Shown here: positions 1 to 64,000 of the stretch, in pieces
Numbering within the stretch: the first letter of the stretch is position 1
Layout: every line of letters starts with the position of its first letter
NCBI RefSeq assembly: GCF_040219335.1
Contig: NZ_JAVJSQ010000019.1
Span: 372,001 to 436,000, forward strand
DNA length: 64,000 nt
Direction: 5' to 3'
From: Gimesia sp.
GTDB taxonomy: Bacteria; Planctomycetota; Planctomycetia; Planctomycetales; Planctomycetaceae
Notes under the pieces: generated by a model
Databases searched by the model: none
Seen by the model: only the letters and a program-made list of their open reading frames with translations
Told to the model about the DNA's origin: nothing
Program-made: the position numbers and the translations under genes

Positions 1-190
1 CGCTGGGAATCCGCAACACTTCAATGCCGATATCAACCAGCAGATAGTCTGAGCCCTGCTTAAGCACATCCCCCTGCACTTTGTGACCGTTGACCAGTTC
101 GATGACATCCGCCTGCGCCGGAATGGAAAGACAGAGAATCGTAATCAGCAGGCAGGTAATTCTTTTCGGGCAGCACCAGTTGTCAATCAT
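1..190 (-). CDS. Secreted protein, N-terminal part only
   Basis: The gene begins at position 190 (ATG on the minus strand) and runs off the left edge after 63 codons. The visible protein has a basic n-region (PKR), a hydrophobic core (ITCLLITILCLSI) and a signal-peptidase-like site PAQA before DVIELVNGHKVQGDVL. The mature start alternates hydrophobic and polar residues around NGHKVQGDV, then YLLVDIGIEVLRIP. This pattern (a short beta-rich start of the type 'xxLxNGxxVxGxVL') is common at the front of planctomycete exported proteins, including trypsin-like ones, but nothing catalytic is visible, so no function is assigned. It lies 74 bases downstream of the cytochrome-like lipoprotein gene on the same strand and could be co-transcribed with it. 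Confidence 0.75.
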   Translation of the reverse strand, partial: MIDNWCCPKRITCLLITILCLSIPAQADVIELVNGHKVQGDVLKQGSDYLLVDIGIEVLRIPS

Positions 191-264
191 TCCGTCGATT
201 TCCTCTCTTCTTAGCAGCTGTCAGACCAGAAACGCGGCGAGTCGTTTCGCCTTGAGGGATGTTC

Positions 265-1374
265 TTACTCTTTATATTCGCTATGGCATTCCGTGCAGGA
301 TTTGTAGACCCGGGACATTCCCTGATCAAACTCCTGGAAATTGTCATTCTTGGCAGCTTCGACCATTTTCAGGCAGGCTTCCTGCATCGGATTAGCATGC
401 CCCAGAAAGCCTTTGTCATCGACGTAGCCGTAACCTTCCAGGGTAATGATTTTGGAGATCGCTGCGAGCAGGTGTGCTTCCTCGATGACCTTCTCTTTCT
501 CTGCTTTCAGGGCATCTGCACTACCGACATTCGATTTGAGCCATTTGTAGGCAATGTCAGCGCGTTTCATCAGGTCACCCATCGAGGCGACTTCGGCGAT
601 GGGTTTCTTATCGTCAGCTTCAGGCAGTCCCGCAGGGGCACTGCCGTTTAGAATCACGATGATCTGTTCGTAGGGAATTTGCATGGCGCGATAGGATTTG
701 GCACCACGCATCAGCGGCTCTGCTGTAAAAGCAGCCGCCAGCTCACGCAGATACTTGGCATTCTTTTTCCAGCCGACATCTTCCGAATGCTGATTCGCAA
801 CTTCAGCCAGTGCCGCCAGGGTTGCGGTAAATGTGGGTATCTCAAGATAGCTTGTATTATAGGTGCCGACCGACTGCATATTCTTTGTCAGACGATTACG
901 GATGTCTTTGACCTGAGATTCCAGAATCGGCATGGGGATAATTGTTTTCCAGTCCGTGCCGGAACCGCCACCGGCACTCGCCTGTGCAGGCTCTGTTTTC
1001 ATTTCTCCCGCGGGAGCAGGAGTGGTATTAGCTGCGACATTGTTTCCAGGTAGAGCAACGGGTTGGACTGACTGATTGTTGCCCGCGACAGCCAGCGGAT
1101 TGTCAAACCAGACATCGTAGGGAATCCCATCAATCATTTTCCGATCGTCATTCTCCGCGGCAGGTGTTGGCTTGGATTCATCAGGCGTGGATTGTGTAAC
1201 CTGAGGAGTTGCGGGAGCCGGGGCGGGCGTTGGGGCCTGTTGTTGTGCTGGCGCGGGGGCAGAAGTGTCGTTTCCACCACATCCAGTGAACAGAAACAAT
1301 GTGAGTAACGTACCTGTTGCCAGTGAGAAGTTGCGAATTGGTTTTCGATACCGGTGCCGAGATGGCTTGTTCAT
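265..1374 (-). CDS. Lipoprotein with C-terminal cytochrome c'-like haem motif
   Basis: The protein has 369 residues. The start at 1374 is preferred over an upstream in-frame TTG at 1389, because AGGGAG lies 6 bases before this ATG. It has a basic n-region, a hydrophobic stretch and a lipobox FTGC (Cys32), so it is probably a lipid-anchored envelope protein. Residues about 38-75 are a Pro/Ala/Gln linker. The C-terminal half looks helical and ends in CTECHSEYKE, a CxxCH haem motif (Cys360, Cys363, His364) followed by a Tyr-basic pair. This end-of-protein 'CxxCHxxY[KR]' arrangement is typical of class II cytochromes (cytochrome c'), which are four-helix bundles. Role is inferred: electron transfer or gas sensing at the membrane. 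The full four-helix fold was not verified. Confidence 0.8.
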   Translation of the reverse strand: MNKPSRHRYRKPIRNFSLATGTLLTLFLFTGCGGNDTSAPAPAQQQAPTPAPAPATPQVTQSTPDESKPTPAAENDDRKMIDGIPYDVWFDNPLAVAGNNQSVQPVALPGNNVAANTTPAPAGEMKTEPAQASAGGGSGTDWKTIIPMPILESQVKDIRNRLTKNMQSVGTYNTSYLEIPTFTATLAALAEVANQHSEDVGWKKNAKYLRELAAAFTAEPLMRGAKSYRAMQIPYEQIIVILNGSAPAGLPEADDKKPIAEVASMGDLMKRADIAYKWLKSNVGSADALKAEKEKVIEEAHLLAAISKIITLEGYGYVDDKGFLGHANPMQEACLKMVEAAKNDNFQEFDQGMSRVYKSCTECHSEYKE

Positions 1375-1399
1375 GGATGACTCCCTCAAGTCCTTGAAA

Positions 1400-1474
1400 T
1401 AAAACCAATTAGATTATGTGTGATCTTCGCAGGAGATGCAACTCCAGCTTGCCCAGTTTATGAAATTGGTTTTA
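1400..1474. repeat. 11-base inverted repeat flanking a candidate promoter
   Basis: TAAAACCAATT at 1400-1410 is repeated as its exact reverse complement AATTGGTTTTA at 1464-1474. The centres are 64 bases apart, about six helical turns, and the candidate lipoprotein promoter lies between them. This could be a paired operator, but that is inference. The rest of the stretch 1375-1939 holds no convincing gene: the short open frames there lack ribosome binding sites and look non-coding. Confidence 0.4.
1413..1441 (-). promoter_or_regulatory. Candidate promoter of the cytochrome-like lipoprotein gene
   Basis: Read on the minus strand, TTGCAT (1436-1441) and CATAAT (1413-1418) are separated by 17 bases, and the start codon lies about 40 bases downstream. 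The -10 matches the sigma70 consensus at 5 of 6 positions and the -35 at 3 of 6. It sits between the two arms of an 11-base inverted repeat (see that entry). Confidence 0.4.
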
Positions 1475-1939
1475 CAGGTCTGAATGGACCAGAAGTCGCT
1501 TCACAATCAGTTTATCAAGGAAACCATGTGTCTAATGCAGCAGGCCACGCTTCCCGACCTGGGATTGCCCGACTGAAACCATCCTTAGTTGTAAAAATAT
1601 TCCGATCAGGATAAGCGGGTGTGTTTGGTTGTTTGCGCAGAAATATGCCGGACGGCCCTTGTCAACTCAAACTCCACTTATTATTTGTGACCATTATCAG
1701 GTGCGTAACTGGTACCGGTTTTTCACACACAAGGTTGAAAAAGTCGAGACATCCCTCTTGCGGAAGTTATACTTGAGTGGTGGACAACCGAAAAATAATT
1801 CGTTTCCTGACTATTCAATAGCCTGTCATTGACTTCTGGAGAATAAACACAGGCGCGTTGTTGGGGACACACAACATTGATTTTATCAATCAGCTGCCAT
1901 CATGGAGTTCACCCTGGTAGCAAAAGGAGTAAATGAGAG

Positions 1940-2413
1940 ATGAACAAGATTGTTTGTTACACGTTGGGCATGATTGCCCTCACCCTTACAACAGCTCAGG
2001 CTCAGGGCCCTTCCCTTAACTTCGGTCAGGGATTCCTGCTGAGTCAGACAACAGCTCCGCCTCCGGCACCTCCTGCTGTTCTGCCTGAACCAATGCCCGA
2101 GTTGACCCCTCAACCTTACGAACACCACGTTGCTTCCCCTGCGATTCCCATGTTTGACTGTGTCAAATACAGAAAAACCAGGAATATCGCTCCCTGCTCA
2201 AATCCGAAGATTGTCACCATTGTCGATCCCTGTGCTCCCAAGAAAAGCTGTTGTGAGCCAGGCTGTGTTGCGGTCGAAATCTGTGCTCCCGAATGTGCCT
2301 GCGAGTGCGTTCGTTGCAGAAAAGATGGACGCAAGAAGATTTTTGACTACGGGAAATATAAAGTGGTCGTTGAATCTCATCGTGGTAAAGTTGTTGTGAC
2401 TTACCGCGACTAA
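1940..2413 (+). CDS. Small secreted cysteine-rich protein
   Basis: The protein has 157 residues and I do not recognise the family. It has a signal peptide (hydrophobic core YTLGMIALTLTT, then AQAQ), a Pro-rich segment (about residues 39-57, PPPAPPAVLPEP) and then a Cys-rich block (about residues 75-125) with clusters such as SCCEPGC and CAPECACECVRC. The tail (FDYGKYKVVVESHRGKVVVTYRD) looks like a beta hairpin. The even spread of Cys suggests either disulfide cross-linking in the envelope or metal binding. Planctomycete walls are protein-rich and small Cys-rich exported proteins are common there, so a structural role is possible but unproven. AGGAG lies about 10 bases before the ATG. A strong intrinsic terminator follows directly, so it is probably a single-gene unit. 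Confidence 0.75.
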   Translation: MNKIVCYTLGMIALTLTTAQAQGPSLNFGQGFLLSQTTAPPPAPPAVLPEPMPELTPQPYEHHVASPAIPMFDCVKYRKTRNIAPCSNPKIVTIVDPCAPKKSCCEPGCVAVEICAPECACECVRCRKDGRKKIFDYGKYKVVVESHRGKVVVTYRD

Positions 2414-2446
2414 ATAGAGCTGAAACAGCTTCATCACAATTTCGAA

Positions 2447-2481
2447 CAGCCAGAAACGTTTTTGTTTCTGGCTGTTTTTTT
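2447..2481 (+). terminator. Intrinsic terminator after the Cys-rich protein gene
   Basis: An 11-base perfect stem, CAGCCAGAAAC (2447-2457) with GTTTCTGGCTG (2464-2474), encloses a 6-base loop and is followed by seven T residues (2475-2481). It lies 34 bases after the stop codon. Confidence 0.9.
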
Positions 2482-2520
2482 GCGCACTTACGAACTCAGA
2501 TACTTGTCAACATGAAGTCC

Positions 2521-2541
2521 GTGTACTCTTGAGGAGTACAC
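2521..2541. repeat. GTGTACTC palindrome
   Basis: GTGTACTC (2521-2528) and GAGTACAC (2534-2541) form a perfect 8-base inverted repeat with a 5-base loop, just beyond the stop of the symporter gene. No T-run follows on either strand, so it is not a standard terminator. The right arm and what follows (GGAGTACAC, then a CGC/GGGTC block) resemble the sequence at 8121-8138. Confidence 0.45.
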
Positions 2542-2551
2542 GACCGCAGGG

Positions 2552-4519
2552 TCAGGCTAATTTGGATAGCAGATTGGTCAGGAAGATAATCGCAGCCACA
2601 CCACACCAGGCCAGAATGAAGCCTCCCAGATCCTGGAATGTAGGTTTGGGGATTTCGATGTCTTTGGAATTCGGGAACATCTTTTGTCCCATCGGCTCTG
2701 GTTCCGCCGGCAGCGTACAGGGCGCATCGATTTGCTCATCCAGTTTCACCGGGGTATGCATCAGCTTGTAGAAATGATCCAGTTTTTCCTGTGGCTGACG
2801 CGGAGTAATAAAGCTGACAAGCACCCCACTCAGGATCGCCAGGCTCATGAAGAAGAACATCTGCCAGACATCCCGCATTTCAGTGGGAGATTTAAACATA
2901 TCCTCAGGCAGAATTCCGGAGTTATAGAGTACGTCTGCATGGAAAGCGACGCCGATCCAGACCAGAATGCCGGTCAGAGTCGAAACCCAGACGGAAGTTA
3001 CATTCCAGCGGCGCCAGACAATGCCGATCCAGAGGCTGATTCCAATACAGGCCGGCGTTTTGACGATGATTTTCAGCGCATGAATGATGTCGGTAAATGT
3101 GGTCTGGAGAATTAGAGCAAGAATCACGATCACCAGGCCGGCAATACGACCGACCCAGAGATAATGCCGCTGCGACTTATTCTTCACAATACATTTGCGG
3201 TAAATGTTCTCAGTAAACAGGCCACTGGAAATAATCATCTGGGCATCACTGGTACTCATCACCGCCGCCAATAGTGAGGCCAGCAGCAGACCAATTAATC
3301 CCGGCGCGATTCGTGGCAGGATATCGTGGGCAGCCATCCCGAACAGTTTATCTGCGAAATCACGGTCTGCACTGTCGACTTTTTCTTTTTCCTCAGGGGA
3401 AAGCGCGTTGTATTCGGGACTGGCACGCATCACGAGTGACTGGTAAACCGCCTGATCTGCCGGATCGGGTGAGTCTTTCAACGGACTGTTGTCACCCATG
3501 TACCAGACGATGCAGGCCAGTCCGGTGAACGTCCAGGCGACTGTGCAGAACCGTTTGAGGAAGTTCCCCACCGTGAAGCCGAAACGGCCTTCGTATTCTG
3601 TCTTCCCTGCACCACAGACGCCCATAATATGGGGCTGGATTACGATCCCGGCCAGTGCGGTGACGGACAGCATAAACACATAGAAGGGGGTAATCGGTTC
3701 GCCCATCGTGGCAGCCAGTTCCGGACTGACGGTTAAGTCCAGCATTCCTTTTTTAAGGTCGGCATTCTGGTTTAGTTCACCGAATCCGCCTATTTCGTAG
3801 AACACGAATGGCAGCAGGAGAAACGAAAAGATGATCGTCAGAATCCCCTGGATAAAGTCAGTGATAATCGCTGCTCCCAGACCACCGGCCATCCCATAGA
3901 TTACGAACATGACAGTGACTGCCAGAATCGCGTATTCATACCCCTGCAGACGTCGTTCGGTTATCTGAAACGACTTGGTTTCCGTATTCCATTCCGCTGC
4001 CGGTACCATGAAGTTCGCTTCGACCGCGATGCGGTCCAATTCATTTCCCGTCAAGGCATCCACCATTTTTCCGGTACCAAACAGCCCCCCCGCAATAAAG
4101 GTGATCGAGATGGCGATACCGTAAAAGGAATACAGCACCGCGGTGGGGCCATTAAAGCGGGTTTCGAAGAAGTCGGCGGTCGTCAGGGCCCGCATACGGC
4201 GCATAATCGGAGCGACGATCCAGTAGAAAGGCGTTGCCCAGAGCCAGAGAAACTGCCACCAGATCCCCGCGAGTCCAGCCCGCCAGGTACCCGCAACCAC
4301 ACTGATGGCCTGCTCACTGCTGGTTCCCGACCCGAAGGCGAAGAACATCATGAAGACTTTGCCGAACCGGCGGCCCCCCATGAAGAAGTCGGCCATATCT
4401 TTTACTTTTTTCACCGACCACAGGCCAATGGCGAGAATGACGACGAAATAGATACCCAGTACAATCCAGTCTGCAGTATGGAGCCCGAGCCAGGAGTTCG
4501 ATTCGGCGGCGAGTAACAT
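2552..4519 (-). CDS. Sodium:solute symporter family transporter
   Basis: A 655-residue polytopic membrane protein of the SSS family (SGLT/PutP fold), which couples sodium entry to solute uptake. It has about 13 hydrophobic segments. The first (DWIVLGIYFVVILAIGLW) is followed by the family-typical loop DFFMGGRRFG and the segment GSGTSSEQAISVVAGTWR. A later helix reads SLLAAVMSTSDAQMIISSGL, the stretch that carries the Ser/Thr residues of the Na2 site in this family. It is longer than PutP (about 500) because of a polar insertion near residues 145-185 and a 90-residue C-terminal extension ending in one more helix. The substrate cannot be read from the sequence. It is divergent from murD, with a 169-base gap between them. 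Confidence 0.9.
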   Translation of the reverse strand: MLLAAESNSWLGLHTADWIVLGIYFVVILAIGLWSVKKVKDMADFFMGGRRFGKVFMMFFAFGSGTSSEQAISVVAGTWRAGLAGIWWQFLWLWATPFYWIVAPIMRRMRALTTADFFETRFNGPTAVLYSFYGIAISITFIAGGLFGTGKMVDALTGNELDRIAVEANFMVPAAEWNTETKSFQITERRLQGYEYAILAVTVMFVIYGMAGGLGAAIITDFIQGILTIIFSFLLLPFVFYEIGGFGELNQNADLKKGMLDLTVSPELAATMGEPITPFYVFMLSVTALAGIVIQPHIMGVCGAGKTEYEGRFGFTVGNFLKRFCTVAWTFTGLACIVWYMGDNSPLKDSPDPADQAVYQSLVMRASPEYNALSPEEKEKVDSADRDFADKLFGMAAHDILPRIAPGLIGLLLASLLAAVMSTSDAQMIISSGLFTENIYRKCIVKNKSQRHYLWVGRIAGLVIVILALILQTTFTDIIHALKIIVKTPACIGISLWIGIVWRRWNVTSVWVSTLTGILVWIGVAFHADVLYNSGILPEDMFKSPTEMRDVWQMFFFMSLAILSGVLVSFITPRQPQEKLDHFYKLMHTPVKLDEQIDAPCTLPAEPEPMGQKMFPNSKDIEIPKPTFQDLGGFILAWCGVAAIIFLTNLLSKLA

Positions 4520-4688
4520 AGGCCTGTCCTCTTAATCAGGAGCCTTTGGTAAATTTTGTTTCGAAATCAGCCTACCGCGGATTTATGAAATATGCAAACC
4601 TACTGATACAAGGTCACTTTGAATATCCAGCGAATGCCGACACGACAGACCATCGTCTGTCAGCAACTTAACAGATGAAACCGCGCAC

Positions 4689-6110
4689 ATGTCCCTGATC
4701 CCCTTTCACATTCAGAACCAAAGCCTGCAGGACCGACGGGTTACCGTTCTGGGGTTGGGACGGTTCGGGGGAGGCATCGCCGTCACTCGATTTCTGGCAG
4801 AACGAGGAGCACAGATCACCGTCCTCGATAAACTGAGCGCGAGTGAGCTGGAGGAGTCACTACAGCAGTTAGCGGACATTCAAGGGATTCGTTATATCCT
4901 CGCCGAGAAAACCCTGGAATTACCAGCCACGGATTTGCTGGTGCTGAATCCCGCGATTCCCCCGCAGCATCCTCTGCTCGCTCAGGCGGAGCGGGAACAG
5001 ATTCCCGTGACCAGCGAAATCGAACTGTTCTGGCAGTTGAATCCTGCCCCGATAGTCGGGGTCACGGGCAGCAATGGAAAGTCGACCACGACCGCGATGA
5101 TTCATTCCGTCATTTCCGAGTCCGGCAGCACGTGCTGGCTGGGTGGCAATATTGGCGTCAGCCTGTTGCCGCAGGTTGAACAGATTCAACCGACAGACTG
5201 GGTCATCCTGGAATTGAGCAGCTTCCAGTTACACGGCCTGGATCGTTTACAGGTGAGTCCCCAACTGGCGGTGGTGACCAACTTCAGCGCGAATCATCTC
5301 GACTGGCATCAGTCCCTCGAGCATTATCGGCACGCGAAACAGACCATCTCACGCTGGCAGACAGCGGAAGAAACAACCATCGTCAACGGCGATGATCCTG
5401 ACCTGAGAAACTGGGACTATCCGGGAAACGTGTTTACGTTTGGCAGTGATACAGCTCTGAACCCCGATGTACTGGTGCAGGACCAGGGGTTTCAAGTTGA
5501 CCAGTTCGAGGGAATATTTCAGCCACTGATTCCAGTTCCAGGCTGGCATAATCGTTTGAATGCTGCCGCTGCCGTCACAGTAGGACTCTGTATTGACCTG
5601 GATCCAGCAATAATCCAACGGGGACTGGAACGCTTTCAGGGCCTGCCACATCGCCTGCAGTTTATCGGGGAACATGCCGGTCGGCGGTTTTATAATGACT
5701 CACTGGCGACCACACCCGAGTCGGCTATCTGCGCACTGGAAGCCTTTGAGTCGGGAAAGATCGTTGCCCTGGCGGGGGGCTATGATAAACAGGTCGACCT
5801 GACCCCGTTTTCCCGGGAACTGCTCGCGCGAACGAAAGCGACGGCCCTGATGGGAGATACCGGAGTCAAACTTGCAGGGCTCATCTCCGGACTGCGGTCT
5901 GAGACACAGTCGTCATCAACGTCAGTGATTTCAGAACCACAGGATTCATTTGAGAACGCATTTGACTGGGCCTGGCAGCGGTCTACTCCCGGCGATGTGA
6001 TTCTGCTCTCGCCGGGCTGTGCCAGTTATGGGTGGTTTGCCAATTTCCAGGAGCGCGGGGCACGCTTTGATGCGTTATTTCAGAATCTTGCAAACGCCGC
6101 GAATACTTAA
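4689..6110 (+). CDS. murD: UDP-N-acetylmuramoylalanine--D-glutamate ligase
   Basis: A cytoplasmic enzyme that adds D-glutamate to UDP-MurNAc-L-Ala in peptidoglycan precursor synthesis, using ATP. Its 473 residues fit the family (about 440-480). The N-terminal Rossmann-like domain shows VLGLGRFGGG (about 20-29). The central ATPase domain has the Mur-ligase P-loop GVTGSNGKSTTT (124-135) and the NFSANHLDWH motif. The C-terminal domain has FYNDSLATTPES, matching the MurD substrate-binding strand. No Shine-Dalgarno site is obvious. Unusually, it stands alone, with no mraY, murF, murG or ftsW beside it, so the division/cell-wall cluster is scattered. The stop overlaps that of the convergent epmB by a few bases. 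Confidence 0.93.
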   Translation: MSLIPFHIQNQSLQDRRVTVLGLGRFGGGIAVTRFLAERGAQITVLDKLSASELEESLQQLADIQGIRYILAEKTLELPATDLLVLNPAIPPQHPLLAQAEREQIPVTSEIELFWQLNPAPIVGVTGSNGKSTTTAMIHSVISESGSTCWLGGNIGVSLLPQVEQIQPTDWVILELSSFQLHGLDRLQVSPQLAVVTNFSANHLDWHQSLEHYRHAKQTISRWQTAEETTIVNGDDPDLRNWDYPGNVFTFGSDTALNPDVLVQDQGFQVDQFEGIFQPLIPVPGWHNRLNAAAAVTVGLCIDLDPAIIQRGLERFQGLPHRLQFIGEHAGRRFYNDSLATTPESAICALEAFESGKIVALAGGYDKQVDLTPFSRELLARTKATALMGDTGVKLAGLISGLRSETQSSSTSVISEPQDSFENAFDWAWQRSTPGDVILLSPGCASYGWFANFQERGARFDALFQNLANAANT

Positions 6111-7114
6111 TCTGTCAGCGGAGTTTTGTGCGGCTCTCCACTCATCTCGCGCACATACTGCGGGACCGCGTAGCCTGGCAGACGGGTACGCAGTTCGCGA
6201 ATCAGCGCCCTGCCCTGTTCTTCCGGGACTTCAAAGTGGGCCACACCGCTGACGCGATCCAGTTGATGTAAGTAATAAGGCAGCACTCCCAGATTGATCA
6301 GCTTCTCGCACAAGGCTTCCAGCGTATCCACATCATCATTGATCCCTTTGAGCAGCACCGCCTGATTCAGAACTGGGATACCAGATTGCATCAGTTGCTG
6401 AATCGCCTGTTCAACGTCACCTGAAATCTCCCGGGGATGATTGGCATGGATCACCATCCACACAGTGGTCCCGGCAGATTTGACCTGTTCCAGGATCTCG
6501 ATCAGCCCCGGATGGATACGATCCGGCAACACAACAGGGAGACGGCTATGAATTCGCAATCGTTTGACGTGCGGTATCGCAGCAATCCGTTCACAAAACA
6601 CGCGCAAGCGGGCGTCGGTCAACATCAGCGGATCACCGCCACTGAGAATGACCTCATGCAGGGATTTGTCCTGCTCCAGGGCCTGCCAGACCGACTCCCA
6701 TTCCGCGAGGGTCCGTGGCTCCTCTCCATAAGGGTAGTGTCTGCGGAAACAATAACGACAGTGTATCGCACAGGCCCCACTGGCGATGAGCAATGCCCGA
6801 CCCTGATATTTCTGCAGCAGACCGGGAGTCGACCTGACCTGTAAATCGCCAACCGCGTCGAGACTGAAGCCAGGGACCTGTTCCTGTTCGTTCAGATGCG
6901 GAAGCACCTGTCGCAACAAAGGATCCTGGAGATTTCCCGGTTCCATCCGTGCCAGAAAACTGGGGGGAACCATCAATGGGAACAAAAGGGCACTTTTTTC
7001 CGCAGCAGGTAACAGCGCCTCTGGCAGATCCAGACGCGCCAGTAATTCACGTGGATCGCGAATGGACTGCGCCAGTGATTGCTGCCAGGTGGTTTCCGGG
7101 AGTGTAGAAGACAT
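6107..7114 (-). CDS. epmB: EF-P beta-lysylation radical-SAM aminomutase
   Basis: A radical-SAM, PLP-dependent lysine 2,3-aminomutase-like enzyme. In the known pathway EpmB makes (R)-beta-lysine from lysine, and EpmA then attaches it to elongation factor P. The protein has 335 residues (E. coli EpmB has 342). The 4Fe-4S/SAM motif CAIHCRYC is at Cys115, Cys119 and Cys122, followed by FRRHYPYGEE. The C-terminal EPHKTPL contains the expected PLP lysine, as in the EPSKTPL of E. coli EpmB. It is short compared with clostridial lysine aminomutases (about 415) and lacks their extra C-terminal part, which supports EpmB over KamA. It lies head-to-head with efp, its substrate gene, with a 240-base shared upstream region. 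No epmA is seen in the window. Confidence 0.92.
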   Translation of the reverse strand: MSSTLPETTWQQSLAQSIRDPRELLARLDLPEALLPAAEKSALLFPLMVPPSFLARMEPGNLQDPLLRQVLPHLNEQEQVPGFSLDAVGDLQVRSTPGLLQKYQGRALLIASGACAIHCRYCFRRHYPYGEEPRTLAEWESVWQALEQDKSLHEVILSGGDPLMLTDARLRVFCERIAAIPHVKRLRIHSRLPVVLPDRIHPGLIEILEQVKSAGTTVWMVIHANHPREISGDVEQAIQQLMQSGIPVLNQAVLLKGINDDVDTLEALCEKLINLGVLPYYLHQLDRVSGVAHFEVPEEQGRALIRELRTRLPGYAVPQYVREMSGEPHKTPLTD

Positions 7115-7260
7115 TAACGCCAGTATTTCCAGTGGTTTAAACGAAAATCCATGCCCTGCCTACCGAAGTAATGGTAAGGGATCATTCCCGTTCGCTAACG
7201 AGGGGCTGTAGAGGGATGCCAGGGGGACAAGAATTGCCTTACAATTCGCCTGCTCTCCGT

Positions 7261-7288
7261 TTGCAACGGCTGAAAGATATGTTATTCT
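7261..7288 (+). promoter_or_regulatory. Candidate efp promoter
   Basis: TTGCAA (7261-7266) and TATTCT (7283-7288) are spaced by 16 bases and lie about 65 bases before the efp start codon. Each hexamer matches the sigma70 consensus at 4 of 6 positions. Confidence 0.4.
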
Positions 7289-7354
7289 CTCGCCCTTGGA
7301 AATAAAACTCAAACGTATTTTTTACCACTCCATCATTGTCAGAGAAATCAAGTA

Positions 7355-7927
7355 ATGCCACAAATCAGCACAGGCGATTTTCGCAAGGGTATTAAAGTTA
7401 TTGTCGAAGGTGATCCATACGAAATGATCGAGGTCAATTTCGTCAAGCCGGGTAAAGGACAGGCCCTGTATCGCACCAGATTGCGTAATCTGCTGAAGGG
7501 CACCATTCTCGACCGCACTTATAAGAGTGGTGGTGAAAGCCTGGAACAGGCTGATATTCGCAAGGGAGACGGTCAGTTTCTTTATAAAGATGCCAACGGT
7601 CTGCACTTCATGGACAACGACACATATGAACAATACGCCATTGATGAAGCCGTCTGTGGTAACGCCGCTGATTACCTTCTGGATGGAGCCATCTGCAGTC
7701 TGCTGTTCTGGAACGATCAGCTGATCGGCATGGATCCCCCACAGCAGGTAATCGTGGAAGTCACTTATACCGAACCTGCTGCAAAAGGTAACACCGCAAC
7801 CAACGTTACCAAGCCAGCGATTGTTGAGACAGGTGCTACGGTAAACGTCCCTGCTTTCATTAACGTGGGTGAAAAAATCAAAGTTGATACCGCCACCGGT
7901 TCCTATGTGGAACGCGTCCGTGAGTAA
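7355..7927 (+). CDS. efp: Elongation factor P
   Basis: A translation factor that binds between the P and E sites and rescues ribosomes stalled on polyproline stretches. Its 190 residues match the normal length of about 188. The N-terminal KOW-like domain carries the loop VKPGKGQA with Lys34 at its tip, the residue beta-lysylated by EpmA/EpmB in E. coli. The two OB domains follow, and the C-terminal one ends ERVRE. The KPGKGQA context is that of lysylated EF-P rather than the Arg (rhamnosylated) type, which agrees with epmB being divergently encoded next door. The ribosome binding site is weak. Confidence 0.96.
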   Translation: MPQISTGDFRKGIKVIVEGDPYEMIEVNFVKPGKGQALYRTRLRNLLKGTILDRTYKSGGESLEQADIRKGDGQFLYKDANGLHFMDNDTYEQYAIDEAVCGNAADYLLDGAICSLLFWNDQLIGMDPPQQVIVEVTYTEPAAKGNTATNVTKPAIVETGATVNVPAFINVGEKIKVDTATGSYVERVRE

Positions 7928-7939
7928 TTCCGAACCTGC

Positions 7940-7969
7940 CCTGCCTGAGGCGGGTCTGTTTCAGGCAGG
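7940..7969. other. Hairpin after efp
   Basis: CCTGCCTGA (7940-7948) pairs perfectly with TCAGGCAGG (7961-7969) around a 12-base loop, 12 bases after the efp stop. There is no T-run, so it is not a standard intrinsic terminator. It may instead protect the 3' end of the mRNA or aid termination. Confidence 0.4.
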
Positions 7970-8088
7970 AATTCAGGGCTGATTTGCCATAAATGCTTGG
8001 TTTTTATGATTCTTTTGCGTAGGTTTCATGAAACTGGGCAAACTGATATTGAATTATTAACAGGTGTTGCCAAAAATACCTGAACGAT

Positions 8089-8112
8089 CTTCGTATCAAT
8101 AGATATACGAAG
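8089..8112. repeat. CTTCGTAT palindrome upstream of the small membrane gene
   Basis: CTTCGTAT (8089-8096) and ATACGAAG (8105-8112) are perfect inverted arms around 8 bases, about 80 bases before the start codon at 8190. Its position suits an operator or an mRNA leader hairpin. No known regulator is recognised. Confidence 0.35.
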
Positions 8113-8189
8113 CGTTTAAAGGAGTACACCGCCGGGTCGTCACTGATAATTCGCTGCAAACGCCACCATGGATCTCAAGGAGGATTGAC

Positions 8190-8405
8190 ATGGATGTCTG
8201 GAATCTGTTTTTGTATGTCGTTGCATCACTGTTAGCGTTGAAATCGCTTGCCTCGCTGATGTCTCACCATAAAAAAGTCGTCGTCCAGCAACTGGCAATC
8301 GAGTATACGCAGGAACTCGCCCCCAAAGGGAAGAAATCCCAGGGTCAGACATCCGACCAGCACTCAGAGCTGTCTCCCGCGGACCAGAACGCTTCAGCAG
8401 CCTGA
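8190..8405 (+). CDS. Small single-pass membrane protein
   Basis: A 71-residue protein with an excellent ribosome binding site (AAGGAGG, 6 bases before the ATG), which makes it a real gene. One N-terminal hydrophobic segment (LFLYVVASLLALKSLASLM, about residues 6-24) is followed by a basic patch (HHKK) and a polar Gln/Ser-rich tail. That predicts a membrane anchor with a short soluble tail. The function is unknown. It is encoded 92 bases upstream of miaB on the same strand and may be co-transcribed with it. Confidence 0.75.
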   Translation: MDVWNLFLYVVASLLALKSLASLMSHHKKVVVQQLAIEYTQELAPKGKKSQGQTSDQHSELSPADQNASAA

Positions 8406-8497
8406 GACTCATCTGCTCTGTTTCTGCCCTGATTTTCGTGGGAACTTCGAGGCTGTCTGGATTGGCCTTTTTCTCAATTGAATAAGTATTACAGTTC

Positions 8498-10036
8498 ATG
8501 TCTCAATCAGAAGAAATCACGCAGGAAGTTCCACCAGCAGTCCAAACGAATTCCGCTCCGGATGAGGTGGTGACAGACCACAACCATAAGCTCTACATCG
8601 AAACCGTCGGCTGTCAGATGAATATGCTGGACAGCGAGCTCGTGGTAGCCGATCTGCGAAAGCGGGGATATGAACTGACCCAGAACGTCAAAGAAGCTGA
8701 GACCGTTCTGTTCAACACCTGCAGTGTCCGCGAACATGCAGAGCATAAGATTTACAGTTCTCTAGGGCGGCTCCGCTACGGTGCCCGTAAGAACCCGAAA
8801 AAAGTGATCGGCGTGATGGGCTGTATGGCTCAGAAAGACCAGAAGCTGATCTTCCAGAAAGCCCCCCAGGTCGATTTCGTAGTGGGCACCGGACAACTGG
8901 CACAGGTCGCCGACCTCATCGACAAGGCACGCGTGAATCACAGTCAGAATAAACGCAGCCGGGAACTGGCTGTCGGACTGGGACGAAAAGACGGCAAGCG
9001 GGATGAGATCACCAACAGTTTCCAGAGTTACGATCCGCTGCGTGATCCGGAGATGCGACCTTCGCCTTACCAGGCATTCGTCCGCATTATGATCGGCTGC
9101 GATAAGTTCTGTTCCTACTGTGTAGTCCCCTCGACGCGCGGTCCCGAACAGAGCCGTTCGCCACGCGAAATTCTGTCCGAAGTCAAAGTACTCGCCGATC
9201 AGGGAGTCAAAGAGGTCACACTGCTGGGACAGACCGTCAACAGCTACAAGCATACGCAGGACGGAAAACTCTTCCGCCTGTCTGACCTGCTCTACCTGAT
9301 CCACGATGTCGCAGGCATTGATCGTATCAAATTCGTTACCAGTTACCCCAAAGACATGACCAACGACCTGCTGGAAGCAATCCGGGACCTGCCCAAGGCA
9401 ACCCGCTACCTGCATGTCCCGCTGCAGCATGGCTGCGACGAAGTTCTCAAGCACATGAAGCGGGGATACACGGTCGAAGATTACCGGGACATGATGCAAC
9501 GCATCAACGAGATTCTGCCCGGCTGCTCGGTCTCCAGCGACTTCATCGTAGGTCATCCGGGCGAAACCGAAGAATCACACCAGAAGAGCCTGGAATCAAT
9601 TCGCGAGTTCCGTTTTAAAAACAGCTTCATCTTCAAGTACAGTGAGCGTCCCGGCACCAAGGCGGCCGAGCGATTTGCTGACGACATTCCCGAGGATGTC
9701 AAAAAACGCCGTAATAACGAAATGCTTGACCTGCAAAACGAAATCAGCGAAGAAGACAACGCGGAATTCATTGGCAAACAGGTTGAAGTGCTTGTCGAAG
9801 GTCCAAGTAAGTCCGCCCTCAAGGCCAGTGATAACGTATCCAAAGAATCGCTGGCGGAACAGTTGATGGGACGTTCCAAGTGTGACCGGATTGTGGTCTT
9901 CGATGGAAATCCTCGACTGGCTGGTTCGCTGGCTGATGTCGAGGTGATCGACGTGACCCCCACGACGCTGATCGGGAATATCATTACCCGCGAATACCAG
10001 CATCAGACCGGCGCTTCGCTTCCCATCCTGCAGTAA
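8498..10036 (+). CDS. miaB: tRNA-2-methylthio-N6-dimethylallyladenosine synthase
   Basis: A radical-SAM methylthiotransferase that adds a 2-methylthio group to i6A37 of tRNAs reading UNN codons. It has 512 residues, a little longer than E. coli MiaB (474) because of a polar 28-residue N-terminal extension and an insertion before the radical-SAM domain. The UPF0004 domain has the three cluster cysteines Cys39 (VGCQMN), Cys75 (NTCSVRE) and Cys109 (GCMAQ). The radical-SAM motif CDKFCSYC has Cys201, Cys205 and Cys208, followed by VVPSTRGPEQSR. A C-terminal TRAM domain begins about residue 425 (FIGKQVEVLVEG). VVPSTRG with EQSR favours MiaB over MtaB or RimO. Confidence 0.94.
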   Translation: MSQSEEITQEVPPAVQTNSAPDEVVTDHNHKLYIETVGCQMNMLDSELVVADLRKRGYELTQNVKEAETVLFNTCSVREHAEHKIYSSLGRLRYGARKNPKKVIGVMGCMAQKDQKLIFQKAPQVDFVVGTGQLAQVADLIDKARVNHSQNKRSRELAVGLGRKDGKRDEITNSFQSYDPLRDPEMRPSPYQAFVRIMIGCDKFCSYCVVPSTRGPEQSRSPREILSEVKVLADQGVKEVTLLGQTVNSYKHTQDGKLFRLSDLLYLIHDVAGIDRIKFVTSYPKDMTNDLLEAIRDLPKATRYLHVPLQHGCDEVLKHMKRGYTVEDYRDMMQRINEILPGCSVSSDFIVGHPGETEESHQKSLESIREFRFKNSFIFKYSERPGTKAAERFADDIPEDVKKRRNNEMLDLQNEISEEDNAEFIGKQVEVLVEGPSKSALKASDNVSKESLAEQLMGRSKCDRIVVFDGNPRLAGSLADVEVIDVTPTTLIGNIITREYQHQTGASLPILQ

Positions 10037-10042
10037 TCTGAA

Positions 10043-10942
10043 CTACAGAACGCTGCGGAATGCATCTTCCAGTTGCGGATACTGGAACTGAAAGCCCGCT
10101 TCTGTCAGCTTTTTCGGGACCACCCGGGCACTGGTCAGCATCAGTTCCTGTCCCATCTCGCCAAACGCGGTTTTGACGCCCCACGCGGGGACGGGCAGAC
10201 AGGTCGGACGTGACAGCACCTTCCCCAGGGTCTTGGTGAATTCCAGATTGGTAACTTCATCCGGGGCGACAAAGTTGACCGGTCCTGCCAGCTCGCTGTG
10301 GTTCAGGCAGAACTGCAATGCATTGATCACATCCGGCAGCGCGATCCAACTCCAGTATTGTTTTCCCGAGCCGAGTCTGCCTCCAACACCCATTTTGAAA
10401 GGCGTCAGCATCTGTCCCAGTGCCCCGCCCTTGCGGTCGAGAATCATGCCGAATCGCATGTTGACGACACGGATGCCCGCATCCTGGGCCGGTTGGGTGG
10501 CCTGCTCCCATGCGTGACAGACATCAGCCAGAAACCCTTCACCCCGAGGACTGGACTCATCGAGTCGTTCCTCACCACGATCTCCGTAGAAGCCAACTGC
10601 AGAGGCGCAGAGAAAGACGGACGGTTTCTGCTCCAGTGACGCCAGCTGACTGGCCAGAAGCGAAGTCGATTGAAAGCGGCTGTTGAAGATTTTCTGTTTC
10701 ACTTCCGGCGACCAACGCTTACCGGCAATATTGACGCCCCCCAGATGAATCACCGCGTCAACGCCGTCAAATGCCTGGGGCTCCAGTTGGCCCTCTGCAG
10801 GATTCCACACGACCGATGTCTGTTGTGTATCGGGTGACTGCTTGCGGACCAGGAGGACGATTTCACAGTCGGGTTCTGCTTCGAGTCGTTGACATAACGC
10901 CGAACCGACCAGTCCGGAACTTCCTGAAATGAGAACTTTCAT
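10043..10942 (-). CDS. TIGR01777-family NAD(P)-dependent epimerase
   Basis: A 299-residue short-chain dehydrogenase-like protein of the YfcH/TIGR01777 family (nucleotide-sugar epimerase-like; physiological substrate unknown). The start MKVLISGSSGLVGSAL puts the Rossmann GxxGxxG motif at residues 7-13. An in-frame ATG-initiated extension of 36 residues exists upstream but has no family similarity, so the start at 10942 is chosen. Family features are DAVIHLGGVNIAGKRW (about 65-80), CASAVGFYGDRGEE with the expected Tyr, and the C-terminal DUF1731 region rich in LTSARVVPKKLTEAGFQF. It is convergent with miaB; only 6 bases separate them. Confidence 0.9.
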   Translation of the reverse strand: MKVLISGSSGLVGSALCQRLEAEPDCEIVLLVRKQSPDTQQTSVVWNPAEGQLEPQAFDGVDAVIHLGGVNIAGKRWSPEVKQKIFNSRFQSTSLLASQLASLEQKPSVFLCASAVGFYGDRGEERLDESSPRGEGFLADVCHAWEQATQPAQDAGIRVVNMRFGMILDRKGGALGQMLTPFKMGVGGRLGSGKQYWSWIALPDVINALQFCLNHSELAGPVNFVAPDEVTNLEFTKTLGKVLSRPTCLPVPAWGVKTAFGEMGQELMLTSARVVPKKLTEAGFQFQYPQLEDAFRSVL

Positions 10943-11048
10943 GAGAGTGTCTTTTCCAATCCCTGGGGAAACGCTACTATAAAATACTGAGTGCGCAAAG
11001 CTTGCACTGCCTGTCTTCATTGTAGCCTGCCCCCGGTAAGAGACCATC

Positions 11049-11741
11049 ATGGATCGTTCACAAATTCGAAAGATGCTGTTGCAGACCTTTGAAGATTTTC
11101 AGATGTCCCGCAGTGAACGTTCCGCTTTGAATCAGATTATTGATCATTTGAACCTCTCAGACCACCATCTGGCTCTCATCCGTGCTGAGGCGTTTCAGAT
11201 CTTCAAAGATCAGCAGCCGGTCCCCGGCATGCGTGAAAAATGCCTCGGTTGGCTGGAAGACGTGATGAAGATCCTTTCGCGGCCGGCCAGTGATGACTCT
11301 GCCATGAAGTCGGAAGCCTGGTTCAGTCCACACGATGAATGTGCCCATCGCATCTGCAGAATGATTGGCTCAGCAAATCGTCAGATCGATATCTGTGTCT
11401 TCACGATTACCGATGACCGTGTTTCCGAGGCGATCCAGGAAGCGCACCGCCGCAGTGTCTCGGTGCGTATTGTCTCCGATGATGATAAATCCTTTGATCC
11501 CGGTTCTGATATTGACCGTCTCTCGCGTGCCGGGATTCCGGTTCGCATTGACCGCAGCCAGTATCATATGCATCATAAGTTTGCACTCTTTGATTCGAAA
11601 TACGTACTGACCGGCAGCTACAACTGGACCCGAAGTGCGTCTGAAAAAAACGAAGAGAATTTTATCATCACCAGCGATCCAGCGTTGCTGTTTCGTTTTG
11701 AATCCGAGTTTGAAAAGTTATGGAACCGATACGAAAACTGA
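11049..11741 (+). CDS. Phospholipase D-like protein with one HKD motif
   Basis: A 230-residue protein. Residues 1-85 form a helical domain that I do not recognise. Residues about 90-230 form one PLD domain: HxKx4D is seen as H175-K177-D182 (HHKFALFD), followed by TGSYNWTRSASEKNEENF. A single HKD motif is typical of the Nuc/MitoPLD subgroup, which works as a dimer and acts as a phosphodiesterase or nuclease (for example on nucleic acid or cardiolipin). There is no signal peptide, so it is probably cytoplasmic. The pairing of an N-terminal helical domain with a Nuc-type domain resembles planctomycete proteins of unknown role. It lies 49 bases upstream of the sulfatase on the same strand. Confidence 0.85.
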   Translation: MDRSQIRKMLLQTFEDFQMSRSERSALNQIIDHLNLSDHHLALIRAEAFQIFKDQQPVPGMREKCLGWLEDVMKILSRPASDDSAMKSEAWFSPHDECAHRICRMIGSANRQIDICVFTITDDRVSEAIQEAHRRSVSVRIVSDDDKSFDPGSDIDRLSRAGIPVRIDRSQYHMHHKFALFDSKYVLTGSYNWTRSASEKNEENFIITSDPALLFRFESEFEKLWNRYEN

Positions 11742-11790
11742 AGATGTTTACGCCCTGAATAGTGTCTACGATCAGAGAGAAAGCTCAACC

Positions 11791-13161
11791 ATGAACGTGC
11801 TCAACCTGCTCCGCCATCTGTTTCCGGTTTTTCTGGTTCTGATTATTGGAAACCATTCCCTTCAGGCTGAAAAGAGTCAGGCACGTCCCAATGTGCTGGT
11901 TATCCTGGTAGACGATCTGGGATATGGCGATCTCAGCAGCTATGGTGCTACAGATCTCAAATCCCCTCACATCGATGCGCTGCTGAAACGGGGCATGAAA
12001 TTCAATAATTTCTACGCCAACTGTCCGGTCTGCTCCCCTACCCGCGCAGCATTGCTCACGGGGCGCTACCAGGACATGGTGGGGGTGCCCGGCGTCATCC
12101 GAACCCATTCGCAAAACAGCTGGGGTTATCTCGTCCCCTCGGCTGTTACCCTGGCCGATGTCTTTCAAGAGGCCGGTTATCACACAGGGATTGTGGGTAA
12201 ATGGCATCTGGGGCTGGAAGCGCCCAATGTCCCGAATCAACGTGGGTTTGAGTTCTTTCGCGGTTTCCTGGGCGACATGATGGACGATTATTATCACCAT
12301 CGACGCCACGATGTGAATTACATGCGATTTAATGAAAATCAGGTGGATCCGGAAGGGCACGCTACAGATCTGTTTACAGAATGGACCTGTGATTTCCTCA
12401 AGCAACAGGCACAAACGGAGCAACCCTTCTTTCTGTATCTGGCTTATAATGCCCCGCATACTCCCATCCAACCGCCGGCTGACTGGCTCGAGAAAGTCAA
12501 ACAGCGCGAAGCTGGTATCGACCCAGCCCGGGCTAAGCTGGTGGCACTAATCGAGCACTTGGATGCGGGTATCGGCGAGGTGGTGAAAACCCTGGATGAA
12601 ACCGGATTAAGCGAGAATACCCTGGTCATCTTCAGTTCCGACAACGGAGGCCAGTTGAGCGTGGGAGCGAATAACGGCGATCTGCGTGATGGTAAACAAA
12701 GTATGTATGAAGGGGGCCTGAAAGTTCCCACAGGCGTTGTCTGGAAAGGTCACATCTCACCGAATGTGGAAACCGATTTCATGGCGATGTCGATGGATCT
12801 GTTTCCTACCGTCTGTGAAGCCGCAGGCATCAAAGTTCCTGCAGGTTTGGACTCGGTCAGCATTCTGCCGACACTGGAGGGTAAGGCACAAACACCATTG
12901 CGAAAGCACTGGTTCTTCCGTCGACGTGAAGGGGGCAACCGTTATGGTGGAAAAACCATCGAAGCCGTTCGCAGTGGTGACTGGAAACTGCTGCAGAACA
13001 GTCCCTTCGCTCCGCTGGAACTTTACAATCTGAAAGCAGATCCCCTCGAGAAAGAGAATCTGGCAGAAAAGAACCGCAAGAAGTTCAATGAGCTTTCGAC
13101 ACTCTTACGTGCAGAAATTCAGCGATACGGCAGTGTTCCCTGGCAGAAACCACTTAAGTAA
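11791..13161 (+). CDS. Secreted sulfatase (arylsulfatase family)
   Basis: A 456-residue exported sulfatase that hydrolyses sulfate esters, in planctomycetes usually on algal polysaccharides. The start at 11791 has GAGAGAAAG upstream and gives a clean signal peptide (hydrophobic core LFPVFLVLIIG, then SLQA). Longer in-frame versions only read into the previous gene. The motif CSPTRAALLTGR contains Cys81, which must be converted to formylglycine. The metal ligands Asp41-Asp42 (VDDLGYGD) and FSSDNGG (about residue 280) are present, as are GKWHLG and the C-terminal ELYNLKADPLEKENLA. The maturation enzyme is not in the window and the substrate cannot be predicted. Confidence 0.93.
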   Translation: MNVLNLLRHLFPVFLVLIIGNHSLQAEKSQARPNVLVILVDDLGYGDLSSYGATDLKSPHIDALLKRGMKFNNFYANCPVCSPTRAALLTGRYQDMVGVPGVIRTHSQNSWGYLVPSAVTLADVFQEAGYHTGIVGKWHLGLEAPNVPNQRGFEFFRGFLGDMMDDYYHHRRHDVNYMRFNENQVDPEGHATDLFTEWTCDFLKQQAQTEQPFFLYLAYNAPHTPIQPPADWLEKVKQREAGIDPARAKLVALIEHLDAGIGEVVKTLDETGLSENTLVIFSSDNGGQLSVGANNGDLRDGKQSMYEGGLKVPTGVVWKGHISPNVETDFMAMSMDLFPTVCEAAGIKVPAGLDSVSILPTLEGKAQTPLRKHWFFRRREGGNRYGGKTIEAVRSGDWKLLQNSPFAPLELYNLKADPLEKENLAEKNRKKFNELSTLLRAEIQRYGSVPWQKPLK

Positions 13162-13172
13162 GCTGGACGATC

Positions 13173-13694
13173 TTATTTATAAACCGTCGCGCCACCCAGA
13201 TTGGATTTGAGATCATCGATGGTCTGGGGCTTAATCACGGTTCCGTAGAGGAAGAGTTTCTTCAGCTTGGGAAAACGGGTCAGTTTGCTGACTTCATCAT
13301 CGCTTACGCGTGTGTAAGATAGCTCCAGTGATTTCAGCCGGGGGAGATCCTGAATCAATACGAGTCCCTTGTCCGTGAGGTTGGTGCCGTGCAGGTTCAA
13401 TGTTTCCAGATAAGGCAGATCTGACAGTTTCTGTAAGTCGATATTCTTCAGCTTGGCATTCGTCAGATCGATTTCCCGAACGGCAAAACCCGATTCGGGG
13501 ATATCGGCGGCTGTCTCAATGGGGAGATCGCTATGGACTGGTACCACTTTCCCTCCGAGTTTCAGTACAAATTCTGTGGCAGCTTTGCTGTTGGAATCGG
13601 TTTTATTTCCACAGCCGGTGACGAACAGGATTGTCAGACTGAATGCCAGTCCCCACACTAATTTGCTCGTGAATGTTTCTTGTGACCAGTTCAT
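13173..13694 (-). CDS. Leucine-rich-repeat lipoprotein
   Basis: A 173-residue protein with a lipobox (FVTGC) after a hydrophobic stretch, so probably lipid-anchored. After about 65 residues come three or four LRRs of the Ala/Asp-rich planctomycete kind: LPYLETLNLHGTNLTDKGLVLIQDLPRLKSLEL, then SYTRVSDDEVSKLTRFPKLKKLFLYGTVIKP, each 24-25 residues. LRRs usually serve protein binding; no enzyme domain is present. It is convergent with the sulfatase, with an 11-base gap, and divergent from the release-factor-like gene. Confidence 0.8.
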   Translation of the reverse strand: MNWSQETFTSKLVWGLAFSLTILFVTGCGNKTDSNSKAATEFVLKLGGKVVPVHSDLPIETAADIPESGFAVREIDLTNAKLKNIDLQKLSDLPYLETLNLHGTNLTDKGLVLIQDLPRLKSLELSYTRVSDDEVSKLTRFPKLKKLFLYGTVIKPQTIDDLKSNLGGATVYK

Positions 13695-13870
13695 GGCGTT
13701 TTTCCGTTTTTGACTAAGATGTGGTTTCTGTCAAAAAATTCTAGAGAATTCTTTTCCGGCCCATCTATAATATATCATAAGACCGTGCATCATAATCGGT
13801 TGCAACCGATCTGTGAAGCTGGTCAGAGAAAACTCTCGACATCCCCTGACTCGAAAAGTGACCTATCAGA

Positions 13871-14404
13871 ATGACATCTTCTTCCCCTGAACTGCTGGCG
13901 GATGAGATCCACCCCGCCTCGTTGGATCAGGATCTCTTATTGAAAGATTGCCAGATTCAAAATGTGCGACGCTCCGGTCCGGGAGGCCAGCATCGCAACA
14001 AGGTTGAAACCGGAGTGGTAATCAAGCATGTGCCCACGGGAGTCACCGCCGAAGCTTCGGAGAAGCGGCAACAGGGGCGGAACCGCTCGGTCGCCCTCTT
14101 CCGACTCCGCATCAATCTGGCGATTGAGTGCCGGTTAAAGCACTTAGGAGAGGCCCCATCCAAACTCTGGCAACGCCGGATTCTTAACGGGACTGTGAAA
14201 GTCAATTCCGAACATGATGAATTCCCGGCTTTGCTGGCAGAGTCCCTTGATGTTCTGACGCACTTCCAGTTTGATCCCAGGGAAGCCAGTCAGTTCCTGG
14301 GCTGCACCTCTTCACAATTAATCAAGTTTCTAAAGAAGGAACCCCGAGCATTTGCCTGGTTGAATTACAAACGTCAGGCAGCGGGAATGCACGCCTTAAA
14401 ATAG
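13871..14404 (+). CDS. GGQ-domain peptidyl-tRNA hydrolase / release-factor-like protein
   Basis: A 177-residue protein with the class I release factor catalytic domain only: RRSGPGGQHRNKVETGVVIKHVPTGVTAEASEKRQQGRN (about residues 33-72) carries the GGQ loop and the basic surface that reaches the peptidyl-transferase centre. Stop-codon recognition domains are absent, as in ArfB (YaeJ) and PrfH-type proteins that rescue stalled ribosomes. The tail is not the Lys/Arg-rich ArfB tail that enters the empty mRNA channel. Instead there is a 90-residue helical extension containing ASQFLGCTSSQLIKFLKKEP. The domain is clear, but the role (ribosome rescue or a specialised hydrolase) is inference. Confidence 0.85.
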   Translation: MTSSSPELLADEIHPASLDQDLLLKDCQIQNVRRSGPGGQHRNKVETGVVIKHVPTGVTAEASEKRQQGRNRSVALFRLRINLAIECRLKHLGEAPSKLWQRRILNGTVKVNSEHDEFPALLAESLDVLTHFQFDPREASQFLGCTSSQLIKFLKKEPRAFAWLNYKRQAAGMHALK

Positions 14405-14558
14405 AGTACAGACCATCGATACATTTTGAGAACGCTTAGAACGCCCCGCTTCACTTGCATAGAACTTTGAATTCTGGCTGATAGAATGGAGACTGTTCCC
14501 GGATTCACCAGGACACGGTAGCAAGACAAACCGACCCCAAAATAGCAACTGGTATTTT

Positions 14559-15971
14559 ATGAAGCATTTTTTTCAGCATGTATGGCAAAAACGGTCGCAA
14601 GTGGGGCCCTGGCTGTTTCTGATGCTGCTTGCGGGCATCATCTTCAAGTACACCTATGACGCTCCCCTGACCCTGGGGCAGTTCCACCATAATCTGCCTC
14701 TGCTGCTCCGCGTGGTCTCGGTGGCCCTCTGTCTGTGGAGTATCTACCAGATCCTGATGGTCTTTTTTCCAGGCCTGCAGAAATATCAGATCAAACGGAT
14801 CGGACGAAATCGGGTCTCCCTGCCCCGGGATGGGATCGTCTATCTGTTGATGATGACAGTCCTGTTTGTGGGCTCCGTGCTCTCCCGGGAAAATATGCTG
14901 ATGCTGGTCTTCGCGATGATGACCGGGCCATTCGTCTTGAACGGCTGGATCACCTACAGCATGCTGAAACAGATTCAGCTCAAACGCTTGATTCCCCAGC
15001 GGGTCATGGTCGGGGAAACTTTCACCGCAGAAATCATACTGGAAAACAATAAAAAGATACTCGCAGCACATCTGATGGAAGTGACAGACGAAGTCATCAA
15101 TGGAGATGATCAGTTAAGCCCATCGGTTGTATTTCGCAGAGTCGGTCCTCGGCAGCAGGTATCTGCACATTATTCTGCCAAACTCATGCGTCGGGGAATT
15201 TATGAATTTGGCCCTCTACAGGTATCCACCCGCTATCCGCTCGGGCTCGTCAAGCGGGGGGCGGTCTTTTCCGAATTCAGTGAGTTGATTGTCCATCCGC
15301 AGATTGGTCGTCTGAGTTCACAATGGGCGGACGATTTTTTCTCGATTGCGGAAGTCGCCCAGCAGAGCCGCAGTCGAAAAGGTGTGTTCGATGACGAATT
15401 CAATCATATCCGTGAATATCGAACCGGCGACAGCCAGCGTGCTATTCACTGGAGAAGTTCCGCGCGCCTGGGTGAGTTGATGGTTCAGGAATACCACCAG
15501 AACCGCAATTACGACCTGATTATCGGCTTTGATCTGTGGTTGCCCGCGTATCCGAGTGAGCAGCAGTCCGAACGCATGGAGTGGGCGATCAGTTTCATCG
15601 GCACCTTATGCCGCGAACATTTACGCTACAGCCGCGACACGAAACTGACTCTGGTATCGCAAGGGAAAACCCTGGAAACGCTGGAAGTCGGCATCGGTTC
15701 GCAAGGGCTGGAATATCTGCTGGACTTCCTGGCGACGGTGCAACCGGGAAAATCGACCGTCAAAAAAGAGTTCCCCAGACTGGTGGCTGAAGCCAGCACA
15801 CCTCGCTCCCGCACTGTGCTGATTACGACACGCAACGAACAGGACGTCCCCAAACGGGAACGTCTGCAGACCTGCTTTGAAGAGCCGGGGAACGAACTCA
15901 GTGGTCAATGGAGACTGCTCGAGGCTGACCCCGAGATTCTTTCCCGCTGGTTGATTTTGGAAAGCAGTTAA
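14559..15971 (+). CDS. DUF58 membrane protein
   Basis: A 470-residue protein with four hydrophobic segments in its first 145 residues (for example WLFLMLLAGIIF and IVYLLMMTVLFVGSVL), a beta-rich linker (150-235) and the DUF58 domain. The diagnostic stretch FNHIREYRTGDSQRAIHWRSSARLGELMVQEY lies near residues 282-313. DUF58 proteins usually work with MoxR AAA+ ATPases and transglutaminase-like proteins, probably in the maturation or assembly of envelope complexes. Here the transglutaminase gene follows after 58 bases, but no MoxR gene precedes it. It is a second, membrane-bound DUF58 protein, distinct from the soluble one at 48658-49563. Confidence 0.9.
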   Translation: MKHFFQHVWQKRSQVGPWLFLMLLAGIIFKYTYDAPLTLGQFHHNLPLLLRVVSVALCLWSIYQILMVFFPGLQKYQIKRIGRNRVSLPRDGIVYLLMMTVLFVGSVLSRENMLMLVFAMMTGPFVLNGWITYSMLKQIQLKRLIPQRVMVGETFTAEIILENNKKILAAHLMEVTDEVINGDDQLSPSVVFRRVGPRQQVSAHYSAKLMRRGIYEFGPLQVSTRYPLGLVKRGAVFSEFSELIVHPQIGRLSSQWADDFFSIAEVAQQSRSRKGVFDDEFNHIREYRTGDSQRAIHWRSSARLGELMVQEYHQNRNYDLIIGFDLWLPAYPSEQQSERMEWAISFIGTLCREHLRYSRDTKLTLVSQGKTLETLEVGIGSQGLEYLLDFLATVQPGKSTVKKEFPRLVAEASTPRSRTVLITTRNEQDVPKRERLQTCFEEPGNELSGQWRLLEADPEILSRWLILESS

Positions 15972-16029
15972 CGAATTGATGGGTTGGTTGCAATAATGTT
16001 CCGCCATTTCAGATAGAGAAGAATTACTG

Positions 16030-18348
16030 GTGAATTTAACTCTCATTTTTCAGATCAGTGTCTACTGCCTCATCGCGTTGTCCAGCTTCATGTTTATGCT
16101 GGCCGAAGGGGGCCTGTTTCCACAGCTGTTCACAATTCCTCTTGGGTTAATCACCCTGTTTTTTACTGATCGCTGGAACAAATTCAGCATGAGTCCGCTC
16201 TGGGCGAACATTCTGGGGCTCCTGGCGTTTTTGCTGGTGTGTGGCGAATTCTTTTCTGATATCGAAGGCCGTCTGCTGGCGGGGGCGCATTTCCTGGTCT
16301 ACCTGACCTGGATCATCCTGCTGCAGAAAAAAGGGGACACCCAGTACTGGTGGCTGTTTGCACTGGGATTTCTGCAGATCGCCGTCGGGGCGGTGTTGAC
16401 CGAATCCGGTTACTATGGAATTCTGCTGGTCGTCTATCTGTTTCTTGCTTTCTGGACGCTCACCGTCTTCTCGATTTATCGCACTGATAAAACCTTTTCC
16501 AGTCAGCAGGCACCGACTCCCCTGCCGCGTACCGCGGTCGCTACGAGTACGACCTCCCCGTTTCACCGGCAAAGTCACGTACAGGACGGCATTCAGTCAG
16601 ATCAGACACGTAAATGGATCACGGCAGAATTTATCTGGTCGTCCATAGGCTGCTCCATCAGTGCACTGATCATTTCCATGTGTTTCTTCCTGTTGATTCC
16701 GCGACTGTGGGTCAATCGTTCCTTCTTTAACAATGAGACTCTCGAAGCCGAAAAGCGTCCACTGGTGGGATTCGCTGAGAAAGTACAGCTCGGTGAAATG
16801 GGAGAAATCCTGGAAAGCTCTGAGCGGGTACTGGAACTGACGGTTTACGACAACCAGACCGAGGAGCCGATTCCCGTTATGGAATTCGTCAGAATTCTGG
16901 GTATGGACGAGCCGCTGTTTCGCGGTGCGGTTCTTTCGACCTACGACAACGGCAGCTGGAGTCGGCTGCGCCGTCACTCCAACTGGCGGTTACTGAATTC
17001 GCAGGAACTGGAAATCAAAGACCTTTACCGGCAGGAAATGGTAATGGAGTCGATCGGGACCAATGTTCTGTTCGTACTGCAACCGATCGTGGGCATGGAC
17101 ATGCTCAGTAAAACCGAAAATACATTGAATCTTGATACGCTGGAGATCCGTCAGACCCACCCCCCTGAGGTGGATGGGAATACCAAATACAATGTCTTCA
17201 CCGCCAAGGATCTGGATCAGAACATCCTGATGAACCAGCTCGATAATGAAGAGGTCTACCTGAACTTGCCCCGCAAAGATTTAAGGCGGCTGATTCAGTA
17301 CACAAAAAAACTGATCGCCGATCATCCCGAGCTGAAGACGAATCTGGCTAAGGCAAAGTTTCTGGAATCCCATTTACGCGATTCCGGAGAATTCAGCTAT
17401 ACACTCAACATGTCGATCGTGGATCCGGAAATCGATCCCGTGGAAGACTTCCTGTTTAATCGCAAATCAGGACATTGTGAATATTACGCATCAACACTGG
17501 CACTGATGCTACGTGCGATTGATATTCCCACGCGAGTAATCAGTGGTTTCAAAGGGGGAGATTCCAGTTATCTCTCAAACCAGTTTGAGGTGCAACAGCG
17601 TTACGCCCATTCGTGGGTCGAAGCGTTTCTGGACGGGAAATGGATCACCATGGACGCCACTCCCAGCCTGGAACGGGCAGAGATGGTTGCCCAAAGTGCG
17701 CCCTCCCTGGGAAGCTGGAAGGGGATGTCGAAGTTCTTCAGCCAGTTCTGGTCTGATTATGTGATTGGAGTCTCTTTTCAACGGCAGAAAGCGACCTTCT
17801 ACGACCCCCTGCTTCGGGCTGGTAAGAAAATCGGAAACCGTCTGCTCGATATCCGGACGACGACCGTCAGTATGTTTCAGTCCGTCAAGAAGTTCCTCTC
17901 CTCCCCCCGTCGCTGGTTCAGCTGGGAAGGTGCGGCCGCCGTATTCATTATCGCCGGTCTGTTCTTTGCTCTGAAATGGTTCTGCCAGGTCATGATTCGT
18001 CTGATCCGTAAATTACTGGCCAGGAACCAGGACCAGGAAAGTAAAATGCGTTCTGCCCAGATTGCATTTTACGAACGGTTCCAGAAACTGCTGGCCAGTA
18101 AAGGCTTGATTCGTAAACAGACAGAGACTCAGCAGGAATTCTCTCATCACGTGAAAGTAGACCTGAAGCAGGAACTGACTCAGGCGCAACTCAGCGAATA
18201 TCCGGAAGAAATCTCCCGACTCTATTACCAGGTCCGCTACGGAAATCATCCCCTGGAACCGGAGCAGTCAGCGGAGATCGACCAGAAGCTGACGACACTC
18301 GAATCAGCATTGCTGGAACAGAAAGAGGGGTCCACCGTTCCGAAGTAG
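16030..18348 (+). CDS. TgpA-type transglutaminase-like membrane protein
   Basis: A 772-residue protein with a GTG start. The N-terminal DUF3488-like region has six or seven membrane segments (residues 1-240), interrupted by a 65-residue polar loop. The external transglutaminase-like domain has an apparent Cys483 (SGHCEYYAS), His527 (YAHSWVEAF) and Asp542 (TMDATPS) triad, so it may be an active thiol enzyme. After one more helix (about residues 635-655) there is a C-terminal DUF4129-like tail (FYERFQKLLASKGL; ISRLYYQVRYG). This matches the architecture of Pseudomonas TgpA. It acts with the DUF58 protein just upstream; its substrate is unknown. Confidence 0.9.
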   Translation: MNLTLIFQISVYCLIALSSFMFMLAEGGLFPQLFTIPLGLITLFFTDRWNKFSMSPLWANILGLLAFLLVCGEFFSDIEGRLLAGAHFLVYLTWIILLQKKGDTQYWWLFALGFLQIAVGAVLTESGYYGILLVVYLFLAFWTLTVFSIYRTDKTFSSQQAPTPLPRTAVATSTTSPFHRQSHVQDGIQSDQTRKWITAEFIWSSIGCSISALIISMCFFLLIPRLWVNRSFFNNETLEAEKRPLVGFAEKVQLGEMGEILESSERVLELTVYDNQTEEPIPVMEFVRILGMDEPLFRGAVLSTYDNGSWSRLRRHSNWRLLNSQELEIKDLYRQEMVMESIGTNVLFVLQPIVGMDMLSKTENTLNLDTLEIRQTHPPEVDGNTKYNVFTAKDLDQNILMNQLDNEEVYLNLPRKDLRRLIQYTKKLIADHPELKTNLAKAKFLESHLRDSGEFSYTLNMSIVDPEIDPVEDFLFNRKSGHCEYYASTLALMLRAIDIPTRVISGFKGGDSSYLSNQFEVQQRYAHSWVEAFLDGKWITMDATPSLERAEMVAQSAPSLGSWKGMSKFFSQFWSDYVIGVSFQRQKATFYDPLLRAGKKIGNRLLDIRTTTVSMFQSVKKFLSSPRRWFSWEGAAAVFIIAGLFFALKWFCQVMIRLIRKLLARNQDQESKMRSAQIAFYERFQKLLASKGLIRKQTETQQEFSHHVKVDLKQELTQAQLSEYPEEISRLYYQVRYGNHPLEPEQSAEIDQKLTTLESALLEQKEGSTVPK

Positions 18349-18373
18349 TGTGTTCCCGACGATTCTCCCACGT

Positions 18374-19483
18374 TCAGGCATCCCGCAGTCGGGGATCTGA
18401 AGCTTCCTGCAATCCTTCGCCGATCAGGTTATATGCCAGCACGGCCATAAAGATCGCCATCCCCGGGAAGAAGATTAACCACCACATCTGCAGGTTCTGC
18501 CGCCCCATATTCAGCAGTGTTCCCCAGCTGGGATTTGGGGGAGGTGCTCCGAAGCCCAGGAAGCTCAATCCGCTTTCAATCAAAATGGCGGCGGCAATTC
18601 CAAAGGTGATGGGAACCAGAACCGGTGCCAGCGAGTTGGGCAGAATGTAGCGAAAGATGATGCGAAACTGTCCAACCCCGGTGGTCTTCGCGGCCAGAAC
18701 GAAATCGCTTTCTCGCAGCTTCATGAATTCAGCGCGTGCCAGACGGGCGATACCAGTCCAGCCGGTACAGCCAATAATGGCCATCATATGCCAGATAGTG
18801 GGCGCATCGATGATAGCAATGATCGCCAGAATCAGGATCAATGTCGGAATGCACATCACAACCTCGATGACCCGGCTGAGCACCATGTCGATGCCTTTTC
18901 CATAAAAACCAGCCAGTGCGCCGACAATGATTCCTATGACTCCCGCAATACCCATCGAGACGAACCCCACCGACAAAGCGATTGTGGTTCCGTGTACCAT
19001 CTGCGCGAAGACATCCACACCCCGTTGGTCGGTACCAAACCAGTTACGCAAACTGGGTTTTCCGTTGTCCTGGGTTGGATTTCCCGGCATTCCCTTCCAT
19101 TCGTCGTCATACACGCGGCGATAAGGATCCTGATAGACCAGTGGCCAGATCGCCCAGCTGTCAGGATCTTTCGCTTTCAGGTTTTCAGGGTAGCGGTTGC
19201 GAAAGCGGTCTTTGTAGAAGATCGGGTTTTCCCATTCGCGGCGGAAATAGCCCATCGCGGGAAAGTAAATGTGACCTTTGTATTTACAGATGATTGGTTT
19301 GGTCCCGGCAATCGCAGGCGCAAAGACAGCCACCATGCAGAGAAAGCCGATGTAGATCAGAGCGATCATCGCCATTTTGCGATGCTTGAAACGCTGCCAG
19401 GTCTCAGCCCAGAAACTGGGTGACTTTTTGACCTTCTTCGGTGCGGTGACATTATTCTGGTCAGTGTCAGATTTCTGTTGCAT
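18374..19483 (-). CDS. Peptide ABC importer permease, YejE type
   Basis: A 369-residue permease of the OppC/DppC family. After the first membrane helix there is a large external segment (about residues 65-150: TKPIICKYKGHIYFPAMGYF to WFGTDQRGVDVF), the feature that sets E. coli YejE apart from ordinary OppC. Five helices follow, with the cytoplasmic EAA-like loop (RAEFMKLRESDFVLAAKTTGVGQFRIIFRYILPN). It would form the channel with the YejB-type permease just upstream in the transcript (65-base gap) and is the last gene of the importer unit. It ends convergently with the transglutaminase gene. Confidence 0.9.
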   Translation of the reverse strand: MQQKSDTDQNNVTAPKKVKKSPSFWAETWQRFKHRKMAMIALIYIGFLCMVAVFAPAIAGTKPIICKYKGHIYFPAMGYFRREWENPIFYKDRFRNRYPENLKAKDPDSWAIWPLVYQDPYRRVYDDEWKGMPGNPTQDNGKPSLRNWFGTDQRGVDVFAQMVHGTTIALSVGFVSMGIAGVIGIIVGALAGFYGKGIDMVLSRVIEVVMCIPTLILILAIIAIIDAPTIWHMMAIIGCTGWTGIARLARAEFMKLRESDFVLAAKTTGVGQFRIIFRYILPNSLAPVLVPITFGIAAAILIESGLSFLGFGAPPPNPSWGTLLNMGRQNLQMWWLIFFPGMAIFMAVLAYNLIGEGLQEASDPRLRDA

Positions 19484-19548
19484 GATGAGTAATGACTTTA
19501 AGAGAAATCAGTTTCAGATATAAACCATGGTTGAGTACAGAAGCCGCA

Positions 19549-20535
19549 TCAGTGATCAGAGATTTTGACCCGGGGGTCAGCCATCGCGTAGAAGATGTCG
19601 GCCATAAGTTGTCCTGCCAGAGTCAGGATCGAAAACATCAGTGTCAAACCCATGATTGTCGGGTAATCCCGTTCCAGAATGGATTCAAAATAAAGCTGTC
19701 CCATGCCGGGCCAGCTGAAGATCCGCTCGATAATTACTGAGCCTCCCAGCAGCGAGGGAAGTGTCAGTCCAATGAGAGTCACCAGCGGAATAAATGTATT
19801 ACGGAAAGCATGTCTGACGAGAACATTCACGGGCCCCAGGCCCTTGGCTCGAGCCGTGCGGATGTAGTCCTGTCTCAGCACTTCGTGCATATTCGCCCGA
19901 ATGAACCGGCTGTAATACGCCAGGCTACCATAGGTGTAGCAGATAATCGGCATGATGGCGTGCAGGAAGATATCCCAGACCTGCTGGATCGTCGACATCG
20001 AGCTGTAGTTATCGCTCTTCATGCCATACAGAGGCAGCCAGCCCAGTTTATTGGCCAGATAGATCTGCAGGAACAGAGCCGCTACGAAACTGGGGAACGA
20101 ATACAGCATGTACAGAATCGTGCCGATGCTTCGTTCGTCAAGATAACCCTGACGCGCCGAGGAATACAGGCCCATCGGAATGGCCAGCAGATAGGTTAAC
20201 AGCAGTGAACTTACCGAGAGAATCAGTGTCGGCCCGATCCGTTCGCTGATGAGACGGGTCACAGGCTGCTTGCGGGAAATGGAACGCCCCAGATCGAGAC
20301 GGCAGACATTACTCACCCACAAGACATACGCCTGCGGCCAGGGCTTATCCAGCCCGTAGGCTTTTTCCATTCGCTCACGGTCTGCCTCACTCAATTCCTT
20401 GCCAGGGTCGATCATCGCCATGGCAGTTGAGAGCGGCGTTCCCGGCATGTTACGAATCAGACCGAAGATGATAAATGTAATCAGCGTGAGTGTGACTAAC
20501 CCGATGAGGAGCCTTCGCACGAGGTAACTGAACAT
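19549..20535 (-). CDS. Peptide ABC importer permease, OppB/YejB type
   Basis: A 328-residue permease with the classic start MFSYLVRRLLIGLVTLTLITFIIFGLIRNMPGTP, an external loop of about 60 residues, five more membrane helices and the EAA loop (EVLRQDYIRTARAKGLGPVNVLVRHAFRNTFIP). Ends in a helix and ADPRVKISDH, typical of the family. It partners the YejE-type permease. It is 111 bases downstream of the binding-protein gene. Confidence 0.92.
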   Translation of the reverse strand: MFSYLVRRLLIGLVTLTLITFIIFGLIRNMPGTPLSTAMAMIDPGKELSEADRERMEKAYGLDKPWPQAYVLWVSNVCRLDLGRSISRKQPVTRLISERIGPTLILSVSSLLLTYLLAIPMGLYSSARQGYLDERSIGTILYMLYSFPSFVAALFLQIYLANKLGWLPLYGMKSDNYSSMSTIQQVWDIFLHAIMPIICYTYGSLAYYSRFIRANMHEVLRQDYIRTARAKGLGPVNVLVRHAFRNTFIPLVTLIGLTLPSLLGGSVIIERIFSWPGMGQLYFESILERDYPTIMGLTLMFSILTLAGQLMADIFYAMADPRVKISDH

Positions 20536-20646
20536 GCTATTGAATCAATCCATTATCAGAATCAACAAAAACAGTAGCATTCGTTCCGCCACAGGCTGAG
20601 TAGATCTTCAGCCCGTGATGAATCGAATCAGAGCAGCGTACGATGA

Positions 20647-22557
20647 CTATTTCTCGACCGGTTTCCAGAGACTGCCGAAACCGGGACCGTACCCATAAGG
20701 ACCACGGGGGCTGAAGACATAGCCTCTCAGGTCTTTATTGAAGCCGTAGAAGGAGTTGCGGTAGTAGAGCCAGGTGTAAGGCTGATCTTCGTAGAGAATC
20801 TTATGGATTTCTCCATAGATTTTTGCACGCTTGTCCTTATCAAATTCCCGACGCCCCTCTTCGAACAGTTTGTCGACTTTCGGATTAGAATACTGTCCGT
20901 AGTTACGGCCTTCTCCTGTTTTCCAGAGGTTCATGCCGGTATCAGGGTCGGTGCCGGTTCCCCAGCCGCCAAACATGGCCTGGAACTGATGTTTGCGGGC
21001 TTTATCCTGCATCACAGTGAATTCCGTCGCTTTGACCTCGCAGATAATCCCGATCTGGTCGAGGTTCTCCTTGAGGAGCGTACAGATGGAAAGTGACAGC
21101 GGTCGGTTGGCCGTCATAATACTGAAGCGGAACGGAATCGTTTTTCCGTCGAATTCTTTATCGCGGATTCCGTCGCCGTCATGGTCGATCCAGCCAGCTT
21201 CATCCAGTAATTGTTCTGCCTTCTTCAGGTCCTGGTGGAACGGTTTCGTCATCGGCTTGGGCGACATCCAGGCCGTTTCATGAAAAATACCGGTACAGGG
21301 CTGATAGAGTCCGTAGCAGAGTTCATCCAGCATTTCCTGATGATTGAACGCATAGGACATCGCGGTTCGGACTTTCTTATCTTGGAAGAACAGTGTTTCG
21401 CAGTTCCAGCCAAAATAGAAGTAGACCCATTCCAGTCCACTGGCTTTGGTGCAGACATCATAGAAATCTTTCCCATCCGTCTGGGTTTTCCAGAGTTCGG
21501 GATTCAGAGCCATTTCGTCGATTTCGCCATTCTTCAGAGCGAGCAGTGCCGTATTGGGGTCTTCAATAATTCGCAGGCGAACCCGTTCGAAGTAAGGCCG
21601 ACTGCGAACCTGTTTGCCATCCTGCATGTACCAGCCTTCCCGGCGTTTGAGCAGGATCTCCTGGCCGCGAACCCGTTTTTCGTATTCGTAAGGACCGCCA
21701 GTGACCGGGCTGTTCTCGTATTTGACGTGGTATTCGCTGTCCTGCAGCGTGGGATCGCTATCCAGTTCTTTGGAATAGATATGTTTCGGAATAATCGGGA
21801 AGTTCAGATTCCAGACGTTGGTCGGCAGTGCTTCTTTGTGAAAGAAGACCAATGTCTGATCGTCGTAAGCTTCGATCCAGCGGATCTGGTCAGTCCCCGA
21901 ACGAACGGCAGGCACCGGCACATCCGGATTCATGATTGTCTTGAAGGAAAAGACGATGTCGTGCGCGGTAATCGGTTCGCCGTCTGACCAGGTCAGGTCG
22001 TCCCGCATGACGACTTTGTCGTACTTTTTATCTTTACTGGTCTGCCAGGAGACGACAGTGTCAGCTACAGCAAAGGGGCGAAAGTTCCAGTCGAAACTAA
22101 ACAGGCCAAACCCGGTTAAGGAGCCCACTTCGAATTCAACCGCAGAGCTGCCCATGATGGGGTTGGTGCTTTTCATGTCTGCGCCCACGTGGCGATTGAT
22201 GGTCGCTCCCCAGTCAACCTGTTCGTCATTTTCGGGCAGGCGTCCCAGGGCCCTCAGAATCTTTTCATTGTTTTCCTGGGTGTCATTTTTCAGTTTCAGA
22301 GCTTCTTCTACTGAGACCAGAGGTTTTTCCTTACTCTGTCGCTCACGCATCAGCTCGAGACTGTCCAGCACCGGCTGATCTTCCCATTCTACTTTTTCAT
22401 CCAGTTCCGCCAGTGACGGGGCATCGAATGGCTCGAGCAGAGGCTCTGATTTCACAGCTTCTTCTGGGGTTTCGGGAGCAGGTCCGGGGCAACCCGTCAG
22501 GAAGAAGCTGAGTAAAATAGTCAAAAGCAATCGATTCAGCGTGGATGAGTAGTACAT
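20647..22557 (-). CDS. Peptide ABC importer substrate-binding lipoprotein
   Basis: A 636-residue SBP_bac_5 (OppA/YejA) protein. The lipobox is FLTGC, and an acidic/Pro linker follows. The family signature WSDGEPITAHDIVFSFKTIMNPD sits near residues 198-220, and the C-terminal region has YGEIHKILYEDQPYTWLYYRNSFYGFNKDLRGY. It binds peptides or peptide-like ligands and delivers them to the permeases. It has about 100 more residues than E. coli OppA, mostly in the N-terminal linker. A candidate promoter and a large inverted repeat lie directly upstream, so it may be expressed more strongly than the ATPase gene. Confidence 0.92.
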   Translation of the reverse strand: MYYSSTLNRLLLTILLSFFLTGCPGPAPETPEEAVKSEPLLEPFDAPSLAELDEKVEWEDQPVLDSLELMRERQSKEKPLVSVEEALKLKNDTQENNEKILRALGRLPENDEQVDWGATINRHVGADMKSTNPIMGSSAVEFEVGSLTGFGLFSFDWNFRPFAVADTVVSWQTSKDKKYDKVVMRDDLTWSDGEPITAHDIVFSFKTIMNPDVPVPAVRSGTDQIRWIEAYDDQTLVFFHKEALPTNVWNLNFPIIPKHIYSKELDSDPTLQDSEYHVKYENSPVTGGPYEYEKRVRGQEILLKRREGWYMQDGKQVRSRPYFERVRLRIIEDPNTALLALKNGEIDEMALNPELWKTQTDGKDFYDVCTKASGLEWVYFYFGWNCETLFFQDKKVRTAMSYAFNHQEMLDELCYGLYQPCTGIFHETAWMSPKPMTKPFHQDLKKAEQLLDEAGWIDHDGDGIRDKEFDGKTIPFRFSIMTANRPLSLSICTLLKENLDQIGIICEVKATEFTVMQDKARKHQFQAMFGGWGTGTDPDTGMNLWKTGEGRNYGQYSNPKVDKLFEEGRREFDKDKRAKIYGEIHKILYEDQPYTWLYYRNSFYGFNKDLRGYVFSPRGPYGYGPGFGSLWKPVEK

Positions 22558-22651
22558 GGATATTCCTTCAATTACTCCATTGGATCGTCGGGAAAATCTC
22601 GGGTGGATTCAATCGGGGTTCAGATCACTGCGAAACAGGTTCTGCGAGCTA

Positions 22652-22681
22652 TTTGTAGTAGATTGTGGCAGACTCTGTCAA
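22652..22681 (-). promoter_or_regulatory. Candidate promoter of the peptide-binding protein gene
   Basis: On the minus strand, TTGACA (22676-22681, a full consensus match) and TACAAA (22652-22657, 4 of 6) are 18 bases apart and lie about 95 bases upstream of the start codon. This would allow the binding protein to be made independently of the upstream ATPase and CAP genes. Confidence 0.5.
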
Positions 22682-22689
22682 ATAGAACA

Positions 22690-22750
22690 AGGCTGATTCT
22701 GGTTTTAAAGGCAAGTTGCGTTTAGACTTACCATCAACCAAAATCAGCCT
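22690..22750. repeat. Large inverted repeat between the CAP gene and the binding-protein gene
   Basis: AGGCTGATTCTGGTT (22690-22704) and AACCAAAATCAGCCT (22736-22750) pair over 15 positions with one mismatch, around a 31-base loop. It lies 54 bases after the CAP gene stop and immediately upstream of the candidate -35. No T-run is present. It could be a processing or stability hairpin or an operator. Confidence 0.5.
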
Positions 22751-22803
22751 GATTCAGTGAAAATTCAACTTGTCATCCCGGAAACGGGATCAGGGGGTGA
22801 ATC

Positions 22804-23241
22804 CTATTTGAAAACTCCCACCCAGTAGTGTTGTCCATTGCGGATCATATATCCGAAACCCACCTGCGATCCGGTCAGCATGATCGAATGATGTGCAGGC
22901 GATGCAATCCAGCCATTGACGGCAGCTGCTGCTGAGGTCGGTCCCTGGAAGATGATTTCCGGCCAGGGAAGGTTGCTGTGCTGATAGTATCCGGTATCAG
23001 CCATCCAGGTGGCATGTTCCTGAGCTTGCAGGCACATTTTGGTATTCAGTGTCAGGGCAGGCATACCGTTACGGGCACGTTCCTGGTTGTGAAGTTCGAG
23101 CAGTCGCTGAATGGTAGGATGTTTGATCAACCAGTCATGCTCTCCCTCTTTCTTTTCTTTCTCCTCAGAAAAAGCCGGCTGAATCAACAGCAGGCACATT
23201 AGACTTGCAAACACGACTCTCCATAATGGTCTTATAGTCAT
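22804..23241 (-). CDS. Secreted CAP (SCP-like) domain protein
   Basis: A 145-residue exported protein. The start at 23241 has AGGAAAAGGG upstream and gives a signal peptide (core VVFASLMCLLLI, cleavage near AFS). The rest is a single CAP-superfamily domain: LELHNQERARNGMPALTLNTKMCLQAQEHATWMADTG and the HSN and GWIASPAHHSIMLTG motifs. Its short length matches bacterial minimal CAP domains. These are often linked to lipid or peptide binding, but the bacterial function is poorly known. Oddly, it sits inside a peptide-importer unit, between the ATPase gene (181-base gap) and the binding-protein gene (246-base gap). Confidence 0.87.
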   Translation of the reverse strand: MTIRPLWRVVFASLMCLLLIQPAFSEEKEKKEGEHDWLIKHPTIQRLLELHNQERARNGMPALTLNTKMCLQAQEHATWMADTGYYQHSNLPWPEIIFQGPTSAAAAVNGWIASPAHHSIMLTGSQVGFGYMIRNGQHYWVGVFK

Positions 23242-23422
23242 AATCCCTTTTCCTAGTCCTTCCCTATAGGATGTTAAGATGTGGGGCCGGCGAAAACTTT
23301 GACGGTCCCGTAACCTGAAGGGCAAGGTTAGCAACGGTAAAACGACCGGTCTACTGTTCGGAAAGGGGAAAATTCAGAACTCGGATCATATTGAAGAATC
23401 CACATATCATTGAGCGTTGGCG

Positions 23423-25285
23423 CTACGAATTCTGCTTTTTTCTATGTTCAACTCGGAGCCGGATTTGCGCCAAGTCATCAGTAGGCACTGATTCGATGAG
23501 ACGTTTTGTATAGTCCTGCTGCGGGGCCTGATAAATCAGTTCTGAGGGGCCCAGTTCGACGAGTTTTCCCTGATTCATCACTGCCATCATGTCTGACATG
23601 AATTTCACCACACTCAAATCGTGGCTGATAAAAATGTAAGTCAGGTGATGCTGTTCCTGTAGATCTTTGAGCAGATTCAGCACCTGCGCCTGCACGGAAA
23701 CATCGAGAGCCGAAACAGATTCATCACAGATAATGAACTCTGGCTCGACCGCCAATGCCCGGGCAATCGAGATGCGCTGACGCTGACCGCCGGAGAATTC
23801 ATGCGGATAGCGATCCAGATAATCAACCGTTAACCCGACCTCTTCCAGCAGTGCAGCAGCACGATCGCGCCGGTCCTGTTTGGAGCTTCCCAGATTGTGC
23901 GCGATCATCGATTCGGTAATGATCGTCGAGATCATCATGCGGGGGTTGAGTGAACTGTAGGGGTCCTGAAAAATGATCTGCACTTTACGTCGAAACGGTT
24001 TTCTGCCCGAACGACTCATGTGCGCCAGATCATTCCCCTCGAGCAGAATTTTCCCATGCGAAACAGGTGCCAGGCCGACAATGGCTTTGCCTGTTGTCGT
24101 TTTTCCACAACCGGACTCGCCTACCAGTCCCAGTGTCTGCCCACGATAGATATTCAATGAGATGCCATCGACGGCACGCACATGGTCGACTGTGCGACGC
24201 AGGACACCGCTTTTGATCGGGTAATGCACGTGCAAATCATCGAGACTTAAAATCGGTTTCTCGCCGTCCTGGACATATTCTGATTCGGGAAGATTCTGCA
24301 CCGTGTCCCACTGGTAACCCATCGATTCCAGTTCGCTCCGCGGATGCAGCAGGCGGGGACGACCGTGAGTCGTCAACTCGAGAAAGCGGCTTTCATCGAA
24401 CTTTTTTTCCTCAATCCGGTATTCGCCGGGTGAGGTTTCTTCGAAATCCATAAAGTCAGAAACGGTAGGCAACCGCTTAAAGGAAGTATCGAGTGCCGGA
24501 CGACAGGCAAGCAACCCTTTGGTATAGGGATGCTCTGCATTTTCAAAGATCTCCATCACCGGTTTGTATTCCACCAGTTTCCCACGAAACATGACGGCCA
24601 CATCGTCGGCGATTTCCGCGATCACTCCCAGATCGTGGGTGATGAACAGTACCGACATGCCCCGCTCATCCCGCAGTTTACGAATCAAATTCAGAATCTG
24701 TGCCTGAATCGTCACGTCGAGGGCGGTCGTGGGTTCGTCGGCAATCAACAGTTCCGGGTTACAACTCAAGGCCATCGCGATCATCACGCGTTGTTTCTGA
24801 CCGCCTGACATTTCGTGTGGATAACTCGAAAAACGTCGCTCCGGTTCCAGGATTCCGACTTCGTGAAACAGTTCGATGGTCCGCTGTTTTGCCTCAGCCT
24901 GACTGACCTTCTGGTGCAACATGATGGCTTCCATCACCTGCTTGCCAACCCGGAAAACCGGATTCAAAGAAGTGCCCGGTTCCTGGAAAATCATGCTGAT
25001 TTCACGGCCGCGAATCTTGCGCATCTCGGGATCGGGGAGCTTGACCAGATCTTTTCCCAGGAAGGAAATTGAACCGCCATCAATTTTCGCAGCGGTATCG
25101 GGGAGCAGTTTCATGATCGACAGCGAAGTCACCGACTTGCCGGACCCCGATTCTCCCACCAGCCCCAGTGTTTTCCCCTTTTCAATATGAATGGTCAGAT
25201 CTTCGACAGCTTTGACTACGCCACGATTGGTGTGAAAGTAGGTCTTAAGCCCCTGGATATCGAGCAAAGCGGTTGACTCTGTCAT
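23423..25285 (-). CDS. Fused double ATPase of the peptide importer, YejF type
   Basis: A 620-residue protein with two ABC ATPase domains in tandem, equivalent to OppD + OppF in one chain, as in E. coli YejF (529). Domain 1 has Walker A GESGSGKS (44-51), signature MSGGQKQR, and LIADEPTTALD. Domain 2 (from about residue 345) has GESGCGKTTTGK, FSGGQRQRISIARAL and ICDESVSALD. The linker (about 260-345) is unusually long and includes a basic, Pro-rich stretch. It powers uptake through the two permeases downstream. Walker B of domain 2 reads CDESVSALD, with Ser in place of the usual Pro after the Glu, a common variant in OppF. GAGGAAA precedes the ATG. Confidence 0.93.
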   Translation of the reverse strand: MTESTALLDIQGLKTYFHTNRGVVKAVEDLTIHIEKGKTLGLVGESGSGKSVTSLSIMKLLPDTAAKIDGGSISFLGKDLVKLPDPEMRKIRGREISMIFQEPGTSLNPVFRVGKQVMEAIMLHQKVSQAEAKQRTIELFHEVGILEPERRFSSYPHEMSGGQKQRVMIAMALSCNPELLIADEPTTALDVTIQAQILNLIRKLRDERGMSVLFITHDLGVIAEIADDVAVMFRGKLVEYKPVMEIFENAEHPYTKGLLACRPALDTSFKRLPTVSDFMDFEETSPGEYRIEEKKFDESRFLELTTHGRPRLLHPRSELESMGYQWDTVQNLPESEYVQDGEKPILSLDDLHVHYPIKSGVLRRTVDHVRAVDGISLNIYRGQTLGLVGESGCGKTTTGKAIVGLAPVSHGKILLEGNDLAHMSRSGRKPFRRKVQIIFQDPYSSLNPRMMISTIITESMIAHNLGSSKQDRRDRAAALLEEVGLTVDYLDRYPHEFSGGQRQRISIARALAVEPEFIICDESVSALDVSVQAQVLNLLKDLQEQHHLTYIFISHDLSVVKFMSDMMAVMNQGKLVELGPSELIYQAPQQDYTKRLIESVPTDDLAQIRLRVEHRKKQNS

Positions 25286-25353
25286 GGGATTTCCTCTTGA
25301 AATCTATGGCATCATATGGGGAATCATCTGGCGGATCCGATTTCCGCAACCAC

Positions 25354-25387
25354 GCTTTTGTAATTTCAAAAGCGATCTGCGTATAAT
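25354..25387 (+). promoter_or_regulatory. Candidate promoter with an overlapping palindrome
   Basis: TTGTAA (25358-25363) and TATAAT (25382-25387, full consensus) are 18 bases apart and lie 57 bases upstream of the propeller gene start. The -35 is overlapped by a perfect inverted repeat GCTTTTG/CAAAAGC (25354-25360 and 25367-25373), a likely position for a repressor site, although no regulator gene is nearby. Confidence 0.55.
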
Positions 25388-25444
25388 AGCGAAACTCCGA
25401 GGAGTTGGCAGTGGAAACACAAGAAACCTGACGATTGTAGGAAA

Positions 25445-26407
25445 ATGAATCGAATCACAATGAAACGCACTCTGACTGTAATCTTTTCTGTCCTGTTCTT
25501 TCAAGCCCTGATCGTTTCTCTGCGGGTGCAGACACTCAGTGCAGAAGAGATCACATTTCCCGATGAACTCACAAAATTCGTCCCTTATCAGCACAATCCA
25601 ATCTTCGAGGCCCAGGGGCCGGGACACTGGGATGTCAAAATTCGTGAACGTGGGTGGATCATGCCGGAGGGGGATCTGTATCACCTCTGGTTTACGGGTT
25701 ATGACGGCAGCCGCGAGGGGCTGAAAAAGCTGGGCTATGCCTGGTCCTATGATGGAATCCACTGGACCCGCTCCCCCTGTAATCCGCTTTACGAGAAACA
25801 TTGGGTTGAAGATATGATGGTCCTCAAATATGACGGGACCTATCACATGTTCGCGGAAGGCAAGAACGACATTGCCCAGCACCTGGTATCTACTGACGCT
25901 GTGAACTGGAAGCGGGTCGGCGCTCTGGACGTTCGACTGAGTAACGGAAAACCGATTCCGGAGGGGCCCTATGGAACCCCTGTTGTCTGGCATGAAAACG
26001 CTCAATGGTACCTGTTTTATGAGCGACGGGACGCCGGCATCTGGCTGGCGATTTCTCCCGACATGAAAGTCTGGACCAATGTGAACAACGATCAGCCGGT
26101 GATGGTGCCTGGCCCGGCCAAATACGATCAGAAAATGATCGCCATGAATCAGTTGATTAAGCATCGTGGCACCTATTACATGGTGTTCCACGGGACAGCG
26201 GCGGCCAGAAAACCCTCTCTCTGGACGACAAATCTGGCGGCTTCCAAAGATCTGCTACACTGGGTCAAATATCCGGGGAATCCCCTCACTAAGCCGGAAG
26301 CGAATCAGTCCAGTGGACTCTTAATTCCGGACGGAGAGCGTTTTCGCTTCTACACGATGCATGGTCAGGTTGATCTGCACCTGCCCGAAAATTCAAAATC
26401 GGACTGA
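25445..26407 (+). CDS. Secreted five-bladed beta-propeller glycosidase-like protein
   Basis: A 320-residue exported protein. A hydrophobic start (TVIFSVLFFQALIVSL) ends near TLSAEE. The rest has repeated DG.WH/DG.YHMF-type blades: PEGDLYHLWFTGYDG, YAWSYDGIHWTRSPCNPLY, KYDGTYHMFAEGKND, STDAVNWKRVG and ASKDLLHWVKYPGNPL. This resembles GH43/GH130-like propellers, which cleave or bind plant and algal polysaccharides. Individual catalytic acids cannot be fixed by eye, so it is called glycosidase-like only. AGGAAA is very close to the first ATG; a second in-frame ATG at 25460 is possible. comEC follows after 16 bases. Confidence 0.8.
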   Translation: MNRITMKRTLTVIFSVLFFQALIVSLRVQTLSAEEITFPDELTKFVPYQHNPIFEAQGPGHWDVKIRERGWIMPEGDLYHLWFTGYDGSREGLKKLGYAWSYDGIHWTRSPCNPLYEKHWVEDMMVLKYDGTYHMFAEGKNDIAQHLVSTDAVNWKRVGALDVRLSNGKPIPEGPYGTPVVWHENAQWYLFYERRDAGIWLAISPDMKVWTNVNNDQPVMVPGPAKYDQKMIAMNQLIKHRGTYYMVFHGTAAARKPSLWTTNLAASKDLLHWVKYPGNPLTKPEANQSSGLLIPDGERFRFYTMHGQVDLHLPENSKSD

Positions 26408-26423
26408 GTCAGGAAAACAGCAC

Positions 26424-29021
26424 ATGAGCAATACTTCTCTGGAAAGACCGCCGGTCACTGCAGAGAAGGATCGTGAAGTGAGCCGCTTTCCCCGTTCGCC
26501 TGCTCTGACAGTACTACTGGTGTTTGCAGCTGGGATTATAACGGATGCCTTTTACCCGCTCCCGCTGGGCGACTGGATCTGGTTCAGTGGACTGGCGGCA
26601 CTGTTCTGGTGTGTGGCCTGTTACCAGCGGCGATTTGCCATTTCGGGGTGTCTGTTACTCATCATGCTTTTATGTATGGGAGGACTGCGGCATCATGTTT
26701 TCTGGTACAGTCATGCACCGGATCACATCAGCCGGATATTTGATGACGGACTGACCGCAGACGAAACAAGCAAGCTGGTACGTGTGACAGGCATTGTCAG
26801 TACCATGCCCCAAACAGCAATCGCTGATGCGGATGAGCAGTATAATCCTGACGCCCCTCAGCAAAGGACAATGCTGGTACTCGCGTGCCGGGAGATTGAC
26901 ACAGGGCAAAATCAGTTTCCGGTCTCTGGGAAAATACAGGTCTCTATCTATGAACCTGCCACGCCAGGAAGATCTGTTCCCTTTTCACTGGGCGATACTG
27001 TTACCGTCTGTGGGAAATTAACCCCTATCAGTGGTAAACTGAATCCACTGGATTTTGACTTCAGCCAATATTACCGCAAACGGCAGATCGAAGCCCGTTT
27101 GTCGGTTAAATTTTCAGATGCGGTGAGCGTCATCTCTCCCAGTGCTCGCTGGTCATGGAGTTCTTTTCGTCAAACACTGCGCCAAAAAGTCAGAGACAAT
27201 ATCATCCAGCAGACGTCAGGCGAGACACAAGGGATCGCCCTAGCATTGCTGCTGGGAGACCGATCGGAATTGCGTCCCGAAACCCAGCAGAAGTTCAGTC
27301 GATCCGGGTTGGTGCATTTCCTCGCGATCTCTGGGCTCCATATTGGTTTTTTCAGCCTGTTTGTCTGGAGCTTCTGCCATGTGTTAAATCTGCCTCGCAA
27401 GGTGGCCTTTGGGCTTCTGGTGCTGGCGATTGGCTTTTATCTTTCCATTATTGAAATCCGACCTCCGGTTTTGCGTGCGGCTTTCTTTTGCATCCTGGCC
27501 GTCCTGGGACTGATTAACTGGCGCACGATTACGACAGGGAATCTGGTCTGTATTACTGCATTGGTGATTCTCATCATCAATCCCACAGATCTGTTTGACC
27601 CGGGTACGCAATTGTCTTTCCTCGCCGTTGCCGCCATTCTGTGGACCGTACAACAGGACTTCTACAGCAAGCCATTCGCACAATCCTGGATTCCGTTACG
27701 CTGGCGTATTCTGGCAGAGGACCCGGTCCTGCAGACCCCGTTGCACAAGGTCCTGATCCGACTGTTCCGCATGTTTTACAGCGTTTTTCTGGTTACGTTG
27801 ATGATCTGGCTGCTGACGGCTCCGCTGGTCATGTATTATTTCAACCTGCTGGCTCCGGTCGGATTGTTGATCAACACCCTGGTATTTCCATTCCTGTTTC
27901 TGGTCTTACTGTTGGGATACCTGCTGATTTTCGCGGGACCGATTCTGCCCTGGGGAACGAACCTGTTCGGTTACTGCTTTAACAGCAGCTTGCAACTGTT
28001 ATTGTCGCTGGTTGATTTCGCATCACAGATTCCCGGCGGCCATTACGAGTTACCGTCTCCCCCAGCCTGGTGGCTGATCTGTTATTATTCGTTAATTCTC
28101 CTGGCTGTTCTTCCGGTAAGAGTGACAACTGATCTATTTTCGCCCGCGTGGTTACGAAAAATCCGACTGTCACTCGTCCCCTGCTGGATACTGGGGGGGC
28201 TGATTATCCCCACTGTCAACCACGCTGAACCTGCATTAAAATGTACGATCATCGCCGTTCATCACGGTGCGGCAATCCTGATTGAATCCCCGGCTGGCCC
28301 GACCGTACTCTACGATGCCGGTTCGCTGGCGCCGGTCGACGGAACCAGTGAGATTATCCGCAAAACGCTGCTGGCGCACGGCATCCGTCGAGTAGACCTG
28401 CTCTTGCTCTCGCATGCAGACAAGGATCATTACAACGCGGCATCCCGTCTACTTGAGCGGGGATATGTCAGGGAACTGGCCTTCCCGAAGTCATTTCTGG
28501 ACCACCGTCAAGCTGGTACGATTGAATTAAGCGAACTGGCAGAGGACGAAGGCTTACCGATGACGCTGGTCAGCAGGGGCGATCAGCTGGATCTTGGAGC
28601 AGGCGCTACAATCCAGTTTCTGCATCCAGGCAACGCGCAGACGTTCGCAGAAGATAATGCCGCCAGCCTGACGGTGCTGGTATCCTATCAAGGCAGAAGG
28701 ATTTTGTTGACTGGTGATCTGGAAGGAGATGGATTACAGGCACTGCTTGCGCAGGAGTCACCCGGGACAATTGAAGTACTCCTCTCGCCGCATCACGGCA
28801 GCCTGACAGCGAACACACGGGAATTGGCAGAATGGGCCCATCCGGACTATGTGATTGTAAGTGGGGGCAAACCACAGACGATTGGCCAGCTACAGCAGGT
28901 CTATGCACCACAAACCAGAGTTTATACCACTGCATCCGACGGTGCCCTGACCTGCACCATCAGCCAGGACGAGAAAGTGACAGTCACTCCCTATCGAACG
29001 TATCGTCGCTTGTTGCGGTAA
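26424..29021 (+). CDS. comEC: ComEC/Rec2-type DNA uptake channel
   Basis: An 865-residue polytopic protein that in competent bacteria passes single-stranded DNA across the inner membrane. The start at 26424 has AGGAAA upstream. N-terminal membrane segments are followed by a DUF4131/OB-like external region (about 115-215), then the Competence domain with the family motif LALLLGDRSELRPETQQKFSRSGLVHFLAISGLHIGFF near residues 271-308. The C-terminal metallo-beta-lactamase domain has LLLSHADKDHYNA and later LLTGDLEGDG and LSPHHGS, so the metal site looks intact and it may degrade the non-transported strand. Complete length and domains suggest a working protein. No comEA, comFC or pilus genes are nearby. 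Confidence 0.92.
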   Translation: MSNTSLERPPVTAEKDREVSRFPRSPALTVLLVFAAGIITDAFYPLPLGDWIWFSGLAALFWCVACYQRRFAISGCLLLIMLLCMGGLRHHVFWYSHAPDHISRIFDDGLTADETSKLVRVTGIVSTMPQTAIADADEQYNPDAPQQRTMLVLACREIDTGQNQFPVSGKIQVSIYEPATPGRSVPFSLGDTVTVCGKLTPISGKLNPLDFDFSQYYRKRQIEARLSVKFSDAVSVISPSARWSWSSFRQTLRQKVRDNIIQQTSGETQGIALALLLGDRSELRPETQQKFSRSGLVHFLAISGLHIGFFSLFVWSFCHVLNLPRKVAFGLLVLAIGFYLSIIEIRPPVLRAAFFCILAVLGLINWRTITTGNLVCITALVILIINPTDLFDPGTQLSFLAVAAILWTVQQDFYSKPFAQSWIPLRWRILAEDPVLQTPLHKVLIRLFRMFYSVFLVTLMIWLLTAPLVMYYFNLLAPVGLLINTLVFPFLFLVLLLGYLLIFAGPILPWGTNLFGYCFNSSLQLLLSLVDFASQIPGGHYELPSPPAWWLICYYSLILLAVLPVRVTTDLFSPAWLRKIRLSLVPCWILGGLIIPTVNHAEPALKCTIIAVHHGAAILIESPAGPTVLYDAGSLAPVDGTSEIIRKTLLAHGIRRVDLLLLSHADKDHYNAASRLLERGYVRELAFPKSFLDHRQAGTIELSELAEDEGLPMTLVSRGDQLDLGAGATIQFLHPGNAQTFAEDNAASLTVLVSYQGRRILLTGDLEGDGLQALLAQESPGTIEVLLSPHHGSLTANTRELAEWAHPDYVIVSGGKPQTIGQLQQVYAPQTRVYTTASDGALTCTISQDEKVTVTPYRTYRRLLR

Positions 29022-29037
29022 AGCCGGGATCAGGAGT

Positions 29038-29988
29038 TTACTGCATGTCGATCGTATTCATCAGCTCTTCATGAGCACGGATTTCCAGCATGCGATGTTT
29101 GAGCAGTTTTCGCATATCGTTCATCGTTTTGAGTTTTCTCTGGAAGTCCTCATTCACCTGGGCCAGTTCAGAGTAATGTTTTGCTCCCTGTGAGATACAG
29201 CGGTTGAGGTTCAGAATCGAAGGAGTGACCCCCGTTTTCAAATCGCGGATAATACTCTCCGCCACAACCTGCACTTCTTCACAGAGTTTGTGCAGTTCCC
29301 TGCGATCGACTGCGCGTTCTTCTTCAGTGATGGCTCGCGTTGCGATCGAAACGTTCTTTTTTCGTAGCGTTGATTCATCGACGAGTCTACCGAAGGGATT
29401 AAAACCGGCTTTCTCTTTGGTTGATTCAGCATCGAGAAGCTTGAGTGCATTGACTGCTTTTTTGAAAGAAGGCGTGATTTCCAGGGCGCGGCTGAAACTC
29501 ATATGCGCCTGGGTAAGGTTTTTCATTTCGAGATAAACATTACCCAGGTTAAAGTGCGCATCGACCATATCCGGGTCGAAAGTAATCGCCTGCTTATAAG
29601 CAGTCACCGCCATGCTGAACTGATTCAGGCCTTTGTGAGCGATGCCCATATTGTAAAACGCGTCTGCCGATTTCTTATCTTTCTGCACCGCTTTGCGGAG
29701 CACATCCAGGGCCTGCCGATATTCTCCCATGCGATTATAGATGGCTCCCATATTAATGTAGGGAGAGGCATCAGCGGGGGAAAGCCTGGAGAGTGTTTTG
29801 AAGTGCTCGATTGCTTCCGGGTATCTTTTGAGCTGAAAGAAAACCGTAGCCAGTCCGGTATGGGCTTTCTTTTCCGTCGGTTTAGTGCCAATGATCCGCT
29901 GGTAGATCTCAACAGCCTCATTGACCTTGCGTTCTTTCAGTAACTGACGAGCCTGCTGGTAGAGTTCTGTCAGATTTGAGCCTTTCAT
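29038..29988 (-). CDS. TPR-repeat protein
   Basis: A 316-residue soluble protein; the start MKGSNLTELYQQARQLL at 29988 is chosen over an upstream extension without TPR character. It has at least five 34-residue tetratricopeptide repeats from about residue 5 to 180 (for example AHTGLATVFFQLKRYPEAIEHFKTLSRLSPADASPYINMGAIYNRMGEYRQALDVL, and DAHFNLGNVYLEMKNLTQAHMSF). A helical C-terminal domain (about 195-316) contains coiled-coil-like segments. There is no signal peptide, so it is probably a cytoplasmic scaffold. It is in a run of minus-strand genes with the DUF2582 gene, 112 bases downstream of it. Confidence 0.85.
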   Translation of the reverse strand: MKGSNLTELYQQARQLLKERKVNEAVEIYQRIIGTKPTEKKAHTGLATVFFQLKRYPEAIEHFKTLSRLSPADASPYINMGAIYNRMGEYRQALDVLRKAVQKDKKSADAFYNMGIAHKGLNQFSMAVTAYKQAITFDPDMVDAHFNLGNVYLEMKNLTQAHMSFSRALEITPSFKKAVNALKLLDAESTKEKAGFNPFGRLVDESTLRKKNVSIATRAITEEERAVDRRELHKLCEEVQVVAESIIRDLKTGVTPSILNLNRCISQGAKHYSELAQVNEDFQRKLKTMNDMRKLLKHRMLEIRAHEELMNTIDMQ

Positions 29989-30100
29989 CAGTAAAGATTC
30001 TCCCACAGGGCAATACCGAAACGACTCTGATTCCAGTCTGTCCGCAGTGATGTGCCCAGATCGCTGCGGGCAGTCAGAAATCAATCTGCAGAACTGTCTG

Positions 30101-30328
30101 CTATTCTTCCTTCAGAGAAATGAGTTTGCTGCGAGAGCCTTTGTGAAAGCAAATTTTTCCTTCACGGCCCAACCAGCCTACGGCCTGCATTACCAGATCG
30201 CGGGGAGCATCTATTTCACGAGACAGTTTGCTTAATGTAACCGGCTCATTCTCGCTCAAATATTGCCAGACGAGGCCGGCAACGATTCCGATGCTCTCGA
30301 CCTGATGCGACTCAATTTCCACTGACAT
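30101..30328 (-). CDS. Winged-helix DUF2582 protein
   Basis: A 75-residue protein (VAGLVWQYLSENEPVTLSKLSREIDAPRDLVMQAVGWLGREGKICFHK) that fits the winged helix-turn-helix DUF2582 family, small proteins of unknown role suspected to bind DNA. The wing strand ends KGSRSKLISL. AGGAG lies 7 bases before the ATG. Its length and content make it a real gene despite its size. Confidence 0.8.
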   Translation of the reverse strand: MSVEIESHQVESIGIVAGLVWQYLSENEPVTLSKLSREIDAPRDLVMQAVGWLGREGKICFHKGSRSKLISLKEE

Positions 30329-30382
30329 CAGCCTGCTCCTGAACTGTAAACGTGTCGATTACGGTTATAGAACGTCAGTCAC

Positions 30383-30411
30383 ATTATCCAGATTCGGAGT
30401 TCGATCTACAA
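30383..30411 (-). promoter_or_regulatory. Candidate promoter of the DUF2582 gene
   Basis: On the minus strand, TTGTAG (30406-30411) and GATAAT (30383-30388) are 17 bases apart and lie about 55 bases before the start codon at 30328. The -10 matches at 5 of 6 positions and the -35 at 3 of 6. Confidence 0.4.
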
Positions 30412-30512
30412 TACCTCATCAGAAAAAACGTAAATTCGACGGGGATTCCACCGGGATTCGTGAATAATTCTGATAATATCGCACGGAGAGTCGGAGCGGA
30501 TTTCGGTGATCC

Positions 30513-30971
30513 CTAGACGATGTCCAGATAGCCCTCATAGCCGCTGTCAAACACATCCAGGCTGGCTGAAATTGCTTCCAGATCTTTCCGCGTATTGGCG
30601 AGTTCCTGATCGGTCCCCTGGTAGAGTACGAATGCCGTAAACAGATCCGTCTCGAATACGCGGAGAAAGGCGCTGTTTATCAGTTCAGAACAGACAAATT
30701 CCAGATCGCGTGCCAGGCAGGTTTTCCCTGCCAGCTTGACGTCGGTTTTATAGACATCGACTTCTTCGTATTCTTCCCGAAAGACTTCCAGTGAACGGTT
30801 GAGTAATTCCTCAGGGGGGATATCGACCATGTAGAGTGAGATCAACCAGAAGGATGATTCCTCACTACTGACACTGATCTGGATTTCTCCGTGTTCTTCA
30901 TCGACCTGTTTGGTGAGTTCCCAGTCATCGGGATATTCAAAGGAGATACCGTATTCGTTAAATAATTTCAT
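30513..30971 (-). CDS. Uncharacterised PsbP/DcrB-like-fold protein
   Basis: A 152-residue acidic protein, with no signal peptide and no membrane segment. It begins MKLFNEYGISFEYPDDWEL, followed by alternating strand/helix patterns (HGEIQISVSSEESSFWLISLYMVDIPPEELLNRSLEVFREEYEEVDVY) and ends KDLEAISASLDVFDSGYEGYLDIV. The opening 'gisFeYPddWel' and overall pattern are like the PsbP/DUF1795-type fold, often seen in small bacterial proteins of unknown role. It is downstream of the UvrA-like gene on the same strand, with a 150-base gap. Confidence 0.65.
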   Translation of the reverse strand: MKLFNEYGISFEYPDDWELTKQVDEEHGEIQISVSSEESSFWLISLYMVDIPPEELLNRSLEVFREEYEEVDVYKTDVKLAGKTCLARDLEFVCSELINSAFLRVFETDLFTAFVLYQGTDQELANTRKDLEAISASLDVFDSGYEGYLDIV

Positions 30972-31121
30972 GACGTTTCTGTAACTGTGCTTAAGAGCCG
31001 GGAATTTCGTTCTTACAGCGCGATCTGTCTGTACGGTACGCTGCGGGAGAGGATTATAGTTTCCTGCCGCGATGATTTCAGGACTGTACTACCAACTTTT
31101 TCCAAAACAGACCGAACCCGT

Positions 31122-33650
31122 TTATCGCAACAGAAGCTCAGACAGCATTTCACCGGTCGCCCCTGCTTTGCGCCGGGTCACATCCCGGGGAGTGCCGGCA
31201 TCGAGCAGGTAACCACCGGCTTCGCCTCCCGTCGGTCCCAGTTCAATCATCCAGTCAGACTGGATGATTGCCTGTGCCTGATGTTCGATAAACAGGACCG
31301 AATGACCTGTTCCAACCAGTCGTCGTAATACGTGCATTAATTGGTCAATGTCATGCACGTGCAGCCCGCGTGTCGGTTCATCGAGTACAAACAACGTTTG
31401 TCCCGGCGTGCGGGTGATGAGTTCTTTCGCCAGTTTCAATCGCTGAGCTTCACCGCCAGAAAGCATGTTGGCCGGCTGCCCCAGTGCCAGATAACCCAGT
31501 CCCAGTTCAACCAGAACTTTAAGCACATCACTGACCTTGGGGATCGCCTCCAGAAACTGTGCCGCCTCTACAATGGACATGTCCAGCAGATCGCTCACAC
31601 TTTTATCACGATACTTGACGGCCAGTGTCTGTCGGTTAAAACGCCGTGTGTCACACAACTCACAGGGCAGATACAGGGAAGGCAGGAACTGCAGATCAAT
31701 ACGCCGGTACCCTTGTCCCTGACAGGCAGTACAGCGTCCCTGTTTCGAATTGAAACTGAAACGGCTCGCCGTGTATCCCCGCAATCGCGCTGTCTTTGTA
31801 CGCGCGTATAATTTGCGAACTTCATCCCAGATTCCACAGAACGTCGCCGGATTAGAGCGGCCGCTGCGACCAATGGGAGTCTGATCAATGGTCTTCACCT
31901 GTTGCAGGTGTGAGACTCCTTCCAGGGACTCGTATTCTTTGTTCTGTACCTGCTGCTTTCGTAATTCCGCTTTCAGAGCCGGCACCAGCGTTTCCATGAT
32001 CAACGAGCTTTTGCCGCATCCACTGACACCGGCGACACAGACGAGTTGTCCGAGTGGAAGTTCGAGTGTCACGTTTTTAAGATTATGCAGTCGTGCCCCG
32101 GTAAGGCTGATTTTCGCGTCTAACGGGGGACTTGTCTGCGAATCTGGAAAGTGAGCTGCGTGGCGGAGTGCCCGGGCGGTAAACGATTCTTCGTTCCGGA
32201 CCACCTCCTCGTAGGTGCCCGCGGCGACGACTTCGCCTCCCGCCTCCCCTGCACCCGGCCCCAGGTCGAGAATCAGATCACCGGCTTTGATCAGGTCCAG
32301 ATCGTGTTCCACCACAATCACGGTATTACCATTCTGCTTGAGGCGATTTAGAATGGTCAGCAGTTTTTCCGTCTCTTTTGCATGCAAACCGGCGGTCGGC
32401 TCGTCGAGAATATAACAGGCACCGGTTGTCTCACTCCCCAGGCAGGCCGCCAGTCTTGCTCGTTGCAACTCTCCCCCCGAAAGCGTTCGAACAGGTCGGG
32501 CCATCTGCAGATAGCCCAGGCCGATTTCCTCCAGATACTGCAAACGACTCCGGATCGGCGGCACCAACTGGCTGGCAATTTCCCGATTTCGGGCGCCGGA
32601 GTGTTCGAGCTCCTGAGACTCCCACTCATTCAGCCGGGCGGTGATGCCTGAGGGTGTCATTCGCATCAACTGGTCAATGGAGGTCTGGTGTAGAAAAATG
32701 GAGCGGGGATAGATATTCAGTCGCCCCCCCTGACAGTCAGGGCATACGGAGACCGTTTCCTCATCATCGTCCGCTTCAATCACCCCCAGTCCATCACAGA
32801 CGGGGCAGGCTCCATAGGGGCTGTTAAAGCTGAAGGTGCGGGGTTCGGGATCCGGGAAACTCAAATTACAGGCCCCACAGGCCAGACGGGTGCTCAGATA
32901 ACGGTCCGACCAGCCCTCCGGTGTCTGATGGGTTACATAACAGGCACCATTGCCATGCTTGAGAGCCAGGTCGACCGATTCCTTAAGACGGGCTTCAATC
33001 CCCTCTTTGACGATAATCCGATCAATCACAATTTCAATATCGTGGTCCATCTGCTCGTTGAGATCGGAAGCCTGTGTCACATCCAGAATCTCGCCATCAA
33101 TGCGCGCTCGCACAAACCCCTCTTTGACAATCTTCTCCAGGAGTGCAGTGTGCTGTCCCTTCTTACCGCTGATCACCGGCGCCAGAATCATGACCTTCTG
33201 CCGATCTTCCAGTGCCAGAATCAGATCGACGATCTGTTCGGCTGATTGCTGGTGCAAGGGTTGCCCGCAACGCGTGCAATGCACGATTCCCACTTGGGCA
33301 TACAGGATGCGAAAGAAATCGTAGACCTCGGTCAGCGTCGCCAGTGTGCTGCGTTTCGACTGGGTACGCGGGGTCTGTTCAATACTGATTGTGGGAGGCA
33401 GTCCTGTGATCTGGTCCACATCCGGAGGCGTCATCTGGCTGAGTAATTGACGGGTGGCCGGCGAGAGGTTTTCCAGGAAGCGTCGCTGGCCTTCGCTGTG
33501 CACAGTGTCAAACACCAGGCTGCTTTTGCCACTACCACTGACTCCGGTCACCACCGTCAGTTGCTGATGTGGAAAAGAGACGTCGATATTTTTCAGATTA
33601 TGGCAGCGAGCCCCATAAATCTGAATGGCTTGTATCGACTGGCTGGGCAT
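31122..33650 (-). CDS. UvrA-family excinuclease ATPase lacking the insertion domain
   Basis: An 842-residue UvrA-like protein (canonical about 940). The start at 33650 gives the expected IQIYGARCHNLKNIDV. Walker A of domain 1 is GVSGSGKS (36-43); signature LSGGELQ (about 390) and ILDEPTAGL follow. Domain 2 has GVSGCGKS and LSGGEAQRLKLAKEL. The UvrB-binding domain is present (about 122-245: CTRCG, ILAPVISGKKGQHTALLEKIVKEGFVRARIDGEI). Zinc cysteines are present (CGAC 258-261, CPVC 282-285, and later CTAC and CELC). However, CPVCDGLG is joined to CPDCQGGRL (303-306) by only about 17 residues, where canonical UvrA has about 120 residues of insertion domain that clamps DNA. So it is a paralogue rather than the standard repair UvrA. 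Whether it works with UvrB is unknown. Confidence 0.88.
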   Translation of the reverse strand: MPSQSIQAIQIYGARCHNLKNIDVSFPHQQLTVVTGVSGSGKSSLVFDTVHSEGQRRFLENLSPATRQLLSQMTPPDVDQITGLPPTISIEQTPRTQSKRSTLATLTEVYDFFRILYAQVGIVHCTRCGQPLHQQSAEQIVDLILALEDRQKVMILAPVISGKKGQHTALLEKIVKEGFVRARIDGEILDVTQASDLNEQMDHDIEIVIDRIIVKEGIEARLKESVDLALKHGNGACYVTHQTPEGWSDRYLSTRLACGACNLSFPDPEPRTFSFNSPYGACPVCDGLGVIEADDDEETVSVCPDCQGGRLNIYPRSIFLHQTSIDQLMRMTPSGITARLNEWESQELEHSGARNREIASQLVPPIRSRLQYLEEIGLGYLQMARPVRTLSGGELQRARLAACLGSETTGACYILDEPTAGLHAKETEKLLTILNRLKQNGNTVIVVEHDLDLIKAGDLILDLGPGAGEAGGEVVAAGTYEEVVRNEESFTARALRHAAHFPDSQTSPPLDAKISLTGARLHNLKNVTLELPLGQLVCVAGVSGCGKSSLIMETLVPALKAELRKQQVQNKEYESLEGVSHLQQVKTIDQTPIGRSGRSNPATFCGIWDEVRKLYARTKTARLRGYTASRFSFNSKQGRCTACQGQGYRRIDLQFLPSLYLPCELCDTRRFNRQTLAVKYRDKSVSDLLDMSIVEAAQFLEAIPKVSDVLKVLVELGLGYLALGQPANMLSGGEAQRLKLAKELITRTPGQTLFVLDEPTRGLHVHDIDQLMHVLRRLVGTGHSVLFIEHQAQAIIQSDWMIELGPTGGEAGGYLLDAGTPRDVTRRKAGATGEMLSELLLR

Positions 33651-33790
33651 AGACGACTTTCTGAATCCCGGTTGGTTTTCAATAAAAAAACAGCTGGGAA
33701 AGAACGGGAACAACGCTGGATGGTGTGACAGGCAACTGATATGATTTTAATCGCTGTTGAGAATATTAAAAGTTCAGGACCTGAAAGCTT

Positions 33791-34417
33791 ATGTCGATCA
33801 TCCCACATTCGTTTTACTTTCGCCACGCGATCACGCTGCAGGAAGTAAAAAAGATTCCCCATCAGAAGGGGCGGCTGCTCAAGCTGCCCGCTGCCTGTAC
33901 CCTGCCCGATCTGACGTTTCAGCAGGATGCCTCAAAATGGGGAACGGTCAAGCTGGCCTGGAATAACGAGGGACTGGGAATCAGTCTGAAAGTGGATGCG
34001 AAACAGCATCCCACGACGCCTGCAGAGACCTTTCAGGTCTGGATTGATACACGCGATACCAAAAACATTCATCGGGCCAACCGGTACTGTCACCTGTTTC
34101 AGTTCCAGGCCTGTGGAAATACCCGGAAACAGCCGCTCTGCACGCAGATGACAATCAATCGCGCCCAGTCAGACTCTCCACAGTCGGACCTCTCTCAGAT
34201 CAAACTCTGGTCGGAGCTCAAAAACAACGGCTACGAACTGGAAGCCTGGCTACCTGCAGAAACGCTCAACGGCTACGATCCTGCCGCTTATCCACAGCTC
34301 GGTTTTTACTATAAGATCTTTGATTCGGAACTGGGTGAGCAATTCATGACGATCAACCAGGAATTCCCCTTTGGCCAGGACCCTAGTCTGTGGTCGACCA
34401 TGCGACTGGAATCCTGA
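33791..34417 (+). CDS. CBM9-like beta-sandwich protein
   Basis: A 208-residue protein without a signal peptide. It carries a CBM9-like (DOMON-related) fold: KWGTVKLAWNNEGLGISLKVDAKQHPTTPAETFQVWIDTRDTKNIHRANRYCHLFQFQACG (about 55-110), followed by LKNNGYELEAWLPAETLNGYDPAAYPQLGFYYKIFDSELGEQFMTI. The 'WIDTRD...HRANRYCH.F' stretch is seen in proteins related to the CBM9 family. Being cytoplasmic, it may bind a small sugar or cofactor rather than extracellular glycan. The function is unknown. It stands alone between divergent uvrA-like and convergent small membrane genes. Confidence 0.72.
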   Translation: MSIIPHSFYFRHAITLQEVKKIPHQKGRLLKLPAACTLPDLTFQQDASKWGTVKLAWNNEGLGISLKVDAKQHPTTPAETFQVWIDTRDTKNIHRANRYCHLFQFQACGNTRKQPLCTQMTINRAQSDSPQSDLSQIKLWSELKNNGYELEAWLPAETLNGYDPAAYPQLGFYYKIFDSELGEQFMTINQEFPFGQDPSLWSTMRLES

Positions 34418-34423
34418 AACGAA

Positions 34424-34456
34424 AACAGCGATGAACCAGGTACGTTCATCGCTGTT
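34424..34456. terminator. Hairpin between convergent genes
   Basis: AACAGCGATGAAC (34424-34436) pairs perfectly over 13 bases with GTTCATCGCTGTT (34444-34456) around a 7-base loop. It lies 6 bases after the CBM9-like stop and 29 bases before the stop of the small membrane gene. U-rich tails are weak on both strands (TTTTCG on the minus side), so it is a likely but not classical two-way terminator. Confidence 0.5.
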
Positions 34457-34485
34457 GATCTGATATCTCTGGGATCAGTCGGAGA

Positions 34486-34764
34486 TTATTTGTTTTTTTT
34501 GGGCAATGCAACTGCGTAAAGCATGGTGACTGCACCGATCGACATCAGGCTGAAGGCAGCCCAGTCGGGGGGATTCAGTTCTTCCTGCTGATCCTCATTC
34601 AGTGAGGTCATTCCCAGAAATCCACGGAACTCAGGTTCGCGAACGGGCTCTGGTTCTTCTTCCACCGTCACTTGGTGTGAGAGGACCATCTTGTCCACAA
34701 ACAGAAATGACGTACCCGTCAGCAATACAAACAAGCCGGCAGCAAAAAATGATGAGCGAAACAT
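34486..34764 (-). CDS. Small two-helix membrane protein
   Basis: A 92-residue protein. The start at 34764 has AGGACAGGG about 8 bases upstream; a 9-residue longer version is less likely. Two hydrophobic segments (FFAAGLFVLLTGTSFLF and WAAFSLMSIGAVTMLYAVAL) flank an acidic loop EEEPEPVREPEF. The tail is LPKKNK. Its role is unknown. Confidence 0.65.
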   Translation of the reverse strand: MFRSSFFAAGLFVLLTGTSFLFVDKMVLSHQVTVEEEPEPVREPEFRGFLGMTSLNEDQQEELNPPDWAAFSLMSIGAVTMLYAVALPKKNK

Positions 34765-35211
34765 GCGATGTCCCTGTCCTGTAGCATACATCGATTACTA
34801 TTTCGCTAGCTCCTCCTGAGCGTAAGCCCCTTTCCAAAAAACCTTCCTGACCAGTCTTGGGGGCTGTGAATGCGAATCGACGAAGTAAATCAAATAACGA
34901 CCCACTCTGCAAAAACAGCGGGTTCTTATCTTTCTCTATCGGTAACTTGCTCTTTTCACTTGATTTTCTATGGGAATTCAACTGTTTCGGATAATAACAG
35001 CTGTCCGGTTATGACAGTCATACTGGTCACCAACAAGGTGTACATTCGGTTTTAGACCCCTTCAATCCTTGAAACTGCATCGTGACCGGGATCCATGAAA
35101 AATCGCCTGAGCCCCGACTGGAGTTTTCACTGTTCAGTCGCTAAATTGACTCTTCCGTAAGATTTATCAAATGTTTGCTGACAAATTTTCAGATCAAGTG
35201 AGGAAAGAACC
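34765..35211. other. 447-base intergenic stretch before leuB
   Basis: This gap between two divergent genes holds no gene I can support. It has short weak inverted patterns and a TTGACT (35146-35151) with no good -10 at the right spacing. I see no recognisable T-box, leader peptide or leucine-rich attenuator for leuB. Confidence 0.4.
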
Positions 35212-36285
35212 GTGGAAGCTCGGATTACCCTATTACCCGGCGATGGTATCGGGCCGGAAATTGTTGCACAGGCCAAGCGAGTAATTGATACGGTTGCCGA
35301 TAAATATGGCCACCAGTTCGAAACTCCTTCCTGCCCCATGGGAGGCAATGCCATCGATGATTTCGGCGATCCGCTGCCTCCACAAACTCTGGAGACCTGC
35401 CAGGCATCGCAGGCGATTCTCCTGGGAGCCGTCGGAGGTCCTAAATGGGACGATCCGACCGCTAAAACACGTCCCGAAGCCGGTTTGCTGAAAATCCGGA
35501 AGGAACTGGGACTGTTCGCAAATCTGCGTCCGATTAAGCCCTACAATGAGTTGCTCGACGCTTCACCGCTCAAACGGGAAATCATCGAAGGCACCGATAT
35601 TCTCTTTTTCCGTGAGCTGACCGGCGGGATTTACTTTGGTGAGTCTGGCCGCATGGAATCTCCCGATGGCGAAAAAGCTTACAGTATGATGACGTACACA
35701 ACGTCGGAAATCGCCCGTATCGTCCGCCTGGCTGCAGAATCGGCCCGGAACCGGCGGGGCAAGCTGACCTCCGTCGACAAAGCAAACGTGCTGGAAGTCT
35801 CTCGTCTCTGGCGTCAGGTTGCCGCGGATGTGATCAAGAACGAGTTTCCGGATATCGAATACGAAGTAGTTCTCGTCGATGCAATGGCCATGCACCTGAT
35901 CTCGCGACCTTCTGATTTTGATGTCGTCGTCACTGGAAACATGTTTGGCGACATCCTTACTGACGAAGGATCGATGCTGCCCGGTTCCCTGGGACTGCTC
36001 CCCTCTGCATCACTGGGCTCCGATGGCCCCGGCTTGTATGAGCCGATTCACGGTTCCGCACCGGATATCGCCGGCAAAGGGATTGCGAACCCGTTGGCAA
36101 CGATTCTGGCCACCGCCATGCTGCTGCGACATTCGCTCAGCCTGGAAACGGAAGCGGCTGCCGTCGAAGAGGCTGTCGCCCGGGTTGTGGCTGCAGGACA
36201 TCGCACAGCTGATATTGCCGCCGGTGGTAAGAGCATTTCGACCAGTGAGATGGGCGACCTGGTTATTCAGGAACTGACTGCCTGA
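35212..36285 (+). CDS. leuB: 3-isopropylmalate dehydrogenase
   Basis: An NAD-dependent cytoplasmic enzyme of leucine synthesis that oxidises and decarboxylates 3-isopropylmalate to 2-oxoisocaproate. It has 357 residues and a GTG start (GAGGAAAG upstream). The family features are [36 protein letters not shown], the metal-binding Asp motif ([32 protein letters not shown]) and [41 protein letters not shown] and the spacing of [12 protein letters not shown] point to LeuB rather than tartrate or isocitrate dehydrogenase. It stands alone, away from leuA/leuC/leuD. Confidence 0.95.
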
Positions 36286-36310
36286 GAACGGTATTCACCG
36301 TAATTCAAAG

Positions 36311-36355
36311 CAAAACGGCTGGGAAGAAAAATGATTTTCTTCCCAGCTGTTTTTC
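36311..36355 (+). terminator. Bidirectional terminator between leuB and the 17-gene operon
   Basis: The stem CGGCTGGGAAGAAAA (36316-36330) pairs with the TTTTCTTCCCAGCTG side (about 36334-36349) with one G-U pair and is followed by TTTTTC on the plus strand. On the minus strand the same stem is followed by TTTTGCTTT. It therefore probably ends both leuB and the convergent long minus-strand operon. Confidence 0.85.
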
Positions 36356-36376
36356 TGTTTTCTGCAGCTGAATTGC

Positions 36377-37255
36377 TTAGACGTCACACAGAATGACGGC
36401 TTCTTTCAGGCCCTCGTAGGGATCGCGCGTTGGAATAAATTCCTGTCCGACAAATCCCTGATAATCAATGTCGAGCAGCGCCTGCATGATTGGTGGATAA
36501 TTGATTTCCTGTTTCATATCCAGTTCGCCACGCCCCGGATTCCCGGCTGTGTGCACGTGACCGATGTAGTCCTTATGTTCGTGCAGGCGACGGATCACGT
36601 CCCCGTCCATGATCTGGACATGGTAGATATCAAACAGCAGCTTCATTCGGTCCGAACCGACCTGTTTGATGATGTCGATGCAGTAATCCGTATGATCTCC
36701 CTGATAACCGGGATGCCCTTTCATGGGATGGCTGCTGTCCCGTGAATTCAACATCTCCAGGCAGAGATTCACATTATTCTTCTCGGCGTAACCAATGATC
36801 TTTTTCAAGCCGGCAACGCAGTTCTTCGCTCCTTCATCATCACTGATACCGTCCCGCATGCCGGTGAAAGTGATCACATTTTTGACGCCGCCCGCGGCAC
36901 ATTCATCGATTCGCTTACGCAGAATTTCAATACATTGATCCCAGTTATCCGGGTTGTTGAATCCGACTTTGAATCCATGGCTGGATGCGATCGCACAGGT
37001 TAAACCATGTTTCTGAAGTGTTTTCCAGTTCTCGGCCGGCGTCAGTTCTACACTTTTGATTCCCAGCTGACTGGCGACCTGGGCCGTTTTGTCGATGTCC
37101 CAGTACTTCTTGAAGCACCAGTGAACGACTGACTGATTGATATTTCCCTTAATTGTTTTGGAAGAAGAAGCATGGGCCGCCGAAAGCCCGAGCGCCGTTG
37201 CTGCCAGCGCGCCTGATGTCTGCAGCATGTTTCGACGACTGATGGGTGAGTGCAT
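36377..37255 (-). CDS. Tat-exported hydroxypyruvate-isomerase-like TIM-barrel protein
   Basis: A 292-residue sugar-phosphate isomerase/epimerase (AP-endonuclease 2 family) with an N-terminal twin-arginine signal (SRRNMLQTSGALAATALGLSAAHA), so it would be exported folded. The barrel has VHWCFKKYWDIDKTAQVASQLGIKSVELTPAENW, then NLCLEMLNSRD, LLFDIYHVQIMDGDVI and HVHTAGNPGRGELD, matching Hyi-like proteins. Family enzymes isomerise hydroxypyruvate or related ketoses; the export form has unknown substrate. GAGG lies 6 bases before the ATG. It is 34 bases downstream of the ABC-2 permease gene and probably the last member of the long operon. Confidence 0.85.
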   Translation of the reverse strand: MHSPISRRNMLQTSGALAATALGLSAAHASSSKTIKGNINQSVVHWCFKKYWDIDKTAQVASQLGIKSVELTPAENWKTLQKHGLTCAIASSHGFKVGFNNPDNWDQCIEILRKRIDECAAGGVKNVITFTGMRDGISDDEGAKNCVAGLKKIIGYAEKNNVNLCLEMLNSRDSSHPMKGHPGYQGDHTDYCIDIIKQVGSDRMKLLFDIYHVQIMDGDVIRRLHEHKDYIGHVHTAGNPGRGELDMKQEINYPPIMQALLDIDYQGFVGQEFIPTRDPYEGLKEAVILCDV

Positions 37256-37289
37256 AAGAACCTCTGTTTCAGCAGGTAAAAGGAACAGT

Positions 37290-38843
37290 TTATTGTGAAG
37301 CCAGATGGACCAAACGTTCTTTGATCAGAAAATGAAAAGCAATAATGCCAATCATCATCATAAACGTTACCGCGACGGAAAGTCCATCCATATCAGGCGC
37401 CCCTGTTCCCAGGGAAAGTAAACTGACTGAAATGAAGAAAAAGGTGTTACCCATCCACATGATGAAGAACGAAAGGGGCAATGCCCCCCATTTAATATAG
37501 GTGGACAGAAAAGCCGTCAGATGCCAGAAAAACAGGATCTCGGTACACATCATCCAGAACCCGGGTTCGGCAAAGACCAGACCGGAATCGTAACGCATTT
37601 CTCTGAGGCTGAATAACACACCCAATGACAGATAGAAGAAGGCTGGCAGGATACTCAGTAACGATCCCAGTACTTTTGAATAAGCAATCTTCGCCATCGA
37701 CTCGGGGAGCATCGCCGTGGAGACCAGCGTTTTCCACTGGATTTCCACATGAAAGATCCGCGCTGAGATCAGGCTGATTTCAATCAGAATGACAATCAAC
37801 ATGGTCCAGAACATCGTCATTCCGATTTCCTGGATGGAATAGCTACGCGTGGTATAACCAAAAAAAGTACAGAGAGAGAACAAAGCCATTCCGTAGGCAA
37901 CAAATTTGATCAGGCTCATACCATAGCCGCCGTGGACAAAAAAGAAGTCTTTCCACATCAGTGCCTGAGACCAGGCGCGCCCCGGGGAAAACAGACTGCG
38001 TTTCTTTTTCGCGACGAGTCTGCGTTCAGGAGTAGAAGACTGTTCGAGCAACGCAAAGCGGGTGAACAGCCAGTTCGCTACGCCAAACAGGAACAGTCCA
38101 AACAACAGATTACTCCAGAACTGGTATCCCCAGGCCGTCTCGTTGAAGCCAGTCGACAGGATGGTCGTAACCTGTTTAATCACGGATGAATCGTAGATCC
38201 ATTCGAGCATTATCCCCGCGACTTTCACAGGGAAGAAATTTCCTGAGATCCAGTCCTCTTTGATGGACGCGGTCAGTAACAGTTCAAACAGAGGGACACC
38301 CAGAAAGTACGTAACCAGGCCGATAAAGACCAGGGTGGAAGCCGTCCGCGAACGTGCGCTGATCACAGAGCACAGCAGGCCCAGATTGGCAACCAGAAAC
38401 AGGAAGGCTGCCAGCGCGATATAGGCGGCCAGAACCTGCGAGAACATAACGCCGCCGAGCGTGATTGCCAATAGCGTAAACGGGAACTGAATCGAGAGCA
38501 GTAACAGGGCGGCAATCAGGCGGGGCAGCATTTTCCCCAGCAGAAGAGAGACCGGGTTGACTCCCGCCATCAATAACAGTCCGATGGTCTCTTCTTCCTT
38601 TTCTTCGGTGATCGCTGTTGCGAAGAAGCTGATGCCTGCAATCAGGATAAACACAAAATTCAGATAGACGATCTGGCCGAACAAAGCCAGACCAGCCGCC
38701 CCCATCATGGAACTGCTCATCTGGGCGGAGAAGAGGCAGAACAGAATCAGGATCGCAAACAGGAAGCGAAACAGGTGTGTGCGCATCAGACGAAAGTCGA
38801 CTGCCAATGCACGGTGAAACAGCGCAAAGGTTCCCTGAAACAT
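37290..38843 (-). CDS. ABC-2 type permease, copy B
   Basis: A 517-residue membrane protein with about 12 hydrophobic segments. An ABC-2 hallmark is seen early: TAITEEKEEETIGLLLMAGVNPVSLLLGKMLPRLIAALLLL. The first three residues of its start overlap the stop of the ATPase gene (TGATG), so translation is coupled. With the ATPase it should form an exporter or a mechanochemical ABC complex. It is the second permease of a tandem pair (the first is at 41697-43592, about 630 residues); this copy is shorter. Confidence 0.88.
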   Translation of the reverse strand: MFQGTFALFHRALAVDFRLMRTHLFRFLFAILILFCLFSAQMSSSMMGAAGLALFGQIVYLNFVFILIAGISFFATAITEEKEEETIGLLLMAGVNPVSLLLGKMLPRLIAALLLLSIQFPFTLLAITLGGVMFSQVLAAYIALAAFLFLVANLGLLCSVISARSRTASTLVFIGLVTYFLGVPLFELLLTASIKEDWISGNFFPVKVAGIMLEWIYDSSVIKQVTTILSTGFNETAWGYQFWSNLLFGLFLFGVANWLFTRFALLEQSSTPERRLVAKKKRSLFSPGRAWSQALMWKDFFFVHGGYGMSLIKFVAYGMALFSLCTFFGYTTRSYSIQEIGMTMFWTMLIVILIEISLISARIFHVEIQWKTLVSTAMLPESMAKIAYSKVLGSLLSILPAFFYLSLGVLFSLREMRYDSGLVFAEPGFWMMCTEILFFWHLTAFLSTYIKWGALPLSFFIMWMGNTFFFISVSLLSLGTGAPDMDGLSVAVTFMMMIGIIAFHFLIKERLVHLASQ

Positions 38844-39805
38844 CAGCGTACCCCCTGCTCTGTGAGATCCAGGAACGCCTGGTTCAAGTGCTTCTTGTCG
38901 CGCTGGAAGGAATCTATGACTCCATTGAGTGCGATGATTTTAGAAAGCAGCGCACTGGAATTGAGGATCGTCATATCAAATGTCACCCGCATTTCCCGTG
39001 GTTTGGGTGTCTTTTCGACATTGACGATACCGGGTTCATTCGCCAGAGCTGCGATAATCGCATCCGGTTCCGACTCAAGGGTGATCTTATAGACGGGATG
39101 TTCCTGTTCATAATTCAACAGGCCATCCATGGATCCGCTGTATTTGATCAAGCCCCGGTCGATAATGGTTACACTGTCACACAACTCAGCGAGTTCGCTG
39201 AGGATATGTGAACTGATGAAAATCGTTTTGCCCATTCGCTTCAGTTCCTGGAGAATTTCCATTAACTCAATCCGGGCACGGGGATCCAGACCGGATGCCG
39301 GTTCGTCTAGCAATAGCAGGTCGGGATCATTCACCAGCACCCGTGCCAGACTGACCCGCTGCTGCATGCCTCGTGACAGTCCGCTGATCAGCGAATCTCG
39401 GCGGCCATCCATGTCCGTTAATGTCAGCACATCATTGATGACCTGATCGCGCTGTTCCTGCTTTAAGCCATAAGCAGCCCCAAAGAAGTCCAGATATTCG
39501 AAGACCGTCATCTGTCGGTAAGTACTGAAATGATCGGGCATGAAACCGATTCGCCGTCGAATCTCTTTGACGGCGGTACGCACGTCATGCCCAAAAACAG
39601 CAACTTTGCCTGCCTGTGGTTGCAGGAGCGTACAGATGATTTTGAGCGTCGTCGTCTTGCCGGCACCATTTGGTCCTACGAACCCATGCAGGGATTGTGG
39701 GTGAACCTGGAAACTGATTCCCTGAAGTGCACGATGCCCTTTGAAGGAATGCGAGACATTCTCAATATTGATGACAGGCGGATGATTCTGTTGGTCATTT
39801 ATCAT
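38843..39805 (-). CDS. ABC-2 transporter ATPase, copy B
   Basis: A 320-residue ABC ATPase (CcmA/GldA-like). Walker A is GPNGAGKT (44-51), Q-loop region IGFMPDHFSTYRQMTVFEYLDFF, signature GLSRGMQQRVSLARVL, Walker B LLLLDEPASGLDPRAR. A C-terminal domain of about 90 residues follows (DAIIAALANEPGIVNVEKT). It closely resembles the ATPase at 43589-44545 across the whole core. It overlaps the membrane-protein gene before it by 11 bases. Confidence 0.9.
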   Translation of the reverse strand: MINDQQNHPPVINIENVSHSFKGHRALQGISFQVHPQSLHGFVGPNGAGKTTTLKIICTLLQPQAGKVAVFGHDVRTAVKEIRRRIGFMPDHFSTYRQMTVFEYLDFFGAAYGLKQEQRDQVINDVLTLTDMDGRRDSLISGLSRGMQQRVSLARVLVNDPDLLLLDEPASGLDPRARIELMEILQELKRMGKTIFISSHILSELAELCDSVTIIDRGLIKYSGSMDGLLNYEQEHPVYKITLESEPDAIIAALANEPGIVNVEKTPKPREMRVTFDMTILNSSALLSKIIALNGVIDSFQRDKKHLNQAFLDLTEQGVR

Positions 39806-41693
39806 TGGTCAGATTCTTTTTCTCGGGTAAGGCGAGATTACAGGCGAAGAGAATACGTCCCTGCTGGGTTCCCTGCACGTTGGTTTTTACTTTTAGTGTT
39901 TCCGGAATCTCGCCATACAGGAAGAGTTGCAGGCGAGATGAGTTACCCTGGTACTGTTGCAGCTTTTCGGAGCTGAGCAGACCGAGATCTTTTAATATCA
40001 AGTGCGTACGCAAGCTGTCATAGACTTGCTCAATATCTTCATCCGAATTTGCGGTCCTGAGCCGTGAAGAATACAGCAGATCCGAATCGAGGTGTCTGTT
40101 CCAGGCTGAAAGCAGTTCTCGGCTTTTGCCTAACGATAATTCGCTCGGATTTTCACCGGAAGAGGGAATCAGATCGTAAACGTATTTTCCGAGGATGAGT
40201 TGCTGGCGATTCAGGCCGGGGGGAAGTGGCGTTTCTGACTTGAGGGTCAGCTGTTTGAGAATCACGTTCCCGTTTTCCATGTCGATTTCATAATCCTGCA
40301 CAGAAAACCGGGGGGACGTATAGGGGGCTTTGATCCGGTATATCATCCGGCGGCTCGAAAAGGGAGGAATGTCGGATACGAACCTGCCGTCGTTGCCATT
40401 GAAAATCCCGCCACGAACCCGTTCGATCACTTGCGCTGTTGAAAAAATGGCACCTTCACCGTCTTCCGAAAACTGGTAATCGTCCCCCTCAGTGACGAAA
40501 CAGTTCATCCAGCAGGTCAGGTCTAGATGATTGTCGGGGAGTGGTTTCGCAAGCAGCACGCTGTTGATAGTCGTTTTCTCTCCGTAACCGCGTTTCCCGA
40601 TGGTCCAGAAGATAATGCTGAATACGCTAACGGTACAGAGTAGAAACAGGAGGGAATTGCGATACCGCATCATATTTTTTCGATGCTGAAACAGATAACA
40701 GCCGGGAAAGATCAGAAATATATAGAATAACGTCATAATATAAATTACCGCCCAGTTATGAGTGGGGCGTGTCAGTTCGGATAACTGGTAAAGAAATCCA
40801 GAGTTGATGTCCCCATACTGGTAAGGATCATAGTTCTCTCCGCTGGACTGGGATTCATTCGCCAGGGGAGCAGCAGTATAAATGCCTAACGACTTTGCCT
40901 CGCTGTCGCGGACGGCCTGAATTCGTTCATCAAGAGTCGTCGCTTTCAGTTGATTCAACTTGGTAGCGTGGCGAATCACCAGTCCCGCACCGACGCGAAA
41001 ATGATCGAAGGGGGCATTCAGGGGGGCTAAGTTCGATGTAAATTTCAAACTCTCGCCACTGGGGTCGGGAAGCAGATGCAGAATGCCCCCCTGCTCCAGC
41101 CATTCCATGAACGAGTCTCGACGGGCCACATCCCAGCGTGGCACATGACCCAGAATGACTTCATCCAATGAATCCGTCGCGGTCACAAACGGAGGAAACA
41201 GGTCTTCCGGATATTTCTTAAAGCTGGCTCCCCCCTGAAGTAGACCATCGCTCCCGGCGATGATAATCCGAAGAGGCCCGGTTGTGGTGACGGTACCTCC
41301 GGTTCGTTTGACGCTGCGATATTGTACAAAACCGGGGCCCCAGTTCAGACTCCAGTCTTCATCCTGACCATCGACGATATAAGGATAGAACTGGACCCAC
41401 TGGGAGCTGTAAGGCGGCAGATAGACTTTTTTATACAGTGGCGCGCCGACTTTTGTTCCATTAAATTGCTGACGATTCAACTGGACTGCTTCGTCGAAGA
41501 CCTCAGGAGTATTATTGCTTAAACGCAGAGAGAGCGGGACAAATTTTCCCCGAACCGGTTGGTTATTGAATCCCCAGATGGTCTCCTCGACATCAATCGC
41601 ATAGACAGCGGGAGGCAACATCAACAACATGAAGATCAGCAGCAGCTGGTTAATGATTTTGTAGTTTAGATACGTTCGAAACATCCTCGTCAC
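39795..41693 (-). CDS. Gld-G-like membrane protein, copy B
   Basis: A 632-residue envelope protein with a GTG start (GGAAGGA 6 bases upstream). A signal peptide (LLLIFMLLMLPPAVYA) is followed by a beta-rich external region, a segment with amidotransferase-like pattern (RDSFMEWLEQGGILHLLPDPSG), then two membrane helices (WAVIYIMTLFYIFLIFPGCYLF and SLLFLLCTVSVFSIIFWTI, about residues 315-370), and a C-terminal external domain. It has the same architecture as the 730-residue protein at 44558-46750. Such proteins accompany ABC-2 modules of the GldF/GldG type; the exact function is unknown. Confidence 0.75.
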   Translation of the reverse strand: MTRMFRTYLNYKIINQLLLIFMLLMLPPAVYAIDVEETIWGFNNQPVRGKFVPLSLRLSNNTPEVFDEAVQLNRQQFNGTKVGAPLYKKVYLPPYSSQWVQFYPYIVDGQDEDWSLNWGPGFVQYRSVKRTGGTVTTTGPLRIIIAGSDGLLQGGASFKKYPEDLFPPFVTATDSLDEVILGHVPRWDVARRDSFMEWLEQGGILHLLPDPSGESLKFTSNLAPLNAPFDHFRVGAGLVIRHATKLNQLKATTLDERIQAVRDSEAKSLGIYTAAPLANESQSSGENYDPYQYGDINSGFLYQLSELTRPTHNWAVIYIMTLFYIFLIFPGCYLFQHRKNMMRYRNSLLFLLCTVSVFSIIFWTIGKRGYGEKTTINSVLLAKPLPDNHLDLTCWMNCFVTEGDDYQFSEDGEGAIFSTAQVIERVRGGIFNGNDGRFVSDIPPFSSRRMIYRIKAPYTSPRFSVQDYEIDMENGNVILKQLTLKSETPLPPGLNRQQLILGKYVYDLIPSSGENPSELSLGKSRELLSAWNRHLDSDLLYSSRLRTANSDEDIEQVYDSLRTHLILKDLGLLSSEKLQQYQGNSSRLQLFLYGEIPETLKVKTNVQGTQQGRILFACNLALPEKKNLTNDK

Positions 41694-41696
41694 ATT

Positions 41697-43592
41697 CTAT
41701 CCTTCCAGGGGAGAACTCAATACTGGTTTCGAATTACTCGGTGGTGCGGGAGGAACATAATCCTGTTCAGGCGTGTCCCCCAACCGCCCCAGTCTCTCAT
41801 CAATGTGCCCGAGACACAAGTGGCGAAACCAGAAACATAGGCAGCCATAGATCAGGGAATTAAGGATGAGAGGAATCCAGATCGATCCGAAATCATGAAA
41901 TTCAGCAATTTCATTCACCACGATAAAAGAAGCAGGTCCCAGTAGAACGCCGTAGATCACTGAATCTTCATTCATTGAGGGATTTAATACAAAAAGGGGA
42001 AACGCCAGGATGAACGGGGACAGGCACCAGAGAATGACGCCCCCCAGAGCCGTCAGGATGGCTTTCGTCTGGGATTTGATTTTCATCCCGATCCAGCAGA
42101 ACAGATAAATCAACATCGGCAGGTAGATCGAAATCGTCAGCATCGAACCTGTAAAATAGGCGAACCAGCTTGTTGAGTAACTGGAGCGGCGGTAAGACGA
42201 ATAAGAATAGCCGGCCAGGTGGTACTCCATTTTCCACCAGGTTTCAAACAACACGATGGTCAACAGGGGAATCAACAGCACCAGGCAGAGTCGTCTGACG
42301 CCGGCAATCTTCTGTCTGAGAATTTCTCTCCCTGAGAGAGGCGCCGTGAGCAGGACATCGAGTGTTTCGTGAGAACGCTCCCCTGCAATCAGACTGGTCG
42401 CTGAAACCGCGAGCAGCAGCGTTGTCAGGATCCAGACACCCCATAGCAACATGACCGCCCCGGGAACTACCGGTTCCGGACTACCGGTGGCAATCAAGAT
42501 ACACAAAAACAGAATGGGGACTTCCAGCGCGACCAGGATGCGAAACAGATAACGAAACGTGCCCAGTGATTTCTTGGATGTTTCCCGCCAGGCGATGGGA
42601 TCATTCTCGGGCAGCTTCACATCATCCTGGACCAGTACGATACCCCGTGTCACGCGATTATCATTAATTTTACTGAACTGCGAGTCCAGTTTTTTGAACA
42701 TATTTAACAGTAGATTTCGCGGCGTCAGGAAGGCTCGACGCACGAGAAAATAATGGGCCATAATCAGAAACATCAGGGTGACAGTCAGCATGGGAATACT
42801 CAAAATGAGTGGTCCCAGGATTGCGGAGATACCGGTCGTACGGGAGCACAGATCAAAGAGGTAGGGGCCGAACAGGAACAGGTTCAATTCAGACGATCGC
42901 CCCCAATTCCCCAGCAGATTACTCAAAGCCGGTATATTTTGCAGCACCTGTGAAAAAACGTGAAACAGTTCCCGGTAATAAAACAGATTCAGTTCGTAGA
43001 CGATGATCGGCCCAAACAGCATGAAAAAACCAAACACATAGGTCGCAATAAAGGCACCAACCGTACTGCGAAAGAAACTGGAGCAGAGAACGCCTAAAGC
43101 GGCGACCTGCAGCATCGTCATGAGCAGAAACCAGATCCCGCTGATAAACATCGCCGGTGAAACCCCACCCAGGGCATAGGCGAAAGCCAGAATTGGAAGC
43201 CCCAGTGTCAGGAATGTGAGCATCGTAATTAAACGCCCCAGGTATTTTTCGAGAATGATGGTCCCGGGACTCAGTCGAGTAATCAGTAACAGCCCCAGAC
43301 TGTTGCGCTCTTTTTCGTGGGTGATCACGCTACAGGAAATCGCGGGCAGGAAGAGATAAATGGCGATAAACTGCAGATAGATCATCGCCTCGAAGATATC
43401 GCGGCCCCGCCCCAGAATGGCCATCGGGTTATTTTGCAGTCCCGACATCAGATCAATGTAAATAAAACCGACAAATCCGAGGAACAGCAGCGCATAAATG
43501 GTGCGGATGATGTAAGTTCTACGGCGGTTGGCCAGTTCTGTCAGCTCTTTGGAGAGCAGCGGAAGCCCGAGTTGGATTCCTTTGAATTTCAT
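41697..43592 (-). CDS. ABC-2 type permease, copy A
   Basis: A 631-residue membrane protein with about 12 to 14 hydrophobic segments. It has the ABC-2 pattern twice: TSVITHEKERNSLGLLLITRLSPGTIILEKYLGRLITML-like near residue 90-125, and TSLIAGERSHETLDVLLTAPLSGREILRQKIAGVRRL near 405-440. The double motif suggests two fused half-permeases, unlike the shorter copy B. It overlaps the ATPase gene by ATGA (4 bases). The C-terminal tail is Pro-rich (PEQDYVPPAPPSNSKP). Confidence 0.87.
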   Translation of the reverse strand: MKFKGIQLGLPLLSKELTELANRRRTYIIRTIYALLFLGFVGFIYIDLMSGLQNNPMAILGRGRDIFEAMIYLQFIAIYLFLPAISCSVITHEKERNSLGLLLITRLSPGTIILEKYLGRLITMLTFLTLGLPILAFAYALGGVSPAMFISGIWFLLMTMLQVAALGVLCSSFFRSTVGAFIATYVFGFFMLFGPIIVYELNLFYYRELFHVFSQVLQNIPALSNLLGNWGRSSELNLFLFGPYLFDLCSRTTGISAILGPLILSIPMLTVTLMFLIMAHYFLVRRAFLTPRNLLLNMFKKLDSQFSKINDNRVTRGIVLVQDDVKLPENDPIAWRETSKKSLGTFRYLFRILVALEVPILFLCILIATGSPEPVVPGAVMLLWGVWILTTLLLAVSATSLIAGERSHETLDVLLTAPLSGREILRQKIAGVRRLCLVLLIPLLTIVLFETWWKMEYHLAGYSYSSYRRSSYSTSWFAYFTGSMLTISIYLPMLIYLFCWIGMKIKSQTKAILTALGGVILWCLSPFILAFPLFVLNPSMNEDSVIYGVLLGPASFIVVNEIAEFHDFGSIWIPLILNSLIYGCLCFWFRHLCLGHIDERLGRLGDTPEQDYVPPAPPSNSKPVLSSPLEG

Positions 43593-44545
43593 GCCGTCTT
43601 GCCTTCCGTCAACTTCATGAATACCGTTTCCATATCCATGGCTTCCGCCTGGAACATGCGGATCCGGGCCCCCGTCGCTGCCAGTCTGGCGTGCAGTTCA
43701 TCGACGGCCATCTGGTCTTCCTGCAGTTGAATTGCCAGGCGATCCGCCTGCACGGAAACGGACTTGACCCCTTCGAATTGTTCGATCTGTTGACAGATCC
43801 CGTTCATCTCACCGACAATCTGCACGTGAATGACTCGGCTGAGCTCAAGCCGTTTATAAATCTGATCCAGTGATCCCTGGGTGACAAACTGACCTGCCTC
43901 AATAATGCCGATACTGGTACAAAGCTGCGATAGTTCGTGCAGAATATGGCTGGAAATGATGATCGTCTTTCCCATCTCTTTGAGGGCCACCAGAAGTTCA
44001 CGGACCTCAATTCGCGCCCGCGGATCCAGGCCGCTGGCTGGTTCATCCAGCAGCAGCAGATCCGGATCGTGCAGCAGGACGCGTGCCAGGGCCAGTCGCT
44101 GTTTCATTCCGCGCGACAGTGAGTCAACAGGAGAGTCAATCTTTTCTGTCAGATCGGTCAATTCCAGCACGTCGTCAACAATTGCTTTGCGTCGACTGCG
44201 ATTAATGCGATAGGCGGCGGCGAAAAAGTGCAGATACTCGCGGGCGGTCAGGTCTTCATACACGCCGAAGAAATCGGGCATGTAGCCGATCATCTCGCGG
44301 ATCAGATGCGGTGCTTTATGCACAGAAACTCCGTTGATTTTGACTGCGTCGCATTCATACTCCCGTTGCAGCGTCGCCAGAACTTTGATCGTGGATGACT
44401 TCCCGGCACCGTTGGGGCCGATGAAACCGAAGACTTCGCCTTTGGGAATCGTAAACGAAATCCCTTTGACAGCTTCATATTTACCGTAGCGGACCCACAG
44501 ATTTTTCACTTCCACCATTGGAGGTTGTATGCTCATAGTATTCAA
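43589..44545 (-). CDS. ABC-2 transporter ATPase, copy A
   Basis: A 318-residue ABC ATPase. Walker A GPNGAGKS (43-50), signature LSRGMKQRLALARVL, Walker B LLLLDEPASGLDPRARIE. A C-terminal domain of about 95 residues includes CQQIEQFEGVKSVSVQADRLAIQLQ. The start is TTG at 44545 with GAGGTG 4 bases before it; an in-frame ATG at 44536 lacks a well-placed binding site, so the start is uncertain by 3 codons. It is the paralogue of copy B. Confidence 0.9.
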   Translation of the reverse strand: MNTMSIQPPMVEVKNLWVRYGKYEAVKGISFTIPKGEVFGFIGPNGAGKSSTIKVLATLQREYECDAVKINGVSVHKAPHLIREMIGYMPDFFGVYEDLTAREYLHFFAAAYRINRSRRKAIVDDVLELTDLTEKIDSPVDSLSRGMKQRLALARVLLHDPDLLLLDEPASGLDPRARIEVRELLVALKEMGKTIIISSHILHELSQLCTSIGIIEAGQFVTQGSLDQIYKRLELSRVIHVQIVGEMNGICQQIEQFEGVKSVSVQADRLAIQLQEDQMAVDELHARLAATGARIRMFQAEAMDMETVFMKLTEGKTA

Positions 44546-44557
44546 TTCACACCTCTG

Positions 44558-46750
44558 TCAGAGGGCTTGTACGGCCTGCCGGCTTGGGGAAAACAACAGT
44601 TGACGATAGACCGTGTCCTGGGTCTGGCCCGGAATAAAGATCACCACCAGCCACTGTCCGGGAGCGGAAGGGTCCAGAATGCTCAGGTCTTCATAGTTGT
44701 TTCCCCCGGAAGGAGAAACCTGCGAAACAATCTGGAAAAGTCCTCCCTGATTGCGTACGCACAGGTCATCCATGAAACTCTGCTGAACATGGTTATGGAT
44801 TCCATTGTGATACTGCTCGGTATTGAAGAGTCGGTATCTCGACGGGTAACGCGTCTGGTTCTGTGAGGGATGTTGCAGCCGGTGGTTCATGGGATATTTT
44901 GCCACTTTTCCGGCAGAGGTTCCGTTGTAGATCATCACTAAAGCCTGATTACCGAATTCTGCTTCAATCTGTTTTTTCAATTGCTCTCGCCCCTGCACGG
45001 TGGCCAACTGCTTTGTGTTAAATGATGCCCAGTTAAAAGACGGCTGTTCTGACTGGGGGTAATTATTGACGATGCGATTGAGCTGCGGCGTCCATTGCGG
45101 CATACGCTGGAAAACCGAATATTGTGTTGGAATGGAGCCCGCATAATAGGGCGGCCCGACCAGAGCGGCGTCCGTCCCGCGTGAATAGCGGTAATAATTC
45201 TCTCCCATTCCCAGTTCCAACTGGTTGAGCGAGGTCAGCAAGCCGGATTTGACTGGTGTTTCGACATCCTGATAAGAGCCCGTGAAAATCAGCTCGATCT
45301 GATTTTCTTTGACGGGTCTTCCCTGTGAATCCAGGTCAATGATCACCAGTGATTTGCGTTCGTGCGAAGTCTGCATGAAGAAATTCGAAATCAGAAATGC
45401 GATCACTGCAAAACCGACGGAGATCAGCGGGAAGGTAATCCAGGTAAAGCGTCTCAAGTTAAAACGACCCAGAACATAATATTCTCCCGGACCGATTACG
45501 GTGACGTAGCACAACAGAATCAACATAATCAGCGACGCAGGCACGATACGGAGATGTTCCGGCATCAGACTGGAGACGACAGCGCCCCCCGTGCTGACAG
45601 GGTGATAATTCAGATTGAACATTTCGGCGGGAGTATAAGCTTCTCCATAGCGACTATGATTCTGCTTTACCCGATCGACATAGGCATTGATCAGCGGCTG
45701 TTCGTCCCAGCGTTGATTTGCTGCGTAATAGTCCTGTTGAGACTGACGCAGTTTCCAGAGAAAAAAGGGAATCTGTCTGCGTTGCGTTTCAGATAACGAG
45801 TCGTTTGCGATCGCATCTGCAGTCACGATCACAGAGCGCCCCCAGCCGGTTCGAAAAAACCAGGTCGTCTGGGCTTCGTCCTGCTCCAGTTTTCCGGCGG
45901 AGTTGAGCACAAAGGGCGTGCTTCCCACATTATCTGACAACTGGTTGAGAAACTGCACCTGTGAAGGCTTGGGATTCTCCCCTACCAGCACGCACAGACT
46001 GCCCCCCGAGCGTACCCACTGCAGAATGGCCCGCAGATGCCGTGATTCGAATGCTTCCAGCCCCTGCTCTGTAATCAGCAGGATGTCGTATTGATGACAA
46101 TCTAAAGGAAGCTGGGGAAACTCAGCCGGTCCTACATAGATCGAGAATGTCTGCATATTGAGAGATAAGGGGCGATTTGTCAGGTAGCCTCGATTATCCA
46201 GACCGTGTTTTCTGAGAATTTGCCGCAGATCGACGGGTAACGGATCGGAGGGACTGATCGCTTCAAATTTAAGTTCATCCAGGAGACGTTTTTCAGCCTG
46301 GGAGAGACTGGTATCAAACGAATCACAAAAGCCGACAGCAAACATGCGTTCATAAACACGCCCGACACGGAGTAGAAACTCATTTTTCAGATCGTACTTT
46401 CTGTCCGCTGTAACGAAACTGACCTGTAAGCTGACATTGGAAAACGCGTTGTCCACCTTCATCGGAGGCAGCATCATGGGGATTTCATGGAAACCGGCGT
46501 GTAACGCAACATCATTCGAACGATACTGACCAAACTGTTGAACGCCATCGTGGGCAGTGACCAGGAAATAGCCTTCCAGAAGTCCTGTCGAGGCAACCGA
46601 GCATTGCCAGACCAGGGTCAGTGGTCCATCTCCCTTGGGGGACTGAGATGTCTGCCGCAAATCAACCGTCATGGGCAGGTTCTGCGCATGGACGGCAGCA
46701 GGCATCGACAGACACAGCAACCAGATCAAAATCAGGAGTTGGCGCAACAT
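44558..46750 (-). CDS. Gld-G-like membrane protein, copy A
   Basis: A 730-residue envelope protein. A signal peptide (LLILIWLLCLSMPAAVHA) is followed by a beta domain, a region with an amidotransferase-like fold pattern (YDILLITEQGLEAFESRHLRAILQWVRSGGSLCVLVGEN, about 220-258), two membrane helices (about 405-460: LIMLILLCYVTVIGPGEYYVL and WITFPLISVGFAVIAFLI) and a C-terminal external domain with GNQALVMIYNGT and WLVVIFIPGQ. Copy B has the same order. These accompany ABC-2 ATPase/permease pairs as an external partner. No catalytic triad is visible, so an enzyme role is not claimed. Confidence 0.75.
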   Translation of the reverse strand: MLRQLLILIWLLCLSMPAAVHAQNLPMTVDLRQTSQSPKGDGPLTLVWQCSVASTGLLEGYFLVTAHDGVQQFGQYRSNDVALHAGFHEIPMMLPPMKVDNAFSNVSLQVSFVTADRKYDLKNEFLLRVGRVYERMFAVGFCDSFDTSLSQAEKRLLDELKFEAISPSDPLPVDLRQILRKHGLDNRGYLTNRPLSLNMQTFSIYVGPAEFPQLPLDCHQYDILLITEQGLEAFESRHLRAILQWVRSGGSLCVLVGENPKPSQVQFLNQLSDNVGSTPFVLNSAGKLEQDEAQTTWFFRTGWGRSVIVTADAIANDSLSETQRRQIPFFLWKLRQSQQDYYAANQRWDEQPLINAYVDRVKQNHSRYGEAYTPAEMFNLNYHPVSTGGAVVSSLMPEHLRIVPASLIMLILLCYVTVIGPGEYYVLGRFNLRRFTWITFPLISVGFAVIAFLISNFFMQTSHERKSLVIIDLDSQGRPVKENQIELIFTGSYQDVETPVKSGLLTSLNQLELGMGENYYRYSRGTDAALVGPPYYAGSIPTQYSVFQRMPQWTPQLNRIVNNYPQSEQPSFNWASFNTKQLATVQGREQLKKQIEAEFGNQALVMIYNGTSAGKVAKYPMNHRLQHPSQNQTRYPSRYRLFNTEQYHNGIHNHVQQSFMDDLCVRNQGGLFQIVSQVSPSGGNNYEDLSILDPSAPGQWLVVIFIPGQTQDTVYRQLLFSPSRQAVQAL

Positions 46751-46777
46751 GGTTCGATTTCAGGTTGAGGACGGATT

Positions 46778-48661
46778 TTAAGTAGGAACACCCGATGGTT
46801 TGCGTTGGAAATACCACCATTCGAGTAGTAACAGGAAAAACGCGATCAGGGCAAACTCACTCCAGAGCGGTTTATCGCTGTCAATCTGCGCTGCCGCTGC
46901 GCTGACCGGAACTTCGCTGAACTGGATCTTCTCTACGGAAACGAGAGAAGTTTCCAGAGGGTTCAATAAACTCACGCCAATTTCGGCATCTTTAGCACCT
47001 TCGCCACTGATGTTGTAAGTGCCCACATGGAGCGCCGCGATGCCGGACAAGACGCCATTCGCATCACTCTTCACTGTCATCGTCTTACCGACAGGGGACT
47101 TAATCTGGTAACTCTGCTCCGGCTGATATTCCACAACCGGTAAAACCGGTGTTGCTGCGGCTTGAGTTTCAGCGATTCCTGCCTCCTGCAGAGTTAACTG
47201 TACCAGGTTCGAAACCAGAATGGGAAAACCAACTCGATAAGGGAGTGTCGAACGGTCTGTATCGAACAGAAAATAGAATTCCTGATCGGTGGGAGTCCTT
47301 TTCTGCAGTAACAGTGGTCCCAGTTTGCCGTGAATCAGAACTTCGTAGCCCAGTTCTTCCAGATTTTCTACGCCGGAGTTCTCCGTCCAGACCGGCTGCT
47401 GGGTGATCTGGACATCACTCAACTGTACGTGTCTGAGCAGCGATGAACTGCGGTTCCAGTCCACCACTTCGGTCAGTTCCGTTTCCAGCTTGATATACTT
47501 CTCTAACTCTTCCGGTACAAAGCCGACTCCCAGTTTGATTAATGCTTCACGATCCATATCCTTAGCGGCACCGGAAATGACCAGATCGTATTCCGCAGGC
47601 GCTGAGCTTTGATCTGGTTGTGGATAAAGGATCATCTCGGAGTTTTCATCCAATGCATACCGATAGCTGGCTAACTCAGGATCCACATAAACCAGAAGTT
47701 GGCGAGACTGGGGAATGGTCAGATAGGCTTCGTTATCGGCGACCAGACTGTCTGCGCCTGCAGGAGTCAGGATGGCTTTGATTTTTGAAGCGCCTCCCGC
47801 ATCAACGGAGAATTCCAGTCGTTGTGATTCTCCCGGGCCCAGAACAATCTCTTCCCGGGCGACACTCTGTCCATCCTGGATCAGTTCGACCGAGGCGGAA
47901 CTGTCTGCCTGCTTTGAGTTCTCGATCCGCAGGAAGACATCCCAGGTCCCCGCCTGATTTTTGCGGGCATTCATGGAGGTGATTCCGACATTCACGCCAG
48001 CAGGAGGCAACAGCTGGTAATTCAGCTCAAAGGGGAGTTCAAAGTCGATCTCTTGTGGGAAATTACCATCGGAGTAGAAGAGGACTGATTTAATCGGGGC
48101 GGTGCGTGAGAGTGCCTGTGTCATCCGCAGCGCGTCTTCCAGCTGGCTGGGAACATCATCTACTTCGAGTGATGCCAGCGACTTTTTGAGAACACGCTGA
48201 TTGTCGGTGAAATCAGTCAGCCGCCGGGCAGTCGAGCCGACGGCGACCAGCGAGATTCTCTGGTCGGGCAGCATATTCTCGATCAGCTCATTCACTCGCT
48301 CTTTGGCGAGATCCAGCCGTGACTTTTTTGTTTCCGGATCGGTCGCAGCCATACTGGCGGAGCAGTCGATCAGAATTGGCAGGTATTCGGCCCGTTCTGC
48401 CCCGCTCTGGATATAAGGCTGCATTAAAGCCAGAACCAGGAACAGCAGTAACAGGATCTGCAGCAGTAACAGAATGCTGCGTTTGAATTTCTGAAAAGGA
48501 GAATTCACCCGACGGTCATTGATGACCTGGCTCCAGAGTGCCAGCGAAGGCACGCGCTGATGCGGTCGCTTGAGTTTCAAAAAGTAAAACACAAGCAGCG
48601 GAATCAGCAGCAATAGAAACCAGGCACCCTGCAGAGCGTAAAATCCGGGCCAGAAATTCAT
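46778..48661 (-). CDS. BatA-like VWA membrane protein
   Basis: A 627-residue protein. The start at 48661 is chosen because AAGGA lies 8 bases upstream and the ATG overlaps the DUF58 stop (ATGA); a start 3 codons earlier has no spacing for a binding site. N-terminal BatA segment: two helices (FLLLLIPLLVFYFL and SILLLLQILLLLFLVLALM). A VWA domain has the MIDAS DCSAS (Asp99, Ser101, Ser103). Two beta-sandwich-like regions follow, and a last helix (FALIAFFLLLLEWWYF) with a short basic tail. BatA-type proteins work with MoxR and DUF58 proteins, encoded just upstream. Confidence 0.9.
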   Translation of the reverse strand: MNFWPGFYALQGAWFLLLLIPLLVFYFLKLKRPHQRVPSLALWSQVINDRRVNSPFQKFKRSILLLLQILLLLFLVLALMQPYIQSGAERAEYLPILIDCSASMAATDPETKKSRLDLAKERVNELIENMLPDQRISLVAVGSTARRLTDFTDNQRVLKKSLASLEVDDVPSQLEDALRMTQALSRTAPIKSVLFYSDGNFPQEIDFELPFELNYQLLPPAGVNVGITSMNARKNQAGTWDVFLRIENSKQADSSASVELIQDGQSVAREEIVLGPGESQRLEFSVDAGGASKIKAILTPAGADSLVADNEAYLTIPQSRQLLVYVDPELASYRYALDENSEMILYPQPDQSSAPAEYDLVISGAAKDMDREALIKLGVGFVPEELEKYIKLETELTEVVDWNRSSSLLRHVQLSDVQITQQPVWTENSGVENLEELGYEVLIHGKLGPLLLQKRTPTDQEFYFLFDTDRSTLPYRVGFPILVSNLVQLTLQEAGIAETQAAATPVLPVVEYQPEQSYQIKSPVGKTMTVKSDANGVLSGIAALHVGTYNISGEGAKDAEIGVSLLNPLETSLVSVEKIQFSEVPVSAAAAQIDSDKPLWSEFALIAFFLLLLEWWYFQRKPSGVPT

Positions 48662-49563
48662 CGTACCCATCCTTTCCGCCGCAGCTGATCAAAGAGAACA
48701 TGCTCCAGGGATTCACCACTGTTGACTGAGAGGAAACGTCCCGAACGCTGTCGACACAGGGATGAAAGGTGGTCTTCCAGCATGGCTCGGTGCTCGTGAT
48801 ACAACCCCAGCAGGTCACCTGCAGAGGAAATATCGAGAGTCTGGCCTGTCTCGCTGTCGACCAGACGCAAGTCCCCGTTGATTTCCGGATTGACTTCTGA
48901 AGGAGCCAGAATCTGAACCCCGAAGATTTCCAGCCCTGCACTGAATAACAAATTCAAAGGACGCTGCAGATCACCGAAAGATTCAAAATCAGAGAGAATG
49001 ACCGCGATCCCCCGTCCACGGTGCGTCCGTAACACATCTTCCACGGCCTGCTCGACCGGTTCATCTCCGCCTGGTTCCAGAGCCGTCAGAAAGTCAAACA
49101 GTCGTTTCATACTGACCCGACCCGATGAGGGCGGAAACTGGGCCGGACGCCCTCCCCGCTGATTACAGGCATATGCGCTGACCTTCTCAAAGTTTAACAG
49201 CCCCATGACTCCGAAAGCTGCAGCCAGTTGTTTTCCCCGTTCGAATTTGTCTTCGTAATCCATTGAAGACGAGGCATCGAGGATGATGACGACGTGCATT
49301 TCCTCTTCATGCTGATACTGTTTCATGAAGGGACGATTCAGACGCGAAAATATATTCCAGTCGATGTAGCGGACATCATCGCCGGCCACGTAGTTCCGAT
49401 AATCAGAAAACTCGGTGCTCGATCCCCCTTTGCCGGTCAGGTGTTCGCCTCGACTTCGATTCGTAAGCCGCCTGGTCGGGTTGAGGCGCATCCGCTCCAG
49501 CATCGATAACGTCTTGTTTTCGAACAGCGGGGTATACTGCGTTAAGGCTGAATTCTCGGCCAC
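48658..49563 (-). CDS. Soluble DUF58 protein
   Basis: A 301-residue protein without membrane segments; GTG start with AAGGAG 9 bases upstream. The DUF58 motif is GEHLTGKGGSSTEFSDYRNYVAGDDVRYIDWNIFSRLNRPFMKQYQHEEE (about 39-88). It is followed by a VWA-like site DASSSM (Asp96, Ser98, Ser100), so a metal-ion-dependent adhesion site is probably intact. It lies between MoxR (6-base gap) and the BatA-like gene (overlap), the standard order of MoxR/DUF58/BatA clusters. In this family the three are thought to act as a chaperone-like module for envelope complexes. Confidence 0.92.
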   Translation of the reverse strand: MAENSALTQYTPLFENKTLSMLERMRLNPTRRLTNRSRGEHLTGKGGSSTEFSDYRNYVAGDDVRYIDWNIFSRLNRPFMKQYQHEEEMHVVIILDASSSMDYEDKFERGKQLAAAFGVMGLLNFEKVSAYACNQRGGRPAQFPPSSGRVSMKRLFDFLTALEPGGDEPVEQAVEDVLRTHRGRGIAVILSDFESFGDLQRPLNLLFSAGLEIFGVQILAPSEVNPEINGDLRLVDSETGQTLDISSAGDLLGLYHEHRAMLEDHLSSLCRQRSGRFLSVNSGESLEHVLFDQLRRKGWVR

Positions 49564-49569
49564 GGTCCG

Positions 49570-50586
<1,017 letters not shown>

Positions 50587-50616
50587 ATTATTCTCCACGG
50601 TTGAAAACCTGTCTGA

Positions 50617-53600
50617 TTACTGATCGTTATCTTTGTCTTCTGAATTTCGTTTTCGTTTCATGTCCAGTAAACGCCCTGTCGTGGACTGATTATCCGGTGG
50701 CGTTTGCGGCGGAGGTGGTGCCGACTGCTGATTTCCGGAATCTTTTGCCCCGGGGGGCTTAGGTGTAGTTGCAGGTCCCTTCTGCAGACCCTGCTCCTGT
50801 AGTTGGGCAAGAGTCGACTGGCCAGTTTGTTCGGTCGAGCCGCCGCGGCGGGCATCCAGATCGTCCACCACATCCTGTTTGCGCTGCAACAGTGCTCCCA
50901 TCGTAGCGGTGCTCTGTTTCTGCTCCTTCCCGAACCCAAACCAGCCTTTGATGACGTACCAGTCAAGCTGTACCCGACGGATGGCAACGTCCAGGGGAAC
51001 GAGGATTGCCAGTGCCATCAGAAACCAGTCGAAGACCGGGTTGGAACTCTGTTTAGGATCGCGGCGACCGTAAATGACGTCTGTTGCATTCACGGGATCC
51101 AGCCGTTGCCCGCCGGTCTTTTGTGCAATTTCTTCCAACACAATGGGATTTGAGCGAAACCGCAGGAATTCTGGTGAATAAGGTACTATGAAACCCCCGT
51201 TGGCGTGATCTTCCCGTTCCCCCGATTTTCCAAGAGCCGTGACCTGGTATCGCCCCTTCCCCCAGAGAGGTACCTCAGCCTGGTAGCGACGGGGGCTGAC
51301 CTGCTTCAGCACCACGGTCTCTTTCCGATCATGGGGGCCAGCAATCCGAGCTGCGACATTTAGAAACGATTCTTCCGGGTGAAAGTCTTCCACCATAATC
51401 GTTGCTTTATTACCTGTAACATGGCTCCACAGTTTCAGATGATCCTGTTTCTGCACACGTGAGATCTTGATCATCAGCTGTTTAACAAACGCCTGGTAGT
51501 GATCCCAGTTGACCCAGTCTTTTCCCCAGTTGGGAGAGAGGTCCGAAGTAAAGGCGGCCGTCGTTCCCAGTCCGTAACGCCAGAAGGAAAGAACCGGATC
51601 AATCTCCCCTTCGGCTTCTTTCTTTTCCGGCGCGTTTAAGACACCTTCTGCCCGTGGTTTGATTGTGGTTAACACATAACCAAACAGGGGTGGAATGCGT
51701 TCGATGCCGTTCAATACCGGAGAAATCATTCCGACCTCCGGCACGAACGTTTCATTCTGAATCATGCTCCGTTTCAGCGTTTTCGATTCTTTGATGAAGA
51801 TCGAAGGTAACTGGTTGGGATCGGAGGGGAAGTAATACCGGCCTCCGGTGGCGCCCGCGATGGCCCGCATCGTCGAAATATCGCGTCCGCCATGTGGGAA
51901 GATGGCGACCATCGAAACGCTGACTTTATTCTTCTGAAAATCACTGATCAACTGCGGCGCGGGGGGCTGAGGATCTCCATCCGAGATGATGATCATGTGC
52001 TTGGTGGAGGCATCACTTTCTTTCAAACCCTTCAGTCCCAGGCGCATCGTGTTAACAAAGCTGGGCATATCGCCAATTTGCGCGCCATTGATCTTGGGAA
52101 CCATTTTTTCATAATCGCCGGCAGGCGTCAGCTTGAACAGCCACTTTTCGCCCTCCATATAATCGTAGACCAGAACCCCGACTTCATCCTGGGCTCCTAA
52201 AACCTTAATCGCCTGTTTGGTAATGCGTTTCCCCCAGGTGTTCCCCTCCGGAAACTCACAGGTATGCAGAATAATTGCCAGCGCGCCTTTAGGTAGTACT
52301 TTCTTTTTGGTGATGTCCATCGTGACGGGCAACGCGTCTTCAATAACCGTACGGTGATAGCCCCCTGGGCCGAAGCTGTTGTCTCCGCCGACCATCATGA
52401 AGCCGATGCCCTGGTTGAAGACGGAGTCGTGGACGGCTTTGAGTTGAATGACATTAAACGCATCAGCGGGTACGTTCACGAAAAGAACCGCGTCATAAGG
52501 CATCAGCGAGAGCGAGTCACTCGGGAATTCATAAGCCGAAACGACATCGACATTGCGTTCTCCTTCGCGAATCGCTTTCACCAGCGACTCCCAGTCCCGG
52601 TCATCACCGGCCGGATTCGTTACAACGAGAACTTTCCCTTCGCCTTCGACGTAGATGTAATTGATGACGGTATTGTTTTCGCGGATCTGGTCATCGGCAG
52701 CCTGGGTTTCGATTGTCGCGGAATACTCGTAGTAGCCGGGATCACGCAGGTAGACGGGGACGACAAATCGATTTTTGCCGGCTTTGAATTTGACTTCCTG
52801 TTCGTAAATCTGTTCTCCGTTCTCACGCAGCACCAGCTTACCCGCACCATCCTGCAGCGAAGAGAGTACCACGGAAGCTTCATAGTTTTCGCCCAGTTTG
52901 ACGAACCGTGGCAATTCCAGATTTTCCAGCCAGACTTCTTTGTCGTATTCGTATTGAATCGGCAGCACATCCACGGCGATATCGCGGGATTTCAGCTCGT
53001 CCAGAATCTGTGAAATGGAGCCTTCAGTCTCGGTGCCATCGCTGATCAATACGATGCGTCCGCGGTTTTCTTCAGGCAGCATGGCAGCGGCCAGTGACAG
53101 AGTCTGCTCGAGATTGGTCGCATCCCTGTCGATACGCGAATTCAATGCTTCAAACGGGAACGACATGCGGGGCGGCAGTTCGACAGCCGAATTTCTTCCG
53201 AAGACAACGAGACCGGCTTCATCCATGGGCGGTTTTTCGGTGACCGTTTTCGTAACGAATTCCAGTGCCTCGTCGACGGACCGTTCGCCGATGGAATCGG
53301 ATAGATCCACCGCGTAGACCACCGAGATCACATCCCGTACTCGAACGGACCGTGGCTCTGCAATCAGGATCACAAACAGCCCCAGCATCACCAGACGCGT
53401 CAGCAGCGCAGCCAGTGCCCTGCCCCTGCTCAGCCCGCCATAACCGGCGACAGAGAGCCACCAGACCCAGACCGCGAAGAAAATCAGCACGAATGCCCAG
53501 GGCCGGGCAAAGAGCAGGACTCCCGAAAGTTCGAGGCCCACGCAAAGGCCGGCATAAAGCAACAGGAAGAAAATCAAAGGGAGTGCCCGCCGCCACCTCA

Positions 53601-53652
53601 CCGACGTGCGTGCTCTGGGAACTAACTGTTGATAGAGTTCTTTGATTTTCAT
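50617..53652 (-). CDS. Large VWA / amidotransferase-like membrane protein
   Basis: A 1011-residue protein, the largest here. Three N-terminal helices (about 22-42, 50-70, 80-99) precede a first VWA domain with MIDAS DLSDS (Asp116, Ser118, Ser120). A region with a class I amidotransferase-like fold then shows MMVGGDNSFGPGGYHRTVIEDALPV near residue 415-440. A second VWA-like stretch has MIIISDGDPQPP. A final helix (VFDWFLMALAILVPLDV) is followed by a cytoplasmic, Pro/Gln-rich tail of about 115 residues. The GGD(N)SFGPGGY segment is typical of the VWA-linked amidotransferase-like family seen beside MoxR genes. The start overlaps the previous stop by ATGA. Confidence 0.87.
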   Translation of the reverse strand: MKIKELYQQLVPRARTSVRWRRALPLIFFLLLYAGLCVGLELSGVLLFARPWAFVLIFFAVWVWWLSVAGYGGLSRGRALAALLTRLVMLGLFVILIAEPRSVRVRDVISVVYAVDLSDSIGERSVDEALEFVTKTVTEKPPMDEAGLVVFGRNSAVELPPRMSFPFEALNSRIDRDATNLEQTLSLAAAMLPEENRGRIVLISDGTETEGSISQILDELKSRDIAVDVLPIQYEYDKEVWLENLELPRFVKLGENYEASVVLSSLQDGAGKLVLRENGEQIYEQEVKFKAGKNRFVVPVYLRDPGYYEYSATIETQAADDQIRENNTVINYIYVEGEGKVLVVTNPAGDDRDWESLVKAIREGERNVDVVSAYEFPSDSLSLMPYDAVLFVNVPADAFNVIQLKAVHDSVFNQGIGFMMVGGDNSFGPGGYHRTVIEDALPVTMDITKKKVLPKGALAIILHTCEFPEGNTWGKRITKQAIKVLGAQDEVGVLVYDYMEGEKWLFKLTPAGDYEKMVPKINGAQIGDMPSFVNTMRLGLKGLKESDASTKHMIIISDGDPQPPAPQLISDFQKNKVSVSMVAIFPHGGRDISTMRAIAGATGGRYYFPSDPNQLPSIFIKESKTLKRSMIQNETFVPEVGMISPVLNGIERIPPLFGYVLTTIKPRAEGVLNAPEKKEAEGEIDPVLSFWRYGLGTTAAFTSDLSPNWGKDWVNWDHYQAFVKQLMIKISRVQKQDHLKLWSHVTGNKATIMVEDFHPEESFLNVAARIAGPHDRKETVVLKQVSPRRYQAEVPLWGKGRYQVTALGKSGEREDHANGGFIVPYSPEFLRFRSNPIVLEEIAQKTGGQRLDPVNATDVIYGRRDPKQSSNPVFDWFLMALAILVPLDVAIRRVQLDWYVIKGWFGFGKEQKQSTATMGALLQRKQDVVDDLDARRGGSTEQTGQSTLAQLQEQGLQKGPATTPKPPGAKDSGNQQSAPPPPQTPPDNQSTTGRLLDMKRKRNSEDKDNDQ

Positions 53653-55490
53653 GGTGTCAATTTTACGATTAAACGATTTCCGGTGTCAGCCACGAATACC
53701 TGATCTTTTGAATTTACTGTCAGTCCCCAGGGAGTCAGGAATTCTCCCTGTTGCATCCCCGTTTTCCCAAACCGCCCCAGGATGTTTCCCTGCAGGTCTG
53801 TTTTGGTAATGCGTCCCGATCCGTATTCCACGATATACAATTCACTGGTCTTGCGGTCGATGGCGATGTCATAGGGGTAATAGAGGGGAATTCCCCCGGT
53901 TTTTGCTCCCAGAATTTCCAGAAACTCACCTTCATCTGAGAAAATCTGAATCCGGTTATTGATTGCATCCGAGACATAAATTTTGTGATCATGCCAGACC
54001 ATTCCCGCCGGGCGCTGAAATTCCCCCGGTCCGGTCCCCACCTTGCCGAATTCGAGCAGATACTCGCCCGTTTCCGAGAACTTCTGAACGCGATCGTGAT
54101 TCCCATATTCGCAGACGTAGATGTCTCCCTCCGGATCCTGCACCACAGACACCGGGTAGATAAACTGGGAAGGACCTTCACCATACTCGCCCAGCATGCG
54201 GAGCACATTTCCCTCTTTGTCAAAGAAGACGACGCGATGATAGTGGGTATCCGCAACCGCGATCTCGCCATTTCTGAGCAGACAGACCCCTTCCGGCTTG
54301 CCGATCTCAAAATCAGGCATCTCCCACTGTTTGATCAATTCATCTTTCGCATCATAAACCAGGACCCGTCCTGCGTTATCCAGGACGTAGAGTTCATCGT
54401 CAGGCCCCACATTCAGACTGCGCGGCGCGGGTACCTTGATGCCTTCCGCGGGAACCGGCCACTGAGAGATGTCGGAAAAGGATAACTCTGGCGCATCCCC
54501 TGTAATACAGCCTCCGCACAAGAGCAGACAGCAGAAAAGAATCAGCAGGCGAATGGAAATTCGCTGTCCCGCTTCCAGGGCTGCTCGCGCGGGTCGATGA
54601 TAAAAAGTATGTGCTGCACCGGTTTCCCGGTTCATGGTGCGGACTTCTTCCATGGTACCGAGAAAGTGAGTCTGTTTGATTTCGAACGGACCGGCTGGGT
54701 CAGTGATCAATTCCACCTGTTCGGGACGGGCCAACATGGGTAAAACGGAGGTATCCCCGGACGAATCGATTTCATTCACGGGCCCCAGAAATGAAGCCGC
54801 CTTCACCGAGGGGGGCGAACGATAAAGTTCATTGACTGGACCATGATAGACAACCTGCCCCTGATCCAGGCAGATGACCTGTTGTGCTTCGCGCAGGACC
54901 AGTTCGGGAGAATGTGTGGAAAATACAAGTGAAATACCGTGGGAGAGACAGTACGCGCGAATGAAATCCCAGTACTGGGGCCAGTGTGCCTGATCGACGT
55001 GGACCAGTGGTTCATCCATCACCAGGACTTTCGCCTGACTGGCCAGGGCCCGGACTACCGAAAGCCGGGACGCTTCTCCCTGGGACAACTGTCCGGGGTA
55101 TTTATGACTCACTTCGGTTAACCCGAAGGCGGCAAGCAGTTCATCGACGTGTGCCTGTTGCTGATCTGGGTCCGGGCTGACCAGCAGACAATGCTCGCGG
55201 ACCGTATACTGGGGCCAGAGTCCCATACTGTGGGGCACCCAGAACAGGTCGAGGGTTGCGGTTTCCGAGTGTGTCTGGTTGCGTTGAATGTCTCCCCGAT
55301 CGGGCCGTTCAAAGCCAACCAGCAGGTTTAACAGAGATGTCTTGCCTGCACCGGAATACCCCATGATGGCGGTCACCCCGGCTGGAATTTCCAGGTCGAT
55401 GCCCTCCAGGCGTACGCCCCCCTGCCAGGACAGGCTGACTTCGCTCAGTCGCCAGAGAAGTGTTTCAGATTGGGGAGCCGTTACAACCAT
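53649..55490 (-). CDS. ABC ATPase fused to an NHL-propeller lipoprotein-like domain
   Basis: A 613-residue chimera in one open frame. Residues 1-235 form an ABC ATPase of the Fe/anion importer type: Walker A GYSGAGKT (44-51), signature LSQGE (135-139), Walker B VLVMDEP (155-161). Residues about 240-315 are a TOBE-like stretch ending ALEAGQRISIRL. It runs straight into a hydrophobic segment LLILFCCLLLCGGC whose end looks like a lipobox (Cys328). Residues 335-613 hold NHL-type propeller blades (ELYVLDNAGRVLVYD, PEGVCLLRNGEIAVADTHYHRVVFFD, GDIYVCEYGNHDRVQKF and so on). A Met at residue 286 (position 54635, with GGAAGAAG nearby) could start a separate lipoprotein. The chain may therefore be a membrane-spanning fusion, or a gene with an internal start. 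Confidence 0.85.
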   Translation of the reverse strand: MVVTAPQSETLLWRLSEVSLSWQGGVRLEGIDLEIPAGVTAIMGYSGAGKTSLLNLLVGFERPDRGDIQRNQTHSETATLDLFWVPHSMGLWPQYTVREHCLLVSPDPDQQQAHVDELLAAFGLTEVSHKYPGQLSQGEASRLSVVRALASQAKVLVMDEPLVHVDQAHWPQYWDFIRAYCLSHGISLVFSTHSPELVLREAQQVICLDQGQVVYHGPVNELYRSPPSVKAASFLGPVNEIDSSGDTSVLPMLARPEQVELITDPAGPFEIKQTHFLGTMEEVRTMNRETGAAHTFYHRPARAALEAGQRISIRLLILFCCLLLCGGCITGDAPELSFSDISQWPVPAEGIKVPAPRSLNVGPDDELYVLDNAGRVLVYDAKDELIKQWEMPDFEIGKPEGVCLLRNGEIAVADTHYHRVVFFDKEGNVLRMLGEYGEGPSQFIYPVSVVQDPEGDIYVCEYGNHDRVQKFSETGEYLLEFGKVGTGPGEFQRPAGMVWHDHKIYVSDAINNRIQIFSDEGEFLEILGAKTGGIPLYYPYDIAIDRKTSELYIVEYGSGRITKTDLQGNILGRFGKTGMQQGEFLTPWGLTVNSKDQVFVADTGNRLIVKLTP

Positions 55491-55508
55491 GGTTGAACTT
55501 TTTTACTT

Positions 55509-56963
55509 TCAGGCAGGCACTCGATAGCTGGCGATCCAGAATCGTTTCACAATGGGAACAAGTGCCAGACAGAGACAGACCGGCACCAGAAAACAGAAAA
55601 AGGTGATCGCGGACAACATTGCGTTCTGTCCATAATGCATGAGTCCGTATAAACGAACAGCTGACGTCATCGTGCTGCCGGGAGCGAGAATCGAGCTGAT
55701 CGTGACGTCCCAGTAAGCCCAGAAAGCCAGCAGGACCACGGCCCAGAATTGCATTCTTCCCGAGACGGCCCAGAGCAATTCGCCCCCCTGCCCGGCTTGA
55801 GAGGGCCGCGGGGACTGACGAAGTAACTGTGCCAGAAACAGTCCGGCATGCTGTTCTCGTTTGAGGAGCATCAGCCGCAGGAACAGGGCGCGGGGAAACA
55901 GAAACAACACAAACCCGAGCAGCACCGGAATCGGAGTACCATACATGACTGAGCCGGCGCGGGTGAGAAACAGGGATGCCAGCCCAAGCGCGAGGATCAG
56001 CGCACCACACAAACCAGGTAGACAGCACAAGAGGCCCATCAGTCGGGTGAATACGGTGGAATCCTGTTTTAAAAAGAATGAGGCCAGTCCCCAGGCGGCA
56101 ATACCGGTTGTCGCTGCGTAGGCCAGCGCCCAGGCGCACTCCTGTAAAATGCTGATGAGTTGATACTGATTCTGGAGCAGATTCAGCAGTGATTTTAAAC
56201 TCCCACCACTGATTAAGAGAAAGGGAACCAGCACGACCAGGGCAAAAGCGGCCCCCAGGTAACACCAGTCCCAGAGCTTCGCTTTCTGAAGAGTGGGAGC
56301 TGGCGTTTCAGTCGCTTCCACTTTTCTGGTCTCTCTCTGAAACCGCTGCAACAGGCTGAAGACCCCCAGCAGGATGACGACTTCAATCGCGAGAGGCCCC
56401 AGCAGAAAAGAGAGTGTTTCCTGCACGGGAACGCCGCCCGCCTGCGCATCAAAGATCCAGACGGTCCAGGAATCGCGGTACATCAGCGAGGCCATTTCAA
56501 ATTCCTGAAAGCTCAACAGAAATAACAGCGTCCAGACAGGGATCGACAATCGCAGGGAATTCCAGAGAAAAAAACTGGCCCGGGTTTTCAGGCTGGCCAG
56601 TCGCGAACCCGGCGTCCGAAAGACGCGTCGGATGAAATCCGCTTCGGGAGAGATTAACGCTCCCCCTGCCATACTGAAACAGAGTATGCCCACAGGGACC
56701 ACTTTCATTAAAACCAGAGTTGAGTATGTCAGTTCGAGCAGGGCAGGATACTGCACGAATCTGACAGAAATCAGAGACCAGGCATATCCCACCAGGAGTT
56801 CAGGAACAAATAACGGTGATAAAATCAGAATTAACAGGAACCAGGCACGAGATTCAAACGCTTTCCGTGTCGGCGGGGTCAACCGCCGGGCTAAAAAGAC
56901 TCCGATGAATGAAATACATAAACTGCGCAACACGGTCACGCCACAGGCAGTGGCCAGGCTCAT
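55509..56963 (-). CDS. Double ABC permease of Fe/anion importer type
   Basis: A 484-residue membrane protein with about 12 helices, the two halves of which are each ABC permease-like, as in FbpB/ThiP. It lies between the binding protein (ATGA overlap) and the ATPase fusion (18-base gap), as expected for a FbpABC-type importer. Hydrophobic runs include SLCISFIGVFLARRL, ILILSPLFVPELLVGYAWSLI, and FLLSFQEFEMASLMY, where the first EAA-type loop is seen. Substrate cannot be read; Fe(III), thiamine or another small oxyanion are possible. Confidence 0.82.
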   Translation of the reverse strand: MSLATACGVTVLRSLCISFIGVFLARRLTPPTRKAFESRAWFLLILILSPLFVPELLVGYAWSLISVRFVQYPALLELTYSTLVLMKVVPVGILCFSMAGGALISPEADFIRRVFRTPGSRLASLKTRASFFLWNSLRLSIPVWTLLFLLSFQEFEMASLMYRDSWTVWIFDAQAGGVPVQETLSFLLGPLAIEVVILLGVFSLLQRFQRETRKVEATETPAPTLQKAKLWDWCYLGAAFALVVLVPFLLISGGSLKSLLNLLQNQYQLISILQECAWALAYAATTGIAAWGLASFFLKQDSTVFTRLMGLLCCLPGLCGALILALGLASLFLTRAGSVMYGTPIPVLLGFVLFLFPRALFLRLMLLKREQHAGLFLAQLLRQSPRPSQAGQGGELLWAVSGRMQFWAVVLLAFWAYWDVTISSILAPGSTMTSAVRLYGLMHYGQNAMLSAITFFCFLVPVCLCLALVPIVKRFWIASYRVPA

Positions 56964-58003
56964 TTCAAGTACTCCGTTTTGAGCCAGTCCAGCGTCTGCT
57001 CTCTTTGTTTGACCAGATTCGTCAGGGGATATGCTTTTTCGATCTCAGACCGATACTGTTTTACTTCTTCTGGAACCTGCTCCCAGTCGACCGGCCCCAG
57101 GGGAATCTGGCGTGACTGCGAGCGGGCCAGTTCCAGTTCAGCCCGCTCCGAGAGCAGAAAATCGACCAGTTTCTCGGCCTGCTCCCGCTTTTGAGTTCCT
57201 TTAATGATCGCCACGCTGTTGGGAATCAGAATGACTTTGTCCTCGATCGTCACGGGGACGGCAGCTACCGGCTGTTGCTCATCGACGGCGACAAAATAGT
57301 CATCCGTGTCTGTATAGCCCAGTACGCAGGCACCGCCGGCGACAAGGTTCTTGACTTGAGAATTTCCGGTCGTGACCTGAATCCCCCGTTTGAGTTGTTC
57401 CGCATACCAGGCTTTGAGTTGATCCAGTCCCCAGACATCACAGAGGATGGTGAAATGAGTGAGCGTCGTCCCGTACAGGGGTTTGGCAATCGCGACCTGG
57501 TCCAACGGCCCGGCCAGAACCTTCTCGATGGCGGCGGAATCCGCCTGCAGCTGATTCGTATTGGTAATAAAAACCCGCAAACGGGCTGCGAAACCGGTCC
57601 AGCAACCTTCCGGATCTTTGAATGACTCAGGGATTCGTTCGTATCCGGAGCCTTTATAGCTTTCCAGCAGTCCACGGGATTTCAGATCCGCGGTGCCCAG
57701 GGTCTGATTATTCCAGAAGACATCGCACTGGGGATGCTCCTGTTCCCGTATGATCAGATTCGTCAGGCCGAGAGATTTAGTCGCTTCGGTATCGAACCGG
57801 GGTTCGACGGCAATTCCCGTCTCCGCCATGAATTCGTTGAGTATTTTTTCCGAAAAGATAGAGTCATGTGCGCAGTACACAACCAATGGATCTGCCTGCT
57901 TCTGAACATAGAAGACGACTCCAATTCCCAACAGGGCAAGCAGCAGGATGATAATTAAGGTAAGCCAGCCGGGAGCACCCTGGGGCCTGATTTGTTCATT
58001 CAT
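56960..58003 (-). CDS. Membrane-anchored Fe/anion-type substrate-binding protein
   Basis: A 347-residue binding protein of the FbpA/AfuA-like family: DPLVVYCAHDSIFSEKILNEFMAETGIAVEPRFD (38-71) and DVFWNNQTLGTADLKSRGLLESYK. It has an N-terminal hydrophobic segment (13-32) without a lipobox or clear cleavage site, so it looks permanently membrane-anchored rather than a free periplasmic protein. The Tyr pair of classic Fe-binding FbpA cannot be assigned by eye, so an iron substrate is only one option. The downstream permease starts by ATGA overlap. The upstream coiled-coil gene likewise ends at its start. Confidence 0.82.
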   Translation of the reverse strand: MNEQIRPQGAPGWLTLIIILLLALLGIGVVFYVQKQADPLVVYCAHDSIFSEKILNEFMAETGIAVEPRFDTEATKSLGLTNLIIREQEHPQCDVFWNNQTLGTADLKSRGLLESYKGSGYERIPESFKDPEGCWTGFAARLRVFITNTNQLQADSAAIEKVLAGPLDQVAIAKPLYGTTLTHFTILCDVWGLDQLKAWYAEQLKRGIQVTTGNSQVKNLVAGGACVLGYTDTDDYFVAVDEQQPVAAVPVTIEDKVILIPNSVAIIKGTQKREQAEKLVDFLLSERAELELARSQSRQIPLGPVDWEQVPEEVKQYRSEIEKAYPLTNLVKQREQTLDWLKTEYLK

Positions 58004-59625
58004 TTCTGAGGTGTATTCTCGTCAGTTTTTTTCTCGAGTGAGTTGAAATACTTCTTGATTCCGTCGTGATACCCGGGCGGGATCTGCTCCTGCATGATGG
58101 CTTCGCTCATGCCCTGCTTGAGATCCGTGACCAGCTTGTTGTAGTTCTTCTTAGCTTCGCCACTGTCGCTGAGCCCCTTGGATTTGAAGGAAAGCAGGAC
58201 CTTACCAGCGGTGATGGCCGACTTGGACTTTTCGGTTTTAAAACCTTTATCACCCGTGTCGTCTTCATCGACCTTGCCTCCTCCGCCCTGTCCCTCATTG
58301 CCGGTCCCTTCACCGGGCATTTCTCCCCCCATCATTTCTGCATAGAGTTCTTCGTAGTCTTCGAGGGTCATGCAGTTTTCGCAGGCTTCACCGTCGAGGC
58401 CTGATTTGTCGTTTGCCTTTTTAGCCATCTGTAGAACTTTGAGCGCTTCTTCCAGCTTTTTCATGTCTTTGGCCGACTGCGCCACTTCTTTGAGTTCCAT
58501 TTTTGCCAGGTCCATGGACTCCATGGCTTCTTTGAAAGCCTCTTCGGGAGAAAGCCCCTTGGACTGCGCCATCTGCATCTGTTTCATGGCTCGCTTCAGC
58601 GCTGCAGCCATCGGCTTGGAAGAAGTCTGTTCCCGGGCGAATGACTCCATCTCTTTGAGTTTCTTCTGGATTTCATTCTGCAGTTTTTCCCGTTTGACCG
58701 GGTCTTTTTCTTTCATCAGCCGTTGCAGCTGATCTTTCAATTCATCCATCTCTTTGGTGAGTGACTGGGTCGAACCTTCCTGCAGCTCCTTAGACCACTT
58801 CTTCATGCCGTCGTCTTTCGACATGCCACCAAATTTCTGGGCCTGGTCTGCCTTCATCATCATGCTTTTCATATTCTCTTCGGCGCGCTGCCGCCACTTG
58901 CCTCCCAGGGACTTCTGGTGACCAGCCAGGGTCTTGGCATTTTCCTGTTTTTTGCCGGGGGTCATCTTGCGAAAGTCCGATTTCAGATTCTCTACCGCCA
59001 GTTTGACATCTTTAGACTCTTCGTCGCCTGCACCGTTATCTTTGTTCTTCAACTCAGCCATGCGGGCCTTTGTTGCTTTTTTCTCTTTCTGGAACTCCTT
59101 GACCTTTTCCTGTTCAATTTCCGCGGCCTGGACTTCACCGAAGGGGTCAAGTTGCGGCGCGTATTGCAGTGTCAGAAACAGAACCAGCGAGGAGGCACAG
59201 ACCCAGCCCACCCGTTTCGCCCAGGCAAATTCCACAACCTGGAATGGTTTGATTTTCTGTGCCTGCTTTTCTGCGTCTTGCGCGACCAGGGGCTTATAAT
59301 TGCCGACAGCCTGTTCCAGCATCGTCACCGTCAGAAACAGATCCTTGGTTCCCTGTCGCTGATCGATCAGGCGGGCTGCCTGTTCGCGATCGGGCCGGCG
59401 AAACAGAATCGCTGACAGCACCAGCGTACCGATGGCGACACTGCTGATGGACTCCAGTGGGAACCAGCCGGTCCAGTAGCCCGTCAACCGGCTGAAGAGC
59501 ATCAGCGCCAGGTACAAGGATGCAGAGATTACAAATGACACAAAGAGAGCACGCCCCCAGACCGCCAGAGCCAGGCGGCGTTCTACGCGTTCGATCAGTC
59601 GATTTGATTTTGTCATTTGTTCCAT
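58000..59625 (-). CDS. Coiled-coil membrane protein, unknown function
   Basis: A 541-residue protein. Two N-terminal helices (about residues 24-44 and 56-75), a third at about 137-155, then a long Lys/Glu/Met-rich coiled coil (about 175-410; for example QEGSTQSLTKEMDELKDQLQRLMKEKDPVKREKLQNEIQKKLKEME). After CENCMTLEDYEELYAEMMGGEMPG there is a Gly-rich linker and a C-terminal helical region with LSDSGEAKKNYNKLVTDLKQGMSEAIMQEQIPPGYHDGIKKYFNSLEKK. The layout resembles DUF4175-like proteins; the family is not certain. AAGGAG is 7 bases before the ATG. It may act as a scaffold or tether for the importer and VWA module encoded after it. Confidence 0.78.
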   Translation of the reverse strand: MEQMTKSNRLIERVERRLALAVWGRALFVSFVISASLYLALMLFSRLTGYWTGWFPLESISSVAIGTLVLSAILFRRPDREQAARLIDQRQGTKDLFLTVTMLEQAVGNYKPLVAQDAEKQAQKIKPFQVVEFAWAKRVGWVCASSLVLFLTLQYAPQLDPFGEVQAAEIEQEKVKEFQKEKKATKARMAELKNKDNGAGDEESKDVKLAVENLKSDFRKMTPGKKQENAKTLAGHQKSLGGKWRQRAEENMKSMMMKADQAQKFGGMSKDDGMKKWSKELQEGSTQSLTKEMDELKDQLQRLMKEKDPVKREKLQNEIQKKLKEMESFAREQTSSKPMAAALKRAMKQMQMAQSKGLSPEEAFKEAMESMDLAKMELKEVAQSAKDMKKLEEALKVLQMAKKANDKSGLDGEACENCMTLEDYEELYAEMMGGEMPGEGTGNEGQGGGGKVDEDDTGDKGFKTEKSKSAITAGKVLLSFKSKGLSDSGEAKKNYNKLVTDLKQGMSEAIMQEQIPPGYHDGIKKYFNSLEKKTDENTPQK

Positions 59626-59677
59626 GAGTTTTCTCCTTATTGACAGGAGTTGTTAGTCCATTGATTTGTCTGCGATA

Positions 59678-61357
59678 CTAATCCGATTTCGGGGAGAGGG
59701 CCTCCGCCTCATCGGCGCTGATCAGGTGGTCCTGATTCTGGTCCAGTCGTTTAAATGTGGCTGCATCGAACAGAAATTCCCGTTCCGAAATGTCACCATC
59801 CCGGTTACGATCCATGCGTTGAAACCAGCGCGGTCCAGAAATGGTACGTGGGATTGTACTGTTCTGGTTCATTGCCATGGAATCCATCCGTGGATCAAAC
59901 TGAAACAATTGCGGTTTCCCGAGTTCAAATGTCAGTTTGAAATGTCCTCGTAATTCTGCAGGATCCAGTGACTGGTCCCGGTTTTTATCATACTCCCGCA
60001 CTCGCTGGAGACTGTTTTTGAGTTCGCGAGGGCTCAAGCGTCGATCCAGATCGGCGTCGAGAATTTCAAACAGCGATTTGCCATCGTTGCTGACTGTCAT
60101 GACGACCTGGTTCTGTACGGAAGACGTTTTCTGAATCAGGTAGTCGGTCAGCTCTTCCCTGTGCAGCATTTCATCCTGATTCTGGTCCGCTTTCTGATAG
60201 TCGGCACCGGGGATGTTCAACTGCATGAATTCGTTTGGAGACAGATAACCATTTCTATCACTGTCGACAACGCGAAAACGAGTCTGGTAGAAACGGACAT
60301 TGTCGGCCAGCATGTGCCGCGAACTCTTGACGCGAAATTCGAGTTGCAGACTGTCGAGCCGTAACTGCAGTCGCGAACGGGACGGAGATTCAACCTCGGT
60401 GACGCGGGGTGTCTGCTGACTGACGAATTTGAGCGTGGGCCTGAATGCTTTCTGTCGGGGGAGCGCCATTTCCAGTTGCAGCTCACTTGCGGGATGATGC
60501 AGCCAGGCCGATATCTCCTCTCGATTCAAATAACCATCCGCGTCCTGATCGAAATCCTGAATCTGGGATGTCCCACTGCTGGTGGAACTGAAACAGGCCA
60601 GAGCCAGGGCATCCTGCTGGGGATTGGCGTGTTCAACATATTTTTTCAACAGTTCGTCAACCGCCTGGCGAATCGAGCGATCGTTGTCCAACTGCCGGAA
60701 GGGGGTCTCGGTTTCTCCCTGACCTCCTCCAACCACGGTTTGAGTCTGATTCGCATTAAACGGGCGAAGTTCCGCCAGATTCAGCACTTCATCTTCATCA
60801 CGATCAAACTGTGTCAACGCGCGGGAGCTGGCTTCGAATTCCGCATCGCTCACGGAACCATCGCCGTTGTAATCCAGTTTGCGAAAGAGTTCGATCACCT
60901 GGGACGATCTTGTAGGAGCCCCCGCGATGCGAAACGCAGAACCCTGGGCCCGGTGAATATAAGTCGCAAATTCACCGATGCTCAACTTCTGGTCCCGGGG
61001 CGCTACATCCAGTAAATGCAGCCGCTCTGCCGGGCTCCCCTGATCAAACAGGCGGATACCGAATGCCGGGACGTTTTCCATCTCGGTCTGATCAATGAAC
61101 TGATCCTCGTTACGGTCCAGCGAGGTAAACAGGCGTTGGATGTAATCAGTCGTCGTCGCGCAGAAATCAGCTTCATCAACCTGAATGTTGACTGCAATCA
61201 CGACGGGGGCAGAAGGTGCCAAAAGTAGTATTCGCTGGGCCGTCGCTGCCTGCGGCGCGGAATCCTGAACTTCTCCTGCCAAACTGATGCGCAACGGGAC
61301 CAGTCCCAGCAGAGCTGCGGTCAGGTAGCAACAGATTGTCCTGGCGGCTGCGGTCAT
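59678..61357 (-). CDS. Secreted protein with many EF-hand loops
   Basis: A 559-residue exported protein. A signal peptide (ICCYLTAALLGLVPL, then SLA) is followed by about ten EF-hand-like loops in groups: SLDRNEDQFIDQTEM, KLDYNGDGSVSDAEF, FDRDEDEVLNLAEL, FDQDADGYLNREEI, VDSDRNGYLSPNEF, ADQNQDEMLHREEL, LDADLDRRLSPREL, YDKNRDQSLDPAEL, MDRNRDGDISEREF and LDQNQDHLISADEA. Most keep Asp at positions 1, 3, 5 and Glu at 12, so they should bind calcium. A beta-rich middle part (about 300-360) separates the groups. It is 3 bases downstream of the DUF1549 gene. Confidence 0.9.
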   Translation of the reverse strand: MTAAARTICCYLTAALLGLVPLRISLAGEVQDSAPQAATAQRILLLAPSAPVVIAVNIQVDEADFCATTTDYIQRLFTSLDRNEDQFIDQTEMENVPAFGIRLFDQGSPAERLHLLDVAPRDQKLSIGEFATYIHRAQGSAFRIAGAPTRSSQVIELFRKLDYNGDGSVSDAEFEASSRALTQFDRDEDEVLNLAELRPFNANQTQTVVGGGQGETETPFRQLDNDRSIRQAVDELLKKYVEHANPQQDALALACFSSTSSGTSQIQDFDQDADGYLNREEISAWLHHPASELQLEMALPRQKAFRPTLKFVSQQTPRVTEVESPSRSRLQLRLDSLQLEFRVKSSRHMLADNVRFYQTRFRVVDSDRNGYLSPNEFMQLNIPGADYQKADQNQDEMLHREELTDYLIQKTSSVQNQVVMTVSNDGKSLFEILDADLDRRLSPRELKNSLQRVREYDKNRDQSLDPAELRGHFKLTFELGKPQLFQFDPRMDSMAMNQNSTIPRTISGPRWFQRMDRNRDGDISEREFLFDAATFKRLDQNQDHLISADEAEALSPKSD

Positions 61358-61360
61358 GTG

Positions 61361-62992
61361 TTAATGATTCAATAAAAACTCGCTACTGTTTAACAGAGCC
61401 CAGAACAGATTCGCATAGGCGTCCGTCTGGTCTTCACTGGCTGTGATATACGATTTCAGTCTGTTTTGTTCGGCCGATGTGGGAGGCCGGGAAAGCGTGG
61501 ACAGATAAAAGGCTTCGATTTTCTGTTCGACCGATTGACCGGGGAAATCTACTATCGCGGTAAACACATCGGACTCTTCCAGACTGGTCGCGTTGGTGAT
61601 AAAGGTACCGTTCATCAGCGCCAGAGCCTGCAATATTGTAGCCCGGGGCTCTAGTTGGTTTTCGGCCTCCGATTGAAACAGTTCGTAAATTTCCGTCTGG
61701 GGAGAATTTGTGCCTCCTGCGACCAATCGCGGATCCGTTTCTGTCGTCTGGCGGAAGAACCCCGTGGCCTGGACCAGATTGGCAAAGATCTGTTCTGAGG
61801 TCAGGCCCCGTGTCGGCATTTTTCCATACCATTGTGCACGAGACTGACTGGGATCGGTCTGGCGACTGGTGAGCTGATAGGTCTCAGAATTCGTGATTTC
61901 GCGAATCAGATATTTCAGATCGTAATCATGTTGCTGGAAGGCACGCGCCATGGCATCCAGCAGTTCCGGATGCGAGGCGGGATTGGTCGCAGAAAAATCA
62001 TCGACCGGGTCCACGATGCCTCGACCAAAAAACAGACTCCAGATTCGATTGACCGACGCTTTGGCGAAATAGGGGTTCTGTGAAGATGTGATCCATTCCG
62101 ATAGCCGTTCTCGGGGGCCACGCTGATTCTGTTCCCAGTCGATCTCTTTTCCGTTCAGAAGACTGGCTTCGACCAGTCGATTTGTATCGGGAATTTTGAT
62201 GGCGGGTTTGCCGGTGACTTCTCTCAGGCTGAATCCGGTAATCAAATTATTCTGCTGGGACTGATCGAAATTGGCAAAGAAGGCTGCAAACTTCCAGAAC
62301 TGCTCCTGCTTCCAGGTATCGAAGGGATGATCATGGCACTGGGCACATTCAATCCGGACTCCCAGAAAGGCACGGGAAGTACTGGCAGCCAGGCTCTCTG
62401 GTTTGAGCTGCTTAGCCACATAGAAAGCCCGCGGAGTGGGTTCCATTGTCTCTGCCTGTGCTGCGTCCTGATCAAAGGACGCTCCAATGATGGCACGTGC
62501 CAGAGCAGCGTAGGAAGTGTCGTTTCTCAGTTGAGTTCGCAGCCAGGCTTCGAATTCCGGCACCTGTTGGCGTGCAAATGGATCTGTGCCAGCTTCGGGA
62601 ATCAAGATCTCCCGCCAAAGACTGGTGAAGTGGACCACGAACCCCGGACTGGCCAATAAGCGTTCAATCAACTGAGACCGTTTATCTGGAGTGGTATCTG
62701 CCAGAAACTGGCGTACTTCCGCTACCGGTGGAATTTTGCCGGACAGATCCAGGTAGACCCGCCTCATGAATTCCGCATCCGAAGCACAGGGGGCGATCTG
62801 AACGTGTTCGCGCTGGTGAGCCTGCCTGATAAACTGATCGATCTGACCGGCCAGCCGCTGTGGTTCGCTGTCGGTAGCAGACTTTTCCGCGGCCATGATA
62901 CTCGACTGCATGCAGATGAGCAGTAGTCCTGCCAGTAGCAGACTGCCCACCTGAGTACCTCGGTTGTGCTGATTTTCGCTGGCACTTAACAC
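61361..62992 (-). CDS. DUF1549/DUF1553 planctomycete protein
   Basis: A 543-residue exported protein with a GTG start (AAGGA 8 bases upstream). A signal peptide (VGSLLLAGLLLICM) is followed by DUF1549 (DAEFMRRVYLDLSGKIPPVAEVRQFLADTTPDKRSQLIERLLASPGF) with the conserved ECAQCHDHPFDTW motif, and DUF1553 (LSEWITSSQNPYFAKASVNRIWSLFFGRGIVDPVDDFSATNPASHPELLDAMARAF). The cytochrome-like domain often found in front of DUF1549 is missing, so it is a short form. These proteins are abundant in planctomycetes; their function is not established. It is first in the long operon. Confidence 0.92.
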   Translation of the reverse strand: MLSASENQHNRGTQVGSLLLAGLLLICMQSSIMAAEKSATDSEPQRLAGQIDQFIRQAHQREHVQIAPCASDAEFMRRVYLDLSGKIPPVAEVRQFLADTTPDKRSQLIERLLASPGFVVHFTSLWREILIPEAGTDPFARQQVPEFEAWLRTQLRNDTSYAALARAIIGASFDQDAAQAETMEPTPRAFYVAKQLKPESLAASTSRAFLGVRIECAQCHDHPFDTWKQEQFWKFAAFFANFDQSQQNNLITGFSLREVTGKPAIKIPDTNRLVEASLLNGKEIDWEQNQRGPRERLSEWITSSQNPYFAKASVNRIWSLFFGRGIVDPVDDFSATNPASHPELLDAMARAFQQHDYDLKYLIREITNSETYQLTSRQTDPSQSRAQWYGKMPTRGLTSEQIFANLVQATGFFRQTTETDPRLVAGGTNSPQTEIYELFQSEAENQLEPRATILQALALMNGTFITNATSLEESDVFTAIVDFPGQSVEQKIEAFYLSTLSRPPTSAEQNRLKSYITASEDQTDAYANLFWALLNSSEFLLNH

Positions 62993-63080
62993 GGGTGCAG
63001 TCCTTAATGAGAAACGGACAACGGATTCACTCAGTCTAAAAGAAATGATTGCCAGAAGTGGCCTGATTACATATAGTCAA

Positions 63081-63108
63081 TTGTACAATGAGCTTGCAGC
63101 AATACAAG
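63081..63108 (-). promoter_or_regulatory. Candidate promoter of the 17-gene operon
   Basis: On the minus strand, TTGTAT (63103-63108) and TACAAT (63081-63086) are 16 bases apart; the -10 matches at 5 of 6 positions and the -35 at 3 of 6. It lies about 89 bases upstream of the DUF1549 start codon. The -10 is inside a 10-base palindrome ATTGTACAAT (63081-63090), which could be an operator. Confidence 0.4.
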
Positions 63109-63289
63109 GGCGTTCCCGGTCTCGACTCCGGAACCGGGCAGATCGGAATTAGCTACAGAAGCACTGATCTTGAAATATTTTATGAAAGTTCATGAAATAC
63201 TGATGCCCCCTTAGTAAGTTAGAGGCGATAGTAAGTCCGTTTTGCTCAACTATTTCTCCAGATTCACGATTTTCTTACTGAAAGATGAC

Positions 63290-63487
63290 ATGTTGCTACT
63301 GTCGGGTCTGCGTCAACAGATGAAAAAACACAAAGATGATCTGCTGGTGATTGTCGGCGGTGCCGGATTGTTTATTTTCGGATTCCTGGACGAGGGCCTG
63401 GCCTGGTTTTTCAAGTCGTCGGGTGTGCTCATGTTTCTCTGGGGCTGTGCGACCCTGTATGTGAATCTCAAATCGAGCGAACAGTAA
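63290..63487 (+). CDS. Small membrane protein
   Basis: A 65-residue protein starting at ATG 63290 (GAAAG about 6 bases upstream); an in-frame TTG at 63242 would add 16 residues but has no well-placed binding site. A basic start (RQQMKKHKDD) is followed by two hydrophobic stretches (LLVIVGGAGLFIFGFL and SSGVLMFLWGCATLYV). Function unknown. It is divergent from the long operon and 51 bases before the propeller gene. Confidence 0.55.
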   Translation: MLLLSGLRQQMKKHKDDLLVIVGGAGLFIFGFLDEGLAWFFKSSGVLMFLWGCATLYVNLKSSEQ

Positions 63488-63538
63488 TAACAACGTCTCC
63501 GTCCAGGGACTGGTCGGGCGTTTTTGAGTGTGTTAACC

Positions 63539-64000
63539 ATGAAAATCATTTCTATGACTCGATCTATATTTTACTTGCCATTCCTGATCTGTGTGACGGC
63601 CTGTCTCCATAGCGTCCCGGTTCTGGAGGCAGGCGACTGGCCGATGTGGCGCTATGACGCCGGTCATACGGCCTCCTCGCCTGCTGCCCTGCCCGACCAG
63701 TTGACGCCTGTCTGGACCCGGAAGTTCAGCCCACGGAAACAGGTCTGGGATGACCCGTTAAACAATGACCTGATGACGTACGACAAAGTCTTTGAACCGG
63801 TGGTGTCTGGCCAGCGAATGTTTGTCGGGTTTAATGACGCCGATAAACTCGTCGCTCTGGATACTCGGACCGGGGAGACGCTCTGGACGTTCTTCACCGA
63901 TGGTCCCGTTCGTTTTTCGCCGGTTGCGACGGAAGACAGGGTCTACCTGGTCAGTGATGACGGACACCTCTATTGCCTCAACAGCAGCGACGGAACTTTG
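63539..64000 (+). CDS. Secreted PQQ-type beta-propeller protein, N-terminal part only
   Basis: The ATG at 63539 opens a frame of 154 codons that continues beyond the right edge. The signal peptide has a hydrophobic core IFYLPFLICVTAC, and the mature part begins DWPMWRYDAGHTASSPAALPDQLTPVWTRKF. The pattern 'DWP.WR.DAGHTA.SP' followed by KLVALDTRTGETLWTFFTDGPVRFSPVATEDRVYLVSDDGHLYCLNSSDGTL is the start of a PQQ-binding-like propeller as found in many planctomycete exported proteins. Cofactor use cannot be judged from the part seen. A Met at 63554 is an alternative start. Confidence 0.87.
   Translation, partial: MKIISMTRSIFYLPFLICVTACLHSVPVLEAGDWPMWRYDAGHTASSPAALPDQLTPVWTRKFSPRKQVWDDPLNNDLMTYDKVFEPVVSGQRMFVGFNDADKLVALDTRTGETLWTFFTDGPVRFSPVATEDRVYLVSDDGHLYCLNSSDGTL

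Follow-up and report, generated by a model that had tools for sequence, protein, structure and literature searches.

The 17 minus-strand genes at 62992 down to 36377 of the Gimesia sp. window, the whole analysed stretch of 64,000 nucleotides, contain a core, from about g3 to g16, that very probably forms one functional system. Gene order and co-occurrence support the view that its importer genes, NHL propeller, membrane VWA protein and MoxR/DUF58/BatA genes belong together. The initial annotation had suggested that all 17 genes form one envelope machine; this has genetic support for the core, whereas g1, g2 and g17 are less widespread and fall outside it. The most unusual and most novel part of the cluster is an in-frame fusion of an importer ATPase, a lipobox and an NHL propeller.

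The genes are numbered g1 to g17 from 62992 downwards, and their coordinates below refer to the minus strand. The successive gaps are 3, 52, -4, -4, 18, -4, 18, 6, -13, 27, 12, -4, 3, -11, -1 and 34 bases, the largest being 52 as originally described. Four ATGA overlaps (58003/58000, 56963/56960, 53652/53649, 43592/43589) and a one-base TGATG overlap at 38843 are present as claimed. A fifth overlap, proposed at 48661/48658, exists if g10 begins at codon four (MGTM...), whereas the longest ORF begins at 48670. The domains first assigned (DUF1549/1553, EF-hand, SBP, ABC ATPases, VWA, MoxR, DUF58, BatA, ABC-2) agree with Pfam. The run had also been described as free of terminators up to its end. 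The strong end hairpin at 36312..36353 is real; it is bidirectional and terminator-like, with 19 pairs on the plus strand and 13 on the minus strand, and the gene beyond it (35212-36285) is convergent to the run. However, terminator-like matches also occur on the minus strand within the run, by coordinate all in coding sequence. On both strands together, 32 matches were observed against 20.4 (sd 5.4) in shuffled sequences in a first scan, and 20 against 11.8 (sd 3.2) in a second. Thus a single transcript covering g1-g17 stays putative.

The importer is encoded by g4, g5 and the first half of g6. The g4 product (56960..58003) is a membrane-anchored protein with a Pfam SBP match, and a PDB profile match (7w3w, E 1e-21) puts it in the FbpA/AfuA fold class. 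It has an invariant TDxDD motif, with D232, D234 and D235 in 64/64 sequences. The permease g5 (55509..56963) has nine hydrophobic peaks by hydropathy and a weak NCBIfam permease match, far below the cut-off; it aligns with the permeases of distant clusters (hhalign E 6.7e-17). PDB matches of the importer parts are FbpA, AfuA, FbpC and Thermus FbpBC. In ferric binding proteins an adjacent tyrosine pair ligates Fe(III). In the profile alignment the columns of this pair are occupied in g4 by D234-D235, each in all 64 sequences. Thus the original label of an Fe-type importer is borne out by the fold but not by the ligand pair, which is an invariant Asp pair, and assignment to the ferric type is doubtful. 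FbpABC and AfuABC share the SBP and ATPase folds with the Gimesia importer, but differ from it in the Asp pair, the joining of the ATPase to a lipoprotein propeller, and the MoxR/VWA setting. Membership in FbpABC was rejected, there being no tyrosine pair and only 89.7 bits for g6 against the NF008513 cut-off of 496; so was that of a 2-aminoethylphosphonate importer (g4, 38.6 bits; TIGR03261 SBP cut-off, 392.75). The Walker A, signature, Walker B and H-loop residues of the g6 ATPase are conserved. The Q-loop glutamine is found in only 21 of 70 ATPases, and therefore the coupling of ATP to transport may be unusual.

The g6 ORF (53649..55490; 613 aa) encodes, by Pfam, an importer ATPase with a TOBE domain, then a lipobox, then an NHL beta-propeller. 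Its ATPase part is FbpC-like and in frame with the propeller, and the AlphaFold model has pLDDT 89.8. A short hydrophobic stretch with the lipobox occupies residues 316-328 (54507..54545); Cys328 (54507-54509) is present in 27/27 sequences and is preceded by the hydrophobic stretch expected of a lipoprotein. A chance or artefactual origin of the fused frame was rejected, the frame being kept in 4/4 Gimesia windows and in other phyla. Among 107 scorable loci, ATPase and propeller share a single frame in 52 and are separate genes in 18; in 32 the NHL gene has no ATPase nearby or is missing. In the remaining five loci the propeller is in frame with the permease; this arrangement occurs in some planctomycetes outside Gimesia's class, with an SBP present and the importer ATPase not found in the window. 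The five plasmid matches listed for g6 each span at least two annotated genes.

We infer that g6 is a polyprotein that would be cleaved by signal peptidase II. Another reading, which we consider unlikely, is that the frame reflects translational coupling only, with two proteins made separately via an internal start. Split ATPase and NHL genes do occur, and in 44 of 59 distinct fused ORFs some start codon lies 15-35 codons ahead of the lipobox cysteine, with a Shine-Dalgarno-like match in 11 of the 59. On the other hand, 15 of the 59, including the ORF of this window, have no ATG, GTG or TTG in that interval.

The large membrane protein g7 (50617..53652; 1011 aa; Pfam VWA and GATase1_like) served as the anchor for locus comparison, and at an orthologue cut-off of E 1e-110 it was found in 133 of 170 family genomes. 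It is followed by the MoxR AAA+ ATPase g8 (49570..50598), with 210.8 bits to AAA_3 and 38.9 bits to PF20030 (cut-off 27). Each residue of its P-loop GVPGLGKT is conserved in at least 105 of 107 sequences. The soluble DUF58 protein g9 (48658..49563; Pfam, 109 bits) contains a VWA-like DxSxS motif with D96, S98 and S100 in 81/81 sequences, and the BatA/VWA membrane protein g10 (46778..48670; Pfam BatA, 43.8 bits, cut-off 25.9; VWA_2) has D102, S104 and S106 in 70/70. AAA_3, DUF58 and BatA, the Bat-type MoxR series, all exceed their Pfam cut-offs. The same three components stand together in the MoxR-DUF58-Bat operons of Bacteroides, Leptospira and Borrelia, but none of the 17 Gimesia genes matches Pfam BatD at E 0.01. 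To our knowledge no Bat operon contains an SBP importer, an NHL lipoprotein or ABC-2 modules. In the available part of PMC5700661, the VWA domain of Borrelia BB0173 faces the periplasm. The explanation that any strong MoxR locus of the same genome looks alike was rejected: in 11 stretches, which contain the 12 other strong MoxR genes, g10 had no match and g7 just a single partial one, of 44 bits (L091).

The rest of the core consists of g3 and two related modules. The g3 product (58000..59625), with two TM segments and a coiled coil, has a weak DUF4175 match below the cut-off and is present in loci of Planctomycetota, Verrucomicrobiota and Lentisphaerota. In the first module, g11 (44558..46750) is modelled as an Ig-like N-terminal domain, an alpha/beta domain, a TM hairpin and a C-terminal domain (pLDDT 82.3, pTM 0.84). 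Its similarity to DUF4350 is weak: the window's own g11 has 15.5 bits (cut-off 30.4), and at E up to 0.5 weak matches occur in 13 of 25 members, the best with 5.8e-5. Its fold matches are dominated by the Ig-like domain, and GldG is absent among the matches listed. It is followed by the ABC-2 type ATPase g12 (43589..44545) and the permease g13 (41697..43592; ABC2_membrane_2, 65 bits). In the second module, the membrane protein g14 (39795..41693) is related to g11 over that protein's first ~200 aligned residues (hhalign probability 92, E 6.5e-7), the ATPase g15 (38843..39805) to g12 (profile E 1.9e-95), and the permease g16 (37290..38843; ABC2_membrane_3, 29.7 bits, just below the cut-off of 31.6) to g13 (E 1.5e-20). 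These modules had been called Gld-like. As in GldA/GldF/GldG, an ABC-2 ATPase and permease stand beside a possibly GldG/DUF4350-like protein; however, the scores lie far under the NCBIfam equivalog cut-offs, and membership in the Gld transporters was rejected. GldA (TIGR03522) has a cut-off of 402.6 bits against 214.5 for g12 and 212.6 for g15, GldF (TIGR03518) one of 288.5 against 36.5 for g13 and no match for g16. As to a GldG-type auxiliary protein, g11 and g14 have no NCBIfam match at E 0.01, beside the weak DUF4350 matches of g11.

Outside the core, g1 (61361..62992) is a secreted DUF1549 (PSCyt2)/DUF1553 (PSD1) protein (Pfam, 153.2 and 151.1 bits), an accessory gene that few windows outside Gimesia have near the cluster, G150 being one of them. 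The secreted multi-EF-hand protein g2 (59678..61357; Pfam EF-hand) is semi-core and lies upstream of g3 in several further genera. The accessory g17 (36377..37255), a TIM-barrel isomerase family protein (AP_endonuc_2, 106.9 bits) with a Tat-like signal (TAT_signal, 21.6; cut-off 22.7), adjoins the cluster in 4/4 Gimesia windows and in only those four of 21 family windows.

Loss of the gene order among near relatives was to have counted against the single-machine reading; instead, all four Gimesia windows compared (the present one, G024, G025 and G036) keep g1-g17 in the same order and on the same strand, and the reading was not refuted. At larger distances, the order SBP-permease-ATPase-NHL-VWA-MoxR-DUF58-BatA recurs in other Planctomycetota, in Verrucomicrobiota (Chthoniobacter flavus L184, L190, L207) and in Lentisphaerota (L175); the Verrucomicrobiota isolate L184 has 11 genes, g3-g13, in order. 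Thus the joining of the importer to MoxR/VWA genes, recurring across three phyla, is no local accident. The importer and MoxR+DUF58 lie on the two sides of g7 in 14 of 21 family windows, and are not both beside it in the other seven; among distinct orthologue loci with both flanks in sequence, the count is 41 of 59. Five genomes of the same class but other families (G388, G431, G353, G427, G457) retain NHL, g7 and MoxR, and neither an SBP nor an importer ATPase was found in their windows; thus the MoxR/VWA core can exist without an adjacent importer. Among 20 shorter non-family windows only seven contain an SBP, and four (G275, G401, G460, G479) show no MoxR in the few kb covered after g7. The BatA orthologue lies far from the cluster in G005, G007, G089 and G091.

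Co-occurrence points in the same direction as gene order. In 134 family genomes, each at least 90% complete, orthologues of g4, g7 and g10 (SBP, VWA, BatA) are all present in 101, all absent in 28 and partially present in five, kinship being ignored; this supports one functional system. Within genera, G078 contrasts with G075-G077, G099 and G100 with G098, and G137 with the rest of genus g51; the case for independent absences rests on these three contrasts. Another genome of g51, G139 (89% complete), has no g4 match. All 14 Verrucomicrobiota and Lentisphaerota genomes chosen for having g7 also have g4, and 13 of them have a g10 orthologue.

As an overall explanation, we give about even chances to an inner-membrane system of PVC bacteria whose parts are functionally coupled and work by the mechanism below; the division of labour it assigns to g4-g16 is tentative. 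Outside the membrane, the anchored g4 would capture a polar ligand (a metal ion, an amine or a polyol), cooperating with g5 and with the ATPase half of g6. This ATPase would share its chain with the NHL half, whose short internal signal would receive a lipid and be cleaved by signal peptidase II. Once free, the lipoprotein propeller would remain near the importer and dock g7. Inside, the MoxR ring of g8 and its DUF58 partner g9 may perform ATP-driven work, relayed via g7 and BatA g10, whose VWA domains would grip a client outside. The g11-like/ABC-2 modules, g11-g13 and g14-g16, might move a product or remodel the envelope. Overall, the system would assemble or mature a protein complex of the envelope in a ligand-dependent way. 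A precedent for the MoxR/VWA step is NorQ/NorD, a MoxR/VWA pair performing ATP-driven work on a membrane-protein client according to the accessible sections of PMC9976466; however, that chaperone consists of two proteins and its client is known, and those sections mention neither an importer nor an NHL protein as a partner. In MoxR-vWA beta-propeller ternary systems (PMC7159879), MoxR and vWA likewise come with a propeller, but, as far as the available text goes, it is carried by the vWA protein, and the MoxR P-loop is often GXXXTAKS. Neither holds in Gimesia, and membership in the ternary conflict systems was rejected: NHL is on g6, g7 and g10 have no propeller match, and the g8 P-loop is GVPGLGKT.

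It is possible, though on the unlikely side, that the cluster is instead a secretion or membrane-remodelling complex of the archaeal DUF4350-vWA-MoxR type, with the importer-like proteins as sensors or structural parts. That complex is itself a prediction, modelled in the available portion of PMC5898192 with a MoxR ATPase, vWA proteins, a DUF4350-related membrane protein and Ig-like domains. Consistent with it are the weak DUF4350 matches and Ig-like domain of g11, the duplicated ABC-2 module and the five permease-propeller loci with SBP and no importer ATPase found. However, that portion of the paper names neither an SBP importer nor an NHL propeller nor any ABC-2 genes, in two genomes (G352, G490) that retain g3-g10 the window showed no ABC-2 gene, and the GldA and GldF cut-offs are missed.

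Rather improbable is a machine for cofactor or metal insertion. Its importer-like components would supply or sense the metal or cofactor, and MoxR/DUF58/VWA would open up an apo-enzyme of the envelope to receive it, as NorQ/NorD does for the Fe(B) site of nitric oxide reductase. The MoxR/VWA precedent (PMC9976466, in its accessible part), the FbpA-fold SBP with invariant Asp-Asp in the ligand-pair columns, and the EF-hand gene g2 heading the cluster in several genera speak for it; but a conserved client enzyme was not seen in the cluster, sequence alone assigns no metal, and the ABC-2 modules would be unneeded. Least probable are separate machines (a nutrient importer, a general MoxR/VWA chaperone and two exporters) needed in the same condition and sharing regulation: g4-g7 are physically apart from g8-g16 in some genera and a 5.4 kb insertion separates g5 from g6 in G148, but g4, g7 and g10 are missing together and NHL is in frame with either of two importer subunits, so co-regulation alone is insufficient.

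MoxR/VWA modules are widespread, and few have a known client. MoxR is counted among the least studied AAA+ families in the accessible part of PMC9976466. The cluster ties such a module to an importer with an invariant predicted ligand pocket; since the tie rests on cross-phylum order and co-occurrence, the ligand can be sought and the client traced from it. No description of an importer-MoxR/VWA cluster or of the fusion was found in the titles and abstract starts of the papers listed, a coverage mostly outside subscription papers, and the main texts of essentiality studies in Planctopirus and Verrucomicrobium (PMC10632474, PMC12283558) mention no von Willebrand or VWA protein and no ABC transporter. 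More specifically, the cluster may be, with a likelihood well short of even, a PVC envelope machine with the importer as a subunit of the MoxR/VWA complex and with an ATPase- or permease-propeller polyprotein separated by signal peptidase II. If so, the polyprotein would give importer and propeller a fixed stoichiometry and place, and cleavage at a lipoprotein signal within the chain of an ABC ATPase would put signal peptidase II to an unusual use. Gene deletions have been reported in the genetically workable Planctopirus limnophila (PMC10632474, available part). The cluster is a conserved target, undescribed as far as these searches reach, in a group of bacteria whose envelopes are unusual.

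The 17 minus-strand ORFs reported in the initial annotation (g1 to g17 in transcription order, 62992 down to 36377 in the window, which comes from a 7.93-Mb genome) and their gaps were borne out by an ORF and gap check. Pfam and NCBIfam assign g1 to DUF1549/DUF1553, g2 to EF-hands, g4 to solute-binding proteins, g6 to an ABC ATPase plus NHL repeats, g7 to VWA plus a GATase1-like domain, g8 to MoxR, g9 to DUF58, g10 to BatA/VWA, g12 and g15 to ABC ATPases, g13 to ABC-2 permeases, and g17 to TIM barrels. The product of g3 has two TM helices and a weak DUF4175 match, and g5 is a weakly matched permease. The ABC-2 permease g16 has a best Pfam match of 29.7 bits against a cut-off of 31.6; no match at E 0.01 was found for g11 or g14. 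A single 26.6-kb transcript is putative, since terminator-like matches inside the run exceed those in shuffled sequence and, in another Gimesia genome (G024), 276 bases separate g16 from g17. A bidirectional hairpin (36312-36353) is common to the end of g17 and a convergent gene of the isocitrate/isopropylmalate dehydrogenase family (35212-36285, plus strand).

Gene order was compared with g7 as the anchor. It matches at E 1e-20 in 165 of the 170 genomes of the family, and in 133 at the orthologue cut-off E 1e-110, which was our own choice. Twenty family genomes, mostly of different genera, were picked for long contigs, and windows of 40 kb (one of 35.6 kb) were considered. The order is not lost in close relatives: g1-g17 are kept in order and strand in all four Gimesia windows (the source's own, G024, G025, G036). 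In G150, which belongs to a different genus, the order g1 to g16 is kept, with one additional g13 and two additional g16. Genes g2-g16 are present in G095 and g3-g16 in G014 and G023; only one ABC-2 module (g14-g16) was seen in G003, G080 and G149. The windows of G005, G007 and G091 contain g4-g7 without g8-g16 (G007 also has g3), and that of G089 only g7-g8; all four genomes have a BatA orthologue elsewhere. Overall, 14 of 21 family windows have g4 or g5 a few kb or less ahead of g7 and both MoxR and DUF58 after it, the exceptions being G005, G007, G011, G089, G091, G134 and G148.

Co-occurrence of the genes was counted as well. The cut-offs, intended to tell orthologues from paralogues, were E 1e-110 for g7, E 1e-70 for g10 and E 1e-15 for g4, excluding a 27%-identity match in G090. 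Among the 134 family genomes at least 90% complete, 101 contain g4, g7 and g10, 28 contain none, and five are partial (G039, G130 and G131 without g10; G046 and G058 without g4); all five are assemblies of at least 470 contigs. Wherever g4 or g10 occurs among these 134, g7 is present too. In the full set of 170 genomes, g7 and g10 are both present in 126, discordant in 7 and 2, and both absent in 35 (co-occurrence Fisher P < 1e-22, kinship ignored). Three genera are mixed for presence and absence, and their absent genomes lack all three genes. Fourteen Verrucomicrobiota/Lentisphaerota genomes, chosen for carrying g7 and including loci with no other core orthologue beside it (L178, L188, L208, L211, L212), all contain g4, and 13 contain a g10 orthologue; the genome of L192 has a g10 match only at 1.5e-21. 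The source genome has 13 strong MoxR genes. In the 11 stretches around the other 12, a DUF58 (g9-like) match was found in eight, and no g10 match or full g7 match in any.

In the phylum sample, g7 matches at E 1e-60 in 236 of 393 genomes, and identity among the matches listed from outside the family is mostly 30-40%. Thirty non-family windows were searched with family-built profiles. In all ten long windows g7 is followed by MoxR, DUF58 and BatA; NHL precedes it in eight (not G319, G226), and the solute-binding protein is present in five (G352, G441, G490, G187, G366). The other twenty, of 20 kb, cover only about 4 kb after g7; they contain MoxR in 16 (not G275, G401, G460, G479), NHL at some point ahead of g7 in 18 (not G370, G479; at a long distance in G188, G474) and the solute-binding protein in seven (G318, G343, G307, G460, G501, G474, G248).

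Eighty named loci were also compared, with gene order viewed for those of at least 12 kb. The order g3-g4-g5-g6-g7 followed by g8 to g13, with g6 as an ABC::NHL fusion, was found in L184 (Chthoniobacter flavus Ellin428), L190 (Verrucomicrobia subdivision 3) and L175 (Lentisphaerae). The verrucomicrobial locus L207 shares this order, but its ATPase and NHL are separate genes. All sets pooled, 126 distinct g7 loci were compared. Of the 59 loci whose g7 reaches 1200 bits and whose sequence covers either side of it, 41 have g4 or g5 on one side and MoxR and DUF58 on the other; all but two (L178, L208) of the 18 exceptions keep some neighbour. Near g7 at loci of this score are NHL (65/72), the g6 ATPase (62/72), MoxR (59/71), DUF58 and BatA (53/71 each), g5 (49/66), g4 (48/66), g3 (40/66), g11 (39/66) and g12 (36/66). 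The 27 lower-scoring loci have NHL in 20/25, g3 in 9/25, g4 in 7/25, g5 and the g6 ATPase in 2/25 each, and MoxR, DUF58 and BatA in 7/7 each. Two g7 copies stand in tandem ahead of MoxR, the second of them diverged (627-846 bits), in L156, L160 and L162 (titled two Schlesneria and one Planctomycetota bacterium). In L210 and L213, MAGs titled Candidatus Kuenenia stuttgartiensis (titles may be mis-assigned), g7 is 50 and 54% identical to the Gimesia query.

Five genomes of the Gimesia class but of other families (G388, G431, G353, G427, G457) retain NHL-g7-MoxR, and also DUF58 and BatA if the fetched stretch extends far enough; the profile search detected no importer genes nearby. This is possibly the older core. 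The distant windows may reflect an older NHL-VWA-MoxR-DUF58-BatA core to which the importer and ABC-2 modules were added; alternatively, these may have been lost.

In g6, the TOBE domain is followed by RISIRLLILFCCLLLCGGC and then by the NHL propeller. The AlphaFold model has mean pLDDT 89.8 and pTM 0.52, so that domain placement is not reliable. It contains a strand at 310-315 and a short helix at 317-325, with the lowest interior confidence at about 321-331, around the lipobox Cys328. Foldseek matched the model to the NHL domain of Drosophila Thin (TM 0.85, scaled by target length), and also to importer ATPases, among them FbpC and Thermus FbpBC. The hydrophobic stretch before the lipobox has some 12 residues, a better fit to a signal peptide than to a permanent TM helix. 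The Cys is invariant (27/27 aligned), which is best explained by lipidation; cleavage would be expected to follow. Since no ATG, GTG or TTG occurs 15-35 codons before the Cys in the window's ORF, both halves are most likely made as one chain, at least here. Such a start is missing from 15 of 59 distinct ABC fusions, this one included, and present in 44, with a Shine-Dalgarno-like match in 11 of the 59.

Among the 107 loci with enough upstream sequence (19 more were too short), ABC and NHL share an ORF in 52, and a permease and NHL do so in 5. ATPase and NHL are separate neighbours in 18, NHL lacks an ATPase within 3 kb in 17, and no NHL was found within 3.5 kb in 15. By hhalign (98.8%, E 6.7e-17), the five NHL-fused permeases and a separate permease of G458 are homologues of g5. 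In five genomes outside the window's class (L114:14331-16973 of G366, L118, L119, L120, L123) a solute-binding protein accompanies the permease fusion, and no importer ATPase was found within the 20-40 kb examined.

The g6 ATPase retains Walker A, the signature Ser-x-Gly, the Walker B Asp-Glu and the H-loop His, the key residues being present in at least 69/70 or 89/90 orthologues. The Q-loop Gln, by contrast, is kept in just 21/70 and replaced in 49/70, by His in the window's g6 (Q-loop at 55221-55241); around it, W84, P86, G90, L91 and W92 are kept in 70/70. The g4 protein is of the FbpA/AfuA fold class, and the three Asp of its T-D-x-D-D motif are present in 64/64. In alignments, D234-D235 take the place of the Tyr-Tyr of ferric-binding proteins and of a His-Asp pair of AfuA. 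We take this AfuA pair to be His205-Asp206, the chain index being two off the published numbering. Mutation of His205-Asp206 is reported to abolish glucose-6-phosphate binding (PMC4546632). The predicted g4 pocket is conserved but differs from both the ferric and the sugar-phosphate pockets already known.

Taken together, these results support a single functional system, whose core in Gimesia is g3-g16. By analogy with NorQ/NorD and with the complex predicted from archaeal DUF4350-vWA-MoxR operons, the favoured role is that it may help an envelope complex to mature or assemble in a ligand-dependent way.
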